A DNA stretch of 64,000 nt from Magnolia sinica (taxonomy: Eukaryota > Streptophyta > Magnoliopsida > Magnoliales > Magnoliaceae). The stretch lies in contig NC_080573.1 of NCBI RefSeq assembly GCF_029962835.1, forward strand, positions 86,218,001-86,282,000, read 5' to 3'. The notes under the pieces are model-generated. The model did no database searches. It saw only the letters and a list, made by a program, of their open reading frames with translations, and was not told the origin of the DNA. Positions 1 to 64,000 of this stretch are shown piece after piece; the stretch's first letter is position 1, and every line of letters starts with the position of its first letter. Both the position numbers and the translations under genes were made by a program.

Positions 1-1108
1 GGAGGGAAAAAGTCGTTGTCCCTCATCCTGGTAAAGCAGTAAGTGTCAGTATGGCCCGACCTCTTGTAGTAGGTGCACCACACTTCTAATCGCATAGGCT
101 GTGTCGCTGGAGCCATAAGCCTGGGAGGTAAATCTGCACGTAGCCTCTTGCCGAGGAATGGTCTGTTTGGAAAATTTGGTTAAGGCCTTGGGCCCATGGG
201 CACACGTGTATGAGACAATCTGTCTCCATCCTGCTCAGCTTGCAGGGACATGCTCACTAGCTCAGCATAGTTGGGAATGCTAGTACAACACATCTTCTTA
301 TGTATCTCAAGTCGTAGGCCCTCTGAAAATTGCCTCATCTTCATCGGGTCGTTAGCTAGTATCAGAAGAGCATATCTGGCCAGCTCTGTGAACCTGTTCT
401 CAAACTCAGCAACAGACATCCCTCCCTGTCGGAGGCGAAGAAACTCTCCCTCCTTCTCATTACGGTAAGTGAGGGGGAAGTACTTCTCATGGAAGCAGGT
501 CTCAAAAGCTTCCCACATCCATATATACCTAACAGCCACTGTTTGTAGGATGCTGTCCCACCATAGACTAGCCTCCTTCTTGAACATGTACATAACCAGC
601 TTAACCTGATCTGCCTCAGTGTAGTGCAGTGGCTTCAGCATCTTAGAGATGCGGTCAAGCCAGTATTTGGCCTCCTCAGGTCTGTGAGTACCCGCAAAAG
701 TGGGAGGTCAGAAGCACTGGAATTGTTCAAATAAACCATTGGCATTCATGTTTCCAGCAGGGTACACAGGTGGTGCAGGCGGGGCCACGTTCATGTTCTA
801 GTAAGAGCCCTCGCAATGGTAGTCCAAATCTGCTGCTACTGCATAAGGAGCATCATCTGCTCCAACTTATTAGGAGGAGGAGCCTGATGCATGCGTGGCG
901 TCGACGAGGACGCACGGTTCTGTTCCGGAACCGGTGGTGCACTAGGTGTTGGCCCATTTGTGGGGCCAGTGGCCGGCTGAGAATCCAGCATAGTCTCGTG
1001 ATTCAGGCCCAAACTGGGGTCCGTATGGCTATTGCTTAGGGGAGGTGCCCCGTCACTCGATTCGCCAAGTGCAAGACGTGCCGTACTCCAAGTGGCCTTA
1101 GGTGGCAT
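1..1108 (-). pseudogene. Ty3/gypsy gag remnant (Tekay/Del-like), runs off the left edge
   Basis: This is the nucleocapsid/capsid gene of the retroelement whose LTR lies at 3702-6865, read on the minus strand. The N-terminal part starts MPPK at 1108 and is Pro/Ser rich. The capsid domain (641 to 180) shows family hallmarks: ASLWWDSI, then W-x-x-F, then KYFP, then a region rich in Leu and Arg. Near 30-75 a zinc knuckle remains as C-T-Y-Y-x5-GHT-x4-C, with the second Cys changed to Tyr. The N-terminal part and the capsid part lie in different frames, and a stop sits near 700, so the copy is dead. The Retrotrans_gag assignment is solid; the Tekay/Del assignment rests on the MPPK start, the primer site and the LTR ends. 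Confidence 0.85.
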
Positions 1109-1408
1109 TCCCTATATACAATATAGGGTACAACATGTGTGACATTCAGAACAAGGTTACTCAATTTGCCAAAAATTCCACATAGTTCATAACAAAGGAA
1201 GCTTCATGCATTTCATTTAACTAAAATCGTCACAATACATGAGATGTAGTCTTACATGGATCATGACAGATGATGCATGTGAGCTAATCTAAACAAAGCT
1301 TTAAATACTAAAACACACCAACAACTCTACCATACTAATAAGCATATCAAGGCTATAACATAGAAAGTAAGAAAATAAAGAAAACCCAAAGACGACTACA
1401 ACATATGA
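1109..1408 (-). other. Spacer between accessory ORF and gag
   Basis: AT-rich sequence between the stop of the upstream ORF (1409) and the gag start (1108). I see no coding potential and no recognisable signal. Confidence 0.5.
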
Positions 1409-2834
1409 CTAGTCATCCGACTCTGTTGATGGAGGAGGAGCACCCTTGTCCTGCATGCAGCACAAGAGGGTCTTTATAGTGTAAGAAATCTTCTTGAACC
1501 TTTGTTTCATATAGGCCTTATTCTCCTCAAGCTCTTGTTTCACTTTAGCCTGGGTCTCTCTGACCTCTTGCCTTAGGGCGGCCTAGCTCTCCTCAATCTG
1601 AGCCAAGCAGGCTTCTAAGGCAGCCCGATCACGGTGTCGCTCGTGTGTAGCAGGAGGAGGGCTCCCATTAAAGTCTTGAGCCTCCTCTTCTTCTTCTTCC
1701 TACTCTTCCTCATCACCACTTCCCCCTTCATCTTCACTGCCTTCTCCCACGCTTCCTTCTTCGCCTTCTTCATCTTCACTCCCCTCATCCTCTTCACTTT
1801 CTTCCTCTATCTCATCACCATACTCATCAAGACGGGCTTGGCGTTGTCGTGGCCCAATACCCATGTTGTTAAGTGTGGTGCCATTGATGAAGTGGATTGG
1901 TGCAAGCTCATCAGCATTGAGTCTGTAGCCAAACTCACGAGCAATCTTACATACAAGTTAGCTAAATGGGAGTGAAATACCTGTCCTAACAGCGCATGCA
2001 GTCTGGACTATCTGAAGAAGGACGTACTTAAGCAGACACAGCTTGTTTCCTTGCCCAGCTCTATATAAGAAGTCCACCATCAAACATGTGCATTCATTGT
2101 GATTGCTCCACCTAGGATACACACTGTGTGTGAATATGTGGAGTAGGCGGAAGTCATAAGTCATCTCGGTCGCTGGGAGGTAATTGCCTCGCTTCCAGTG
2201 AACCAGTCGGCCGCAAAGAAATCGCATACGGCAATCTCTTTCATGCATACTCTTGAGATTCTTCTCGCTAGCATGTACCTCTCCACGTTGAATTCCCATA
2301 ATCCAGACATCACGTCTACATCAACAATGGCCTCCTGCCTTCCCACGAGAATAGTGAACTGAAGAGGCTCCAGCAGTGGATCTTGTATGCAGGCATAGAT
2401 GGCTCGGACAGTGTCCTCACTTGCACGTGACTTGCCTTCAAATATGGGACCCCACCTGGCGTCCAACAGGAGGTCCATCACTGGATAAATCCCAAATAGT
2501 TTTTTCTCCACGTGTGCTTCAAAGATAACCCACGACCTTGAAACCTTATATGTCCGATGTCCAACGGTAGAGTCCTCTCGAATGGGATCTGGGGATCAAG
2601 ATCTCGCTTCATCCTTCGCTCTCTCGCGACGCTAGCGCTAGCCTCAGCACTTGTCCACTTCTTTGGACGGGTAGGGCTGCTAGGCTTGGCTTTATCCGCG
2701 AGTGCCCTCTTCTTTCCCATGAGGGGAAGAAGCGTTGAAATGGAAAAGATGGTGGTGACAAGCTCAAAAAGAGCCATGAAGTCAGAAAAGCTTGGGAATA
2801 GGGTGGATTGTGAGGCTTGTGAGTTATGAGACAT
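1409..2834 (-). pseudogene. Broken accessory ORF upstream of gag (plant transposon protein-like)
   Basis: A degraded reading frame of roughly 440-475 codons lies between the primer site and gag, in the same direction as gag. Candidate starts are Met at 2834 or, more likely, MGKKRALADK at 2720. In order it has a basic N-terminus, a middle domain with RWGPIFEGK, LHIFTHSVYPR and NNMGIGPRQRQ, an acidic Glu/Asp run (about 1700-1830), and a charged helical C-terminus that could form a coiled coil, ending at TAG 1409-1411. Two frameshifts (one at the six-base T run 2500-2505, one near 2210-2250) and three in-frame stops break it. The middle part resembles the 'putative plant transposon protein' domain that I recall from plant retroelement ORFs. 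Function is unknown. Confidence 0.6.
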
Positions 2835-3687
2835 AAAGGTGTAGGCTTTGTTCTTAAATAGGTATGAAATAGGGAAGATGGGGAGTTGTATGAGATGGGT
2901 TAGAGGATTTTGAGATTTATGAGACACAAGGCTGGGTTTGTGTACTCAAATGAGAAGAAATAAAGGGAATTGAGGGTAGTAGGAGATGGGTATGATAGAA
3001 TGGTGGAGGTGGGTGCAAGAAAAGGGAGAAGATGAAGTTGATTTGAGAATAGAAGGAAGATTTGAGAAGAAAAGTGTGATTTTGAGGGAAATGGAGAGCT
3101 TGAAGGAGATTAAATGGAGAGAAATAGGGCAAAGGGGGCAAAATAGAGGGCCCCACATGGATTTACAAGGCCCCACATGTGTTGGAGGGGCGGCGGGCCG
3201 CCGAACCGGCGAGCCCGCCCCGACCCACTGGACCTGATCGCGGGGCCTCACAGTAGGCACGATAGCATCACAGTCCTTTAGACTTAGGGTGGTGGCTCCA
3301 CCCTAGGGGCGATGGCATCCCCCTCCCGGGGTGCCTGAAATGTACAGGGGCCACCTTGGTTCCCCCCGTTTTGTGTCGTTTGGGACCCCAAGTCCGTTTA
3401 AGGCATTTTTGGAGTCCATCTCGTGCATATTCACACTTTTCGGGTCATTTGAGTGTGGAATACGCTGAATAATCATCTAAATCCATCGATTGATGATCTA
3501 GAAAGGAACTAGGATCATCTCACATGATCATAGATGCATACAGGTCATATTTCAATGGTTAGTTTCGCCTGTCGGCGAAACTTGGAATCCTACGATTATT
3601 TTTACATTTTATCGCCCCCTACTAAGTCAAAGTACGTCAGTGTACATCGTGTTTCCATAACCTAGGTCAAGTTTAATCTAAATCATA
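2835..3687 (-). other. Untranslated leader of the minus-strand element
   Basis: Sequence between the primer site and the accessory ORF. On the minus strand it is pyrimidine-rich (2917-3160), with a GC-rich patch at about 3185-3250. No ORF here looks like a known protein. Confidence 0.5.
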
Positions 3688-3698
3688 CTCTGATACCA
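3688..3698 (-). promoter_or_regulatory. Primer binding site, initiator Met-tRNA type
   Basis: On the minus strand this reads TGGTATCAGAG, the usual plant retroelement primer site matching the 3' end of initiator methionine tRNA. It lies three bases downstream of the LTR end, which fixes the element's direction as minus. Confidence 0.85.
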
Positions 3699-4607
3699 AC
3701 TTGTAACGCCCCAAATTTTGAGGGTCGAGCAAAGGCTCAACTCCCGAGATCTGTCGCATCACTTATGCAACATAGATAATGATGGTTAAATATTGTCCAT
3801 GTTAGTGCAATAAACATGAATGGGATTACACAAAATCAGCATATCATACTCGAAAGATGATTAAATTAGGCAAGCAGAAGACTGTGATAGATATATAAAG
3901 TGTAATAGTGGTTATAAACCCCCAGAGTATGATCATGTAACCAGGTTAAATGTATACATGTTTGTTCCAAAATATACAAAATAACAAAGTGTAATGTCCA
4001 ACTAATTCATATAATCCCTGTAATCCCATCGATCAGTACATGGTCTACATAGACCTGCCTGATAGTTGTACATATGAGAACTCCTCATCGTCATAAAAGC
4101 CTGGCTCCGCCTCATATGCCTCACCATCATTTGCAACTAAAACAGAGTCTGGTTGGTGTTTTAAAACACTGTCCCAGCGTGGGAGTGAGTGATCAACTCA
4201 GTGGTACTATAAGGTAAAGGTTAACATGTTATCAATTCAGTCAAGCAGTAATGATAAAGTAATATAACAAGTATTTCCTAACTAATCTGGTTAATGCAAG
4301 GATGATATCTGGTAATGATGCATGCCTTCGCCTGCACTCCCTCAGCGACACCATCTCATGGTCGCACATGCTACTCCCACTGTGTCTTCATCGCCAAAGC
4401 ACATGCAATACGATGCATGCATGTGTTAGCTGAGTTCTTAATTATGCCTATTCATACAGCAGGTTTGGGAAACTAAGGTACCTCCCTTTATATCATTTAC
4501 CCAAACGATGATCCATCTAGGGTCGTCAATCCTAGTTATTCACATACGATAGGCAAGTTATAGGGCAACATCACCCCAGATTTTAAAAGCAGTGGATAGG
4601 CGAGTTC

Positions 4608-4850
4608 AGGTCGCTACGGAAGGCTGGTCACCTTAGCGTAGGCCTATTTTATACTCGAGGTCACTACGAAAAAGCTTGTCACCTTAGCATAGGCCGATAG
4701 CTCGAATACAGTGTCCCATACCACCATATTCGGCTCATGAGTTTGGGTTGCTCACTGGTCACTACGGGGAGGCTCGTCACCCCAGCGTAGGCTGATATCT
4801 TGACTACGGTGTCTCATACCACCATGCCTGGCTCATGAGTCTTAGCGGAC
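4608..4850. repeat. Degenerate internal triplication in the LTR
   Basis: Three copies of a unit built on GGTCRCTACG, then GTCACC, then AGCRTAGGC start near 4610, 4660 and 4759. The last two also share a CATACCACCAT and GGCTCATGAG tail. Confidence 0.7.
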
Positions 4851-6077
4851 CATGGTACTAAGGTTAAACGAGTTTTACATTAATAAGTGGTACCTTAGAT
4901 TCAAGTAGGATCGTCCATACATGGTAAACATACAATAGGCCAATCAGGTAATTTGACAAGTTTGATTGGTAGAGCACATGCTGAATTAATCGATATGGAG
5001 CGCATAAGCACTCTACATGACCTAACCACTGTCGACAATCTTTGTACGACTCAGATTCATCGAACATATCCAATGTGGCAAATCTAGTTCGGCCACTCAA
5101 CCGGGATCCATTACTGATTGCTTGGACTAGGTAGCAATCCCAATCATATTCAATGTAATAGACAGTCACATGTGATAATCATAATAACATTTAGCAAATA
5201 ATTTAAATACAATAATCATTTGAGCATTTATTAAACACATAAAGCATGTTACTATATGTAGGATATTTTTATACATAAATCACATATGTGAAATTAAGGT
5301 TACATGAAAGAATTTTATACACATAGATAAGGTAGTCGAGAATCCTATCTTAACACCCTTAGTAATTACAATTCAACAAACAATTACTCATTCATACATT
5401 TTATCAAACACTTAGCCTACACATTAATACATACATGCCCTAACTTAGTTATAACATATATTATAGCAAATTCTTTCGTAAAGGAGTTGTCATACATACA
5501 ACGAACATGTATTTTAGATTAATAGTCATGGAAAGTACAAATCATGATAGTAATTTCATTCAAACATTTCAACAAACACATGGAATGCATTATATATTCA
5601 CTTAGTTCATACACATGTATAATCTATTGAATCCATCGTAACTAAGATCATATGGTAGTAATCAAGTCATACATAAATCATTAGTTGACATTGAAAACCT
5701 TGAAAACTATAACCTAAATGTTTATAGTCCACACCTTTCATCGATACGCTCGTTACGAACTCAGTTCGTACACCACGCCTTCATCTACGGCACAGCGGCT
5801 ACCTAAACATTGAAATAGGTTAGCTATTTCACTGGTTTCTCTATTTGGATTCCCAAATCAAGATTAGGGTTAGGATTTCTTACCCAAATCATATCTGGAA
5901 TCGATGGTGTAGCGATGGTGGGGTGGTGATTCAACACATGGAGTAGTAGGAATGAATCTTAGTAGCGATCTCCTAATCTCTCACTCTTCTCCTCACTCTT
6001 TTCTCCTCTTTTCTCTCTTCTCTCTCCTAGGATTAGAGAAAATCGTATGGAATGAGAAAGGGGTGGGTTTAGGGCAT

Positions 6078-6084
6078 TATATAG
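6078..6084 (-). promoter_or_regulatory. Probable LTR TATA box
   Basis: On the minus strand this is TATATAA inside GCCTATATAATGCCC, followed downstream by a CT-rich leader. It sits in the interior of the LTR, as expected for a U3/R boundary. Confidence 0.5.
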
Positions 6085-6865
6085 GCCCAAAAGTGATGTC
6101 AATGGCCCCAGGGCCATGGTATACTTAGGCTATAGCCAAAAGGCGGCTGTTTCGAGCCAACGGAGCTCATCTGGAGGTCCATTGCTCACATACGGTCTGA
6201 ATAAAGTTTCCTAAGAATGGATCTATACCAGGTTAAGATTTTGATCCGATCGGATTAGTAGATCAACCGTGGAGGACTTGTTTCAGTTCGACGATCATCA
6301 TCACTCGATCAGGGCCACAAGTATACCAATGGGTGCAGGAAAATACCCCCGATCCAAGAGTGTAGTTGGGTCAAAATCTGACAATCTGAAACCTTAAATT
6401 TGGCCTGCAAGCGAACGGCCAAATTCACTTAAGTTTAAGTTCATTTTCTGAAGATATTCACGTTTCTCACACACTTCGCTCCAAGCTCAAGTTGTGCATC
6501 TTTGGTTACTATTTGGACTCGATTCCCACGATGGTTGTCAAGCCCAGTAAGGTGGTCATAACCTTATAGTTTCGCTGTCATCAGACTTTCGACGCGCGGT
6601 TCAGGCCCGATACGGAGTTTTAATGTGCTCCCGAGAGCAATTGGGTTTTGAGATTGATCCTAGGTTTCTAGGTAATGTTGGGTTAGCGATTCTAATGGTT
6701 TTGGATTTTTGCAGTTCGTATAGAAAGTGGTTCAAGCTAATTCTCCGATTTATTTAGTTTAGTACTTAATTAATTTTTACCTAATTTCTACAGAATTCGA
6801 TCCTTAGTGACTTCTGCTTGAGGTGGTACTCGGGTCTTTGTACGGATTTTTTTCGAGATGTTACA

Positions 6866-7825
6866 CCTAGTGGGACACACATAATGGATGGGTTAGATTT
6901 GTGAACCACAACTTGGTGGGCCTAACAAATGATTATGAAAGCTTTAATGGCGAATTATAGTATCTATTATCATGATTAGATCCACTATTTATACTTGATA
7001 GCTATTATTATTATCATTAGTATTACGATAATAATTGCAGTTATTAAACACAACTAACCATAAGTAGATTGTCCATGATAATAATAGTGCTTACAAACAA
7101 AATTATAATTATTAAATATTAGTCATTTAATTATGATTCTTAGGTACATTCATTAATGGTAGATCATAGCATTATTAGCATCATAATGATTATTATTAAT
7201 AAATTGGCTTACGTTAATTATAACACTAATGTTAACCATTACTTTTCAATTATTAAATTAATATGGAAAATTATCATGTGCCAACTATAATCCAAATCCT
7301 AAAAATTTATCATAGACCTAAACTCAAGGGCGAACCCTAAACCTAGGTACTCCAAACCCTGGGTTAGGCTTTTAACCATAAATAGGTACTAAGCAGGATT
7401 AACCATTAGTTGATTCTTCATATTAGCATTGAATATTATAAACAAAACTATGATTATTATACACTTACACTCCTTAAGTAGACAATAGGTTATTAATCAT
7501 TATAAGAGTATTAGATAAGTTCGGTACATTTAAATACAAACTTATGAACCATCATTATTAATATTAATAGATTAAATACCCCTATAATAAATATTATTCG
7601 ATCAGTTGTATGACAATAATAATAATATTAATATTAATAATTCAGGATTCAAATTCTAGAATCTAAGTTTAAGATTAAACCCTAAAATGAAAACCCTAAT
7701 CCAACATTAAGACCCTAAGATAAATAATCCAAACCCTAGGTTATAATCTCAACCATAAATAGTGTGTAGAACTCGATCTAACTATGTAATTTCCTAATTC
7801 ATGATAGGATTTGATTGTAAGGGAC
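6866..7825. other. AT-rich unclassified sequence
   Basis: Strongly AT-rich sequence with many ATTATTAT-type words and telomere-like AAACCCTAA words (7330-7370, 7675-7740). I see no gene, no clear element end and no coding similarity. Confidence 0.4.
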
Positions 7826-9326
7826 CACACGTCCCCTAGCCATGCTGGTAGGCGATCCAATTATAAGGTGATGATTCTTCCCCTTGAGCTTTCCATTTTC
7901 CTATTAGCTTAAGTTATAGTCTTCATTAGTTATTTCAATTGATAATTGATATCTTCATCTTATAAATCACATGTGTTAATTGTTAGAATTAAATTGCTTG
8001 ATCACATGTTTAATATTTATTCTGCATATCTTCTTATGCTTATGGATTACTTGTGGATTGCTTTTGGTATTTAAACTGGTACATCAGTGGGAAACTCCCA
8101 CTTATAAATGTACGCCCATACTTGGGATGTAACATAATTGATTGCGACTATAATTGACCTTCGACTTAGTGGTTATTGAATGGTGGTTTAAATTAACCAT
8201 TGATGTGGGCCTACCATCCAGGGTTATTGTGTCCAACGGTTTTCAAGGATGGTCTTTTATTGCAAGCTTTTGATACTTACCCTATGTGGCCTATTTTGAT
8301 AATTACCCTACATGGCTTGTTTTGATATCGCATTATGTGGCTTTGTTCTAGTATTTTTCCTATATGAGTTCAATGTTTTATACTGTGCAACCATTCGATG
8401 GTAAGCCCCATATACCATAATATGATTGGCCACTAGTCAACGGGTTTCCATTAAACATCCTAAGATGGTAGTCTTATGAGCCGGTGATGGTGGTATGGGA
8501 CCTATGCCCGAGCTGTCGGTCTACGCTGGTGATGAGCCCCTGTAATGACCTTTGAGCTTATTTAAAATGGTTAGTTGTAATTGAACTAATAACGGGTTGG
8601 CTAATCATGCATACATGGCACAAACCAGCATCTATTGCTATCGTACATGATGTACGCATTTGTCCGACTGGATGTTTTTCCCAGGTCGATGATGTCTGAC
8701 TGGATGTTTTTCCCAGGTCGATGATTGTAGGGTGATGAGCCCACTGTCCACACAGATAGGCATCCCCGGGGTGATAATTGCATTCACGCATTCATGCACA
8801 TAATAAGACCTTCATCATGTATTGTTTTGTATACTTTGTTTTATAACTATGCTTACCTAATGCGGCAATGTGTAATCTTGAGGGGAATTCACATTGAGTT
8901 GGCCACTCATCCATCAAATATATAACTCTACAGGTAGTACAGGTAGCTTAAGTGATTTTCAGGTTCGGTCTGATGAAGAACAGAGTACCACTGTTGAAGA
9001 TGCATGATCGTATGGCCAAGAGTTGCTACGTGGATTTACAGCCCCAGATTTATTATAACTTGCTTTGTTTACATGTAACATTATTTCACTTGTAATTGTA
9101 AGTATTGGGACATTGGTTTGTATAAATCATTATGGGCAACCTCTGGTATATTCTAGATGTAATTGTAATTTTCCTTTATGCCGATTTGTCCAATTTACAC
9201 TCATCTGCTAACTTTGATGAATGAATGAAAAAAAAAATACTTGGATTTGACCATCCTTTAAGGTTAACACTCGGGTTTTTGGGAAACAGGTCATGTACTT
9301 GGGTCCTGAAAAGTCGAGGCATTACA
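7826..9326 (+). repeat. LTR fragment, plus orientation, related to the 3702-6865 family
   Basis: The right end, GTCGAGGCATTACA, ends like a Tekay-type LTR. The block at 8461-8545 (TTATGAGCC, GGTGGTATGGGA, then GTCTACGCTGGTGATGAGCC) is an inverted, diverged match to the repeated block at 4640-4850. A short tandem duplication built on GACTGGATGTTTTTCCCAGG lies at 8664-8725. The left boundary is a guess, and no matching target duplication was found. Confidence 0.5.
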
Positions 9327-9652
9327 ATAACCCAACGTCTAAACTGAGTGGATGCATAAAAGCCTGAGTGCCAAATACCAGTAGGTTATGTCTCCCACTG
9401 TGTCGTGGTCAGTTGGGAGGAGGTGTGGCCTTATCCACCCGAGTGAGGGGGCTGTAAGCTAGGCTAAATATGACCAGCTAGTAAATGGGTCCACCATCGA
9501 TGAGCCGGGTAGCTATTGATAGACTACTGGCTAGGTGGATAGTGAGGTCTTTTTCACTTGCTAGTTGCACAGCTAGGGAGGAGGCAACTATTGTGGAGTA
9601 TACTAGACCCCGGTGATATCCCAAAGATGAGCTATATTGATATGTGGATTTA
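9327..9652 (+). repeat. Family C LTR fragment (C0), left part, plus orientation
   Basis: This matches the reverse complement of 24840-25130 and of 26440-26730: shared words include CCAGTAGGT, CTCCCACTGTGTC, GGTGGATAG and AGACCCCGGTGATATC. It continues at 18589 across the Athila-like insertion. The 5' part of this LTR is missing at the junction with 9326. Confidence 0.8.
9648..9652. repeat. Target site duplication ATTTA (left)
   Basis: ATTTA directly precedes the TGATG start of the Athila-like element and recurs at 18584-18588. Removing the element restores a continuous family C sequence comparable to 55195-55225. Confidence 0.85.
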
Positions 9653-11826
9653 TGATGAGTATCGAATATTGCATATCAGACCCAGTAATTTCCTGATTTT
9701 ACATACATGATAATGTTTAATGCCAGATTTTACTCGTGTTTTTATTACAGGATGAAATCAGGAGTGTGTATTGAAAGATGATGTTAAAAATATGGATTTA
9801 GCACTCCAAAATTACCAGAGCACGGGATAGATTCCAGAAAACCAATAGTGAAGATTTTACACGCCTGGGATTTGAGGAAAGCAAGCCAAAGGGGCCCGAA
9901 GGACGTCCAAAATGCAAGATCACATGGTTTCCACCATCCGATCAACTCGAAACTTCATACATGTGATGGGGGCCATAAATTAACCGTACATATTAAATTT
10001 CAGCCATTGAAGATCTCGGGAAGTGGTCCAACGGACAGATCAGCCTATTAATCTCCAATTGGGGCCCACCTGATATTTGGAACTGCCTCAACCTTGGTAT
10101 TGACGGCTAAATTACCATGATAAAGAGGATGGATGGTGTAGATTTCTCGTAAACATCACGGTGGGCCCGTGCAGCTTTTGCACCAAGGACCATTAGGGAG
10201 CTCCGTATGGGAGGAGGTGCCAATAGTCCGAATGAAATTCGCACGGATCCTGCCGTTCCAGCGTCCGCAAACACGACCTACGGTCGTCGGTTGTGGGTCC
10301 CACCTATTGTCCAAATGGACAATCCAAACCGTCCATCCGCTTCCTGGGGCAGCCATAATCCACGCCAAGGTGACGGAAATGGAAAGTACAATGAATAGTA
10401 GTTTTTCAACCGTTTAATGGTAAAACGGACGGTGAGTTCAAAACTCTGTGGGCCACCACAAAAATAACTCGAAATTGGGCATTCCCAACCGTTTTTTTAT
10501 TCTCCATCCAATGAACGGAGTGGATTTCTAGAATACCAAGTATGTGGACCCCACCATCACAACAGCAGCGGGTTTCGCATCCGCATAACGGACGGTCGCT
10601 GTCTGTTTTTGCGGCTATTTGTGGACCCCACCCGTTAACCGTACGGAAGATCTGATCCGTCCATCTTGTAGAGTGGTTCGAGAGCTTCAAAACCATGCTG
10701 ATATTCTTCTCTCATGCGTGCACACGTGCGTGATACAGAGGCCACAAACAGGCCGTCTTGTGACGTTCAAAACTGATTTTGTTGTGATTTCTTCTCTGGG
10801 CCGCGTCAATGGACATTCAAAACCACCCATTCTTGACTGAAATTTCGTCCTGAATCTAATGGACGGGGTGGATTTTTCAGAAAATACCTCTGTGGGGCCC
10901 ACCGATCACGGCTGCGAAAATTTATACTCCGAGTCCTTCTACGACTCTGCCACCGACCCCAGCCATCCAGCAGCTATAAAAGGGGAGTTTTGGACGTGGG
11001 AAAGGCATTCAGAACCAGGGGATTTCAGATCTGGAGCAAGGGAGAGAAGAAAGAGAAGAAAGAGAAGAAAGAAGAGAGAGAGAGATTGTTTGGTTTGACG
11101 TTTTTTTATGAATTTTATTTAATATTTTTTATGGATTTTATGGGTCACTAATCTCTCAGCTAGGGCTGAGATGAAGCCCCTAATTTGATTAGCTCTTGTA
11201 TTGGTTGATTTACTTTGAATTTCAATTAATTTGTTTCTTTCTTTAAGTGGGCTTTATGGGTTTAAATTCTATACTTCTCCATCTATGAACTTGACCAAAG
11301 TATATATATGGATGTTGTTTGGATGCTTATTATAGGTGCTTGTGTCTGATCAAGAACAGGTTTCCTATAGAGGAAGAAACAGGATGCTTTAATGAATTGT
11401 ACATCCCTTATGCCCGACCAAGGATATGGGATATGTCATTCGTGGCATTGCTTAAAGGAATTAGACAGTCTGTATGCCCGATTAAGGACACAGATTGTGC
11501 TTTCTCTATTTAAGTGGTATTAATCTAGATCAAGGTGAATCAACAGACAAAACAAGGGTTAGGATAATTAGAGGTGGATTCGAAAGTCCTAGTGCTCTCT
11601 TTCTGATTGAATTTTCTTCCCTGTTCTTAATTGTTTTGTTTCCCTAAAATTGTGCTTAGTAGTTCATTCCATTATCTGTTGGATTAGTTAAGGAGAGTCA
11701 TAGATTTGAATTGTGACGACCAGTCCTCGTGGGAACGATCTCGTAATACGTACCGTATCTACATCTGATTCATATACTTGCGAGTTTAAATATCATTTAA
11801 ATCGTGTTGGTTTAAACAAAACATCA
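9653..11826 (+). repeat. 5' LTR of the Athila-like element, 2174 bp
   Basis: Starts TGATGAGTATC, ends AACATCA. It matches the 3' LTR closely across most of its length but differs in two blocks (10169-10251 and 10616-10648). A GA-rich stretch (11040-11085) is about 12 bases longer than in the 3' LTR. Confidence 0.9.
10975..10982 (+). promoter_or_regulatory. TATA box of the Athila-like 5' LTR
   Basis: TATAAAAG, repeated at the equivalent place of the 3' LTR (17741-17748). Transcription would start roughly 30 bases downstream. Confidence 0.65.
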
Positions 11827-11832
11827 AGTTTT

Positions 11833-11850
11833 TGGCGCCGTTGCCGGGGA
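11833..11850 (+). promoter_or_regulatory. Primer binding site, Asp-tRNA type
   Basis: TGGCGCCGTTGCCGGGGA is an exact complement of the 3' end of plant tRNA-Asp (GTC) as I know it. This primer is typical of Athila/Tat elements. It lies six bases after the LTR end. Confidence 0.95.
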
Positions 11851-12201
11851 CTGTTTCGTTCCAATTTCAATTTGGGATTCTCTCTTATCATAATTCATAG
11901 CTTAGGATTTTTTCTAACTTAGAGTTCTTTTCTTGATTTTAGAAACTAACCTATTTCCTGTTTTGTAGGTCCTGACATAAATTTCTAAGTTAGATTCTAA
12001 CATAGATCTCCAAATTGGAAGTGAAGGAGGAGCTCCCTATTCTTCAGACATCAATCATCTCCTTTTCCGGGTTCTTTCTTCCCATTCTTATTTACATAGT
12101 TTTAACTTGTTTTAGAATCTCATAGTTCCTAGGTCTAGTTTTATTTCTCTTAGGTTGCTTCTTAGTTTAGTTTTCTTTCTTACATTGCAATAACATAGTT
12201 T
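11851..12201 (+). other. Untranslated leader of the Athila-like element
   Basis: T-rich leader between primer site and gag start; no ORF of note. Confidence 0.6.
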
Positions 12202-14289
12202 ATGCTAGGACGTAGATCTCTGAATATAGAACTAGCACCGTTTGATCCTGAGATTGAAAGAACAATTCGTGAAAGATTGAGAAATAATCCTGTTGAAATG
12301 GCGAATGAGACTGAAGTTAAAGCTCTCAAAGATTATTCAGCTCCTGTCCAATTTAATGCGCCTTCATGTATAGTGTTGCCAACCACTACGGCAGCACACT
12401 TTGAACTTAAACCTGGAGTCATACAATTGTTGCCATCCTTTTATGGATTGGACAAGGAGGACCCATATCATCATGTGAAAGAATTCTTAAACATTTGCTC
12501 CACCTTTAAGTTCCAAAACTTCTCAGACGATTCGATCCGCCTACGCCTGTTTCCTTTTTCTTTGAAGGATAAGGCAAAAGCATGGTTGAATTCTCTAGAA
12601 GTTGGATCTATCACTACATGGGACCAACTGTCTAAGAAGTTCTTAAACAAGTTCTTCCCCGTTCACAAAACCAATGCCCTCCGTAAAGAAATTACTAACT
12701 TCACACAAAAAGAGGGCGAGCACTTTAATGAATGTTGGGAAAGATGGAAGGACTTGCTTCTTAAATGTCCTCACCATGGTTTTGAGAAGTGGCAACAAGT
12801 TCAATACTTCTATGACGGTCTGACACCACAGAACCGTCGCATGGTTGATGCCACCAGTGGAGGGTCATTCATGACCAAAAGTGATGTCGAAGCGTGGAAC
12901 TTCTTTGAAACCTTGTGCGAAAATTCCCAGCAATGGGATTATTCAAATAGAGGTGACAGAAGTCCCCAACCACAAAAGAGAGGTGGTATATATGAGATAG
13001 GAGTCATGCCAGAGCTGAGCGCCAAGCTTGATAACCTGACAAAGAAAGTTGATGCTCTGGTATTAAATAATGGACCACCACAAACAGCTCAAGTCGAGGC
13101 ATATGCCACATGTTCTAGTCCTGCCCATCCTATGCAGTCTTGTCCATCTGGTGCAGCATTCCCAGAACTTCTCTCTGAACAAGTTCATGCTATGAACACT
13201 TTTCAAAAATCTGGGAATGATCCTTACTCGAACACATACAACCCAGGGTGGGTTAGACATCCAAATTTCTCTTGGGAAAAAGGACCACAACAAGGAGGAC
13301 CATCTAGAAATCCTCCCATGCAACCGCACCTCCAAGTTGGCAGTCAACAACCTCGACAGTTTCCACAATATCAATAACTGCCTACACAATCAAGGAAACC
13401 ATCTCTTGAGGATACACTCCATCTTTTCATGCAGAGTTCTCTCCAATTCCAAAAGGACACCCAACAAACCTTACTGGCCAACCAGCAAAGCTTACATGCA
13501 AATGCACAATCCATTGCCAAGCTGGAAGTACAAATGGGTCAACTAGCTGCCACATTGAGTGAGAGAGAGAAGGGCAAGTTCCCTAGCCAACCTGAGGCTA
13601 ATCCAAAGGGACAGTATGAGATTGGCTCTAATTCCAACCAAGGGCAATATTATGAACAGGCCAAATCGATCACTACCCTTAGGTCAGGCAAGCAGATTGA
13701 TAACAGAATAGAGATGCCTGGGGATGAATCAAATTCTAAAACAGAAGATCAAGATGAAGCAGAGAGCCATACCAATGCATCCAAAGTCCAAAAGCTCTCT
13801 GACTCTCCAAGAGCCACTAATGTGCCACCTTATGTGCCCAAAGCACCCTTTCCTCAACGTCTGGCACCAATAAAGAAAAGAAATAACTTTGATGAAATCT
13901 TGGACGTGTTTCAAAAAGTGCAAGTCAACATCCCGTTGCTTGACGCTATCAAGCAAGTCCCTGCTTACGCTAAGTTTCTTAAAGATTTATGCACTCAAAA
14001 GCGTAAGCAGAATGTTCATAAGAAAGTCTTCCTTGCAGAGCAGCTCAGCTCCATGATTCAACATAACACCCCTCCTAAATTTAGGGATCCAGGAGCTCCC
14101 ACCATTTCTTGCGGCATAGGAGATCATAAGATCGGGAAGGCATTACTAGATTTAGGGGCAAGTGTCAATTTGTTACCATATTCGGTTTATGAGCAGCTAG
14201 GACTTGGTGAGTTGAAACCGACTAAGGTAACATTACAACTAGCCGATAGATCTGTCAAGGTGCCCGGGGTGTTATTGAAGATGTGTTAA
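12202..14289 (+). pseudogene. Athila-like gag-protease, interrupted
   Basis: The gag starts at Met 12202. The capsid domain has SFYGLDKEDPYHHVKEF, AKAWLNSL, W-x-x-L-x-x-x-F and KFFP, all typical of Athila gag. A TAA at 13375-13377 replaces what is normally a Gln-type position. The frame then stays open to 14289, with a Gln-rich linker and the aspartic protease motif DLGASVNLLPYSVYEQLG at about 14149-14205, so the catalytic Asp and Gly remain. Near 14262 a one-base frameshift moves the rest of the protease into the frame starting at 14283. One stop and one shift in about 2.8 kb is mild decay beside the other elements in this window. Confidence 0.9.
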
Positions 14290-15014
14290 TCCAGGTTGAT
14301 AAATTTTATTTTCCAGTGGATTTCATAGTTATAGATACTCAGCCTGTCCAGAATCTTCATAGTCCAGTCATTTTGGGTCGTCCATTTTTGGCCACATCTA
14401 ATGCTATTATCAATTGCAGGAATGGAGTTATGAAATTGTCCTTTGGTAACATGAATATTAAACTCAATGTTTTTAATGCAGGACAACAACCCTCAGATTT
14501 GGATGACATATTTGAAGTGGACATGATCGAGAGCCTTGTGCAGGACTCCTTCCGTACATCTCTTGAAGATCCTCTTGAGACATGCTTAGCACAATCGGGC
14601 ATGGATTTTGACATTGATAGTCCCATCCATGAAGTCAATGCATTGCTCGACTCTACTCCTATATTGGAGACTGAAAGATGGAGAGCGAAAGTGGAACCTC
14701 TTCATCCCTCTGAGACTCTTCCTGACAGCACAGTTTGTAACTCTGAGAAGACAAAGGCGAGCAGGCTGCTTAATGTTCTTAGAGCATATAAGGCAGCAAT
14801 TGAACGGAAGATAGAAAAAATCCAGGGAGTATGCCCCACTGTATGGATGGATCATGCTGTGGTAATATCGCATAACATGCAAAGGAAGCGTGATCCTAAC
14901 ATAGAAGAAGTCGTTCGAGCAAAAGTCCTTAAATTATTTAACGACAGTGTCAGTTGCCTTATTTCAGATAGCACAGTTCATGGGAACTCACATCACTTGT
15001 CTGGGATCGGTTAA
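14283..15014 (+). pseudogene. Athila-like protease C-terminus and truncated RT start
   Basis: This continues the protein in another frame: VDKFYFPVDFIV and ILGRPFLAT are the distal protease motifs. A linker rich in Asp/Glu follows, then the first part of reverse transcriptase (RDPNIEEVVRAKVLKLF, the segment just before the RT fingers). Coding similarity stops near 14990 and the frame closes at 15014. The rest of RT, RNase H and integrase, normally about 3 kb, are not present before the 3' noncoding region, indicating an internal deletion. Confidence 0.85.
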
Positions 15015-16397
15015 TGAAAGTGTTGAGGTAATTTCTTTGGCGGACCCTGGTTATAAAGATTATTTCATTCATGGTCCGTTCTTGTCTGGCTGAAGACGTT
15101 AAACTTAGTGCTCATGGGAGGCAACCCAGCCTTTTGCTTTATTGTATTGCTTTTTATTTCATTCATTTTCATTTTTCTTAGTTAGTTACTTCAATGTTTG
15201 TGGGTAACATTACTGCAAACCCTCACGAGACTACAACTCGTCCACTAGGGGTAACCTAGGGTTTTAAAGGCTTGTTGCATGCGCTAAATGCAATCGAGAG
15301 CACCTGCGAAAGTGGTATAGGTAGGATCTTCTTTTATTTTTCTTATGTTGATTTCTCTCTTGTGCTAACTCGCTTTTACGTTGAAATTTTTCACAAATTT
15401 TGAGAAAGCTTCTTGATTCTCCATCCAGGTATTATCTTTTCATCACTCCTCTTTTATTCTCGTTGTCCCATGTGCATTGCTTGTTTATTTCTTTTACATT
15501 GAGGACAATGTAGATTTTAGGTTGGGGGTGGGAGATTAGGGTACCTAATCAGTATTTTCTTGGTCTTGAGCAAAATTTGTGAAAATTTTATAATTTTTTC
15601 TGAATTTCTATTGCATTTAAAGTGATTTTGAAGGATAGTTGTGATTTTAACATTATAAGATACATGATGTTGGTAACTAATGACTCTTGGATTCGGCCAT
15701 CTGCTTGATTTCACAGTCAATTTTGAATTGTTAATCCATGATTAGACGTTGTAAACATTGATTGAGTCATGATTTCACATATCACATCTCGCTTGCACAT
15801 TAAGTTTTGGTTCGATAACTGAATGATTAACTTGGTAAAAAGAAGAATTAAAAGGCTAAGTCACATAATCTTCACCATAGGTTTGCTCCCTATAGGTGTA
15901 GATTTGATTCTCCATAGTTAACTTATAAAAAAATGAGGCGACGAGTTTTCACCATAGGTTTGCTCCCTGTAGGTGAGGATTTGATTCCCTTCCTTGGCAT
16001 ACTGTTCATAAAGAAAATCAAAAAAAAAAAGAAGGCTGAAAGGTTGATCTAAAATGCTAGTGTTGGTTGTCAAGAATTCTGTTGTTAATTACCAATTTTA
16101 GCATGAAATTGATTATTGGAACTCTTAATGATTGTAAGCTGAGATTATACTATACACCTGTGGAACTCAATGTTTAGGAATGTTCTAATTAATGGATTAA
16201 TATGTTAAACTTGATTATGAAGTTTACTGTGAGCTTGATTTTAGGAGAAAATTCTACTTACCATTCATGAATCTTAAAATTTTCACATCTCAGCTATCTG
16301 TTCACAAGTCACTTGAGTTTACAGGAATCGTCTTTTATTTCTAAAATTATTTTTCGCATGTTTTGCTCGGGACTAGCAAAATACTGGTTGGGGGTTG
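15015..16397 (+). other. 3' noncoding region and polypurine-type tract of the Athila-like element
   Basis: Long noncoding stretch as in Athila elements. It contains the common GGGAGGCAACCCAGCC word (15115-15131) and a direct duplication of about 40 bases built on TTCACCATAGGTTTGCTCCC (15872 and 15949). GGTTGGGGGTTG (16386-16397) directly before the 3' LTR probably serves as the plus-strand primer tract. Confidence 0.7.
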
Positions 16398-18583
16398 TGA
16401 TGAGTATCGAATATTGCATATCAGACCCAGTAATTTCCTGATTTTACATACATGATAATGTTTAATGCCAGATTTTACTCGTGTTTTTATTACAGGATGA
16501 AATCAGGAGTGTGTATTGAAAGATGATGTTAAAAATATGGATTTAGCACTCCAAAATTACCAGAGCACGGGATAGATTCCAGAAAACCAATAGTGAAGAT
16601 TTTACACGCCTGGGATTTGAGGAAAGCAAGCCAAAGGGGCCCGAAGGACGTCCAGAATGCAAGATCACATGGTTTCCACCATCCGATCAACTCGAAACTT
16701 CATACATGTGATGGGGGCCATAAATTAACCGTACATATTAAATTTCAGCCATTGAAGATCTCGGGAAGTGGTCCAACGGACAGATCAGCCTATTAATCTC
16801 CAATTGGGGCCCACCTGATATTTGGAACTGCCTCAACCTTGGTATTGACGGCTAAATTACCATGATAAAGAGGATGGATGGTGTAGATTTCTCGTAAACA
16901 TCACGGTGGGCCCTGTGTATGAGGAGTGTGCACACTGCACGTTTTCACCGGCTGCGCACCGCACCGCCAGGACGGTCAGTGAGCCGCTGACCCGCGCTCT
17001 CTCTCCTGCGTCTTCAAAACAGGGCCCGCCGTTCCAGCGTCCGCAAACATGACCTGCGATCGTCGGTTGTGGGTCCCACCTATTGTCCAAATAGACAATC
17101 CAAACCGTCCATCCGCTTCCTGAGGCAACCATAATCCACGCCAAGGTGACGAAAATGGAAAGTACAATGAATAGTAGTTTTTCAACCGTTTAATGGTAAA
17201 ACGGACGATGAGTTCAAAACTCTGTGGGCCACCACAAAAATAACTCGAAATTGGGCATTCCCAACCGTTTTTTTTATTCTCCATCCAATGAACGGAGTGG
17301 ATTTCTAGAATACCAAGTATGTGGACCCCACCATCACAACAGCAGCGGGTTTTGCATCCACATAACGGACGGTCGCTGTCTGTTTTTGCGGCCCCGTACG
17401 TCACCCGTATGGCCGATCTGATCCGTCCATCTTGTAGAGTGGTTCGAGAGCTTCAAAACCATGCTGATATTCTTCTCTCATGCGTGCACACGTGCGTGAT
17501 ATAGAGGCCACAAACAGGCCATCTTGTGACGTTCAAAACTGATTTTGTTGTGATTTCTTCTCTGGGCCGCGTCAATGGACATTCAAAACCACCCATTCTT
17601 GACTGAAATTTCGTCCTGAATCTAATGGACGGGGTGGATTTTCCAGACAATACCTCTGTGGGGCCCACCAATCACGGCTGTGAAAATTTGTACTCCGAGT
17701 CCTTCTACGACTCTGCCACCGACCCCAGCCATCCAGCAGCTATAAAAGGGGAGTTTTGGACGTGGGAAAGGCATTCAGAACCAGGGGATTTCAGATCTGG
17801 AGCAAGGGAGAGAAGAAAGAGAAGAAAGAAGAGAGAGAGAGATTGTTTGGTTTGACGTTTTTTTATGAATTTTATTTAATATTTTTTATGGATTTTATGG
17901 GTCACTAATCTCTCAGCTAGGGCTGAGATGAAGCCCCTAATTTGATTAGCTCTTGTATTGGTTGATTTACTTTGAATTTCAATTAATTTGTTTCTTTCTT
18001 TAAGTGGGCTTTATGGGTTTAAATTCTATACTTCTCCATCTATAAACTTGACCAAAGTATATATATGGATGTTGTTTGGATGCTTATTATAGGTGCTTGT
18101 GTCTGATCAAGAACAGGTTTCCTATAGAGGAAGAAACAGGATGCTTTAATGAATTGTACATCCCTTATGCCCGACCAAGGATATGGGATATGTCATTCGT
18201 GGCATTGCTTAAAGGAATTAGACAGTCTGTATGCCCGATTAAGGACACAGATTGTGCTTTCTCTATTTAAGTGGTATCAATCTAAATCAAGGTGAATCAA
18301 CAAACAAAACAAGGGTTAGGATAATTAGAGGTGGATTCGAAAGTCCTAGTGCTCTCTTTCTGATTGAATTTTCTTCCCTGTTCTTAATTGTTTTGTTTCC
18401 CTAAAATTGTGCTTAGTAGTTCATTCCATTATCTGTTGGATTAGTTAAGGAGAGTCATAGATTTGAATTATGACGACCAGTCCTCGTGGGAACGATCTCG
18501 TAATACGTACCGTATCTGCATCTGATTCGTATACTTGCGAGTTTAAATATCATTTAAATCGTGTTGGTTTAAACAAAACATTA
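16398..18583 (+). repeat. 3' LTR of the Athila-like element, 2186 bp
   Basis: Starts TGATGAGTATC; ends ACATTA, one base changed from the CATCA end of the 5' LTR. It is followed by ATTTA (18584-18588), the right target duplication. A TATA box lies at 17741-17748. It carries a 114-base block (16914-17027) unrelated to the 83-base block at the same place in the 5' LTR. Confidence 0.9.
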
Positions 18584-18588
18584 ATTTA

Positions 18589-19582
18589 CTGAGTAGGAGT
18601 TGCATACTCAGCATTTGACTCATTTATTCATTCATTACTATCTACTCGGGCTGGTGGTGCGCAATCAAATCATCGTGTGTACCTTCACAGTGGTCAGGAT
18701 TTCGGTTGGGGCGCGCGACCAACCTGAGATTAAGAGTTTACCACATTGAGTCTAGCTATCCAAATTTAGGTATGGGATTAGTTTGGATAGAAGGCCCTTG
18801 TGATGGACCTCATAGCCTGCGATACTGTGTACTATAATCCCAACTTCACACTCCAGCTTGGTCATCTCATTCGCACCACATGTTGCATTACATCTGTGGC
18901 AGCATATGACATTTTGGGTTGCTATGTTTCTGTATTTATATGGCCTAGATATGGCTGACGATATTCATGGACTTGTCAAGATTTGCATATTACATTGCAT
19001 CCTCAGTATATGATATCTTGCTTACTATATCTCCGCATTGCATAGCTGATCTACATTACTTCATCAGTATATGATATTGCCTTATTATGTTTTTGCATCG
19101 CAAAGGTTGGATAATGCTGATGATATTTATGGACTTACCAGTATGTTTCCACATTGCTCTGATATTGCACACTTGGCACTTACCTTACGCACACACTTAC
19201 ACCACCCTCTAAGCTTTTTATAAGCTTATGCATGATAGATGTGTGCAAGTAGCGTTAGGTCACAGCAGCGTTGAGCTTGGAGCATATAGCGGTCTTCTAA
19301 AGCTTGATTTTTGATATATCTATATTTTCCTTCAGCATTGTATTCAACTGTTTATATTAGTGGATATGTGATGATGATGTTGCATTTGTGATTAGGGTAA
19401 ACTTGTGGTTATGCCTCTTACGAGATAAATGTACGTTGAAAAATCCTCCTTGTTAGATCCCAGGATCGAAATCTTGCGTATGGGCGCTGGGAGCCAAGAA
19501 TGGGGTACTACGGAGGCTATTGGCACCGGATTCGGTAATGTGAAATTTTGTCTGCCCGATTACCGAGTTTGGGGCGTGACAC
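18589..19582 (+). repeat. Family C LTR fragment (C0), right part
   Basis: Continues the LTR from 9652 (GAGTTGCATACTCA, tandem ATTC words, GGTGGTGCGC) and ends GTTTGGGGCGTGACA. The same order is seen in C3 (55205-56167). No primer site follows the end here, unlike C3. Confidence 0.85.
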
Positions 19583-20879
19583 CCTGCACATTCCAAATGG
19601 GCCCACCAGATGAATAGCATGGGTGTACAACACTACATCAAGTGGGTTGCATGTCCAGCGGTCCGGACAGCGCTGATAAAACACTTACATCACATGGGTC
19701 CCACGTGGACAGCAGGGATGAAATACATACATTAGGTGGACCCGGCAGATGGACGGCACAGACATAAAATACATACATCATGGTACGACCACATAGCATT
19801 GTCCAGCGATGGACAGTGTGATGTACAACACATCATCAAGGCAAGGGCCCACCATAACATTTATTTTCCATCGAATCTATTCACAAGGTCACAAAGACCT
19901 GAATTAAGAGGGAAAACAAATTCCATACTGATTCAGAACTTCTATGACCCCCAAATAGGTTTCAATGGTATACGTTCGATCCTCCACTGGTTTTGAGGTG
20001 TTGTCCACCTGATAGACAAATCTGTCTTATTTGTCGTCTCAAGCCTTAAGATGAGCTCGTAAGGTGGATGGACGGTTTGGATATAACACACCTCATGATT
20101 AGACCCACATAACCTGCTGACATCATACAGCAGCTATATGGCTGGTGTGGGGTCCACGTCCAGATAGATGGATGGTTAGGATATAACACATACTTCATGA
20201 TCAGACCACCTAGTTTGTTAACGTCAACAGCAGCTATAAAACTGGAGTGGGTTCCACGTCCAGTTGAATGGACAGTTAGGATATAACACATACAATCATG
20301 GTAGTCCCACAGAACTTGCTGACGTCAATACAGCAAGTGGTCCCCACCGTCCACATGAACGGTGGGATGAAATACACAAATCATGGTGGTCCTGACAGAT
20401 GGACAGCGTGGATAACAAATACATCAGAGGTGGGTCCCACCATCCAGCAGTTGTTGGACGATGCAGGATAAGACCCATGCACCAAAGTAGGCCCCATGTA
20501 GCACCGTCTAGATGGACGGTGCTAATATACAATACATGCATTAAAGGTGGGTCCCACCCATCCAGCGAATAGATGGTGGGGATGAAACCCACTTATAAAG
20601 GTGGGTCCACATGTGTGGGACCCACACAACTTACTGACGTAAATATAGCAGCTATATAGCTGGTGTGAGGTACCCTAGCCAATCCACTTCCATTTCAGGT
20701 GGGTCCCACATGTGGCCCACCAGAGTTTTGAATCAAATTGATATTTGTGTTTCCCTTCATCAGGGTCTGCCCAAAACGGACGGCCAAGGTGGACCGGTCC
20801 GCTGGACATCGACAAGGTGGGTCGCACGGGTGGCCAACATGTTTATAGAATACACACATCACGTGGGGTCCACAACGCA

Positions 20880-20919
<40 letters not shown>

Positions 20920-21636
20920 GTGGAAATGGGAGGAGCTCCGCCAATATGAGCTCCTCCATGTACATGCATACATCGAGATGGGTCCCACCACATGTGGGCC
21001 CTCAAATAGAGATAAATGATGGAAATCTTAAGATCACCCACCGATTCCACTTCTTCTTTAGCTCCTTGGACTCCTTAGCTCCTAAGCTTCTTCTTTAAGG
21101 GTGGATGATGAAGTTTGAAGGGTTGGATGGTGAGATGAGGGGGTAGGAAGTGGGCCACACTTGGCTATTCTCTCCTTAGAGCTTTTCTCTCATGGAAGCT
21201 TGGGAAATGGTGGAGAGGATGAGAGAGGCGAGAGTGTTGTAAGAGGGATGGGATGAGAGGAATGGGTGTGTAAGAGAGGGATGGGTGGTGAGAGAGAGTT
21301 GACTTTAGGGATGGCTTGTGTAAGAGAGGGATGGGTTGTATACTTGACTAGTACTTTATTGATTGATGTGAAGGGTGGTGGAGATTCTCTTAGGATTTGT
21401 AATGTGCTGTGTTTTCCTTGAAATAAATGCGGGCCCACAACTCCTAGCCTGGTTTTGCATCGGTGCACAAGACGCGACATTGGAACAGCAGCGACGACAC
21501 GGTCGCTAGGGTACAAGTTTCGAGTTGAGTCGACATAAATCTACAGGATGTGACTTAAGGTCGCAGGTTGCCAGAATTTGACGGGGAGGATCGCGGGAGT
21601 CTAAGGAACGGTACGGATTAGGATACAAGCCTTACA
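19583..21636 (-). repeat. Antisense family C LTR fragment with GGGTCCCACC repeats
   Basis: The right end reads GGATACAAGCCTTACA, the antisense start of a family C LTR. The order of landmarks follows C2: repeats with ATGGACGGTGTGGATATAACAC, CATCATGGTGGGWCCCACC and CTGACGTCA-like words, then a GA tract (20885-20917), GGAGCTCCGCC, TTCTTTAGCTCC, and GAGTTGAGTCGAC. The left end is truncated. A segment at 19860-20130 carries the GGTCACAAAGACCTG module also seen near the MITEs at 56240. Confidence 0.75.
20885..20917. repeat. (GA)n microsatellite
   Basis: Uninterrupted GA dinucleotides. A GA tract sits at the corresponding place in C2 (29215-29235) and C1 (31640-31705), so it is an inherited part of the LTR. 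Confidence 0.9.
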
Positions 21637-22490
21637 TCATGATTATAGTTGAAAGAAAAGTCCTTAACTTAAGACAAAAGGATCCCATTGAAGGACTAAC
21701 CCTCACCTTCTAAATCACGTGATCACGGTAACATTGGTAGTTGGATAGTTATATCAACCTCCATAGGTCTTATACTAAGGTGTACTTGGGGTTGGAAGCG
21801 TGTAGTTAAACTCGAGTTCAGTATGACTTTGGCCTGCCCTATACTATTTTAATCATATATGTTTGACTGAATACAAACATTTGTTAACATGTGTGGCCTC
21901 ATTTATGATCAAACTATAGCACCATCAATTATATTTTCCAAAGATGTCATGGAACTTAATGTTATGATTGTCCAACTAGGACAATTTTGGGGCATGGTTC
22001 ATTTAAGGTAAAGCCTACTTGGAGATCTAGTTATCATACATTCATTAAAAAAAATAAATTAAAAAAGGGTCATAGATGAGTTATATAAACCATTCACATT
22101 CTCGTTATAACAATAAATAAGCTATGATTTTGTAATTATGCTTCATTATTCATCTTCACCATTAAATCTTCATTTAAATGTGAGCCATTAAAATTTTTGT
22201 TTATACCAAAATCTAGTAGATTAGATCAACATCACAGATTATGCCACATGCATGAACAACATGTCTAGCTTGTACACCAAGTATCTAAAAAGTATATAGA
22301 ATCTTCAGATGCCACCTCAGCCAGACAATCTCTATATAAGGATCAATAGCTATTATGGACGCGTTAGCATTGAAGCACCTTTAATGGAGGCAAGCCATGA
22401 TCGAGAGAAGGATAACTGCCCTTTCCCAGCCGGTTATACGCGGAGGCACCACGTGGGCCATCGGTTATTTTCAACCTTTAACAGGAGAAA
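21637..22490. other. Unclassified sequence
   Basis: AT-rich sequence with no recognisable gene. The last 50 bases contain the palindrome CCACGTGG (22449-22456), a G-box core, just upstream of a TATA motif, so this may be the U3 of the LTR proposed next. Confidence 0.35.
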
Positions 22491-23220
22491 TTATAAATAG
22501 TAGGAACAAACACGAAGATATCACCGAATCAAGATCAAATCCTCAATCCAAACACAAACAACTTTACCAATGCAATGTTGATGATTATCTTATCTTAGCC
22601 CACAACTCATCAGTCGTGGACCATTAGGTTAGAAGCAACATCAGTCTGTCCCTGCAACCACACCGAACTGACTTATAGTTGTAATTTCCTTCCGTTTGTG
22701 CCTACACCAGATCTGAAGGAAGACTATTAGTTATAGGAACCCTCCACCTACGCTCATACATTGGGTTGATGTTAGCCGTTGTAATCCTTGGCATCGCCCC
22801 ACTCACTAGCACACTGTTGTTGCTGCTCTCAGCATAGGCAAGCAATCCCTCCTTAGTGGTCAGAGATTGTAACTGATCACATTTGGAATCCTCATCCATT
22901 TCCATCTATTTGCACTCGTTCAATCATACAACCATTGCACCTTCGCGAGTCTTTGATTGACAAGGCAAAAATAGTTCATTGGAGGGAGAGCCCCAATCTC
23001 CGCACATCACCTGATTAAAAACGAGCACAAGATTGTTGGTTGAGTAGATGATGGTCGATCAACCTAGTGCACCTCTATCTTTACACCAGGGGTTAGCGGT
23101 CATCACATTTTAGACCGAACCCACATCGATCCAGGCACACTCGCGCACAGCAAGACAAACACACGCATGGCCAGAGAAAACCACACCAACACTGTTTGTA
23201 GCACACCTGGTGGGATAGAT
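22491..23220 (+). repeat. Possible Tat-like LTR 3' part and leader
   Basis: TATAAATAG (22492-22500) follows a G-box, and a spaced leader-like region ends near 23194-23215 with a TTTG, CAC, CCTGGTGGGA pattern resembling the sequence I associate with the LTR/leader junction of Tat-lineage elements. No coding region follows, so the call is tentative. Confidence 0.3.
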
Positions 23221-23589
23221 GTGAAATTATTGATTGAATATTATGACAACATGATTAGGTGATCTACTCGAGGTAGTGGAAACATTGAAGAACATGTATT
23301 GAGGCATAAAATTAGTTGTGAGACCGCACAACGAGGAGGCATTGTGCAATCATGCAATAGTCCGGATGACTAGAATGATATTTAAGAAGATAAATGAAGT
23401 TACTTACAAGGAATATAAGTTACATGACTGTGCACATTGATAGAAAATATTGAGAGATGTTATGCGACCCCACAACCTGCCAAAGTTAAGAATGAGTATG
23501 CAACCGTGCAACACCAGTGGATTGTGCAAACAAAGAGGTTTCACACATGTGGATATATATAAATACCCCTTTGTTAAGTGTGAAATATT
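23221..23589. other. Unclassified sequence with TATA-like motif
   Basis: No gene seen. TATATATAAATACCCC near 23552 looks like a core promoter, perhaps of another LTR fragment. Words built on ACCGCACAA and TTGTGCAA recur here. Confidence 0.3.
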
Positions 23590-24254
23590 ACATATTTTTC
23601 CCTTGTTATGCATTGGTTTTGTGAACATGGATGTGCATTATTGATCTAATTACAAATGTTTTCTCTTGCGAGGTGATTTTGAGAGCTAAGGAGAAAAAGA
23701 TGTTAAAAGCATGGATTTGATGCTCAAAGAATCACCAAGATGAAGAATGGATCTCTGGAGGTTAAGATTGAAGAATTCAAGAGCCCAAGATCCATGGAAA
23801 CCAAGTGAGGAAGGAAGAAAATGAAAGTTGCAAAGTGTTGAAATCGACAGTTCGATGCCATCGATGACACCTTCGATGCCATCAAAGATAGTTTAATCCC
23901 ATTACAAAAATCAGAAAAATCTAATTTCCTTACTGGACATATTTGAGCACCCTTTGATTCCTTCAAATGAGTATTCAATGCCATCGAAGGAGTGTTTGAT
24001 GTCATCGAAGCCAGTCCAACCTCATCGTAAAAATCATAATTTTTTTATTTTGGTTGCTGGATACTTTGGAGCATTCTTTGATGCCATCGAGGAGATGTTC
24101 GATGCCATCGAAGGACATGTAATGACATCGAGAAATTATGTAGATTCAAAAGTTCGTTGCTGGATAGTTTCCCAATTCAACTCGGACTCTTTAATGGGAT
24201 TTTGATGACATTTAAGCTGCCATCGAAGTTGCGATAGCTGCGTAAATTTGAGGC
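23590..24254 (+). repeat. Athila-like LTR, left part, host of the nested stack
   Basis: GATGTTAAAAGCATGGATTT, then ATCACCAAGATGAAG, parallels the start of the Athila-like LTR at 9653 (GATGTTAAAAATATGGATTT). It is broken at 24259 by C1 and resumes at 50149, where it ends in a classical Athila LTR tail and a decayed Asp-tRNA primer site. The left boundary is approximate. Confidence 0.65.
23851..24131. repeat. Array of TTCGATGCCATCGAA palindromes
   Basis: Seven or more copies of a 15-base word occur, at about 23851, 23871, 23974, 23996, 24077, 24098 and 24119. The copy at 24098-24112 is a perfect palindrome with a single central base; the others vary by a few bases. Confidence 0.8.
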
Positions 24255-24259
24255 ATTTT
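24255..24259. repeat. Target site duplication ATTTT of C1 (left)
   Basis: ATTTT precedes TGTCACGCCCC at 24260 and follows CCTTACA at 50144-50148. Confidence 0.85.
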
Positions 24260-24631
24260 TGTCACGCCCCAAACTCAAAAACCGGGCTCACAAAATTTTT
24301 GATCGCCAAATCCAGCGCCGACAGCCTCCATAGTAACTCATTCTCAGCTCCCAGCACTCATATGCCAGATTCCAATCCTGGGATCCAACAAGGAGGATTT
24401 TCAATATAAATTTTTTCGTAAAGGAGCATAACTATAAGCATAACCAAGTCACAAAACCACATCACTATATATCCACTATAATAAAACATTTGAGTACAAT
24501 GTGGAAAGGGAAATACAAGTATAACTAAAAGCTCCAAGAAGATCTGTCACGCGCTCCTGCCTCAGCGCTACTGTGACCTAACGTCACTTATACGCAATGA
24601 ACGTGCATAAGCTTACAACGAAGCTTAGAGG

Positions 24632-24649
24632 GTGTGTGTGTGTGTGTGT
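24632..24649. repeat. (TG)n microsatellite
   Basis: Short GT/TG run inside C1; absent at the matching place in C2 (about 26235). Confidence 0.85.
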
Positions 24650-27600
24650 GCAATGAATGTGCCAAACATACAATATCAGAGTAAGCGAAAATACTAGTAA
24701 GTCCATGAATGCTATCAACCATATCAAGGCTATGCGAAGTAAGGCTTACGTAGCCAAATGTCATATGTAAGATGCAAAGCATGCATGTCAGTCCTCACCA
24801 AGTCCACATGTCAATACAGTTTGTCTCTAGAATATCACTGGGGTCTAGTACACTCTACACTAGATTGCAGCAAAAACTAGACGCGCAACCATGCAAGTGG
24901 AAAAGACCTCACTACTCGCCTGGCCAGTAGTCTACCAATATCTACCCAGCTTGTCAATAGCAGACCCATTTACGAGCTGGTCAAACTCAGCCTAGTTTTG
25001 CCCCCTACCCTCGGGTGGATAAGGCCACACTACCTTCCAACCAACCATGACACAGTGGGAGACGTGACCTACTGGTATTCGGCACTCAGATGCTCATATA
25101 TCCACTCGGTCTCGACGTTGGAGCAACCTCCTAATACCATAAGGATTTAGTGGCTTTCACCCATGGACATCCAAAGTACCCATATGCATGAACCAAATAT
25201 TTTCGGTATCCAATTTGACCATCCATGATGTTTCTGTGGAAGCCACAGCCCTAATGTCGCTAGGGCACCAAGTGATCACGTCACCCAAAATGCGATATGC
25301 ATGAGTCATACTATCCAATCATGCATCAAACCTGCGCATACCATTCGATCGTGTGGGGTAACTTCGTCTCACGAGGAGTCTTATAAACATCTCAGCCCAA
25401 CGCTATGATCAATCACTCCTCATAACATGCATACAACTGATGCGTATAGGCATGTATCATGATGTTATACTAAGCATGTTCTTAGTGTGTCCTACTTAAC
25501 TAAGTACATAGCATGATTATCAGATATAACAGGCGATGATCGGCCTTAACCGGTACGTCACTTACAAGAGTAGGGGCTGAATGATACGCCCCACTAGACA
25601 TATAGAAGTCTATATGGAATGGTCCATGTTAGATTATCATAACGTACTCAAGGTACTAGCATATCATATATCCTAAGGTAGGGTCCCCTCCAAGGATGGT
25701 GGATCTAACCCATGAATTGAGATAAGCTTCAATAGTGGATATACTAAATTTGATACCATATATTCTTCCATCTACGGCAAGGGGTGATGATGTACTAAAC
25801 AATGGATAGCCTAGGCATCATACTTAGAACAAGAATAGGCCTCATGGTAAGTCAACAAGGTGAGTTGAGAGGGTGAAACTGTCACGCCCCAAACTCAGAA
25901 ACTGGGCTCACAGAATTCTCGATCACTGAATCCGGCACCGACAGCCTCCGTAGTGCCCTATTCTCAACTCCCGGCATGCATATGTCGGATTTCGATCTTG
26001 GGACCCTACAAGGAGGATTTTCAATATGATTTTTTTTTGTAATGGAGCATAACCAAGTTACAAAACAACATCACCACATATCCACTATATCAAAAACTTT
26101 GAGTACAATGCGGAAAGAGAAATACAAGATGATCAAAAAGCTTCAAGATAATCTGTCACGCGCTCTTACCTTAGCGTTGCTGCGATCTGACACCACCTAC
26201 ATGTAACAGTCATGCATAAGCTTACGAAAATCTTAGAGGGTGGCGTAAGTGTGTCCACAATGTGTGAGCCAAGCATACAATATCAGAGTAAGCGGAAATA
26301 TTGACAAGTCCATGGATGCCTATCAGTCATACCAAGGCTATGCGATGCAAGGCTTACATAGCCAAATGTCATATGTAAGATGCAAAACATGCATGCTAGT
26401 CCTCATTAAGTACATATATCAATACAGTTTCCCTTTGGGATATCACCGGGGTCTAGTACACTCCACACTGTCTGCCGCATCCCTAACCACACAGCCCAGC
26501 AAGTGGAAGAGACCACACTATTCGCCTGACTAATAGTCTTCCAATTCCTACCGGCTCATCAATAGCGGACCCTTTTGTAAGCTGGTCAGACTCAGCCTAG
26601 CTTACAACCCCCTCACTTGGGCAGATAAAGCCACACCCCCTTCCAACCGACCACGACATAGTGGGAGACACGACCTACTAGTATTCAGCACTCGTGCACT
26701 CATATTTCCACTCAGTCTAGACGTTGAAGTGTCTCCTGGTACCAAAAGATTCTGAGACTTTCACCCAAGGACATCTTATGTGCCCACAGTGCTAGAACCA
26801 AGTATTTTTGGTATTCAATCCGTCCATCCACGATGTACCTGTTTAGGCCACCGCCTTGATGTCACTAGGGCATACAGTGATTGTGTCACACAAATGAGAG
26901 ATGCATGAATCATATCATCCAGTCATGCATCAGGCCCGCGCATACTGCACGATCATGTGGGGCACTCCGTCTCTCAAAGAGTCCCATAAATGTCTCAACC
27001 TAATGGCATATGATATGATCAATCATCCTCTACAACAAGCATACAAATGATGCGTATGGACATGTATCATGATGTAATACTAAGCATGTTCTCAATGTGT
27101 CCTACTAGATTAAGTATGCTAGCATGGTTATCAGATATAAACAATAATTAGCCTAAATACATGGCGGGGTCCACAGAGGGATGGCGGATCTAGCCCAACC
27201 ACCAAGATAGGCTCTAAGCAATGGAAATACCAACCTGATACTATGTATTCTTTCGTCTATGGCAAGGGTAATTGGGAGGGTGAAACTAGGTATAACAAGT
27301 GGGTTTCTTCACTCTAAATCATGCAATGAACTGGGCCTTTCTATGGGCCCGATCTGTACATAAGGTGGACTCAAGGTTAGGATAATTACTACAAGGCATA
27401 GTGGAAAGCTCCATCATCAATGGGGGCCCGATGGCTTTGGGTCAGCCTGATGGGTATTACTAACTTAAGCGGGGACCCAACAGTTAGGGATAGCCCAACG
27501 GGGTAAAGGTGGAAGGGGGCTTACAGTGGGCCCTAGGGAGGTTTACAACGGTGGACTTTTAACCACTATTGTCTCGGTGCAGTCCATTTGGAAATCAGAA

Positions 27601-27659
27601 TAGTAACGGGGCCCTCGGCCCTCCAAATACCTAAGAAATGGATTGGTCACATGTACACA

Positions 27660-28230
27660 TCACTCATATATAGTGGGCCTACATAAGGCAATAGGGTCCA
27701 CGGCCTAAAATGGATAGACGGCGTATATATAACACTTACATCATGGCGGGCCTCATACAATTCCAATGGGCCCACATACATCACGTTGGGCCTCATATAA
27801 TCGCAATGGTCCCACATACATCATGTTGGGCCTCATACACGGGCTGCATATATATCACGATGGGCCTCAAACATGGGCCTCAAATACATCACTATGGGCC
27901 TCACCACCTTGGCCATAAACACATCATAATGGGCCTCATATACGAGTCTCAAATACATCATAATTAGCCTCATCACCTGGGCCTCAAATACATCTCATTA
28001 GGCCTCATCATATGGGCCTCATATACATCACATTAGGCCTCATATATGGGCCTCAAATACGTCACAATGGGGCACATCTATGGGCCTCAAATACAACACA
28101 ATGGGCCACATCTATGGGCCTCAATTACATCACAATGGGCCACATCCATGGGCCTTGCATGAGATGGGCAGCGTGGATGTAAAACAGATGAACAGCGTGG
28201 ATATAAAATACATACATCATGGTAGGCCGC
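27660..28230. repeat. GGGCCTCA-type degenerate tandem array in C2
   Basis: About fifteen to twenty units of 20-35 bases built on ATGGGCCTCAWATACATCAC. C1 has a shorter, differently arranged array of the same kind at 30610-30800. Confidence 0.75.
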
Positions 28231-29200
28231 ATGGGTGGGCGGTGTAGATAAAACACTTACATTATGGTGGGGCCACATGTTGCCAGCACGTACATCAGGT
28301 GGATCCCACCATCCAAAAACTCTAGATGGTGAAGATAAAACATATACATTAAAGGTGGGTCTGGACGGTGTGGATATAAAACATATACATCAACGGTGGG
28401 TCCCATCGTCCAGCCATCTAGATGGTGTGGATATACCCATATACATCAACGGTTGGACCCACAGAACTTGCTGACGTCAGTCCAGCAGCTATCTAGCTGG
28501 TGGGACCCACAGAGCTTGTTGATGTCAGTCTAGCAGTTGGATAGCTGATGTGAGATACACCAGCCAACCTACTTCTATGGCAGGTGGGTCCCACGTCCTT
28601 TCACTGGACGGTGTGGATATGAAACACATTCATCATGGGCTCCACCATCCACTACTGGACAGTGTGGATGCCACACGTGCCACGCAGGTCCCACCGTCCA
28701 GACAGCTAGACGGTGTACATACAAAACATACATCATGGTCAGGCCCACACTACACCCTCTAGAGATGGACAGTATGGATCAACGCATACATCATGTTTAG
28801 ACCCACAGAGCTTGCTGACGTTAATACAGTAGCTATATAGCTATTGTAAATGTACACCTACCAATCCACTACCAGGCAGGTGGGTCCCACGTGGGTGTGG
28901 CCACACGTTCTGGATCAAGCAGATATTTGTATTTTGCCTCTGTCCAGACCCCAGCATCTGGATGGTCTGGATCAACACGTACTTCAGGTAGGTCCACGTG
29001 GTGGCCCACCAATCAAGCTAATTTTTGTATTTCCCTCTCACCCAGGCCGGTCCAGGAAGGACTATGTGGATGATACATCATGGTGGGAGTCCCACCGTCC
29101 ACAATCTAGACAGCGTGGATATAACACTTACCTTACGGTGGATTTCCACCGTCCATGGCTGGACAATGTAGATTTAATCCATTCATCAAGGTGGACCGCA
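28230..29200. repeat. GGTGGGTCCCACCGTCCA-type repeat cluster in C2
   Basis: Irregular repeats of GGACGGTGTGGATATAAAAC, ACATACATCATGG and GTGGGTCCCACCGTCC, with GCTTGCTGACGTCAGTCCAG and AGCAGCTATNTAGCTG words between them. The same vocabulary fills 19590-20720 and 30840-31620. Confidence 0.75.
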
Positions 29201-29214
29201 ATAGGAAAAAAAGA

Positions 29215-29235
29215 GGGAGAGAGAGAGAGAGAGAC
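29215..29235. repeat. (GA)n microsatellite in C2
   Basis: Short GA run at the same relative LTR position as in C1 and the 19583-21636 fragment. Confidence 0.85.
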
Positions 29236-30890
29236 GGCGTGCGATGGAGGGCTTCGCCACTATGAGCCCTCCCTTTTATGCATTACAAGGCATACATTAA
29301 GTGGGTCCCATTGCATGTGGGTCCAACAATCAAAATCAACGGTGGAGATCCCTTCTCCACTAAAAATGCAAGGTCTAAATGACCTTTCCATACTAGGAAA
29401 ATAACATCATGATGGGGTCCATGGAGAATATCCCCATCATGGAATGAACATATGAATCATGGTGCGCCATCGGCCACACCCAGGGTCCAAAGTGAGATCC
29501 ATACCACCAATTGATAGGCCCCACTTGGCCCATCATCAAAACACAAATCTAAGCCTATAAAACACCCACCGATTGCAAATCTTCTTGGTTCTTTGGCTTT
29601 CTTAGCTCATAAGCTCAACCTTTAATGGTGGAAGATGAGAATTGAAGGGTCAAATTGAGAGTTTTGAGGGTAGGAAGTGGGCCACACCTAGGTTCTCCAT
29701 AGATCTTCTCTCTTTAGATGGCCACTCTCTTTGGGTTGCTTGGGGAATGGGTAGAGAATGAGAGAGAGAGGGTAGTTGTAAGAGAGAAGTGATGGGTGAT
29801 GAGTGGCGTGATGGGTGTGAGTGACATGAGGGGTGACTTTGGGGAGGGTTGCTTGTCTTGGGGAGAAAGAAAGCATGGGTTGTGATGGGATGTGTACTTG
29901 ACTTGTGATTGATTGATTAATGTGATGGATTGTAGAGATTCTCCTAAGATTTATAATGTACGGCGTTTCCTCGAATAAAATGTGAGCCCACAACTCCTGG
30001 CCTAGGCATCGCATCGATGGGTAAGATGTGGCATTGGAACCGTGGCGACGACGCGACGCAATGGTACAAGTCTCAGGTCAAGTCGACTCAGATTTACAGG
30101 ATACAACTTAAGGTCACGCATAAATGCCGATTATAGGTTACGAGTTGCCGAAATTCGACAGGAAGGATCGTGAAAGTCTAAGGAACTGTACAGGCTAGGA
30201 TACGAGCCTTACAGAAACTATGTACAATCAAGTGGGCTTCCTTGCCCTCTCCTATCATACAATAAATTGAGCCTTCCTATGGGGCCCGACATGAATACAA
30301 GGTGGGCTTCAGGGTTAGATAATTCCTACAAGGCATGGTGGAATGCACCATCATCAATGGGGGCCCAACAGTTTGGGTTAGCCCAATGGGTGTTACTAAC
30401 ATCGGTGGGGACCCAACGGTGTGGGTTAGCCCACTAGGGTAAGGGTGGAAGCAGGCTTTAGCAACGGGCCCTAGGAGAGTTTACAATAATGGACATTTAA
30501 CCACCATTGTCCTAAGGTGCCGTCCATTTAGGATTGGAATCAGAATCATAACAGGGCCCTCGACCCTTATAATCTCTAAAAGGATGGATGGTTCGCGTGT
30601 GTATCACATACATCATGGTGGGCCTCACACATCACAATTGGGTCTTACACATACAATGGGCCTCACATATCATAATTGGGCCTTACACATATAATGGGCT
30701 TCACATATAGGCCTTACACATCTCAATGGGCCTCACACATGGGCCTCATCACATGGGCCTTACACATCACAATGGGTCTCACACAATGGGCCTACAAGAT
30801 GGGCCCCACCAGATGGGCAGCGTAGATATAAAATACCTACATCGGGTGGGCCAGCTGGGCGTCCATCCAATGGATGGCCTAAATAAAACG

Positions 30891-31070
30891 CATCATGGTG
30901 GGCCGCTACCCTAGACGACATGGATAAAATACATCATGGTGGGCTACTGCCCTGAATGGCGTGGATAAAATACATCATGGCGGGCCGCTGCCCTAGACAG
31001 CGTGGATAAAATACATCATGGTGGATCGTTGCCCTAGACGGCGTGGATAAAACACATCATGGTGGATCCC
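30891..31070. repeat. Regular 41-bp tandem repeat in C1
   Basis: CATCATGG recurs at 30891, 30932, 30973, 31014 and 31055, a constant 41-base spacing. Each unit also carries GGGCCGCTGCCCTAGACGG-like and CGTGGATAAAA words. No such regular block is seen in C2. Confidence 0.9.
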
Positions 31071-31639
31071 ACACATACAGCAGGTGGACCTCACACGTGG
31101 CAGATGGGCCCCACCGAGTGGACAGCGTAGATATAGAATACATACATCAGGTGGTTCCCATCGTCCCATGTGCTAGACGATGTGGATAATACACATATAT
31201 CAAGTGGGTCCCACCATCCACGCTGGACAGTGTGGATAATACACATAGATTAGGTGGGTCCCACCGTCCATGCTGGACGATGGAGATACAACATGTAGAA
31301 CAGGGTGGGGTCCACGTGGGTGGGTCACCCCACGGACCAAGCTGATATTTATATTTCCCTTCATCCAGGCCCATCCAAAACGAATAGCCAGGTGGGCCTT
31401 GCCCACTGGACAGACAGCGTGGATGCCATACATGCATCAGCTGGGGTCCACGTGAGTGGGCCACCCAAAATCAAGATGATATTTGGGTTTTCCCTTTGTC
31501 CAGGCTGGCCCGAAAATGGGCAGCAGGGTGGGCCGGCTAGATGTGGTAGTGAGGTGGGCCCTGGTTTTTAGACAGCCGGTTAGTCCGTTAGATGGACAGC
31601 ATAGATGAAATCATACATCATCAAGGTAGGCCATCAATA

Positions 31640-31705
31640 GGGGGAGAGAGAGAGAGAGTGAGAGAGAGACAGAGAGACAGAGACAGAGAGAGAGAGAGAG
31701 AGAGA
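31640..31705. repeat. Imperfect (GA)n tract in C1
   Basis: GA run interrupted by GTGAG and ACAGAG units, followed by GGAGGAGCTCCGCC as in the other family C copies. Confidence 0.85.
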
Positions 31706-31794
31706 ACGTGTGTGTGAGGGAGGAGCTCCGCCACTATGAGCTCGCCTCTAAGCATTACAACACAAACATTAAATGGGTCCCACCACATGTGGGG

Positions 31795-31799
31795 CCTAC
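31795..31799. repeat. Target site duplication CCTAC (left)
   Basis: CCTAC precedes TGTAACAACCC at 31800 and follows GGGTGTTACA at 49011-49015. Confidence 0.9.
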
Positions 31800-33134
31800 T
31801 GTAACAACCCTCAATTTTCATCGTAAATTTAAACTTAAAAGCAGGAACGACCACCTCCACTTAGAACTAACTAAACCCCCAAATACAACCCTCTGCAAGA
31901 ATAGAACCAGACTGATCTTCAATCCAGAACAGTTAATAAACCTAGTACGAGGAACGTGTGGCTCAGATCTCACCCACTAATAAACGAGGCTCATGATAAT
32001 CTACAAATAAGGGTCTTAAACTCTGGATAAGGTAAATACTCGACCACCTGAACCTAACAATGTTAATTTATAACCATTAAAAGACCTCCTAAGATCAATG
32101 GATGGCATGGATTGGCCATGATCACGACATGGACACCACATTTGTGTCGTGCGTGTACACAGAGGGTGTGCTCACACCGTGCACGAGATCCCCATATCGG
32201 GTCAAACAAGTTTTGACCCGATGGAAATCACCAAACCGCAATATTTCAAAAAATATTTCCCGCCCGACGCTGTTTGATCAGGACCGTCCGTTCGATGGTG
32301 CAAACACACGTATTCCGAATAAGGAAACTAGATCTGGACCATCCACAGGACAGATAGGGTCCCACCGACCACGACCATGATGGGATTCCGCATTGAAAAC
32401 CACACGCGCCACCTCTAATAATGACCCAGCAAATAATGCACAAGGATGTTGCTAACGGAGATGAGATATCCATGTCTGCCACACCTCTAACCAATCCAAC
32501 CATTGGGAACCATTGGACGGAGGCCACACAGGCAAAGAAAAGCCTCGTCAGCCCTACTGTTTCCAAAAAAAATGCTCCCCTACCCATCGAAAGGCGAAAA
32601 GAATCCTTTTCATTCTTAGCAAGTGTAATCCCAACCTTCTCTCACCTTCTAAAAGCTTCATCCGAGCAATCTGGAGCGTCTAGTCTAGGGCTGGTCGAAA
32701 ATCTTATAAGGAAGGAGGAGATTTTGGCGAGTCACAACCACATCTCGCACCGCCTTTGTTTTATGACAACTATCATCATCACCATCCCACCCACAGTTGA
32801 ATGGACCCCACAAGCCTGATGGACCCCATCAGGACCTTCTCAACATCTCAGATCGATGAATCACCCGTCCTATATGAAAATACCATTTTCGGCCGACCAT
32901 CTTCCCCGAAAATGACTGTTGGACCCACTTCCCATAGGACTATTACTATCACACATCTAGACCGTTCATCATATGGCCCACCCCACATAAAGCCCATTTG
33001 GATGGGTCTTATAGACCTATGCACGAGATCTAATACGCGGTGTGTCCCTGATGACAAGCCATTCTCGGTTAAACCATTTTATTTCCATGCTAATCTTCGT
33101 GATTAGCTGTGGAACTCTCCAGAAATAGAATGGC

Positions 33135-33143
33135 TATAAATAG
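33135..33143 (+). promoter_or_regulatory. TATA box of the Tekay-like 5' LTR
   Basis: TATAAATAG, conserved at 45997-46005 in the 3' LTR; a purine-rich leader follows. Confidence 0.65.
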
Positions 33144-33780
33144 CTTGATATTAGGGTGAATCCCAAGGGAAGAAAAAGATAGGAAATAGAAAGAGAAAGA
33201 GATAGAGATTTTGGGCATTGTTTGGGCGAGTTGCAAGCTTTGTAGTAGCTTGACTCAGCTTGAGTCGTCTAATTTCTAAGTGAAAGTTGAGGGTGAGGAA
33301 GGAAATGGTAAGAGAGAAAGAAGTCGGGTGAGTTGAGAGAAGATAGAAAGTGAGGCGGTTGAGGAGAATGTGAGTGTGCAGCTGCTGGAACAGATTTCCA
33401 GTTGCTGTCCAGCCTAGTAACTCCGATCGGCTCTATAGATGACGAGTCAGAACCGATTTCTGACCCGTTTATCGTACTAAGTCGTAAATCATTTGAGGGA
33501 GCAAAGATAGAGTCGTGCAAATCAACCCCACTCCCTGTCTAAACCCTTCGGTAGGCACGTTAATGAACAGACCCAACTCGCTGCAATTTCAGACTGTTGC
33601 ACCTCAAAACGGTAATGCAAAACGAGTCTGGTTAAGCTATTCCTGACCTCCGATGCACCCAGGCCTCCTTTCAACGTCCATACAATGTCACTGATCAGGT
33701 AATACTGTCTTTTTCCCTTATTGCTGCTAATCGAACCTGCTGGGCTAATCGTGTTTACTGTCATCTTGACTCGATCACGA

Positions 33781-33795
33781 GTTGAGTGACTCAAC
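33781..33795. promoter_or_regulatory. GTTGAGTGACTCAAC palindrome in a TGAGTCA-rich block
   Basis: Perfect 7+1+7 palindrome containing GAGTGACTC, conserved in the 3' LTR (46645-46659). Many further GAGTC/GACTC half sites lie between 33245 and 34290. They resemble bZIP binding half sites; any regulatory role is inference. Confidence 0.45.
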
Positions 33796-36149
33796 TACCC
33801 ATTCCGAGGTGAAAACCCTGATCTAGGCTCATGGCCAAGACCGTTTCACTTCGGGCTATGACCAGCACCACGAACTGGTCTTAGGCCTGTTCACAATGTG
33901 GCACGCTGCTAGCTGTGAGGTCTTGACTGAGTCAGGTCACCACTGAGTCAGTGGCTCAGGACCGATTTCAACTCAAGAGACCTAACTCAGTTGGCTAGGG
34001 AAGTATCTCACCCCAGTCAGTCAAGAGCCCTGTCATGGGCAATCCAGAACTGCCCAGTTGGGGGCTAACTTGGCCATTTTTCCCTTCTGAGTCGACTCTA
34101 CACTCAATGAAGGGTTGACTCGGCCAATTTCCCCAACTGAGTCGAGTTGGCTCCAATATTAGAACCACCTGAGGTGGATTTGGAAAGTGATAGATCTAAT
34201 GGATCATTAATTTAACCTTGTAGATAGTAAATCTCTTAACAACTAACTCAACTAGTTATTAATTAAAAACCCCGATTGAGTCAACTCGGTCGTAACTCAC
34301 TGGTGTCTTGTAAAGGTTTATCCAGGCACAACCAACAACTATTCTACCTTAAAAGACATCTCAAAACAAGAAGGACTCTCAATCAAGGTGAGGGATATCC
34401 CACATGGCTTCGTCGTTTCATGGAATTCCAAAATAGTTAAGCCTAGAAGTATAATGATCTTGTGTTTGTATAGTAGATACATTTCTTTTAAATGTTCATT
34501 GATAATCATGTGAGTAATGTCCCACTTTACTTCTTCATTCATTTAATTCATGATTTATTTAAGCCTAACTTGTGGGAAGTGTTATAGTATTTACTGTTAT
34601 TCATTTAAGTTAAATTTGTATAGATGATCATGGAGAAATGTTTATAACCCTGTTGCTCAATTTCCATTTTTATAGAATTTCACCTTACAATTATCATGCC
34701 ACCGTTGTGTTTGTTTGATCATGGTACGCTTCTATTAATCATAATGTGAAGTAGGAAGTCCTATCTAAAAACTATCATACTAATTGTGAGGAACCACCTT
34801 TATGGCTTCCTATGTTCTTACAATTCCTAAGTTAGTTAGAATCCAACATGTGGTAAAAATTCAAATTATGGTGAGTTAAATCTATTGTTCGATTGAACAC
34901 CTTAATCTTGTTGTCCAAAACTCCATGACTACATTTATTCTAATTATCATGACATCACATGGATAGCTATTGCTTATGAGAAAACTTCTAGTAATGTGAC
35001 ATGAGTCTTGCAAATTCCATTTCACCTTTTTACTACAAGGATTATGTAGGGAATATCCTGATTATTGGAAAGATAGTAGGGACTTGTAGTAAACCTAAAC
35101 TATCTAATCCTACTTGACATTGACAATCTGTATTGGTAAGCAAGCAGGTGGACTTAGTGAAATTATCAAGATTCAAATGAATTCATGCTTGGATGGTGGA
35201 TATCTTAATTTGAGAATGCCTGTGAGTTAAAGAGTTATTTTACAAAGTCTATAGAATGTGCTTGAGTATCATGGTGCATGACATCCACACATAACATATG
35301 AGCTTTTCTGAGTGCGTAATGTAAGTCACACTCTGCACGATTTACTGATAGTTCTATCACTCTAGTAAATTCGCAGAATCTGTGCGTTTGGGTCACTTTG
35401 GGTGCTCTTAATTTACATGAGGCTTTTTCGAGATTAGACACTCCTCGGGCGTACCCCACATATTTTTCTAGGAGTCAGGATATCCATGTGCGCTCTCACT
35501 TACATGGTCTTTTCTAGGTAGTCTACCTACCACGGGAAACCCTTTATTTTGACAGCTGGATGTGCATCCCCAGATCTGTGACTTGAGCACACATTCATAC
35601 ATCCATGTACTTGCATTTAAGTTCACATTATCTTCCATATGATTGAATAGGTTTGATTTAAACTATTTTGGAATGATGTGGTATGCATGAATCCTTGTGG
35701 GGAATTCCTACTAAGTTTTCACTCACCCAATAGTGCGGTTGCACCAAATAGATATAGGTATGATGGAGGAAGATGGCGCCTATGATGGGAACCCTGGTGC
35801 AGTTGATGAGGAGTATGGAGAGGAAGGACAGTATGCTAATACGGTTGAGCCGTTGGAGCTCAACTGATGATATAGGATTTATCTACTTTCTTGTTCTTTG
35901 ACATTATCTTCATGTTGCGTATTTTGAATTTGTAATTAAAAATCCCCTGCTGTGGGATCTTACTTTATTTCCTTATGTTCCACTCACATATGTTGAACTC
36001 TTCTTAACAGTTTATAGAATAGTTACATTTCGATATTATGAAATATGTTAGACATTAGATGAATGGTTGTTACATAGCATGACAAAACCCTCGGGATTCT
36101 CGTACTCTAACGGTCATCCTTGGGTTATGAGAATCAGGGTGTTACAAGT

Positions 36150-36160
36150 TGGTATCAAAG
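36150..36160 (+). promoter_or_regulatory. Primer binding site, initiator Met-tRNA type
   Basis: TGGTATCAAAG, one base off the common TGGTATCAGAG, three bases after the LTR end. Confidence 0.8.
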
Positions 36161-37529
36161 AGATTTTAGACAAACCTTGCCTTTTGGAAGCAGTTTGTAC
36201 AAACTTTCTACATTCTACGTTTAAAATTCCTTAGGTGTACCCTTAAATTAGAGAGTTGAACACAAGTAAAATATCCCCTAGATTTAGGGTATTTCAAGGA
36301 CATAGAGACTCAAACTTAGGTCCCCAGTATTGAATTCCATAATCACATTAGGTTTCATGCATATACACTTACTCATGTCAATGCCCTTATTTCGACTACT
36401 CTCAATTATAAACTACCTATTTTCTAACTATCAAATATTTCTATCTATGATAGCATTGCTGAGACTTGACTTTCAATTCAGGTAAGTACACAAATTCCAC
36501 ATTGTTAGAAAATTTGAACTCTGTTGTAATATCTTTCTCAAGTAAAATAAACTGAAATTTACATTGATTGAATGGCCGAGATATTTAAACTATGAAGCTA
36601 TAAGTATTAGACATAAACTATTAAGCTTCGTTTCATGAAGATCATTCCTTTGGTTTTAACTAACTAGTAGATTATTCATTCTAGTCAAGTCACCATTTTA
36701 TATATCTTTTGAAGTAGGAACCACTGTGCACGTTTGGAATAGCACAGGACATGGGTTAATATAGCAAAAAGCATTATAATACTAGGACATTTGGAGCTGG
36801 TAACTATATCCTTTTGATTGAGTTAGGAAACCCCTGTATACATGAATATATGAGTAAAGGATAAAGTGACGTGGACACCCACTCATCTCAAATCACATGT
36901 AGCTATAAACAGCTTATCCTTTAAACTATCAATTATCTTTATTCATGATAGCATTGCGAATTTTATAAAATGTTAGTAATCTTTGATTTATGAAATCGTG
37001 ATTATTAAACGTGAGTAGGCTTTAACCTTGTTTAAATTTCCTGCTTTTCCTTTCATTCTTATGCTCATTTAATGCTATCTAGCTGCTACCACAACTCACC
37101 CTGCGAAATTCGTCATTGCACATGGTATTGGTGTTTCTAACGTGGATGGTATTTCAAATATTTCTATGAGCCTTTTTAACCTCGATGTGGAATTGGAAGT
37201 TAGAACTGCAGTCACATTATTATAGCCTCTTGACACAAGGCTCACTGATAGTTATTGCATGCTCTCCACTCGGTATGCAATCATTGTCTGAACGTAGAAA
37301 CAAAACTTAGGCCCCCATTGTAACTATCGTGAACCTAGATTCAGGAACTAGAAATGTAGTTCCCTCTAGAAAATTTGTTTTTCCTTTAATTAGGAAGAAA
37401 CTGTTAACTTAGAAACACAGAGGATGTAGGATCCCTTGGATTGTAAAATTCTTATAACAAAACTGTCTTATGGTGCGATAAATATAGAATGCTACACCCT
37501 GACATTGCGTTCCTAAACTACAGGATAAG
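36161..37529 (+). other. Untranslated leader of the Tekay-like element
   Basis: About 1.4 kb of AT-rich sequence with no long reading frame. The accessory ORF found upstream of gag in the element at the left edge has no visible counterpart here. Confidence 0.6.
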
Positions 37530-39248
37530 ATGCCTCCAAAGACGCGATCTGAACAAGTACAAGTGTCTTTAATTATGCCGCTGGACCTAGAAGGAACGGG
37601 TAGGGAAGAAAGCCCTATATATACCCCAGCACCCCTAGCTCAATCAGAGGACATTGACTCAGGGTCAAGAGTGGAGGAAATCCCGCCCCCTCAACCAGCT
37701 CCCGTGGAAAGGATGTCATCTTTTGAGGCATAGTCAGGAGTCCCGACACCAGACACTTGGGGGAAAATGGTTGCCTTGCTAAGCCAGTAGCAGGCCTTCA
37801 TGAGGGAACAACAGGCCACCATGGTGGCCGCGGTCGAAGCATTATATGAGAGGCCGCACGTATCATCATCGCGGCCAGTTGCAGGGAATGATACCAATGT
37901 GTTTGAAAGATTTCAGAAGCTGCGACCTTCGACTTTTTCTGGGACGACCGATCTCATAGTAGTCGAACATTGGCTAAAATGCATGCTGAAACTTATGGAG
38001 CCATTGGGGTGTTCAGATATGCAAAAGGTAACCCTTGCCACCTTCGCGCTAGAAGGGGAAGCCGATGAATGGTGGGATTCTATGCATAGGCTTACTGCAG
38101 CAGGTTATCTATGGACTTGGGAGAGATTCCATACCAAGTTCAATGAGAAATATTTCCCATAATCATTCTGTGACGAAAAGGTGTCGCAGTTCTTCAAACT
38201 TGAGTAGGGAAACATGACGGTCATGCAATATAAGGCCCGCTTTGCCGAACTCTCTCAGTATGTGCCAACTATCGTCAGTGACGAGAGGGTTAGACTGAGG
38301 AAATTCATAGATGGATTACGGCTAGGAATAAGGTCAAAATTGTGTTGCTTCAACTTTTCCTGATATGTGCAAGTAGTGGACAAGGCCACCAAGGTAGAGA
38401 AAGACGTAGATCAGATAATGAAAGCTCGAACTCTGTTCAGATATTCGAGTAGCCGAGTCAGACCCGCTTCTCCACCTATTAGCCTCGCTATGGTCGATAA
38501 GCGAGCCAGGACTTCTTTGTATCCGGGTATGTCGTGCAATTATTGTGGGAAGTCGGGGCATACCTCAAAGTTTTGCTTCAGGAGGGGACGAGACGAGGGC
38601 GACAAGCCTAGCCCACTAGCGATTCAGCCCCATCCACCTCAGTCTGTGGCTAGCCCACCTATCAGTAGCTGACCTCTATTTCAGAGACCAACAGCTCCGC
38701 TACAAAACAGAGCCTTCGCAGTATGGGTATTTGCTATGTCTGCAGAAGAACGGAATGGGGACACTCCACGATTTGTCTAAGGTACGGCTTACATTCGGAA
38801 TATTCCAGTATTTGTTCTGTTTGATTGGGGTTCTATCATATCTCTTGTTAGTTCATTCGGAGCTAAAGAACTGAATTTAGAATTGAACCGTCTTGAAAGA
38901 CCCTTGGTCATAGCTTCTCCAATGGGAGGATTTGTAGAAACTGTGAGGTTCTGTCCCGCATGCCTGGTTGTATTAGAAGGCCATGAGACTCATATGAACT
39001 TAGTTGTGATGAAAATAAAATAGTTCGATATCATTATCAGTATGGACTGGCTTACTCAGGGTCGTACAATATTGAACTGCCATGCCCGGACGGTTACAAT
39101 AACATTACCTGGGCAGTCATTCTTTATTATACAAGGAAGGGGTCAATTTGAGACCTATGAAGGTCTACGGGCTCTAGAAGAGGCAGAATCAACAGAGATC
39201 ACCATCAACCAGATACCGGTGGTTGGTGAGTTCCCTGAAGTGTTTTAA
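37530..39248 (+). pseudogene. Tekay-like gag and protease, many stops in one frame
   Basis: Starts MPPKTRSEQ at 37530 and stays in one frame to 39248 with nine stops (37731, 37788, 38160, 38205, 38361, 38670, 38778, 39021, 39246) and no frameshift. Capsid hallmarks are ADEWWDSM, W-x-x-F and KYFP (37900-38160). The zinc knuckle CNYCGKSGHTSKFC (38535-38576) is intact. The protease has LFDWGS where the family has D-S/T-G, so its active site is lost. IISMDWL (39030-39052) is the distal protease motif. Several stops stand at positions that are Gln in the family. Confidence 0.9.
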
Positions 39249-39249
39249 G

Positions 39250-40306
39250 ACATACCGGGAAGGAGAGGTAGATTTTACCATTGACCTCCTAGTCGGTACC
39301 ACCCCAAAATCCATGGTTCAATATAGAATGCTGCCATGTGAAATGGAAGAATTGCGGGTGCAGATCGATGAATTATTGGGGCAGGGATTCATCCGCCCTA
39401 GTGTATCTCTATGAGGCGCACCAGTGTTATTCGTAAAGAAGAAAGATGGATCGCAGCGCCTTTGTATCGACTACAGGAGATTGAATCAGGCTGCAGTGAA
39501 GAACAAGTATCCCCTACCATGTATCGATGACTTATTTGATCAGCTCAAGGGTGCCAAATATTTCTCAAAAATCGATCTCAGGTCGGGGTATCATCAGTTG
39601 AGGGTCAAAGAAGAAGACATCCCTAAGACAATGTTCCGCACTAGATATGGGCACTACAAATTTTGGTGATGTCATTTGGCCTCACTAATGCACCTGCGGT
39701 ATTCATGGACTTGATGAATCGGGTCTTTACGCCATACTTAGACCGATTCATCATAGTCTTCATCGATGACATTCTGGTTTATTCTAAGAGTCGTGAAGAG
39801 CACAAGGAGAACTTAAGAACTATTTTGAAGACCCTTCAAGAAAGACAGTTGCATGCAAAGTTATCGAAATGTGACTTCTTGAGGGAAGAAGTAAAATTTT
39901 TGGGTCACGTCATGAAGGAAGGTATCGCGGTTGATCCAGCCAAGGTCGAGGCTATAGTAAAGTGGGAACAACTTGATACGGTCACTAAAGTCAGGAGCTT
40001 TTTGGGGATGGCTAGATATTATTGGCTATTCATAAAGGAATTTTCTCATATCGCTTGGCCCCTAACTCAGTTGATTAAGAAGAACGTGAAATTCAGTTGG
40101 AGTGCTTAAGCAGAGAAGTCTTTTCAGGAACTTAAGAAAAGACTCACCACGGCCCCCGTGCTTACACTTTTAGAAGTAGGGGCCAAGTACGTGGTGTATA
40201 GTGACGCATCGCAGACAGGGCTAGGGTGCATGCTCATGCAGAACAAGAAGGTAATCGCCTATGCTTCCAGGCAGTTAAAGAAACATGAAGAAAATTATCC
40301 TACCCA
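39250..40306 (+). pseudogene. Tekay-like reverse transcriptase and RNase H N-terminus
   Basis: RT follows gag-protease after a frameshift near 39255. Motifs: [20 protein letters not shown] (39424-39485), [22 protein letters not shown], and the catalytic FIDD at 39759-39770. A stop at 39412 and a one-base loss in a T run near 39655 break it. The connection and RNase H begin after a stop at 40107 (VLTLLE, then the catalytic Asp in [11 protein letters not shown], then IAYASRQL). The gene is cut at 40306 by the solo LTR and resumes at 42836. Confidence 0.92.
40302..40306. repeat. Target site duplication ACCCA (left)
   Basis: ACCCA precedes TGTCACGCCCCG at 40307 and follows TTATTACA at 42831-42835. 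Removing the insert rejoins the RNase H frame without a shift. Confidence 0.9.
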
Positions 40307-42830
40307 TGTCACGCCCCGAAATCCAGCACCTGGGTATATCCGATCCTGATTCTGTACCCGCAGGCATGACTTATGTTTTGTATGTTTACATTTCATATTC
40401 CACACATATATTGACAAAATAACCTCATTCATAAAATATAACAATCCAAAAATTAAATAATTAAACATTTATTTAAAGAAAAATATCAATGTTCCGACTA
40501 TTCAAGATTATCATCAAATACATGTCATCGTAATGTTGTCATACTAAATGTTCATTACACTTATTTAGAAAATGGTAAAGAAACAAAAATAAATAAAAGA
40601 AAATCTCCTTAAGCTCCTCCATGAGATCCCAATCCAGAAATTTTAAAATCCCAACAGGGTAAGCTGTGAAGCCTAGTGAGTAATCTCAACACAGGTTTCA
40701 AATAATCTGATGTAATATGAATAAAATGTATAAAAAAAATACAATACATATTTAGGCAAAATAGCAAATGAGGAGATTTTAATAAACAAAATGTTTCCAT
40801 GTAAATTCAAAGAAAAATGAATGAATGAAATCAACATATGCTATACTCCATAATAACATGCGCAGTTTATTCTTTTTAAAACCAGGGCCAGTTTACACCG
40901 GTTGGCCAACACCCGTGCCAATACAACACCTAGCCTAGCAATGGGAACCTCTTACATGATATGCTCACCCATCCAAAGGGCACTTGGTGAGGGACCCATT
41001 TGTACGTTAGCTGATCAGACTACTACCCTACCGAACTTGGCAGTGGGAACCTTTTGCAATCCTGACATGCTCACCCACTCAAAGGGTACGGTAGAGGTTC
41101 CAAAAGGTACCAGTTGGGTTTCTAGGACTTTCAACCCAAGGGTCTTGATGCCCTACCTATTTACGCTTTAGGGATTTTCAACCCAGAGGACTTGATCACC
41201 TCACCTATTTTCTGGTGTTTCATAACTATTTTAATGATGCATGATTTTAATGTTGCATAAGTCAAATATTTCTAAATATCTTCAATGATCACTATTCTTC
41301 GATCAATCCATAATACTTGATGTACATGATTTATCAAACTAAAAACAAAATTTTTAACCAATGTAAATTGTATGTAGATAATTAAAATTTTACGTAAAAA
41401 ATAAAATAAACATTCAACATAATCTATTAGACCTTGGTTAAAATACAACGTAAAATTAAACATGCAACATGATTTATTAAATCTTGATTAAAAAGATAAA
41501 CATGCAACATGATTTATACGATTTAAGAATCTATATAAAAAATATATATAAACTCAAGATTTTGCAATAACTTTTAACAAAACAAAATCTAAATGCAAAT
41601 AAATGAATTTTTTTAAAGATATGATTAACAATAAGACTAAAAAACTCCAATGAAAGCATATTAAATCAATGACAACAAAAATAATAGTTTAAACAACATT
41701 TTAAGAAGTAGGGTAAGTAATTACATCGAATTAAAAAGTACATCCAAGATGGCAATTTTGTATTATAAGTATACATGAATTAACAAATAAAATGAATTAA
41801 ATTAAATTATATAGAGTTTTCATAAATATCAAGTGAGAGAAAAGCTCACCTTTTTCTTAAAATTATTTTCTTTTCTTTTTCCTTTTTCTTTTATTTTCTT
41901 CCTCTCTCGTCCTTTTTCTCTCTCCTCTTTTCTTTCTTCCTTTTTCTCTCTTCTCTCTCTCCCTCTTTCCAACGTAATTAACCAACTAGCAACTATCTTT
42001 TTTTTTCCTCTCTCTCTCTCCTCACTCTTCTCACGTCACACCACATCCCGCTTCTCTTCCTTGCTCCTTATTTATAAGGATAACATCACGTGTGCTATTA
42101 ATGTACTTTTAAAATTTCAGTTTTCTTTCGGTTTTTTTTAATCTTTGTACGTCACATTTTTTTTCTTTTGGTTTACACCACGTCACAAGTCTAAACACTT
42201 CACATGCATTTATGCTTCCGTTTTGCAATTCTTTTCATCAAGTTGTTTTTTTTTTCTTTTACAACGTGGGTTGGTTAAATGCACACATCCACCATGCATC
42301 TTATGTACATGGCATGCATGTGCCACATGTATGTGTAAGCTATGATGCATGCATGGGCTACTTGTGTGTGCGCGTGAGAGGTATATATGTGATGTGTTTG
42401 GTGTATGTGTGTAGTTGTAATGTATTCAATGGTGCATAAGTGTATGATGTAGATTGATGGACGGATTAATGTATGCATAAATGGATGGATAGATATATGC
42501 AGATGAGTTGTAAGATCGATGGCTAGACTCCAAGATGGATGGGTAGGATTGTGGGTGGCCATATAACCAATATGATGGATGGTCAGTTCAGATGCAAGGA
42601 CAAGTGTTCCGATGATTTCAGCATATGGACGGTTTGATGGTTGTATCGTTGGATGGATGGTTAAATATATGGTTGGATTTATTAGTTAACGAACAATTGG
42701 ATCGGATATGTCCAAATCAATGGTTGAGATTGAACCAGTTGATCTTGTAGATCGATGGTCATATCGAACTAATTGGGTACATCGATCAATGGTTAAAATT
42801 TGACGGTCAAGATTTATTTAGGTTATTACA
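40307..42830 (-). mobile_element. Solo LTR, 2524 bp, inside the RNase H gene
   Basis: TGTCACGCCCCG to GGTTATTACA with a perfect ACCCA duplication and no internal region. Orientation is probably minus: TATAAATA on the minus strand (42069-42076) is followed by a purine-rich leader (CT-rich on the plus strand, 41860-42060). The sequence differs from family C. It holds a small imperfect duplication (CCCAYCCAAAGGG and CAACCCARRGG words, 40970-41200) and a GATGGATGG-rich stretch (42440-42790). Confidence 0.85.
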
Positions 42831-42835
42831 ACCCA

Positions 42836-44637
42836 TGACCTGGAACTCGCTGCAGTGGTCTTCACCTTAAAATTTTGGAGGCACTACTTATATGGGGAGG
42901 AGTTCAAATTATTCTGCGATCACAAGAGTTTGAAGCATATCTTCACTCAAAAAGATCTAAACATGCGGCAACGTCGATGGATGAAAATGTTGAAAGACTT
43001 CAAATTTGAAGTATCTTATCATCCTAGCAAGGAAAAACCTTGTAACTGATGCCTTGAGTCGGAAGAGGAATCACGAAGTTATGGCTAGCCTCATGATAAG
43101 AGAAGGAGAGATGCTAGATTTCATCCAGGACTATGATGCGTAGTTTTCTTTTAAAGGACCGAGTATCCTAGTGGCTTCATTGGTTATGGAACCAGCTTTG
43201 ATCCGTCACATCATTGAATCTCAAGATCAGGACGAATCACTAATGGGATTGAGGCTGAGGTGTGAAAGCGAGGGAATGCAGGACTAGTAAATCAGTTCAG
43301 ATGGCGGCCTGAGATACCGAGGCCGTATCTGTGTACCGAAATTGAAACAGGCGATACTGGGTGAAGCGCATAAATTCCGTCTCACCGTTCATCCTGGTAG
43401 CACAAAAATGTATCAGGATGTTAGGCGCCAGTACTGGTGGGAGAATATGAAGCGAGATATTGCATAATACGTTGCAAAGTGTCTCACCTACCAGCAAGTA
43501 AAGGCAGAACACCGAAAGCCACCAAGCCTTTTACAGCCATTGCCACTTGCTGAATGGAAGTGGGACTGTATCAACAAGGACTTCATCTCGGGACTCCCAA
43601 AGACACGTGGGAACCATGACTCCATTTAGATGATAGTTGACAGACTTACCAAGTTAACCCGGTTCCTCCCTATGCATGTAAATAATTCAGTTGATAACTT
43701 AGGTAAATTGTATATTTGGGAGATTGTTCATGCATACGGTATTCCAAGGGAAATTTTGCCAAATCATGACACAAGGTTCACTTCTACATTCTGGAAAAGG
43801 TTACAAGAAGAGTTGGGTACATAGTTGAAATTTAGCACAACATTTCACCCTCAGATAGATGGTCAGACATAAAGAGTGAATCAAGTGCTAGAAGACATGT
43901 TGAGAGCCTATGTGTTGGACTTCAAGGGCAGTTGGGACGAGCATATCCATCTCGCAGAGTTCGCTTATAACAATAGTTTTCAAACCAGCATTGGCATGGC
44001 TCCGTTCGAAGCTCTATACGAACGACCTTGTCGAGCACCACATTGCTAGGCTAAAGTTGGAGAGAAGAGCTTATTGGGGCCAGAGCTAGTCCAGGAAACT
44101 ATAGAGAAGATTGATCTAATCCGAAAATGCTTGCACACGGCTCAAAGCAGGCAGAAGAGTTACGCAGACAATCGTAGGCGAGATTTGGAATTTACTGTTG
44201 GTAATCATATATTCTTGAAGATCTCCCTTATGAGGGGCGTCATGCGATTTCGGAAGAAAGGGAAGCTCTCTCCCCGATTCCTTGGGCCTTTCGAAATCAT
44301 GGACAGGGTGGGAGCCGTTGCCTACTGCCTAACTCTTCCACCAAAGTTTGCCAATTTTCATAATGTTTTTCACATATCTATGTTAAATAAATATGAACCG
44401 GATGCATCTCATATCATTAGCTGGGAAGAGATCGAGTTAAACGATGATGCTAGCTACATCGAAGCCCCAGTTCGCATATTGGATCACAAGGAACAAATCC
44501 TGCATACTAAAACCATTCCATTGGTGAAGGTTCTTTGGTCTCATCGCAGAGTCGAGGAAACAACGTGGGAAAGCCAAGCTGAGATAGAAGAAAAGTATCC
44601 GCACCTTTTCGACGACCCCACTCAAGTACAATTTTGA
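42836..44637 (+). pseudogene. Tekay-like RNase H C-terminus, integrase and chromodomain-like tail
   Basis: RNase H resumes with [18 protein letters not shown] and [11 protein letters not shown]. After a one-base insertion near 43043 come the integrase zinc-binding region (LTVHPGSTKMYQDVRRQYWW) and catalytic core. Its first Asp is in WDCINKDFISGLP, the second in NHDTRFTS, and the Glu in the NQVLEDMLRAY segment. The C-terminus has GPFEIMDRVG, then LVKVLW and EETTWESQAEIEEKYPHLF, which fits the divergent type II chromodomain of Tekay elements. Stops in the core (for example 43822 and about 43870) inactivate it. Confidence 0.9.
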
Positions 44638-44653
44638 GGAAGAATTTTTTTTT

Positions 44654-44665
44654 AAGGAGGGGAGA
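44654..44665 (+). promoter_or_regulatory. Polypurine tract
   Basis: AAGGAGGGGAGA directly before the 3' LTR, the usual second-strand primer. Confidence 0.85.
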
Positions 44666-44666
44666 T

Positions 44667-47600
44667 TGTAACGACCCTCAATTTTCATCGTAAATTTAAA
44701 CTTGAAAGCAGGAACGACCACCTCCACTTAGAACTAACTAAACCCCCAAATACAACCATCTGTAAGAATAGAACCAGACTGATCTTCAGTCCAGAACAGT
44801 TAATAAACCTAGCACGAGGAATGTGCAGCTTAGATCTCACCCACTAATAAATGGGGCTCATGATAATCTACAAATAAGGGTCTTAAACTCTAGATAGGGT
44901 AAATACTCACCACCTAAACCTAACAATGTTAATCTATAACCATTAGAAGACCTCCTAAGATCAATGGACGGCATGGATAGGCCATGATCACGACGTGGAC
45001 ACCACATCTGTGTTGTGTGTGTGCACAGAGGGTGTGCTCGCGCCATGCACGAGATCCCCATATCAGGTCAAACGAGCTTTGACCCGATGGAAATCACCAA
45101 GCCGCAATATTTCAAAAAATATCTCCCGCCTGACGTTGTTCCATCAGACCGTCCATTCGATGGTGCAAACACACGTTTTCCAAATAAGGAAACCAGATCT
45201 GGACCATCCACATGACAATTAGGGTCCCACCGATCATGACCATGATGGGATTCCCAATTGAAAACCACTCGCGCCACCTCTGATAACGACCTAGCAAACA
45301 ACGCACAAGGATGTCGCTGGCTGAGACGAGATATCCACGTCTGCCACATCTCTAACTAATCTGACCATTAGGAACCGTTGGATGGAGGCCACGCACGCAA
45401 AGAAAAGCCTCGTCAGCCCTACCGTTTCTAAAAAATGCTCCCCTACCCGTTGAAAGGCAGAAAGAATCCTTTCCATTCTTAGCAAGTGTAATCCCAACCT
45501 TCTCTCACCTTCTAGAAGCTTCATCCGAGTAATCTGAATTGTCCAGTCTAGGGCTGGCCGAAAATCTCATAAGGAAGGAGGAGATTTTGGCGAGTCACAA
45601 CCACATCTCGCACCGCCTTTGTTTTAAGACAACTATCATCATCACCATCCCACCCACAGTTGAATGGACCCCACAAGCCTGATGGACCCCATCAGGACCT
45701 TCTCAACATCTCAGATCGATGAATCACCCGTCCTATATGAAAATGCCATTTCCAGCTGAACATCTTCCCCAAAAATGATTTTGGACGCACATCCCATAAG
45801 ACTATTCCTTTCACACATCCAGACCGTTCATCATATGGCCCACCCCACATAAAGCCCATCTGGATGGGTCTTATAGACCTACGCACGAGATCTAATACGC
45901 GGTGTGTCCCTAATGACAAGCCATTCTCGGCTAAACCATTTTATTTCCACGCTAATCTTCGTGATTAGCTGTGGAACTCTCCAGAAATAGAATGGCTATA
46001 AATAGCTTGATATTAGGGTGAATCCCAAGGGAAGAAAAAGATTAGAAATAGAAAGAGAAAGAGATAGAGATTTTGGGCATTGTTTGGGCGAGTTGCAAGC
46101 TTTGTAGTAGCTTGACTCAACTTGAGTCGTCTGATTTCTAAGTGAAAGTTGAGGGTGAGGAAGGACATGGTAAGAGAGAAAGAAGTCGGGTGAGTTGAGA
46201 GAAGATAGAAAGTGAGGCGGTTGAGGAGAATGTGAGTGTGCAGCTGCTGGAACAGATTTCCAGTTGTTGTCCAACCTAGTAACTCCGATCGGCTCTATAG
46301 ATGACGAGTCAGAACCAATTTCTGACCCGTTTATTGTACTAAGTTGTAAATCATTTGAGGGAGCAAAGATAGAAGTCGTGCAAATCAACCCCACTCCCTG
46401 TCTAAACCCTTCGGTAGGCACGTTAATGAATAGACCCAACCCACTGCAATTTCAGACTGTTGCACCTTAAAACGGTAATGGAAAACGAGTCTGGTTAAGG
46501 TATTCCTGACCTCCGATGCACCCAGGCCTCCTTTCAACGTCCATACCAAGTCACTGATCAGGTAATACTGTCTTTTTCCCTCTATTGCTGCTAATCCAAC
46601 CTGCTGGGCTAATCGTGTTTACTGTCATCTCGACTCGATCACGAGTTGAGTGACTCAACTACCCATTCCGAGGTGAAAACCCTGATCTAGGCTCATGGCC
46701 AAGACCGTTTCACTTCGGGCTATGACCAGCACCACGAACTGGTCTTAGGCCTGTTCACAATGTGGCACGCTGCTAGCTGTGAGGTCTTGACTGAGTTAGG
46801 TCACCACTGAGTCAATGGCTCAGGACCGATTTCAACTCAAGAGACCTAACTCAGTTGGCTAGGGAAGTATCTCACCCCAGTCAGTCCAGAGCCCTGTCAT
46901 GGGCAATCCAGAACTGCCCAGTTGGGGGCTAACTTGGCCATTTTTCCCTTCTGAGTCGACTCTACACTCAATGAAGGGTTGACTCGGCCAATTTCCCCAA
47001 CTGAGTCGAGTTGGCTCCAATATTAGAACCACCTGAGGTTGATTTGGAAAGTGATAGATCTAATGGATCATTAATTTAACCTTGTAGATAGTAGATCTCT
47101 TAACAACTAACTCAACTAGTTATTAATTAAAAACCCCGACCGAGTCAACTCGGTCGTAACTCACTGGTGCCTTGTAATGGTTTATCCAGGCACAACCAAC
47201 AACTATTCTACCTTAAAAGACATCTCAAAACAAGAAGGACTCTCAATCAAGGTGAGGGATATCCCACATGGCTTCCTCGTTTCATGGAATTACAAAATAG
47301 TTAAGCCTAGAAGTATTATGATCTTGTGTTTGCATGATAGATACATTTCTTTTAAATGTTCATTGATAATCATGTGAGTAATGTCCCACTCTACTTCTTC
47401 ATTCATTGAATTCATGATTTATTTAAGCCTAACTTGTGGGAAGTGTTATAGTATTTACTGTTATTCATTTACCTTAAATTTGTATAGATGATCATGGAGA
47501 AATGTTTATAACCCTGCTGCTTAATTTCCATTTTTATAGAATTTTACCTTATAACTATCATGCCACTATTGTGTTTGTTTGATCTTGGTACGCTTCTATT

Positions 47601-49010
47601 AATCATAATGTGAAGTAGGAAGTCCTATCTAAAAACTATCATACTAATTGTGAGGAACCACCTTTATAGCTTCCTATGTCCTTACAATTCCTAAGTTAGT
47701 TGGAATCCAACATGTGGTAAAAATTCAAATTATGGTGAGTTAAATCTATTGTTCGCTTGAACACCTTAATCTTGTTGTCCAAAACTCCATGACTACATTT
47801 ATTCTAATTATTATGACATCACATGGATAACTATTGCTTATGAGAAAACTTCTAGTAATGTGACATTAGTCTTGCAAATTCCATTTCACCTTTTTACTAC
47901 AAGGATTACGTAGCGAATATCCTGATTATTGGAAAGATAGTAGGGACTTTTAGTAAACCTATACTATCTAATCCTACTTGGCATTGACAATCTGTATTGG
48001 TAAGCAAGCACGTGGACTTAGTGAAATTATCAAGATTCAAATGAATTCATGCTTGGATGGTGGATATCTTACTTTGAGAATGCCTATGAGTTAAAGAGTT
48101 ATTTTACAAAGTCTATAGAATGTACTTGAGTATCATGGTGCATGACATCCACACATGACATATGAGCTTTTTCGAGTATGCAATGTAAGCCATACTCTGC
48201 ACAATTTACTGATGGTTCTATCACTCCAGTAAATTCCCAGAATCTGTGCATTTGGGTCACTTTGGGTGCTCTTAATTTACATGTGGATTTTCCAGGATTA
48301 GACACTCCTCAGGCGTACCCCATGTATTTTTTCAAGAGTCAAGATATCCTTGGGCGCTCTCACTTGCATGGTCTTTTCCATGTAGTCTACCTACCGCAAG
48401 CGATCCTTTATTTTGACAGCTGGATGTGCATCCCCAGATTTGTGACTTAAGCACGCATTCATACATCCATGTACTTGCATTTAAGTTCACATTATCTTCC
48501 ATATGATTGAATATGTTTGATATAAACTATTTTGGAATGATGTGGTATGCATGAATCCTTGAGAAAAGTTCCCACTGATTTTTCACTCACCCAATAGTGC
48601 GATTGCACCAAATAGATACAGGTATGATGGAGGAAGATGGCGACTATGATGGGACCCCTGGCGCAGCTGGTTAGAAGTATGAAGAGGAAGGACAGTATGC
48701 TGATACGATTGAGCCATTGGAGCTCAACTGATGATATATGATTTATCTACTTTCTTGTTCTTAGACATTATCTTCATGTTGCTTATTTTGAATTTGTAAT
48801 TAAAAATCCCCTGTTGTGGGATCTTGCTTTATCTCCTTATGTTCCAATCACATATGTTGAACTCTTCTTAATAGTTTATAGAATAGTTACATTTCGATGT
48901 TATGAAATATGTTAGACATTAGATGAATGGTTGTTACATAGCATGACAAAACCCTCAAGATTCTCGTACTCGAGCGGTCATCCTCGAGTTATGAGAATCA
49001 GGGTGTTACA
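44667..49010 (+). repeat. 3' LTR of the Tekay-like element, 4344 bp
   Basis: TGTAACGACCC to GGGTGTTACA, followed by CCTAC. Collinear with the 5' LTR throughout, with scattered point changes and small indels only. Confidence 0.92.
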
Positions 49011-49245
49011 CCTACAAATATGCAATCAAGGTGGGGATACCATCCACCACAAGATCAAGGATCTAGATGACTACTACATGTTGATTATTAAATAAACATC
49101 ATGGTGGGGTCTAGGGAGAATGGGCCCATCATGAATTACACATATGAATCATGGTGGGCCATTGGCCACACCATGGGTCCAAAATAGGATCCATACCATT
49201 AATCGGTATGCCCCACTTAGCCCATCATCAAAATCACAATCTAGT

Positions 49246-49258
49246 CCTATAAATACCC
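49246..49258 (+). promoter_or_regulatory. TATA-like motif on the plus strand of C1
   Basis: CTATAAATACCCA, with CCTATAAAACACCC at the same place in C2 (about 29555). It points opposite to the inferred direction of the LTR. Confidence 0.3.
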
Positions 49259-49598
49259 ACCTATAGCTTATCTTCTTGGCTCCTTAGACTCCTTAGCTCC
49301 TAAGCTTCCACTTTAATGGTGGATGATGAAGTTTGGATGGTTGGATGGTGAGATTTAGTGGTAGGGAGATGAGTCTAGCACTTAGATCATTTTCTCTCCT
49401 TAGGATTTCTTCTCTTAGTTGCTAGGGATTTGGGTAGAGAATTGAGATGGGATAGAGTGAAATAAGAGAAGAGTGGTGTTGTGTAAGAGGAATGATGAGT
49501 GGAAAGCATGGGTTGTGTAAGAGGAGTGACATGAGAGTTGACTTTTGGATGAGAGAGGTATGGGTTGTCATGCCTTGTTGGTAAGAGAGGGATGGGTT

Positions 49599-49736
49599 AT
49601 ACCTAGATCCATAGCTCAAGTGGTAAACTAGGTGAAAGATACATCAATTCAACACTGAGGTCTTGGTATCGATTCCCTAGAGGGGGTAGCTAATAGTGAA
49701 GTGTGAACTAACAGTGGTTGTACTAACAAGCTAACA

Positions 49737-49762
<26 letters not shown>
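49599..49762 (+). mobile_element. tRNA-derived SINE inserted in C1
   Basis: The insert is flanked by a 15-base direct repeat, AGAGAGGGATGGGTT, at 49584-49598 and 49763-49777. It holds a pol III A-box-like TAGCTCAAGTGG (49612-49623) and a B-box-like GGTATCGATTCC (49665-49676) at tRNA-like spacing, and ends in an AAAAGAGAGAGA-type purine tail. C2 lacks the insert at the matching place (about 29880). The B box differs from the GGTTCGANNCC consensus by one inserted base and one change, so this copy is probably inactive. Confidence 0.8.
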
Positions 49763-49768
<6 letters not shown>

Positions 49769-50143
49769 GGATGGGTTGCTTGTCTTGGTGGGAAGAGAGG
49801 CATGGGTGAGTGATGGGTTGTACTTGATTGATTGATGGGAAAGGCATAGGTAGAGATTCTCTAGAATCTCTCGAAATTCGCAACGCATGGCATTTCCTCG
49901 AGATATACGCGGGCCTACAACTCCTAGCCTAGGTATCGCATTGGTGTGCGCAAGACGCGACATTAGAACCATAGTAATGGTGCGGTCATAAGGGTATAAG
50001 TTTCGGATTGAGTCGACTCAAGTCTTCGAGATCCGACTTAAGGTCAACATGTTTACTATCTACAGGTCGCGGGTCACCAGAATTCATCGGAGAGGATCAC
50101 AAGAGTTGGTGGAACAGTACAGTACTAGGATACGGGCCTTACA

Positions 50144-50895
50144 ATTTTTGAAGTCGATGCGAATAAAGCCAATTTAAATGGATTTTTTAAGAGTTTCTAA
50201 GAATGAATTGGGGTAAGAGTAGAGTAAGGAGTTGTGGAGTTTCAAGGAGTCCTCCCTACTCTTTAATCCTTCGGTTATAATAGTTTTTATATTTTGATTT
50301 TTAGTTCTACCATGTCTATGGTTGGCTAATTTCTTCGATAGGGTTAAGGGATGAAGCTTGTAGTTAATTTCAGTATTTAGTTTATGGGATTCAATATCAT
50401 TATTTTGAATGATGATATTAGATTGATTTGGTTTAAATTTACTTTAAGTCTTTGAGTTATTCATGTGTAGATTTGTTGTGCACTCCAGGTACAATGAATA
50501 CTTTGATTTAACAATTTTTAGCGTAAATTAGAGAAGGATTCAATCTATATAATTAATTGACCTAATGTCGCCTATAGGTGCTTTAGATGCTTTCGACTCC
50601 CTTTGATTGAAATCTGAATGCTTCATGAGAGAATCAATCAATTGAAATCATATTCTTAATATTGTTTATGAATGGTAACTTGAATATTGAGATTACTATG
50701 AGTGGATTCCTAGATCCTTAGTCTTTTATTTATTTATTTTTACTCATACTTTATTTCCTTGATTAAAAAATCATACCAGCACATTAGACTTAGATTAGTT
50801 TAGACCGTGTTCTCCATTCCATGTGGATTCGACCTTGGTCTCATTGAGTTATTAATACTTCACAACCCTGCACTAGGGGTTTGTGAACAAGTTTT
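50144..50895 (+). repeat. Athila-like LTR, right part
   Basis: Begins with the ATTTT duplication and continues the LTR broken at 24259. Its end shows the usual Athila order: TTAGATTAGTTTAGACCGT, GTGGATTCGACC, GGTCTCATTGAG, then ACCCTGCACTAGGGGTTTGTGAACAAG. Confidence 0.8.
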
Positions 50896-50913
50896 TTCCG
50901 CCGATGTAGGGGA
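50896..50913 (+). promoter_or_regulatory. Decayed Asp-tRNA primer binding site
   Basis: TTCCGCCGATGTAGGGGA matches the intact site at 11833-11850 at 13 of 18 positions and sits right after the Athila-like LTR end. Confidence 0.75.
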
Positions 50914-51390
50914 GTGGCATTGAACACAATTAGGTTTAGGTTTTCTAGGTTTAATTTTTCGAATTTTCTGAATTTTTTAACCTAAAGTTTTAGGATTTTC
51001 CAAATTTGAGATTTTTGTTATTTTAGGATTTTGTTTTGTTTTAGATCTTCTAACTTTGCTAACATTGTTCACTTGTCTTGGTTTTGTATGATTCGTAATT
51101 CTAGTTTACTTCTTCCATATGGATAACATCCTTCCTCTTTCCCTCTATTTGCTTTCATGATTATTGTAGGACTTAGGATTAGAATTAAAGTTCATGTGGT
51201 TCATGCCCAAGTGGGTAAGGGACCATACATTGAGACTTCTGAGTGAAGGAGGTTTAGTTGATGGGCTCGCAATCCATCGATGAGTAAGGAAACAACTAAA
51301 TACTCATGAAACACCATGTGAAACCATGGCTAGAACTGAACAATATGTTGATGAGAATCAAGTGCTTAATGGGGCTCATCCACTTTTAGG
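50914..51390 (+). other. Leader of the truncated Athila-like element
   Basis: T-rich leader like that after 11850. No gag frame follows; the element is truncated near 51390. Confidence 0.5.
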
Positions 51391-51790
51391 TAAGAAAGTA
51401 TTTTTAAGTCTATAGTGTCAGGAAACCATTCCTTATATAGGATTAGGTTTCAAAGTTTGAACCACCAAACTTGACAAGTCCTTGTGTAGGTCTCCAACGG
51501 GAGAATTCGTTTATGTTGTCCTTATGTATAACTTCATAAGTTATTGTGTAAGACTTATTAAGACCTTGTGTAAGCCATTGATGGATGAAAAATGTAGACC
51601 TTGTGTAGGTTGTGAAGGTTTATGGTGAACCTGATTTAAAACCATCCAAATAGTGAAATCCAGCACACTCTAAGAGAGAGTTGGTCAGTCAAGAGTAGAG
51701 TAGACAAGTAGCCGAACCACTATATATCTTGTGCAATGTGATGAATCATTTAAATCTATATTTTTTATGTTTTGTTTACAAAAGGATATT
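51391..51790 (+). repeat. Possible Copia LTR fragment
   Basis: Short GTGTAGGYCTCC and CCTTGTGTAGG words are followed by CCGAACCACTATATATCTTGTG (51715-51735), which resembles the R/U5 part of some plant Copia LTRs. No primer site or coding region is visible. Confidence 0.3.
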
Positions 51791-54507
51791 ATGCTTTGTT
51801 ATTCATCATCTGGCACACATCTCCTTATAATCTGATATGGGCAGTACTTGAATAAGTATGGATCGTCCCATATGTAGCACCTCGATGTAGAATTTCTTCT
51901 TATCTTACTTTATCCAATGTGTCGGCGTGATACCTGTAGCAAGATAATTCACAATGTCAGTAAACCAAGGTAAATGGGAGACATCAAAAAGTTATTCGTC
52001 AGGGAACATTTCATTAATGTGCATCATCTCAATGGAATCAAAGATCACAAGCCTGGAAAGGTTATCAGCTATTACATTCTCTACTCCCCTTTTATCTCGG
52101 ATTTCCATGTCAAATTCCTAGAGTAGGAGGATCCATCTCAACAATTTGGGCTTGGCATCCTTCGTAGAAAGAAGTTACTTCAGCGCCGAATGGTCCATGA
52201 AAACAACGATCTTAGATCTGATCAAGTATGACCCAAACTTATCCGATGTAAAGACTAAGGCTAAGAGTTCCTTTTCCATAGTAGAATAATTTATCTGGGT
52301 AGAGTTTAGAGTTCTACTAGCATAGTAGATCACGTATGAGTTTTTATCTTTTCTTTGACCTAAAACCACCTCAATAGCATAGTCGTTTACATCGCAAATG
52401 ATCTCAAAAGGAAGGCTCTAGTTGGGTGGCTGCATGATTGGAGTGTTAATCAACAGGCCCTTAAGCTTAGAGAAAACTTTTTGGCATTCTTCAGACCACT
52501 TGAAAGGGGTATCCTTTTGGAGAAGATTACATAAGGGACGAGAGATGTGGCTGAAGTCCTTTATGAATCTTCTGTAAAAGTAGGCATGTCCTAAAAAGGA
52601 ATGCACATTACGTATGCTCTTGGGTGGAGGTAGGTTGGCGATAAGATCAATTTTCTCTTTGTCTACCTTAATTCCATTGGACGATATGATATGTCCAAGT
52701 ACAATTCCCTTGTGAACTATGAAGTGACATTTTTCTTAGCTAAGCACAAGGTTCTTCTCTTCGCATCTTTTTAGCACTTGTTTAAGCTTTTCAATACAAT
52801 CGCTAAAAGATGAACCAAAAATAGAGAAGTCATCCATGAAGACTTCTAAAAATTGACCCACCATGTTGAAGAAAATACTCAACATGCATCACTGAAATGT
52901 GGCAATCGCATTACAAAGTCCGAAAGGCATCCTTCAATATGCGGAAGTGTCAAAGGGACATGTAAACATTATTTTCTCTTGGTCCGTGGGAGCTATCTCT
53001 ATTTGGTTATATCCTGAATATTTGTCCATAAAGCAATAATAGGAATGGTCAGCTAACCTCTCAAGAATTTTATTAACGAAAGGAAAAGGAAAGTGGTCTT
53101 TCCTAGTGACGGTGTTCAATTTTCTTTAGTCGATGCACATTCTCCAAATAGTAGTGACTCTAGTTGGCATGAGTTCGTTATCGGCATTGGCTATAATGGT
53201 AATCCCTGACTTCTTAGGGACCACCTAAGCAGACACCCATTGACTATTGGATATTATATTGGGTATATGATACCTACATCCAATAGTTAAGCACATCTTC
53301 TTTAACCACCTCTCTCATATTTGGATTTAATCGACATTGTGGTTGTATTGATGTTTTCACATCATTCTCAGGGTAAATGCGGTGAGTGCAAACCAAAGGA
53401 TCAATTCCCTTGAGGTCTGCAATGGTATATCCAAAGGCTCCTTTGCATTCTCTCAGAGTAGCCATGAGCATCATCTCTTGTTCTTCATCCAAGTGGGGAA
53501 GAAATCACTATCGGATATGTCTCATCTTGACCTAAGTACGCATATTTAAGATTAGTTGGCAATAGTTTTAGGTCGAGCTTTGGTGCCTTGATGCTTGACG
53601 ATAGAGGCTTTTCATATTAATGGGCAGCTTTTCAAATTGTGGCCTCCACCAATTAACTTCAAGGACCAGCAATGCATCAAGTAAGGCATCCATCTCCCTA
53701 ATCATGTCATCATCAATATTAAGTAAATGGGCCAAGCAAGTCTCTAGAGTGTCAGACATAGAGTCAAAATGGCTCTATCTTCCACGAATGAATCTATCAT
53801 GTTGATTTCATGGGCATCGTCAACATCCTCCAATTGTTTGCACATGTTGAAAATATTGAGCTCCAATGTCATGTTCCGAAAAGATAATTTCAACACTTCA
53901 TTCCTACAATTAATAACGGCATTTGATGTGGCTAGGAATGGACGGCCAAGGATAATGGGGATCTAAGTGCTTGTGTCCATGATGGGTTATGTGTCCAGGA
54001 CAATAAAATCTAATGAGTAGTAGAATTTATCGACTTGGACCTACACGTCCTCGATCATCCCTCTCGGTATACGAGTTGAACGATCAGCAAGTTATAACAT
54101 GGTTCGGGTGGGTTTTAATTCACCGAGACCTAGTTGCTCGTAAACCGATTACACAAGAGATGGTTGGGTTACCCGGATCCTTATACTTTTGTGGCATGTC
54201 TTACTTAAGGATGACACTCACTTTTTCAGTTAAAAATATCTTCTTTGAATGTTTTGTCATCTTTTAGTAGTGCGTAGATCTTTAAGGACCTTGACATATA
54301 AAGGTATTTGCTTAATTGCATTCAAAATGAGAATGTTGATCTTTATCTGTTTTAGAACCTCTAGAGTATCTTGAGTGTTAGATAAAAGTTTATGTGAAAT
54401 CAATCGTTGGGAAAAGGGGGCAACCAACTTGTATGCTTTTCCTGATTCTTTCTCTTGTGGAGTAATGCTAAGTCCATTATCTTTCTCAACTTTTTTCAAG
54501 CCCTTGG
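51791..54507 (-). pseudogene. Athila-like gag C-terminus, protease, RT and RNase H (antisense, broken)
   Basis: Read from 54499 downward: gag C-terminus (54499-54257); protease with a VYEQLGLGELKPT-like stretch (54150-54100) and LGRPFLAT-like region (about 53950); linker LETCLAHLL (53759-53568); RT start with LNPNMREVVKEDVLNY (53492-53274), RKDHFPFPF and MDKYSGYNQI (53119-52934), catalytic FMDD (52840-52829), and LGHAYFYRRFIKDFSH; RNase H with YYASRTLN (52369-52175) and LLRWILL. It ends near the integrase zinc region (WDDPYLFKYC-like, about 51880). Stops and shifts are frequent. The right end is cut by C3. This copy retains the pol part that the element at 9653 lacks. Confidence 0.85.
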
Positions 54508-56167
54508 TGTAAGGCCCGTATCCTAGTCCGTACTATTCCGTTGACTTCCGCGATCCTCCAGTTGAATTTCGGTGACCTGCGACGGGTAGACTACATTTGC
54601 ACGTAACCTTGAGTCATGTCCTGTATTCCAGAATCGACTCGACTTAAGACTTATACTCTTGCGATCGCGCCGTCGCCGCAGTTCCGATGTTGTATCTCGC
54701 GCGCCAAGGTGATACTTGAGCCAGGAGATGTGGGCCCGCGTTCAGTTTGAGGATAACTATTGCGCGTATACCAAGGGAATCTCTATGACACATCATCTCA
54801 ATCCATCAATCAAGTACACATCACACCCCATCACTCACTCATCCCCAAGTACAACCACCCTCTCCAAAGTCAACTCTCCCCATCACCCATCACTCACTCA
54901 CCCATCCCTCTCTCTCTTTACATCACATCTCTCATCTCTCTCATCTCTGCCAAGTAACTCATGTCCCAACCTCCATGAGAGAGATCTTGGTGTGGTCCAC
55001 CTTCCTACCTTTCATCTCCATCATCCAAGTCCAATCTCAACCATTGAAGTCTATTCATTGGAGCTATAGAACATGTTGATGCAAGCGAATAGTGAGGTCT
55101 CTTCCACTTACCCAGTTGTGCACTCGGATAGAGGCGACAAGCTAGCGTAGAGTGTAATAGACCTCGGTGATGATCCTAGAGAGGAACCGTACTGATCTGT
55201 GGACTTATTGAGCAAGAGTTGCATACTCATTCATTCATTCATTCACTATCCACTCGAGTTGGTGGTGCGCAACTATTTGTTACGTGTACCTTCGCAATAG
55301 CCAAGCTTTCAGTTGGGGCGCGCGATTAACCTAAGATCAGGAATTTACCACATTGTGTCTGACTATCCAAATTTAGGTATGGGATTAGTTTAGATAGAAT
55401 TCCCTTGTTGTGGACCCCGTAGCCTGCGATATTACGTACTATCATCCCGACTTCACACTCCAGCTTGGTCATTTCATTCGCATCGCATATTGCATTACAT
55501 CCGCAGGCAGGCATTTTGGATTGCTATGTTTCTGCACTTAGATGGCCTAGACGAACTTAGCAAGATTTATATATTCCATTGTATCCTCGACATCTGATAT
55601 TTAACTCTCTATGACTTCTCATTTACATATCTAATTTGTATTGCTTACTCTGATATTGTATGATTTATAGACTTGTAGTATTTCCACTTACTTTGATATC
55701 GTATGATTCATGATCTTACCAGAATTTCGATATTGTATGATTATGGTATTGTATTGAATACTTGGCACTTACCTTGTGCACACACTTACACCACCCTCTA
55801 AGCTTTCTATAAGCTTATGCACGATAGATGCATGCAGGCGATGTTAGGCTGCAGTAGCGTGGAGCTTGGAGCATGTAGCTGACTTCTGGAGCTTTGATTT
55901 TGACATATGTATTTCCCTTTCAGCATTGTATTCAAATGTTTATATTAGTAGATATGTGATGATGATGTTGCTTTTGTGATTTAGGTAAACTTGTGGTTAT
56001 GCTTCTTACGAGATAAATGTACATTGGAAAATCCTCCTTGTAGGATCCCAGGATTGGAACATGGCATATGGACGCTGGGAGCCGAGAATAGGGTACTACG
56101 GAGGCTGTTGGCACCAGATTCGGCGATCGGGATTCCTGTAAATCCGATTTTCGAATTTGGGACGTGA
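54508..56167 (+). repeat. Family C LTR, sense and internally deleted (C3), 1.66 kb
   Basis: Starts TGTAAGGCCCG inside the antisense Athila gag and ends TTTGGGACGTGA. It has both end regions of the 4.3 kb C1/C2 LTR but lacks the middle 2.6 kb with the GGGTCCCACC repeats; the join lies near 55080. The terminal CA is decayed. It is the only copy bordered by a primer-site-like sequence, which sets the sense direction of the family. Confidence 0.8.
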
Positions 56168-56174
56168 GAGAAGT

Positions 56175-56185
56175 TAGTATCAGAG
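56175..56185 (+). promoter_or_regulatory. Primer binding site-like sequence after C3
   Basis: TAGTATCAGAG, one base off TGGTATCAGAG, seven bases after the LTR end. Confidence 0.6.
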
Positions 56186-56322
56186 TATAACCATTAAAGG
56201 CCTATCAAGTCCACTGTAATGTTTATTTGACATCAAACTTGTAGATTAGGTCATAAAGACCTGGATTGAGGCAAAAAAACAAATACCAGCTTTATCAAAA
56301 ACTTTTATTTCTCACGAAGTTT
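56186..56322 (+). other. Short remnant after C3
   Basis: Includes GGTCATAAAGACCTGGATTGAGG, which also occurs at about 19890 (GGTCACAAAGACCTG). No coding sequence. Confidence 0.5.
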
Positions 56323-56325
56323 TTA

Positions 56326-56894
56326 GGCCTATTTGATTTTTATCATTTCACCTAGAAACGGTAGATACCCTCGAAATGGGTGATTATTACCGTTTCACCT
56401 GTTTGAATGCTCATGGGAATTTTATTTCTTGGAAACCGGTTCACAAGTAGTAGTGGCCATTTTAGGACCTCATCTTGATGTATATGATATATCTGTTCCG
56501 TCCATCCATTTTATCACAACATTTTGAGGTATGAGAAGAAAAATGAGTTAGATCAAACACTCAACTAGCCCATACCAAAGGAAACAATGGCCCCAGGAAG
56601 TTTTTAATGGTAAGTATTTAATTCACATTTTTCTATGGCGTGGTCTACTTGAGCTTTGGATATGCTTCATTTTTTGGCTTATATCATAAATTCATCTGAC
56701 ACAATGGATGAATAGTGTAGATATATGATATGCATCATGGTGGGACCCACAAATATTTTACAATATTTGCCATTTTTACACCAAAAAAGTAGGCCGAGAA
56801 ATCAATTATGGGGAAGAGTGCGGTAATTAAGGAGGGAAATATTTATCACCATTCATGGGGCATTTCCCTGGGAATTGGAAAATCAAACACACCC
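56326..56894. mobile_element. PIF/Harbinger-like MITE 1, 569 bp
   Basis: Terminal inverted repeats GGCCTATTTGATTTTT and GGAAAATCAAACACACCC, flanked by TTA at 56323-56325 and 56895-56897. The TTA duplication and small non-coding body fit Tourist-type MITEs. It is closely related to MITE 2 and shares the sequence GCATCATGGTGGGACCCACA (56729-56749). Confidence 0.75.
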
Positions 56895-56897
56895 TTA

Positions 56898-57445
56898 GGG
56901 CCTGTTTGTTTTTTAAAGAAACGGAAAATACCTGGGAAATAGTAATTATTATAATTTTACTGCGTTTGAAAACTCATGGGAACTTGTGCTTGTGAAATTG
57001 GTTCAAAAGATGTAATTTTAATTTTTGAACTGTAAGGTAATGCGAATGATATATCCATTCCGTCAGTCTGTTTTATTACAATATTTTGGAGCATGATACA
57101 AAAAATGAATCAGATCTAACACTCAAGTGGCCCACGCCAAAAGAAACAGTGGCAGTGAAAGTTTTTAATGGTAAGTATTTGATTCCCTTTTTTGTATGAC
57201 GTGATCCAATTGAGTATTGGATATGCCTCAATTTTTTACTGATGCTATGAATTCAACCGAAATAATAGATAAACGGTGTAGATAAGCAAAATGCATCACA
57301 GTGGGACCCACAGATATTTTATAATATTCTTGGTTTTCGTGTCAAAAAGTAAGTAGTCAAATCAGGTAAGCTGTAAATGCCTGGGGAAGTAATTATTACT
57401 TTTTTACACTGCATTTGCCATTTCACCGGAAAATCAAACAGGCCC
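56898..57445. mobile_element. PIF/Harbinger-like MITE 2, 548 bp
   Basis: Terminal inverted repeats GGGCCTGTTTGTTTTTT and GGAAAATCAAACAGGCCC with TTA at 56895-56897 and 57446-57448. It adjoins MITE 1 and shares one TTA with it. The bodies align end to end (AAGTTTTTAATGGTAAGTATTT, GGATATGCCTCA, CATCACAGTGGGACCCACAG). Confidence 0.8.
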
Positions 57446-57448
57446 TTA

Positions 57449-57862
57449 ATGGTGAGAGATCAATCAACAGTACGGGGCCACCTGAAATTTTGTTCTACCT
57501 CAGTTTTGGGTTTACACCGTGAACTTATCTGTAAAATGGATGGACGGCATAGATGAGACACATACATCGTGTTTGGTCCGCAGAGCACCGACAACCGGAC
57601 ATTGGCTAGTGGCTGGGGAGTAGCCAATCCGTTTCCCACTGCTGCTGTCTGGTTCAGTAGCTAATCCGCGTCCAGCTAACTGGGCCCGAAAAGACCGAAA
57701 CATCGCCAAAGCCCATTGACAGATGACACATATACCACGTCAGCGGCAATCTCGATGCATCTCTTTCTCCTTTTATACCTACCCTCTCGTTGCCCTCATC
57801 ATTTCCGTTCTTCCTACCTCCAACAGAAACGAAAAAAAAAAACTCTCTTTTCCCTCATCAAG
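57449..57862 (+). promoter_or_regulatory. Promoter and 5' UTR of a putative aldolase gene
   Basis: Contains an ACGT-type element CCACGTCAGC (57735-57744), a TATA-like TTTTATACC (57771-57779) and a CT-rich leader with a poly-A patch (57832-57842) just before the ATG. The upstream part (57470-57600) carries the GGATGGACGGCATAGATGAGACACATACATC module seen in the TEs, directly next to MITE 2. CG-containing words are more common here than in the TE flanks. Confidence 0.5.
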
Positions 57863-57890
57863 ATGTCCGCTTTCTGTGGAAAATACCATG
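57863..57890 (+). CDS. Putative cytosolic fructose-bisphosphate aldolase, exon 1 (partial gene)
   Basis: The exon encodes MSAFCGKYH plus the first base of the next codon, then a GTATTT donor at 57891. Plant cytosolic class I aldolases (glycolysis and gluconeogenesis, cleaving fructose 1,6-bisphosphate) begin MSAYCGKYKDEL or close variants. A split codon starting with G fits the Asp that follows in the family. Without splicing the frame stops after two more codons, so an intron is required. The remaining exons were not found up to 64000; they lie beyond the window, or this is a detached 5' piece. Nine residues are little evidence, so the call rests on the N-terminal match, the phase-1 donor and the promoter context. 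Confidence 0.55.
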
Positions 57891-58019
57891 GTATTTAGAG
57901 AATATTGATTTTTATTTAGATTTTATGAAGGTTTATGTGTTGAAAATGTGATATTTGTCAATCTTTTTTGTCATTAATAGAGATAGATATTTAAGTTATT
58001 TTCGTTGTATTTGATGTTT

Positions 58020-59730
58020 GTGATGCAGATCTTGATTTTTCTTATGTGGGTTTTGTTGATGGAGACTATATCTGATCTGGTTTTTTGTTTGACTGATCTT
58101 TAGTTTCTGAAAATCAGATTTTAGACTGGAATCTGTTTTAGATCTTGTGATTTCATTGAGAACATGATAGAGATTTCAGTATTTGTTTTTTGACTGAGTC
58201 TCAGAGATGAATGTGTTAGATCTGGTAGATACATGTATCTGTGCAGGCATCGAAACGATCCTTGTGAAGCTAGTGAAATGTTAGCTCTTTTTCTTTCGTT
58301 TTATTTATTTATTTATATTATCTCCTCTTTTCTAGCATTTTGCTTCTGATTTTATGATGTGTTCTTTTTCTAGCATTTTCTTTTATCGCCTGATGCCACG
58401 TTGCCGGTAGTAAGAGTGGATTGCATTGACCGGCGATGCTACGATCGGGCGCATATCAAATATTTGTTGTTTCGCATGTTGATAGGAACCTGTGGGTTTC
58501 TAGTTATATCCATGGAGCCAGTTTCTGCGATTACACCTCTTTCTTTTTAAACTTGTGTCCTTTCAAAATTTTATTTTATTATTTTTATTTTTTCAGATAT
58601 TCCGTGTTTGGTTGCAATAGATATCATCAAATTTCATGATTAATCAGTCCAATTTGTGGCAAAGTATCAAGAAATTTTATAATGTTTGCCACAACCAAAA
58701 TCAACCTTCAGGTTGTTGGTTGCACCAAATTAGACTGATTTTAATGCAAAATCATGATATATGGTGCAACCAAAATGCATGCCGAATGTTTTGAAAGTTT
58801 GGTAGATCTCTTTTGTTTTCATATTCGATGAGCTGGGCAGATTATAATATGAATCCATATTTCTTCTAATTTCTAACTTTTTTTTGTCTGATTTCTACTT
58901 TATTCATGAATTCCCATGGATAGAATCCCTTGATCCTTTATGGGTTTTCTTCTTTCTGGTTTTTATGTTTCTTGAATCTTTAAGTAGGTTGGATTATTTA
59001 TTCTTGATGTGTCCTGATGCATATGGTGTCCTAATCATCCATATCTACACAAGTGGGAACCATAGTATGTAGTTCTGGACCATTGCTTTGATGGCCTCCC
59101 AATTGTGGATATCCGATGCCCAAACTGCCCATGGTTGGAAGTGCAATTTGTAGCCTAGAAAAGTGTGGCTAGGATCTTTTGATCTGGAGGATTAATTCTG
59201 TATCGCAGACCATGGGTATCCACATGCACAAACTTGATCATCAAGAGATTGATTGAGCGAGATAGAGGGTATCCACATGCACAAACTTGATCATCAAGAA
59301 ATTGATTGAGCTAGATAGAGATCTAGTGAGTCCTGTCATTACCACCAATGTGTCATGTCTGCTGTTTGAGTCTGCGAAAAGTTACGCACACCATGAAGAT
59401 CCTGTGGCAGACAAATTAGGCCTATCCATCTGTTAGGTGGGCCACCCAGTTCAATGAGTCATATCACCTGCTGTTCATTGATATCAATGGGTGTCCAGGT
59501 AATCTTCATGGGGTTGCATGTGAAAGTCCACATTAACAAGATGTGATCATTTCTCACAGATGCACACACAGGCGGTCTTGAGTCCTTGTGTGATTGATTT
59601 TCCAAGCTAGATGATCATCTTTAGCTTTTCTTATTACATATTTCTTGAATCAGTTAATGCCATGTCTATAAAAAAATGAGTGGGTTTAAGAAGTATGCGA
59701 CAGCTTTGAAGAAGAGTTGTAGTGTTTCTG
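58020..59730 (+). repeat. Tandem duplication in intron, copy A
   Basis: Collinear with copy B (59905-62380). Shared landmarks, A versus B: GATCTTGATTTTTCT (58028, 59911); CAATCGGGTGCATATCAAAT-type (58440, 60318); GGAACCTGTGGGTTTCTAG (58485, 60363); CATGTCT (59355, 61137); CTTTAGCTTTTCTTAT (59622, 62281). A smaller duplication of 53-54 bases built on GGGTATCCACATGCACAAAC lies at 59214-59320. Confidence 0.8.
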
Positions 59731-61149
59731 AACCCCAACATGTGTATAGTTTTCTAAGGTTCAGGGTTCTTAGATGTGGAGCACCCCATGGTTTGGTGAT
59801 CTAGACTGTTCATCTCTAACGTAGATAGTTGGTGGCAGATCTGACCTAGGTCAGAAGATAAATTCTTCCTTCAGCGGCCTATGGTTATGAGCATAATGCA
59901 GTAGTGATCTTGATTTTTCTAATGTGGGTTTTGTTATTGTAAATTAGATCTGATCTGGGTTTTTGTTTGACTGATCTAAAGTTTCTGAAAATCAGATCTT
60001 AGGTAGGAATCTGTGGTAGATCTTTTGATTTCATTGAGAACACAATAGAGATTTCAGTTATTATTTTTTTATTTTTTATTTTTTACCGAGTCTGAGAAAG
60101 AACATTTTGTAAGATATGAAAGATACATCTTATATAAGCAGGCTTCCAAAGGATCTCTGAGAACTTGATAAAATCTAAGCTCCTTTTCTTTTCCTTTTTT
60201 CTCATTTTGCCTTTTGGTTATAATTTTGTGACGTTTTCTTTTCTAGCTTTTTCTCATGTTGCATGAGGCGACATCTCTGGTAGCAGAGAGAATGGATCGC
60301 ATTAACTGGAAATGCTACAATCGGGTGCATATCAAATGCTCCTGTTGTTTCGCATGTTGCTAGGAACCTGTGGGTTTCTAGTTATATCAACGGGGCCGGT
60401 TTCTGTGATTACATCCCTTGCTCTTCAACTTAATATTAGCCTTTCTTCAAAAAAAAAAAAAGTGCTATTTTCTGACCCTTTTTTTTTTTTTTTTGCTTGA
60501 TATTTGGTGCAACCCTTCATACCCTGAATCTTTTGAAAATGTTTGGTATATCTCTTCTAATTTTTCGAATGAGGAATATTATAATAAAAATCCATTTCTT
60601 CCAAAATTTCTACCTTTTTGTTTGATTTCTAGTAAATTCACGAGTTCCTATGCTTAGAATCCCTTTATCTTTTACAGGCTTTCTTCTTTCTTCTTTTTAC
60701 GATTCATGAATCTTTGTGTATGTTGGGTGTTTTTTTAAGTTATTTTGTGGGAGTTTCATGTGAGGAATTATTGGTTGCTCATGTATCATGATGCATATGT
60801 TCTAATAAGTCAAGTCCATGCAAGTGGAGCCCATAGTATAGAGTTCTGGAATATTCATTGACAGCCTCCCCAATTGTCGATGGGAGAGCCCAAATACTGT
60901 TCCAGATCGGGAGTGCTCAACCTCCTATTAGTGGCCTGGAAATAGTATGGCTAAGGGAAATAAAATACAGGGGTCTACAGAAAAAGGCCAAAGATTTGAT
61001 TGCTAGGATTCTCCATTCTGGAGGATAAATAGTCTAAATAGCTACCCATGGGCATCCACAGTCATAGACGTGGCACATCAAGAGAGTGATTGAGCTAGAT
61101 AGAGATCTAGAGAGTCTTGTCTTTGCCACCAGCATGTCATGTCTAACGG

Positions 61150-62045
61150 ACATAAGGTATTCCGTAATGGTAATGCCATAACAGTGGTTGTAACTAATGT
61201 TGACAAACCACATGCAGATATGCGGTTCTGTGCGACTGCATATGCCTGTGCGCATATGTGATCGCACAATCACATATGCAGTCTCATATTTTGATTTTTT
61301 TTTTTTCTGAAAATGAAAAATTGAGGGCAAAAATTGGAAAAAATGTAGAAAAATATAAGAACTTAGGAGAAACTTTCCTAAGTTAATAGATAACTAATAT
61401 GGTGATTTTACATATATAAAATTAGTCTGTGACTTGTTAGTTATAATAAGTTACAACTTAGTTACACTAGCACTAAGTTACATTCAACAATATACTTACA
61501 CAACTTAGTTATAGATTACACTACTTAATAAAGTTTGATTTTTTATTTTTTTATTTTTTTTGCAAAAAAAAATAAAAATGCCAACAATTGGCAGATATGC
61601 AATTGCATACATCAAACATGCCATGATGTCTTATGCAATATGCATATGGGAATTAGCATATGTGAATATGCGGTTGCATTTAACAACATTGGTTGCAACA
61701 ATCACCATCGTTACCTTTAGTATGTGGGCTGTAATGCCCGTAATGGCCGTAGTAGTCCCTTTATTTATTTATTTATTTTTAAAAAAATTGAAAAACAAAA
61801 CCCTAAAAACTTGTGTTTGCCTTGTCATGGACTGTTATGGCCATCACGGGTGGTGTAACGGGCTGTTACGGGGGCTGTAATGTCCTTTGAGAGTCATTTT
61901 TTCCAAAACGGCCGTTACGACATTTACAACCTTGTAACGTGTAACAGTTGCCAATGTTACCTTTATGTAACAGCCTTTATGGCACCGTTACCTTTATGTA
62001 ACGGCCTTTATGGCCCCGTAATAGCCGTTACAGCACACCATGGTT
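61150..62045. mobile_element. Palindrome-rich insertion in copy B (outer element)
   Basis: Absent from copy A. Both ends carry CCGTAATGG/GTAACGGCC-type words in opposite orientations (61161-61180; 61730-61750; 61840-62035), suggesting a terminal-inverted-repeat element. Exact ends and target duplication were not resolved. Confidence 0.5.
61195..61690. mobile_element. hAT-like MITE, 496 bp, nested in the outer element
   Basis: Terminal inverted repeats TAATGTTGACAAAC and TTTAACAACATT, subterminal GCATATGCG words, and flanks GGTTGTAAC (61186-61194) and GGTTGCAAC (61691-61699), an 8-9 base duplication with one change, as expected for hAT. Confidence 0.65.
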
Positions 62046-62380
62046 GGACATTCGAGCCTTGCAAAAGATAGGCAAACCAGGTCAGCCACACAGTACAATG
62101 AGTTACATGACCCACTGTGCATTAATATCAATGGGGTTCCAGGTGATCTTCATGTTGTTGCATGTGAAAGTTCACATAAATGAGATCGTCCGTGATTATT
62201 TCTGATTATTTATCACACATCCACATGCACTCACTCGAATCCTTGCACAATCAACTGCCAATGCGCATGCTAGATAATCATCTTTAGCTTTTCTTATCAC
62301 AGATTTCTTGAATAAGTTAATACAAAATGTAGAAGAAAAAGATGAATGGATTCAAGATGCAAGCAAAGAGTTGTAGTGCC

Positions 62381-63127
62381 TGTTTGGCGAGCATTATTAG
62401 GGCTGCATGGATTGCATTGTCGGATGATTACAGTTATGATGGCAATATATATACTGCAATTTGCAGTAAGTTAGTAACACTACTAATCCATATAATCTCA
62501 TGTTGATAAAAAAATCATTTAAAAGTAGATGCTTTCGCATGTTGCCATGTGTGTGAGAGGTGAGAACAGTTTCAGTTATACTCCATCTTTAGTTTTCAAT
62601 AATTTAAACAGATTAGATTGTGTTGTAATCATTACACAAAATATTCTGTTTCATGCGCCTACCATTATACTCCAACTCACGTTAGTCTCTTTTTCCTTCC
62701 CAAATTGATTGGAAACATTTACTTTTCAAAATTGATTGGAAACGTTTACTTTTCAAAATGATTTGCGTACTGTATACTTCAGAGGAATGATGTATGTGTA
62801 TATGATCCACACTGATCATCAAATTTGCCGCCCCACGTTTGGCCATAATCCCAAAAATCTGACCTATTCAAAATTCAGATAGGCCAAACCATAGGAATCA
62901 GTGTCAAATACTACTTAAAAGAATTAAATTCTCATGATGGAACCCACCTAAGTTTTGGAGTGGCCTGATTTTTTGAGGCATTCTGTCCTTCTGGTAGGGG
63001 CATCAAATTAATGGATCGGATGGCATATAAATGCCACAGCGGGCCCATAACACAGCTAATGGTATTCTATGCCAGGCATGCTGCAAAAATCTTCTACAGA
63101 AATAGCTCGATTCTGCCTTCTCAGCAT
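62381..63127 (+). other. Unclassified intron sequence
   Basis: Nothing recognised beyond a short duplication, AATTGATTGGAAACRTTTACTTTTCAAAAT (62702-62760). Confidence 0.4.
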
Positions 63128-63135
63128 CGTGCGAC

Positions 63136-63850
63136 CAGTGATTCAAATAGTGCTTGTAGTGTATGCTACGTAGCGTAGTGTTACATAGCATAGCTAAATA
63201 TCGTAAATCCCTTGTAGCGTACGGGTCATAGTGTATGCTACAGTTACGTATAGTGTTCGAAGCGTATGCTACAATGTTTTTTATTTTTTGAAGTTTTATT
63301 TTTTATTTTTATTAAAAATTGTGTAAAACTCACATTATAAAAGACTTAAAATGTAAAGTTAAAACCAAACATTTCTTTGTTTACCTTCACTTAAATTGGT
63401 GTTTATCCTTTGTTAAAGTTGGTCGCTAAAGAACCTTTAAAACTAAAAAGAAAAAGGTTTTTCGAAAACCTGTCTCTGTATAGATGATATCTGTATTTTA
63501 CTTCATACTCTTAACCTGTGAGATTTTTATTTCTTTTCATACTTGTGAGTTGTGACTTGTGGTTTTCAATTAGACATTAATTAATTAAAGTGGTTTGCTT
63601 AGAAAAAGCTGTTGATGTGATAATTATTTGATTTGGTTTATGACTTATATATGTGGATTGGCTTTTAATAAATGATAATTAATAACTCGTTTGAACATGC
63701 TTATACTTGAGAAAATAAATAATCCTTTAGGGTTTCTTTTCCTTTCTATTTATCATATTTTTAAATTAAAAGATAGACATTGTGTAGCTTACGCTACATG
63801 CTACACAGGGCTGAATGCTACACTACACTTTACTGCTATTTAAAACACTG
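63136..63850. mobile_element. hAT-like MITE, 715 bp
   Basis: Terminal inverted repeats CAGTGATTCAAATAG and CTATTTAAAACACTG; flanks CGTGCGAC (63128-63135) and AGTGCGAC (63851-63858) agree at 7 of 8 bases. Both ends are full of GTAGCGTA/TACGCTAC words that would fold into hairpins. The middle is AT-rich and non-coding. Confidence 0.75.
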
Positions 63851-64000
63851 AGTGCGACAATTAACACTGTGAGAAAAGAGGCATGAAAAAGTGTTGTTTC
63901 GATACTTCCGCTGAGTATAGCGTATTAATGCACCAAATGCAAAATTTATGTGCACAACGATATGGCGCGCCAAATGGGTCTGTACTGTTCTGAGCACCAG

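Follow-up and report, generated by a model that had tools for sequence, protein, structure and literature searches.

The closest described systems to the DNA considered here, as they appear in the available portions of the papers cited, are the plant TIR-MULEs, which have terminal inverted repeats (TIRs) of 100-500 bp, include a tandem-TIR subgroup and are recognised with 8-11-bp target duplications as a criterion (PMC3903597); Mutator elements, moreover, make up 41.5% of plant MITEs (PMC12550479). An animal parallel is provided by Tm1, a Mutator/Foldback system of root-knot nematodes that folds back, has composite inverted repeats assembled from repeated motifs, makes 9-bp duplications and includes MITE-like members (PMC3169594). 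There are also precedents for the mixing of elements: rice MULEs with a Tourist-like MITE (Os0548) form composites that amplify together (PMC3903597), and the recombinant LTRs of ONSEN are mosaics of segments from different family members (PMC5668417). Finally, MITE families amplify candidate transcription-factor sites, including those of TCP15/23 in tomato (Morata 2018, via the review PMC12595863).

In the window, i.e., the whole 64,000-nucleotide stretch of Magnolia sinica DNA that was analysed, a collinear unit of ~110 bp (B) is present at all six places where a sequence-only reading had named a shared module, and the named words or close variants of them lie in order at every one (6/6). 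We hold, with a probability of roughly 0.85, that B is the arm of an abundant Mutator-type MITE and came into its other contexts via nesting and capture. Since B would then be the arm of a common MITE with pieces in other elements, its sharing would reflect nesting and capture between elements of known kinds, and not a new kind of mobile DNA. The six copies are as follows.

10062-10168, plus strand: B unit in the 5' LTR of a retrotransposon, E 6.6e-15, 807 bp upstream of the TATAAAAGGGG word
16807-16914, plus strand: B unit in the 3' LTR, E 6.1e-15, 828 bp upstream of the TATAAAAGGGG word
20002-20114, plus strand: B unit in family C copy Ca, E 2.3e-16
56640-56753, plus strand: B unit in Tourist/PIF-like MITE 1, E 2.6e-23
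57201-57314, plus strand: B unit in Tourist/PIF-like MITE 2, E 1.8e-17
57476-57585, plus strand: B unit beside a putative aldolase promoter, E 5.1e-17

The first alignment and profile had those same six places as their training set, and the models were therefore rebuilt from 65 copies at 60 loci, all outside the window. These copies all lie within the first 9.8 Mb of contig C1, where an exact word was used to choose them, so that the sample is not random. The rebuilt B model found the six places at E values of 1e-14 to 1e-23 and gave 34 matches at E<=0.01 across the whole window, and none in either the reversed window or one order-2 Markov sequence. That one unit is common to the LTR element, the PIF-like MITEs, family C and the promoter-side site is thus borne out by independent models. 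B is 53-63% identical between different contexts, 74% between the two Tourist MITE copies and 98% between the two LTR copies, and a 19-mer of the arm has 7641 exact occurrences in the genome versus 0 for its control. The earlier reading had overlooked an inverted, minus-strand B in each Tourist MITE (56462-56571 and 57038-57135), a related central unit, A (56205-56308, 19844-19954), and a transposon terminus at 57663-57673. A plasmid search with the MITE cluster gave no match, and the papers that contain any of the six module words are, by their titles and the starts of their abstracts, not about plant repeats.

The genome copies revealed what usually surrounds B. In 61 of the 65 sampled copies it belonged to a larger recognisable core, namely <B-A-B> at 50 sites, A-B> at 8 and <B-B> at 3, and the other 4 were alone, i.e., had no larger core within 450 bp. 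The commonest core, <B-A-B>, is a fold-back element of ~400-550 bp with the usual layout rc(B) - spacer - A - spacer - B and inverted termini GGACGCGGATT..AATCCGCGTCC. The consensus of the 65 copies is palindromic over 541 of 606 columns (in a 550-column alignment, columns 29-569 agree with their reverse complement at 83.6%), and one full element has a predicted RNA hairpin with z = -22.7. Both termini were seen in only 8 of the 50 <B-A-B> sites, with paired termini spaced 412-965 bp apart. Target duplications of 9-10 bp (at least 8/9 or 9/10 matching) flanked 7 of 15 terminus pairs versus 0 of 204 cross-element controls; perfect flank matches had a length of 9 bp in three pairs and 10 bp in one, with single pairs at 3 and at 4 bp and none at 5-8. 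A clear duplication was absent in the other 8 of the 15 pairs, two of which are second pairings of elements L036 and L047. An 18-mer of the terminus occurs 15703 times at <=2 mismatches, versus 32 for the reversed word. The main carrier of B in the sample is a Mutator-type fold-back MITE of high copy number, which leaves unsupported the view that the contexts lie beyond every described kind of element. A SINE-type shared domain, our first idea, was dropped once the 9-10-bp duplications and inverted termini appeared.

A Mutator-like transposase acting in trans presumably moves this MITE. MULE genes exist in the genome (a search with PF10551, the MULE transposase, scored 150 matches among 1104 candidates), but none was linked to it: no transposase gene was found between MITE termini, two MULE transposase loci had no match to the element models within the 3.3 kb examined, and by eye on contig C1 none of the MULE matches listed lay <=10 kb from an exact terminus listed. 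The element is like plant Mutator-type MITEs and TIR-MULEs in its long inverted arms, short body and 9-10-bp target duplications, and unlike them in that one unit makes up both arms and, probably, the centre as well, in the lack of a transposase-bearing partner among those searches, and in that other transposon orders in the genome carry B. With Tm1 it shares the fold-back form, arms of repeated motifs and duplications of the 9-bp type, whereas Tm1, in the available text, has motif units mostly of 14 bp that are consecutive in each arm, is called low copy and lives in an animal host (PMC3169594).

At the right of the window the MITE is found in pieces.

56183..56325, minus strand: central unit A and spacer, left of the nested Tourist pair, belonging to the same Mutator-type MITE as 57449..57673
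56326..56894, plus strand: Tourist/PIF-like composite MITE 1, with TTA at 56323-56325 and 56895-56897
56462-56571 (minus) and 56640-56753 (plus): inverted B arms of composite MITE 1
56898..57445, plus strand: Tourist/PIF-like composite MITE 2, with TTA at 56895-56897 and 57446-57448
57038-57135 (minus) and 57201-57314 (plus): B arms of composite MITE 2
57449..57673, plus strand: right part of the Mutator-type MITE beside the putative aldolase promoter, with spacer, B and right terminus AATCCGCGTCC (57663-57673)

Joining 56183..56325 to 57449 restores the spacer word GAAGTTTTTAATGG, and positions 324-531 of the full-element model align to 57446-57673. The cluster is one Mutator-type MITE that two Tourist/PIF-like MITEs have broken up by inserting at TTA, and what had been counted as separate contexts, the two MITEs and the promoter copy, is by its joints and TTA words a single nested complex.

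The composite itself, PIF-type ends around a <B-B> core, is a mobile family that moves as a unit. Among the matches listed to composite MITE 2, 39 of 42 rows (two of the 42 being the window's own copies) covered at least 537 of 553 bases, and matching 3-bp duplications were read by eye in 14 of 16 fetched copies (8 TTA, 4 TAA, 2 TTG); the 3-bp flanks of copies L110 and L114 differ, and L117 and L120 have a common right flank and may be one event. These TTA/TAA duplications are like those of other Tourist/PIF-like MITEs. The nesting is the reverse of that in the available account of rice Os0548, as PIF-type ends enclose a Mutator-type core, and the window has both nestings at one site. By the time of these insertions the Tourist-like MITEs would already have carried the <B-B> core, probably captured from the Mutator-type MITE, and they spread as composites under PIF-type ends.

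Pieces of the MITE, both A and B, are also seen in the arrays of family C.

19844..20126, plus strand: Mutator-type MITE half (A, spacer, B 20002-20114), close to the head of family C copy Ca
27521..29199, plus strand: family C copy Cb, in which right-half units follow MITE spacer and right-half B
30465..31515, plus strand: family C copy Cc, with MITE spacer plus B (30522-30631), followed by pieces of right-half B and of A

In copy Ca right-half units follow the MITE half to about 20690, and copy Cc is interrupted at 31800 by an LTR element and continues at 49011. The units, of about 45 bp, lie between 27706-29199 and 30956-31264, and together with the nearly full B at 30522-30631 (E 9e-8) they confirm that the other C arrays hold partial copies. 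The arrays are largely right-half units, in agreement with their description as expansions of the right half. Collinearity is plain in these copies; family C would have taken in MITE spacer and B, and its right-half units would then have grown into arrays.

The remaining context is a gag-bearing Ty3-type retrotransposon.

9653..11826, plus strand: 5' LTR of the Ty3-type element
16398..18583, plus strand: 3' LTR of the same element
10292..10338, minus strand: weak right-half B in the 5' LTR, E 0.0013 (3' LTR equivalent 17068-17115, E 0.0057)
10859..10905, plus strand: weak right-half B in the 5' LTR, E 0.002 (3' LTR equivalent 17625-17671, E 0.0018)
16915..17020, plus strand: diverged patch directly downstream of the 3' LTR B, where the two LTRs are 39.5% alike

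The element has an ATTTA target duplication (9648-9652 and 18584-18588), LTRs that are 94.4% identical and a gag matching Retrotrans_gag (E 1.7e-21); two more internal ORFs (13429-14289, 14283-15014) had no Pfam match, and the label Athila is that of the sequence-only reading. Around the patch (76 aligned, 30 gap columns) the LTRs are 99-100% alike upstream and 92-99.7% downstream, and the 3' edge of the LTR B is a breakpoint between LTR lineages, i.e., the LTR is a mosaic. In this it resembles ONSEN, from whose available description it differs in two ways: one breakpoint coincides with the edge of a unit common to DNA transposons, and a ~100-bp patch sets apart the two LTRs of a single insertion. 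An LTR flank word occurs 842 times versus 30 for its control. B was in 41 of 41 LTR segments; these represent 39 distinct places, of which two are in the window, and were retrieved with a query that itself contained B, so that LTR copies lacking it could be missed. In the LTR as in the Tourist context, homology ends at the outer B edges and neither Mutator termini nor 9-10-bp duplications were seen, and a simple nested insertion is thus not visible in either. An ancestor of the family probably acquired one B in its upstream control region, to be copied along with the LTR ever since, and adjoining segments were probably swapped between lineages at the 3' edge of B by template switching or conversion. 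The suggestion that the unit spread by repeated capture or conversion-type exchange fares well here, capture and exchange between lineages both being likely routes. Each process has its precedent, and the combination is an unusual variant without a described counterpart in the literature searched.

Could B predate all of its carriers, as a ~110-bp regulatory unit with GTGG(G)NCC(C)AC edges, taken up independently by several transposon orders, the MITE being merely its best carrier? We consider this unlikely, if by no means negligible. The edge words are of TCP type and thus candidate factor sites, and the window has 27 of them versus a mean of 1.3 (maximum 4) in 20 order-2 Markov controls. The inner words are more conserved than their own arm (GTGGACCAC 0.81 vs 0.72, GTGGTCCAC 0.83 vs 0.77), the LTR and Tourist homologies stop, as noted, at the B edges, and the MITE seems to be made of three related units. 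The central one, A, probably represents a diverged form of B, judging by 63% identity over a 119-column self-match of the consensus and by the B model, which matches 36 of 127 A units when E<=0.1 is allowed and 6 of them at E<=0.001, with 0 in reversed controls; their mean identity in a joint alignment is only 47%, and the kinship is therefore weaker than B's own unity. Against such an ancient unit, however, 58 of the 65 copies are in an A-containing MITE core (the <B-A-B> sites included), the Tourist core keeps MITE spacer words from outside B, the outer words GTGGGGCCCAC and GTGGGCCCCAC, at 0.74, are hardly above arm conservation, and an intact class-I-type word is in just 26/63 and 26/64 arms (a looser word in 44 and 49). 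A bolder form of the idea, which we think rather improbable, would have an old ~110-bp control cassette with TCP-type edges serve as arm or upstream control in DNA transposons of two superfamilies and in a Ty3 retrotransposon, each having adopted it, its edge being an exchange point that reshuffles LTR control regions. The MITE family is, in any case, like those of Morata 2018, as the review reports them, in spreading candidate factor sites.

That the LTR retrotransposon was the source, its unit giving rise to the MITE arms, is very doubtful. LTR copies are numerous (40 were scored among 5894 first-look candidates) and B was in every segment examined, but mean pairwise identity is 0.70 for MITE B and 0.98 within each LTR lineage (0.78 between the two), making MITE B far more diverse, and the MITE has B twice, plus a relative, plus termini. 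A point against the preferred MITE reading is that in the unit tree the LTR clade is on a long branch of unsettled position, deeper supports being mostly low. The notion that the unit moves by itself, as a free element of about 110 bp, is hardly credible: it has inverted edge words and the 4 solitary copies in its favour, but free movement is unsupported because 61 of 65 copies are in a larger core, and target duplications were found at the outer termini. That short words are alike by chance or through low complexity, for which the merely 53-63% identity between contexts might speak, we practically dismiss, given the independent models and their empty controls.

To return to the MITE arm as the preferred reading, a single unit has in one genome been rehoused under Mutator-type transposition, PIF-type transposition and reverse transcription, and part of this history can be followed at a single locus. 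Were the unit to drive transcription, unrelated transposons and the genes near their insertions would respond to common factors. Repeat annotation, too, has to reckon with it, as a unit that joins families which are otherwise distinct can lead to wrong classification.

The 'aldolase-like promoter' beside the cluster is unproven as such. None of ten open frames in 57680-62068 (nine plus, one minus) had a Pfam match at E<=0.01, and six-frame translation of 57001-64000 contained none of the aldolase words sought; what stands is that the DNA at 57863-57898, read by eye, encodes MSAFCGKYHG and one more residue before a stop, a start that presumably resembles that of plant aldolase. Further along, at 62787..63055 (strand unassigned), is another degenerate remnant of the MITE, matching positions 61-313 of the full-element model.

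The sequence-only reading had claimed a collinear module at six places (two Athila-like LTRs, a fragment of the tandem-array family C, two PIF-like MITEs and the side of an aldolase-like promoter), and all six segments did align in one order, as a unit of ~110 bp, B. Because an alignment of those six segments is self-trained, models were rebuilt from genome copies: 65 exact occurrences of ATGGATGGACGGTGTGGAT, spread over 60 loci in the initial 9.8 Mb of contig C1, a non-random sample with a few near-duplicate loci (e.g., L029/L030). In the window, the rebuilt models recovered every listed place, with E values of 6.6e-15 to 2.6e-23, and produced no match in the reversed window or in one order-2 Markov sequence. 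Across the 1.84-Gb assembly (127 contigs), ATGGATGGACGGTGTGGAT has 7641 exact occurrences and its reversal none.

In genome copies B lies within a delimited block, several hundred bases long, that shows the signature of a Mutator-type MITE. The consensus is palindromic over 541 columns, GGACGCGGATT to AATCCGCGTCC, and is laid out as rc(B), spacer, a central unit A, spacer, B (<B-A-B>), an arrangement found at 50 of the 65 sampled sites; eight sites had A-B> without the left arm, three had <B-B>, and four had B alone within 450 bp. At the chosen stringency, both termini were present at just 8 of the 50 <B-A-B> sites, one at 24 and none at 18, so a good many copies are degraded or come from subfamilies whose ends differ. 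Scoring covered fifteen terminus pairs with a spacing of 412-965 bp, among them two alternative pairings from L036 and two from L047. A target duplication matching at least 8/9 or 9/10 accompanied 7 of the fifteen, compared with 0 of 204 pairs whose members came from different loci, with perfect matches of 9 bp (three), 10 bp, 3 bp and 4 bp (one each). The terminus word occurs 15703 times in the genome at up to two mismatches, versus 32 for its reversal. The hairpin fold of a complete copy has an energy of -289 kcal/mol, with z -22.7 relative to 100 shuffles. In construction the element is like a TIR-MULE-derived MITE, and it resembles the nematode Tm1 elements, which likewise have inverted repeats composed of repeated motifs (PMC3169594).

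A is, by sequence, probably a weaker relative of B. The two match at 63% identity over 119 columns of the consensus, and at E<=0.1 the B model matched 36 of 127 A units, a number that fell to 6 at E<=0.001 (reversed controls, 0), but the mean A-B identity in a joint alignment, just 47%, counts against kinship. A units may also be capable of array expansion, since a tandem array of A-unit pieces at ~57-bp spacing adjoins an LTR copy at L093:832-1227. Exact terminus words also occur as inverted pairs ~1.8 kb apart (G000:C1:116980482-116982277 and C1:138646449-138648186), where the usual spacing is 400-550 bp, and these may hold extra internal sequence.

The promoter-side copy and the two PIF-like (Tourist-like) MITEs proved to be a single structure, in which two consecutive Tourist-like MITEs split an outer Mutator-type MITE, itself lacking a left arm, at GAAGTTTTTA/ATGG:

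56183-56325 then 57449-57673, outer Mutator-type MITE, right terminus at 57663-57673
TTA-[56326-56894]-TTA-[56898-57445]-TTA, nested Tourist-like pair

Both Tourist-like MITEs contain an inverted B pair and MITE spacer words; neither A nor Mutator termini were detected in either. The second (56898-57445) is a member of a family that is mobile as a composite: a search in which 40 of 2756 first-look candidates were scored listed 42 matches (two being the window's own), 39 of which span at least 537 of the 553 query bases. By eye, the 3-bp duplications match in 14 of 16 fetched copies (8 TTA, 4 TAA, 2 TTG) and do not in L110 and L114; L117 and L120, with a common right flank, may be a single event. 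Loci L009 and L024, picked up through ATGGATGGACGGTGTGGAT alone, look like further subfamilies of this composite. In rice, MULEs with a Tourist-like MITE are reported to have been amplified (PMC3903597); the reverse nesting is also present here.

Several observations were made beside this cluster. A short frame read by eye from the DNA, MSAFCGKYHG, lies at 57863-57898. It resembles the first exon of plant cytosolic aldolase, but none of the aldolase words looked for occurred in a six-frame translation of 57001-64000. The other features, probably a local duplication, are as follows:

58387-58538 and 60260-60416, + strand, two copies of the H/ACA snoRNA snoR2/U65 (Rfam), ~1.87 kb apart
58028-58191 and 59906-60069, repeated stretch, 87% identical, adjoining the snoRNA copies

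Family C has the MITE spacer and B near the head of all three copies (19844-20126, 27521-27767 and 30465-30631), and in the first copy A as well. Downstream come right-half B units, to which the first and third copies add A pieces. The earlier suggestion that the right half of family C expanded locally fits these (+) arrays, the direction being one that we infer. The second and third copies are directly adjacent, ~59-72% identical by stretch, and family C may represent an ancient unit of tandem or LTR-like type:

27282-30213, copy Cb
30214-31799 plus 49011-50143, copy Cc
31800-49010, LTR element cutting Cc, 17.2 kb, LTRs of 4.35 kb (94.3% identical), 5-bp duplication CCTAC, with an RVT match and a chromodomain-like match under Pfam's cut-off

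A TATA-like word at 29555 recurs at 20234, inside an array.

The LTR element at 9653-18583 has a 5-bp duplication (ATTTA) and a gag domain, and upstream of the word TATAAAAGGGG each of its LTRs contains one full B as well as two right-half units that match weakly (E 0.0004-0.006). Of five LTR sequences examined, three had the forward half-unit (window, L099, L103) and three the inverted one (window, L070, L093); reversed versions of the five had neither. In a search that scored 40 of 5894 candidates with a query that itself contained B, B was present in 41 LTR segments at 39 distinct places (two being the window's own) and was near-constant per lineage. By their identity profiles, these LTRs have mosaic control regions in which a breakpoint falls at the 3' edge of B. 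Against the window 3' LTR, lineage R2 (four copies profiled) shows 94-100% identity upstream of B, 76-80% within it, 48-57% from there to 17300, and then ~75% and 90%; L093 is 79-95% upstream, 99% in B, 94% just after it, and 81, 51, 75 and 84% further downstream. The two LTRs of the 9653-18583 element, a single insertion, are 99-100% identical as far as the end of B, 39.5% over a ~100-bp patch past it (16915-17020 versus the stretch after 10168; 76 aligned and 30 gap columns), and 92-99.7% beyond. Recombinant LTRs are documented for ONSEN (PMC5668417); conversion after insertion would also fit, and the route of B's first entry into an LTR is something we infer.

In a tree of units (45 of 191 from MITEs, 14 of 32 Tourist, 9 LTR, 10 window, 8 A), the LTR B units cluster as a single clade with support 0.999, on a long branch that the tree does not place firmly, and Tourist B units group among MITE B units with modest support. 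The sequence-only reading knew of no described family that explains all these contexts; no observation here calls for a new kind of mobile element. The unusual feature is that three systems in a single genome now replicate this one unit, and that it also marks an exchange point within LTRs.

A putative regulatory role of B is a lead only. It is edged by words of the form GTGG(G)NCC(C)AC that resemble TCP-factor sites. The window has 27 such words where 20 Markov controls average 1.3, an excess that is not independent evidence of selection because the window's repeats themselves carry them. Conservation of the inner word somewhat exceeds that of its arm (0.81 versus 0.72; 0.83 versus 0.77), that of the outer word hardly does (0.74), and an intact class-I-type word occurs in just 26/63 and 26/64 arms.

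One further match lies inside the 9653-18583 element, within the gag frame of the retrotransposon and on the opposite strand:

12676-12782, - strand, match to the plant snoR71 model of Rfam, scoring 53.3 bits (gathering threshold 40)
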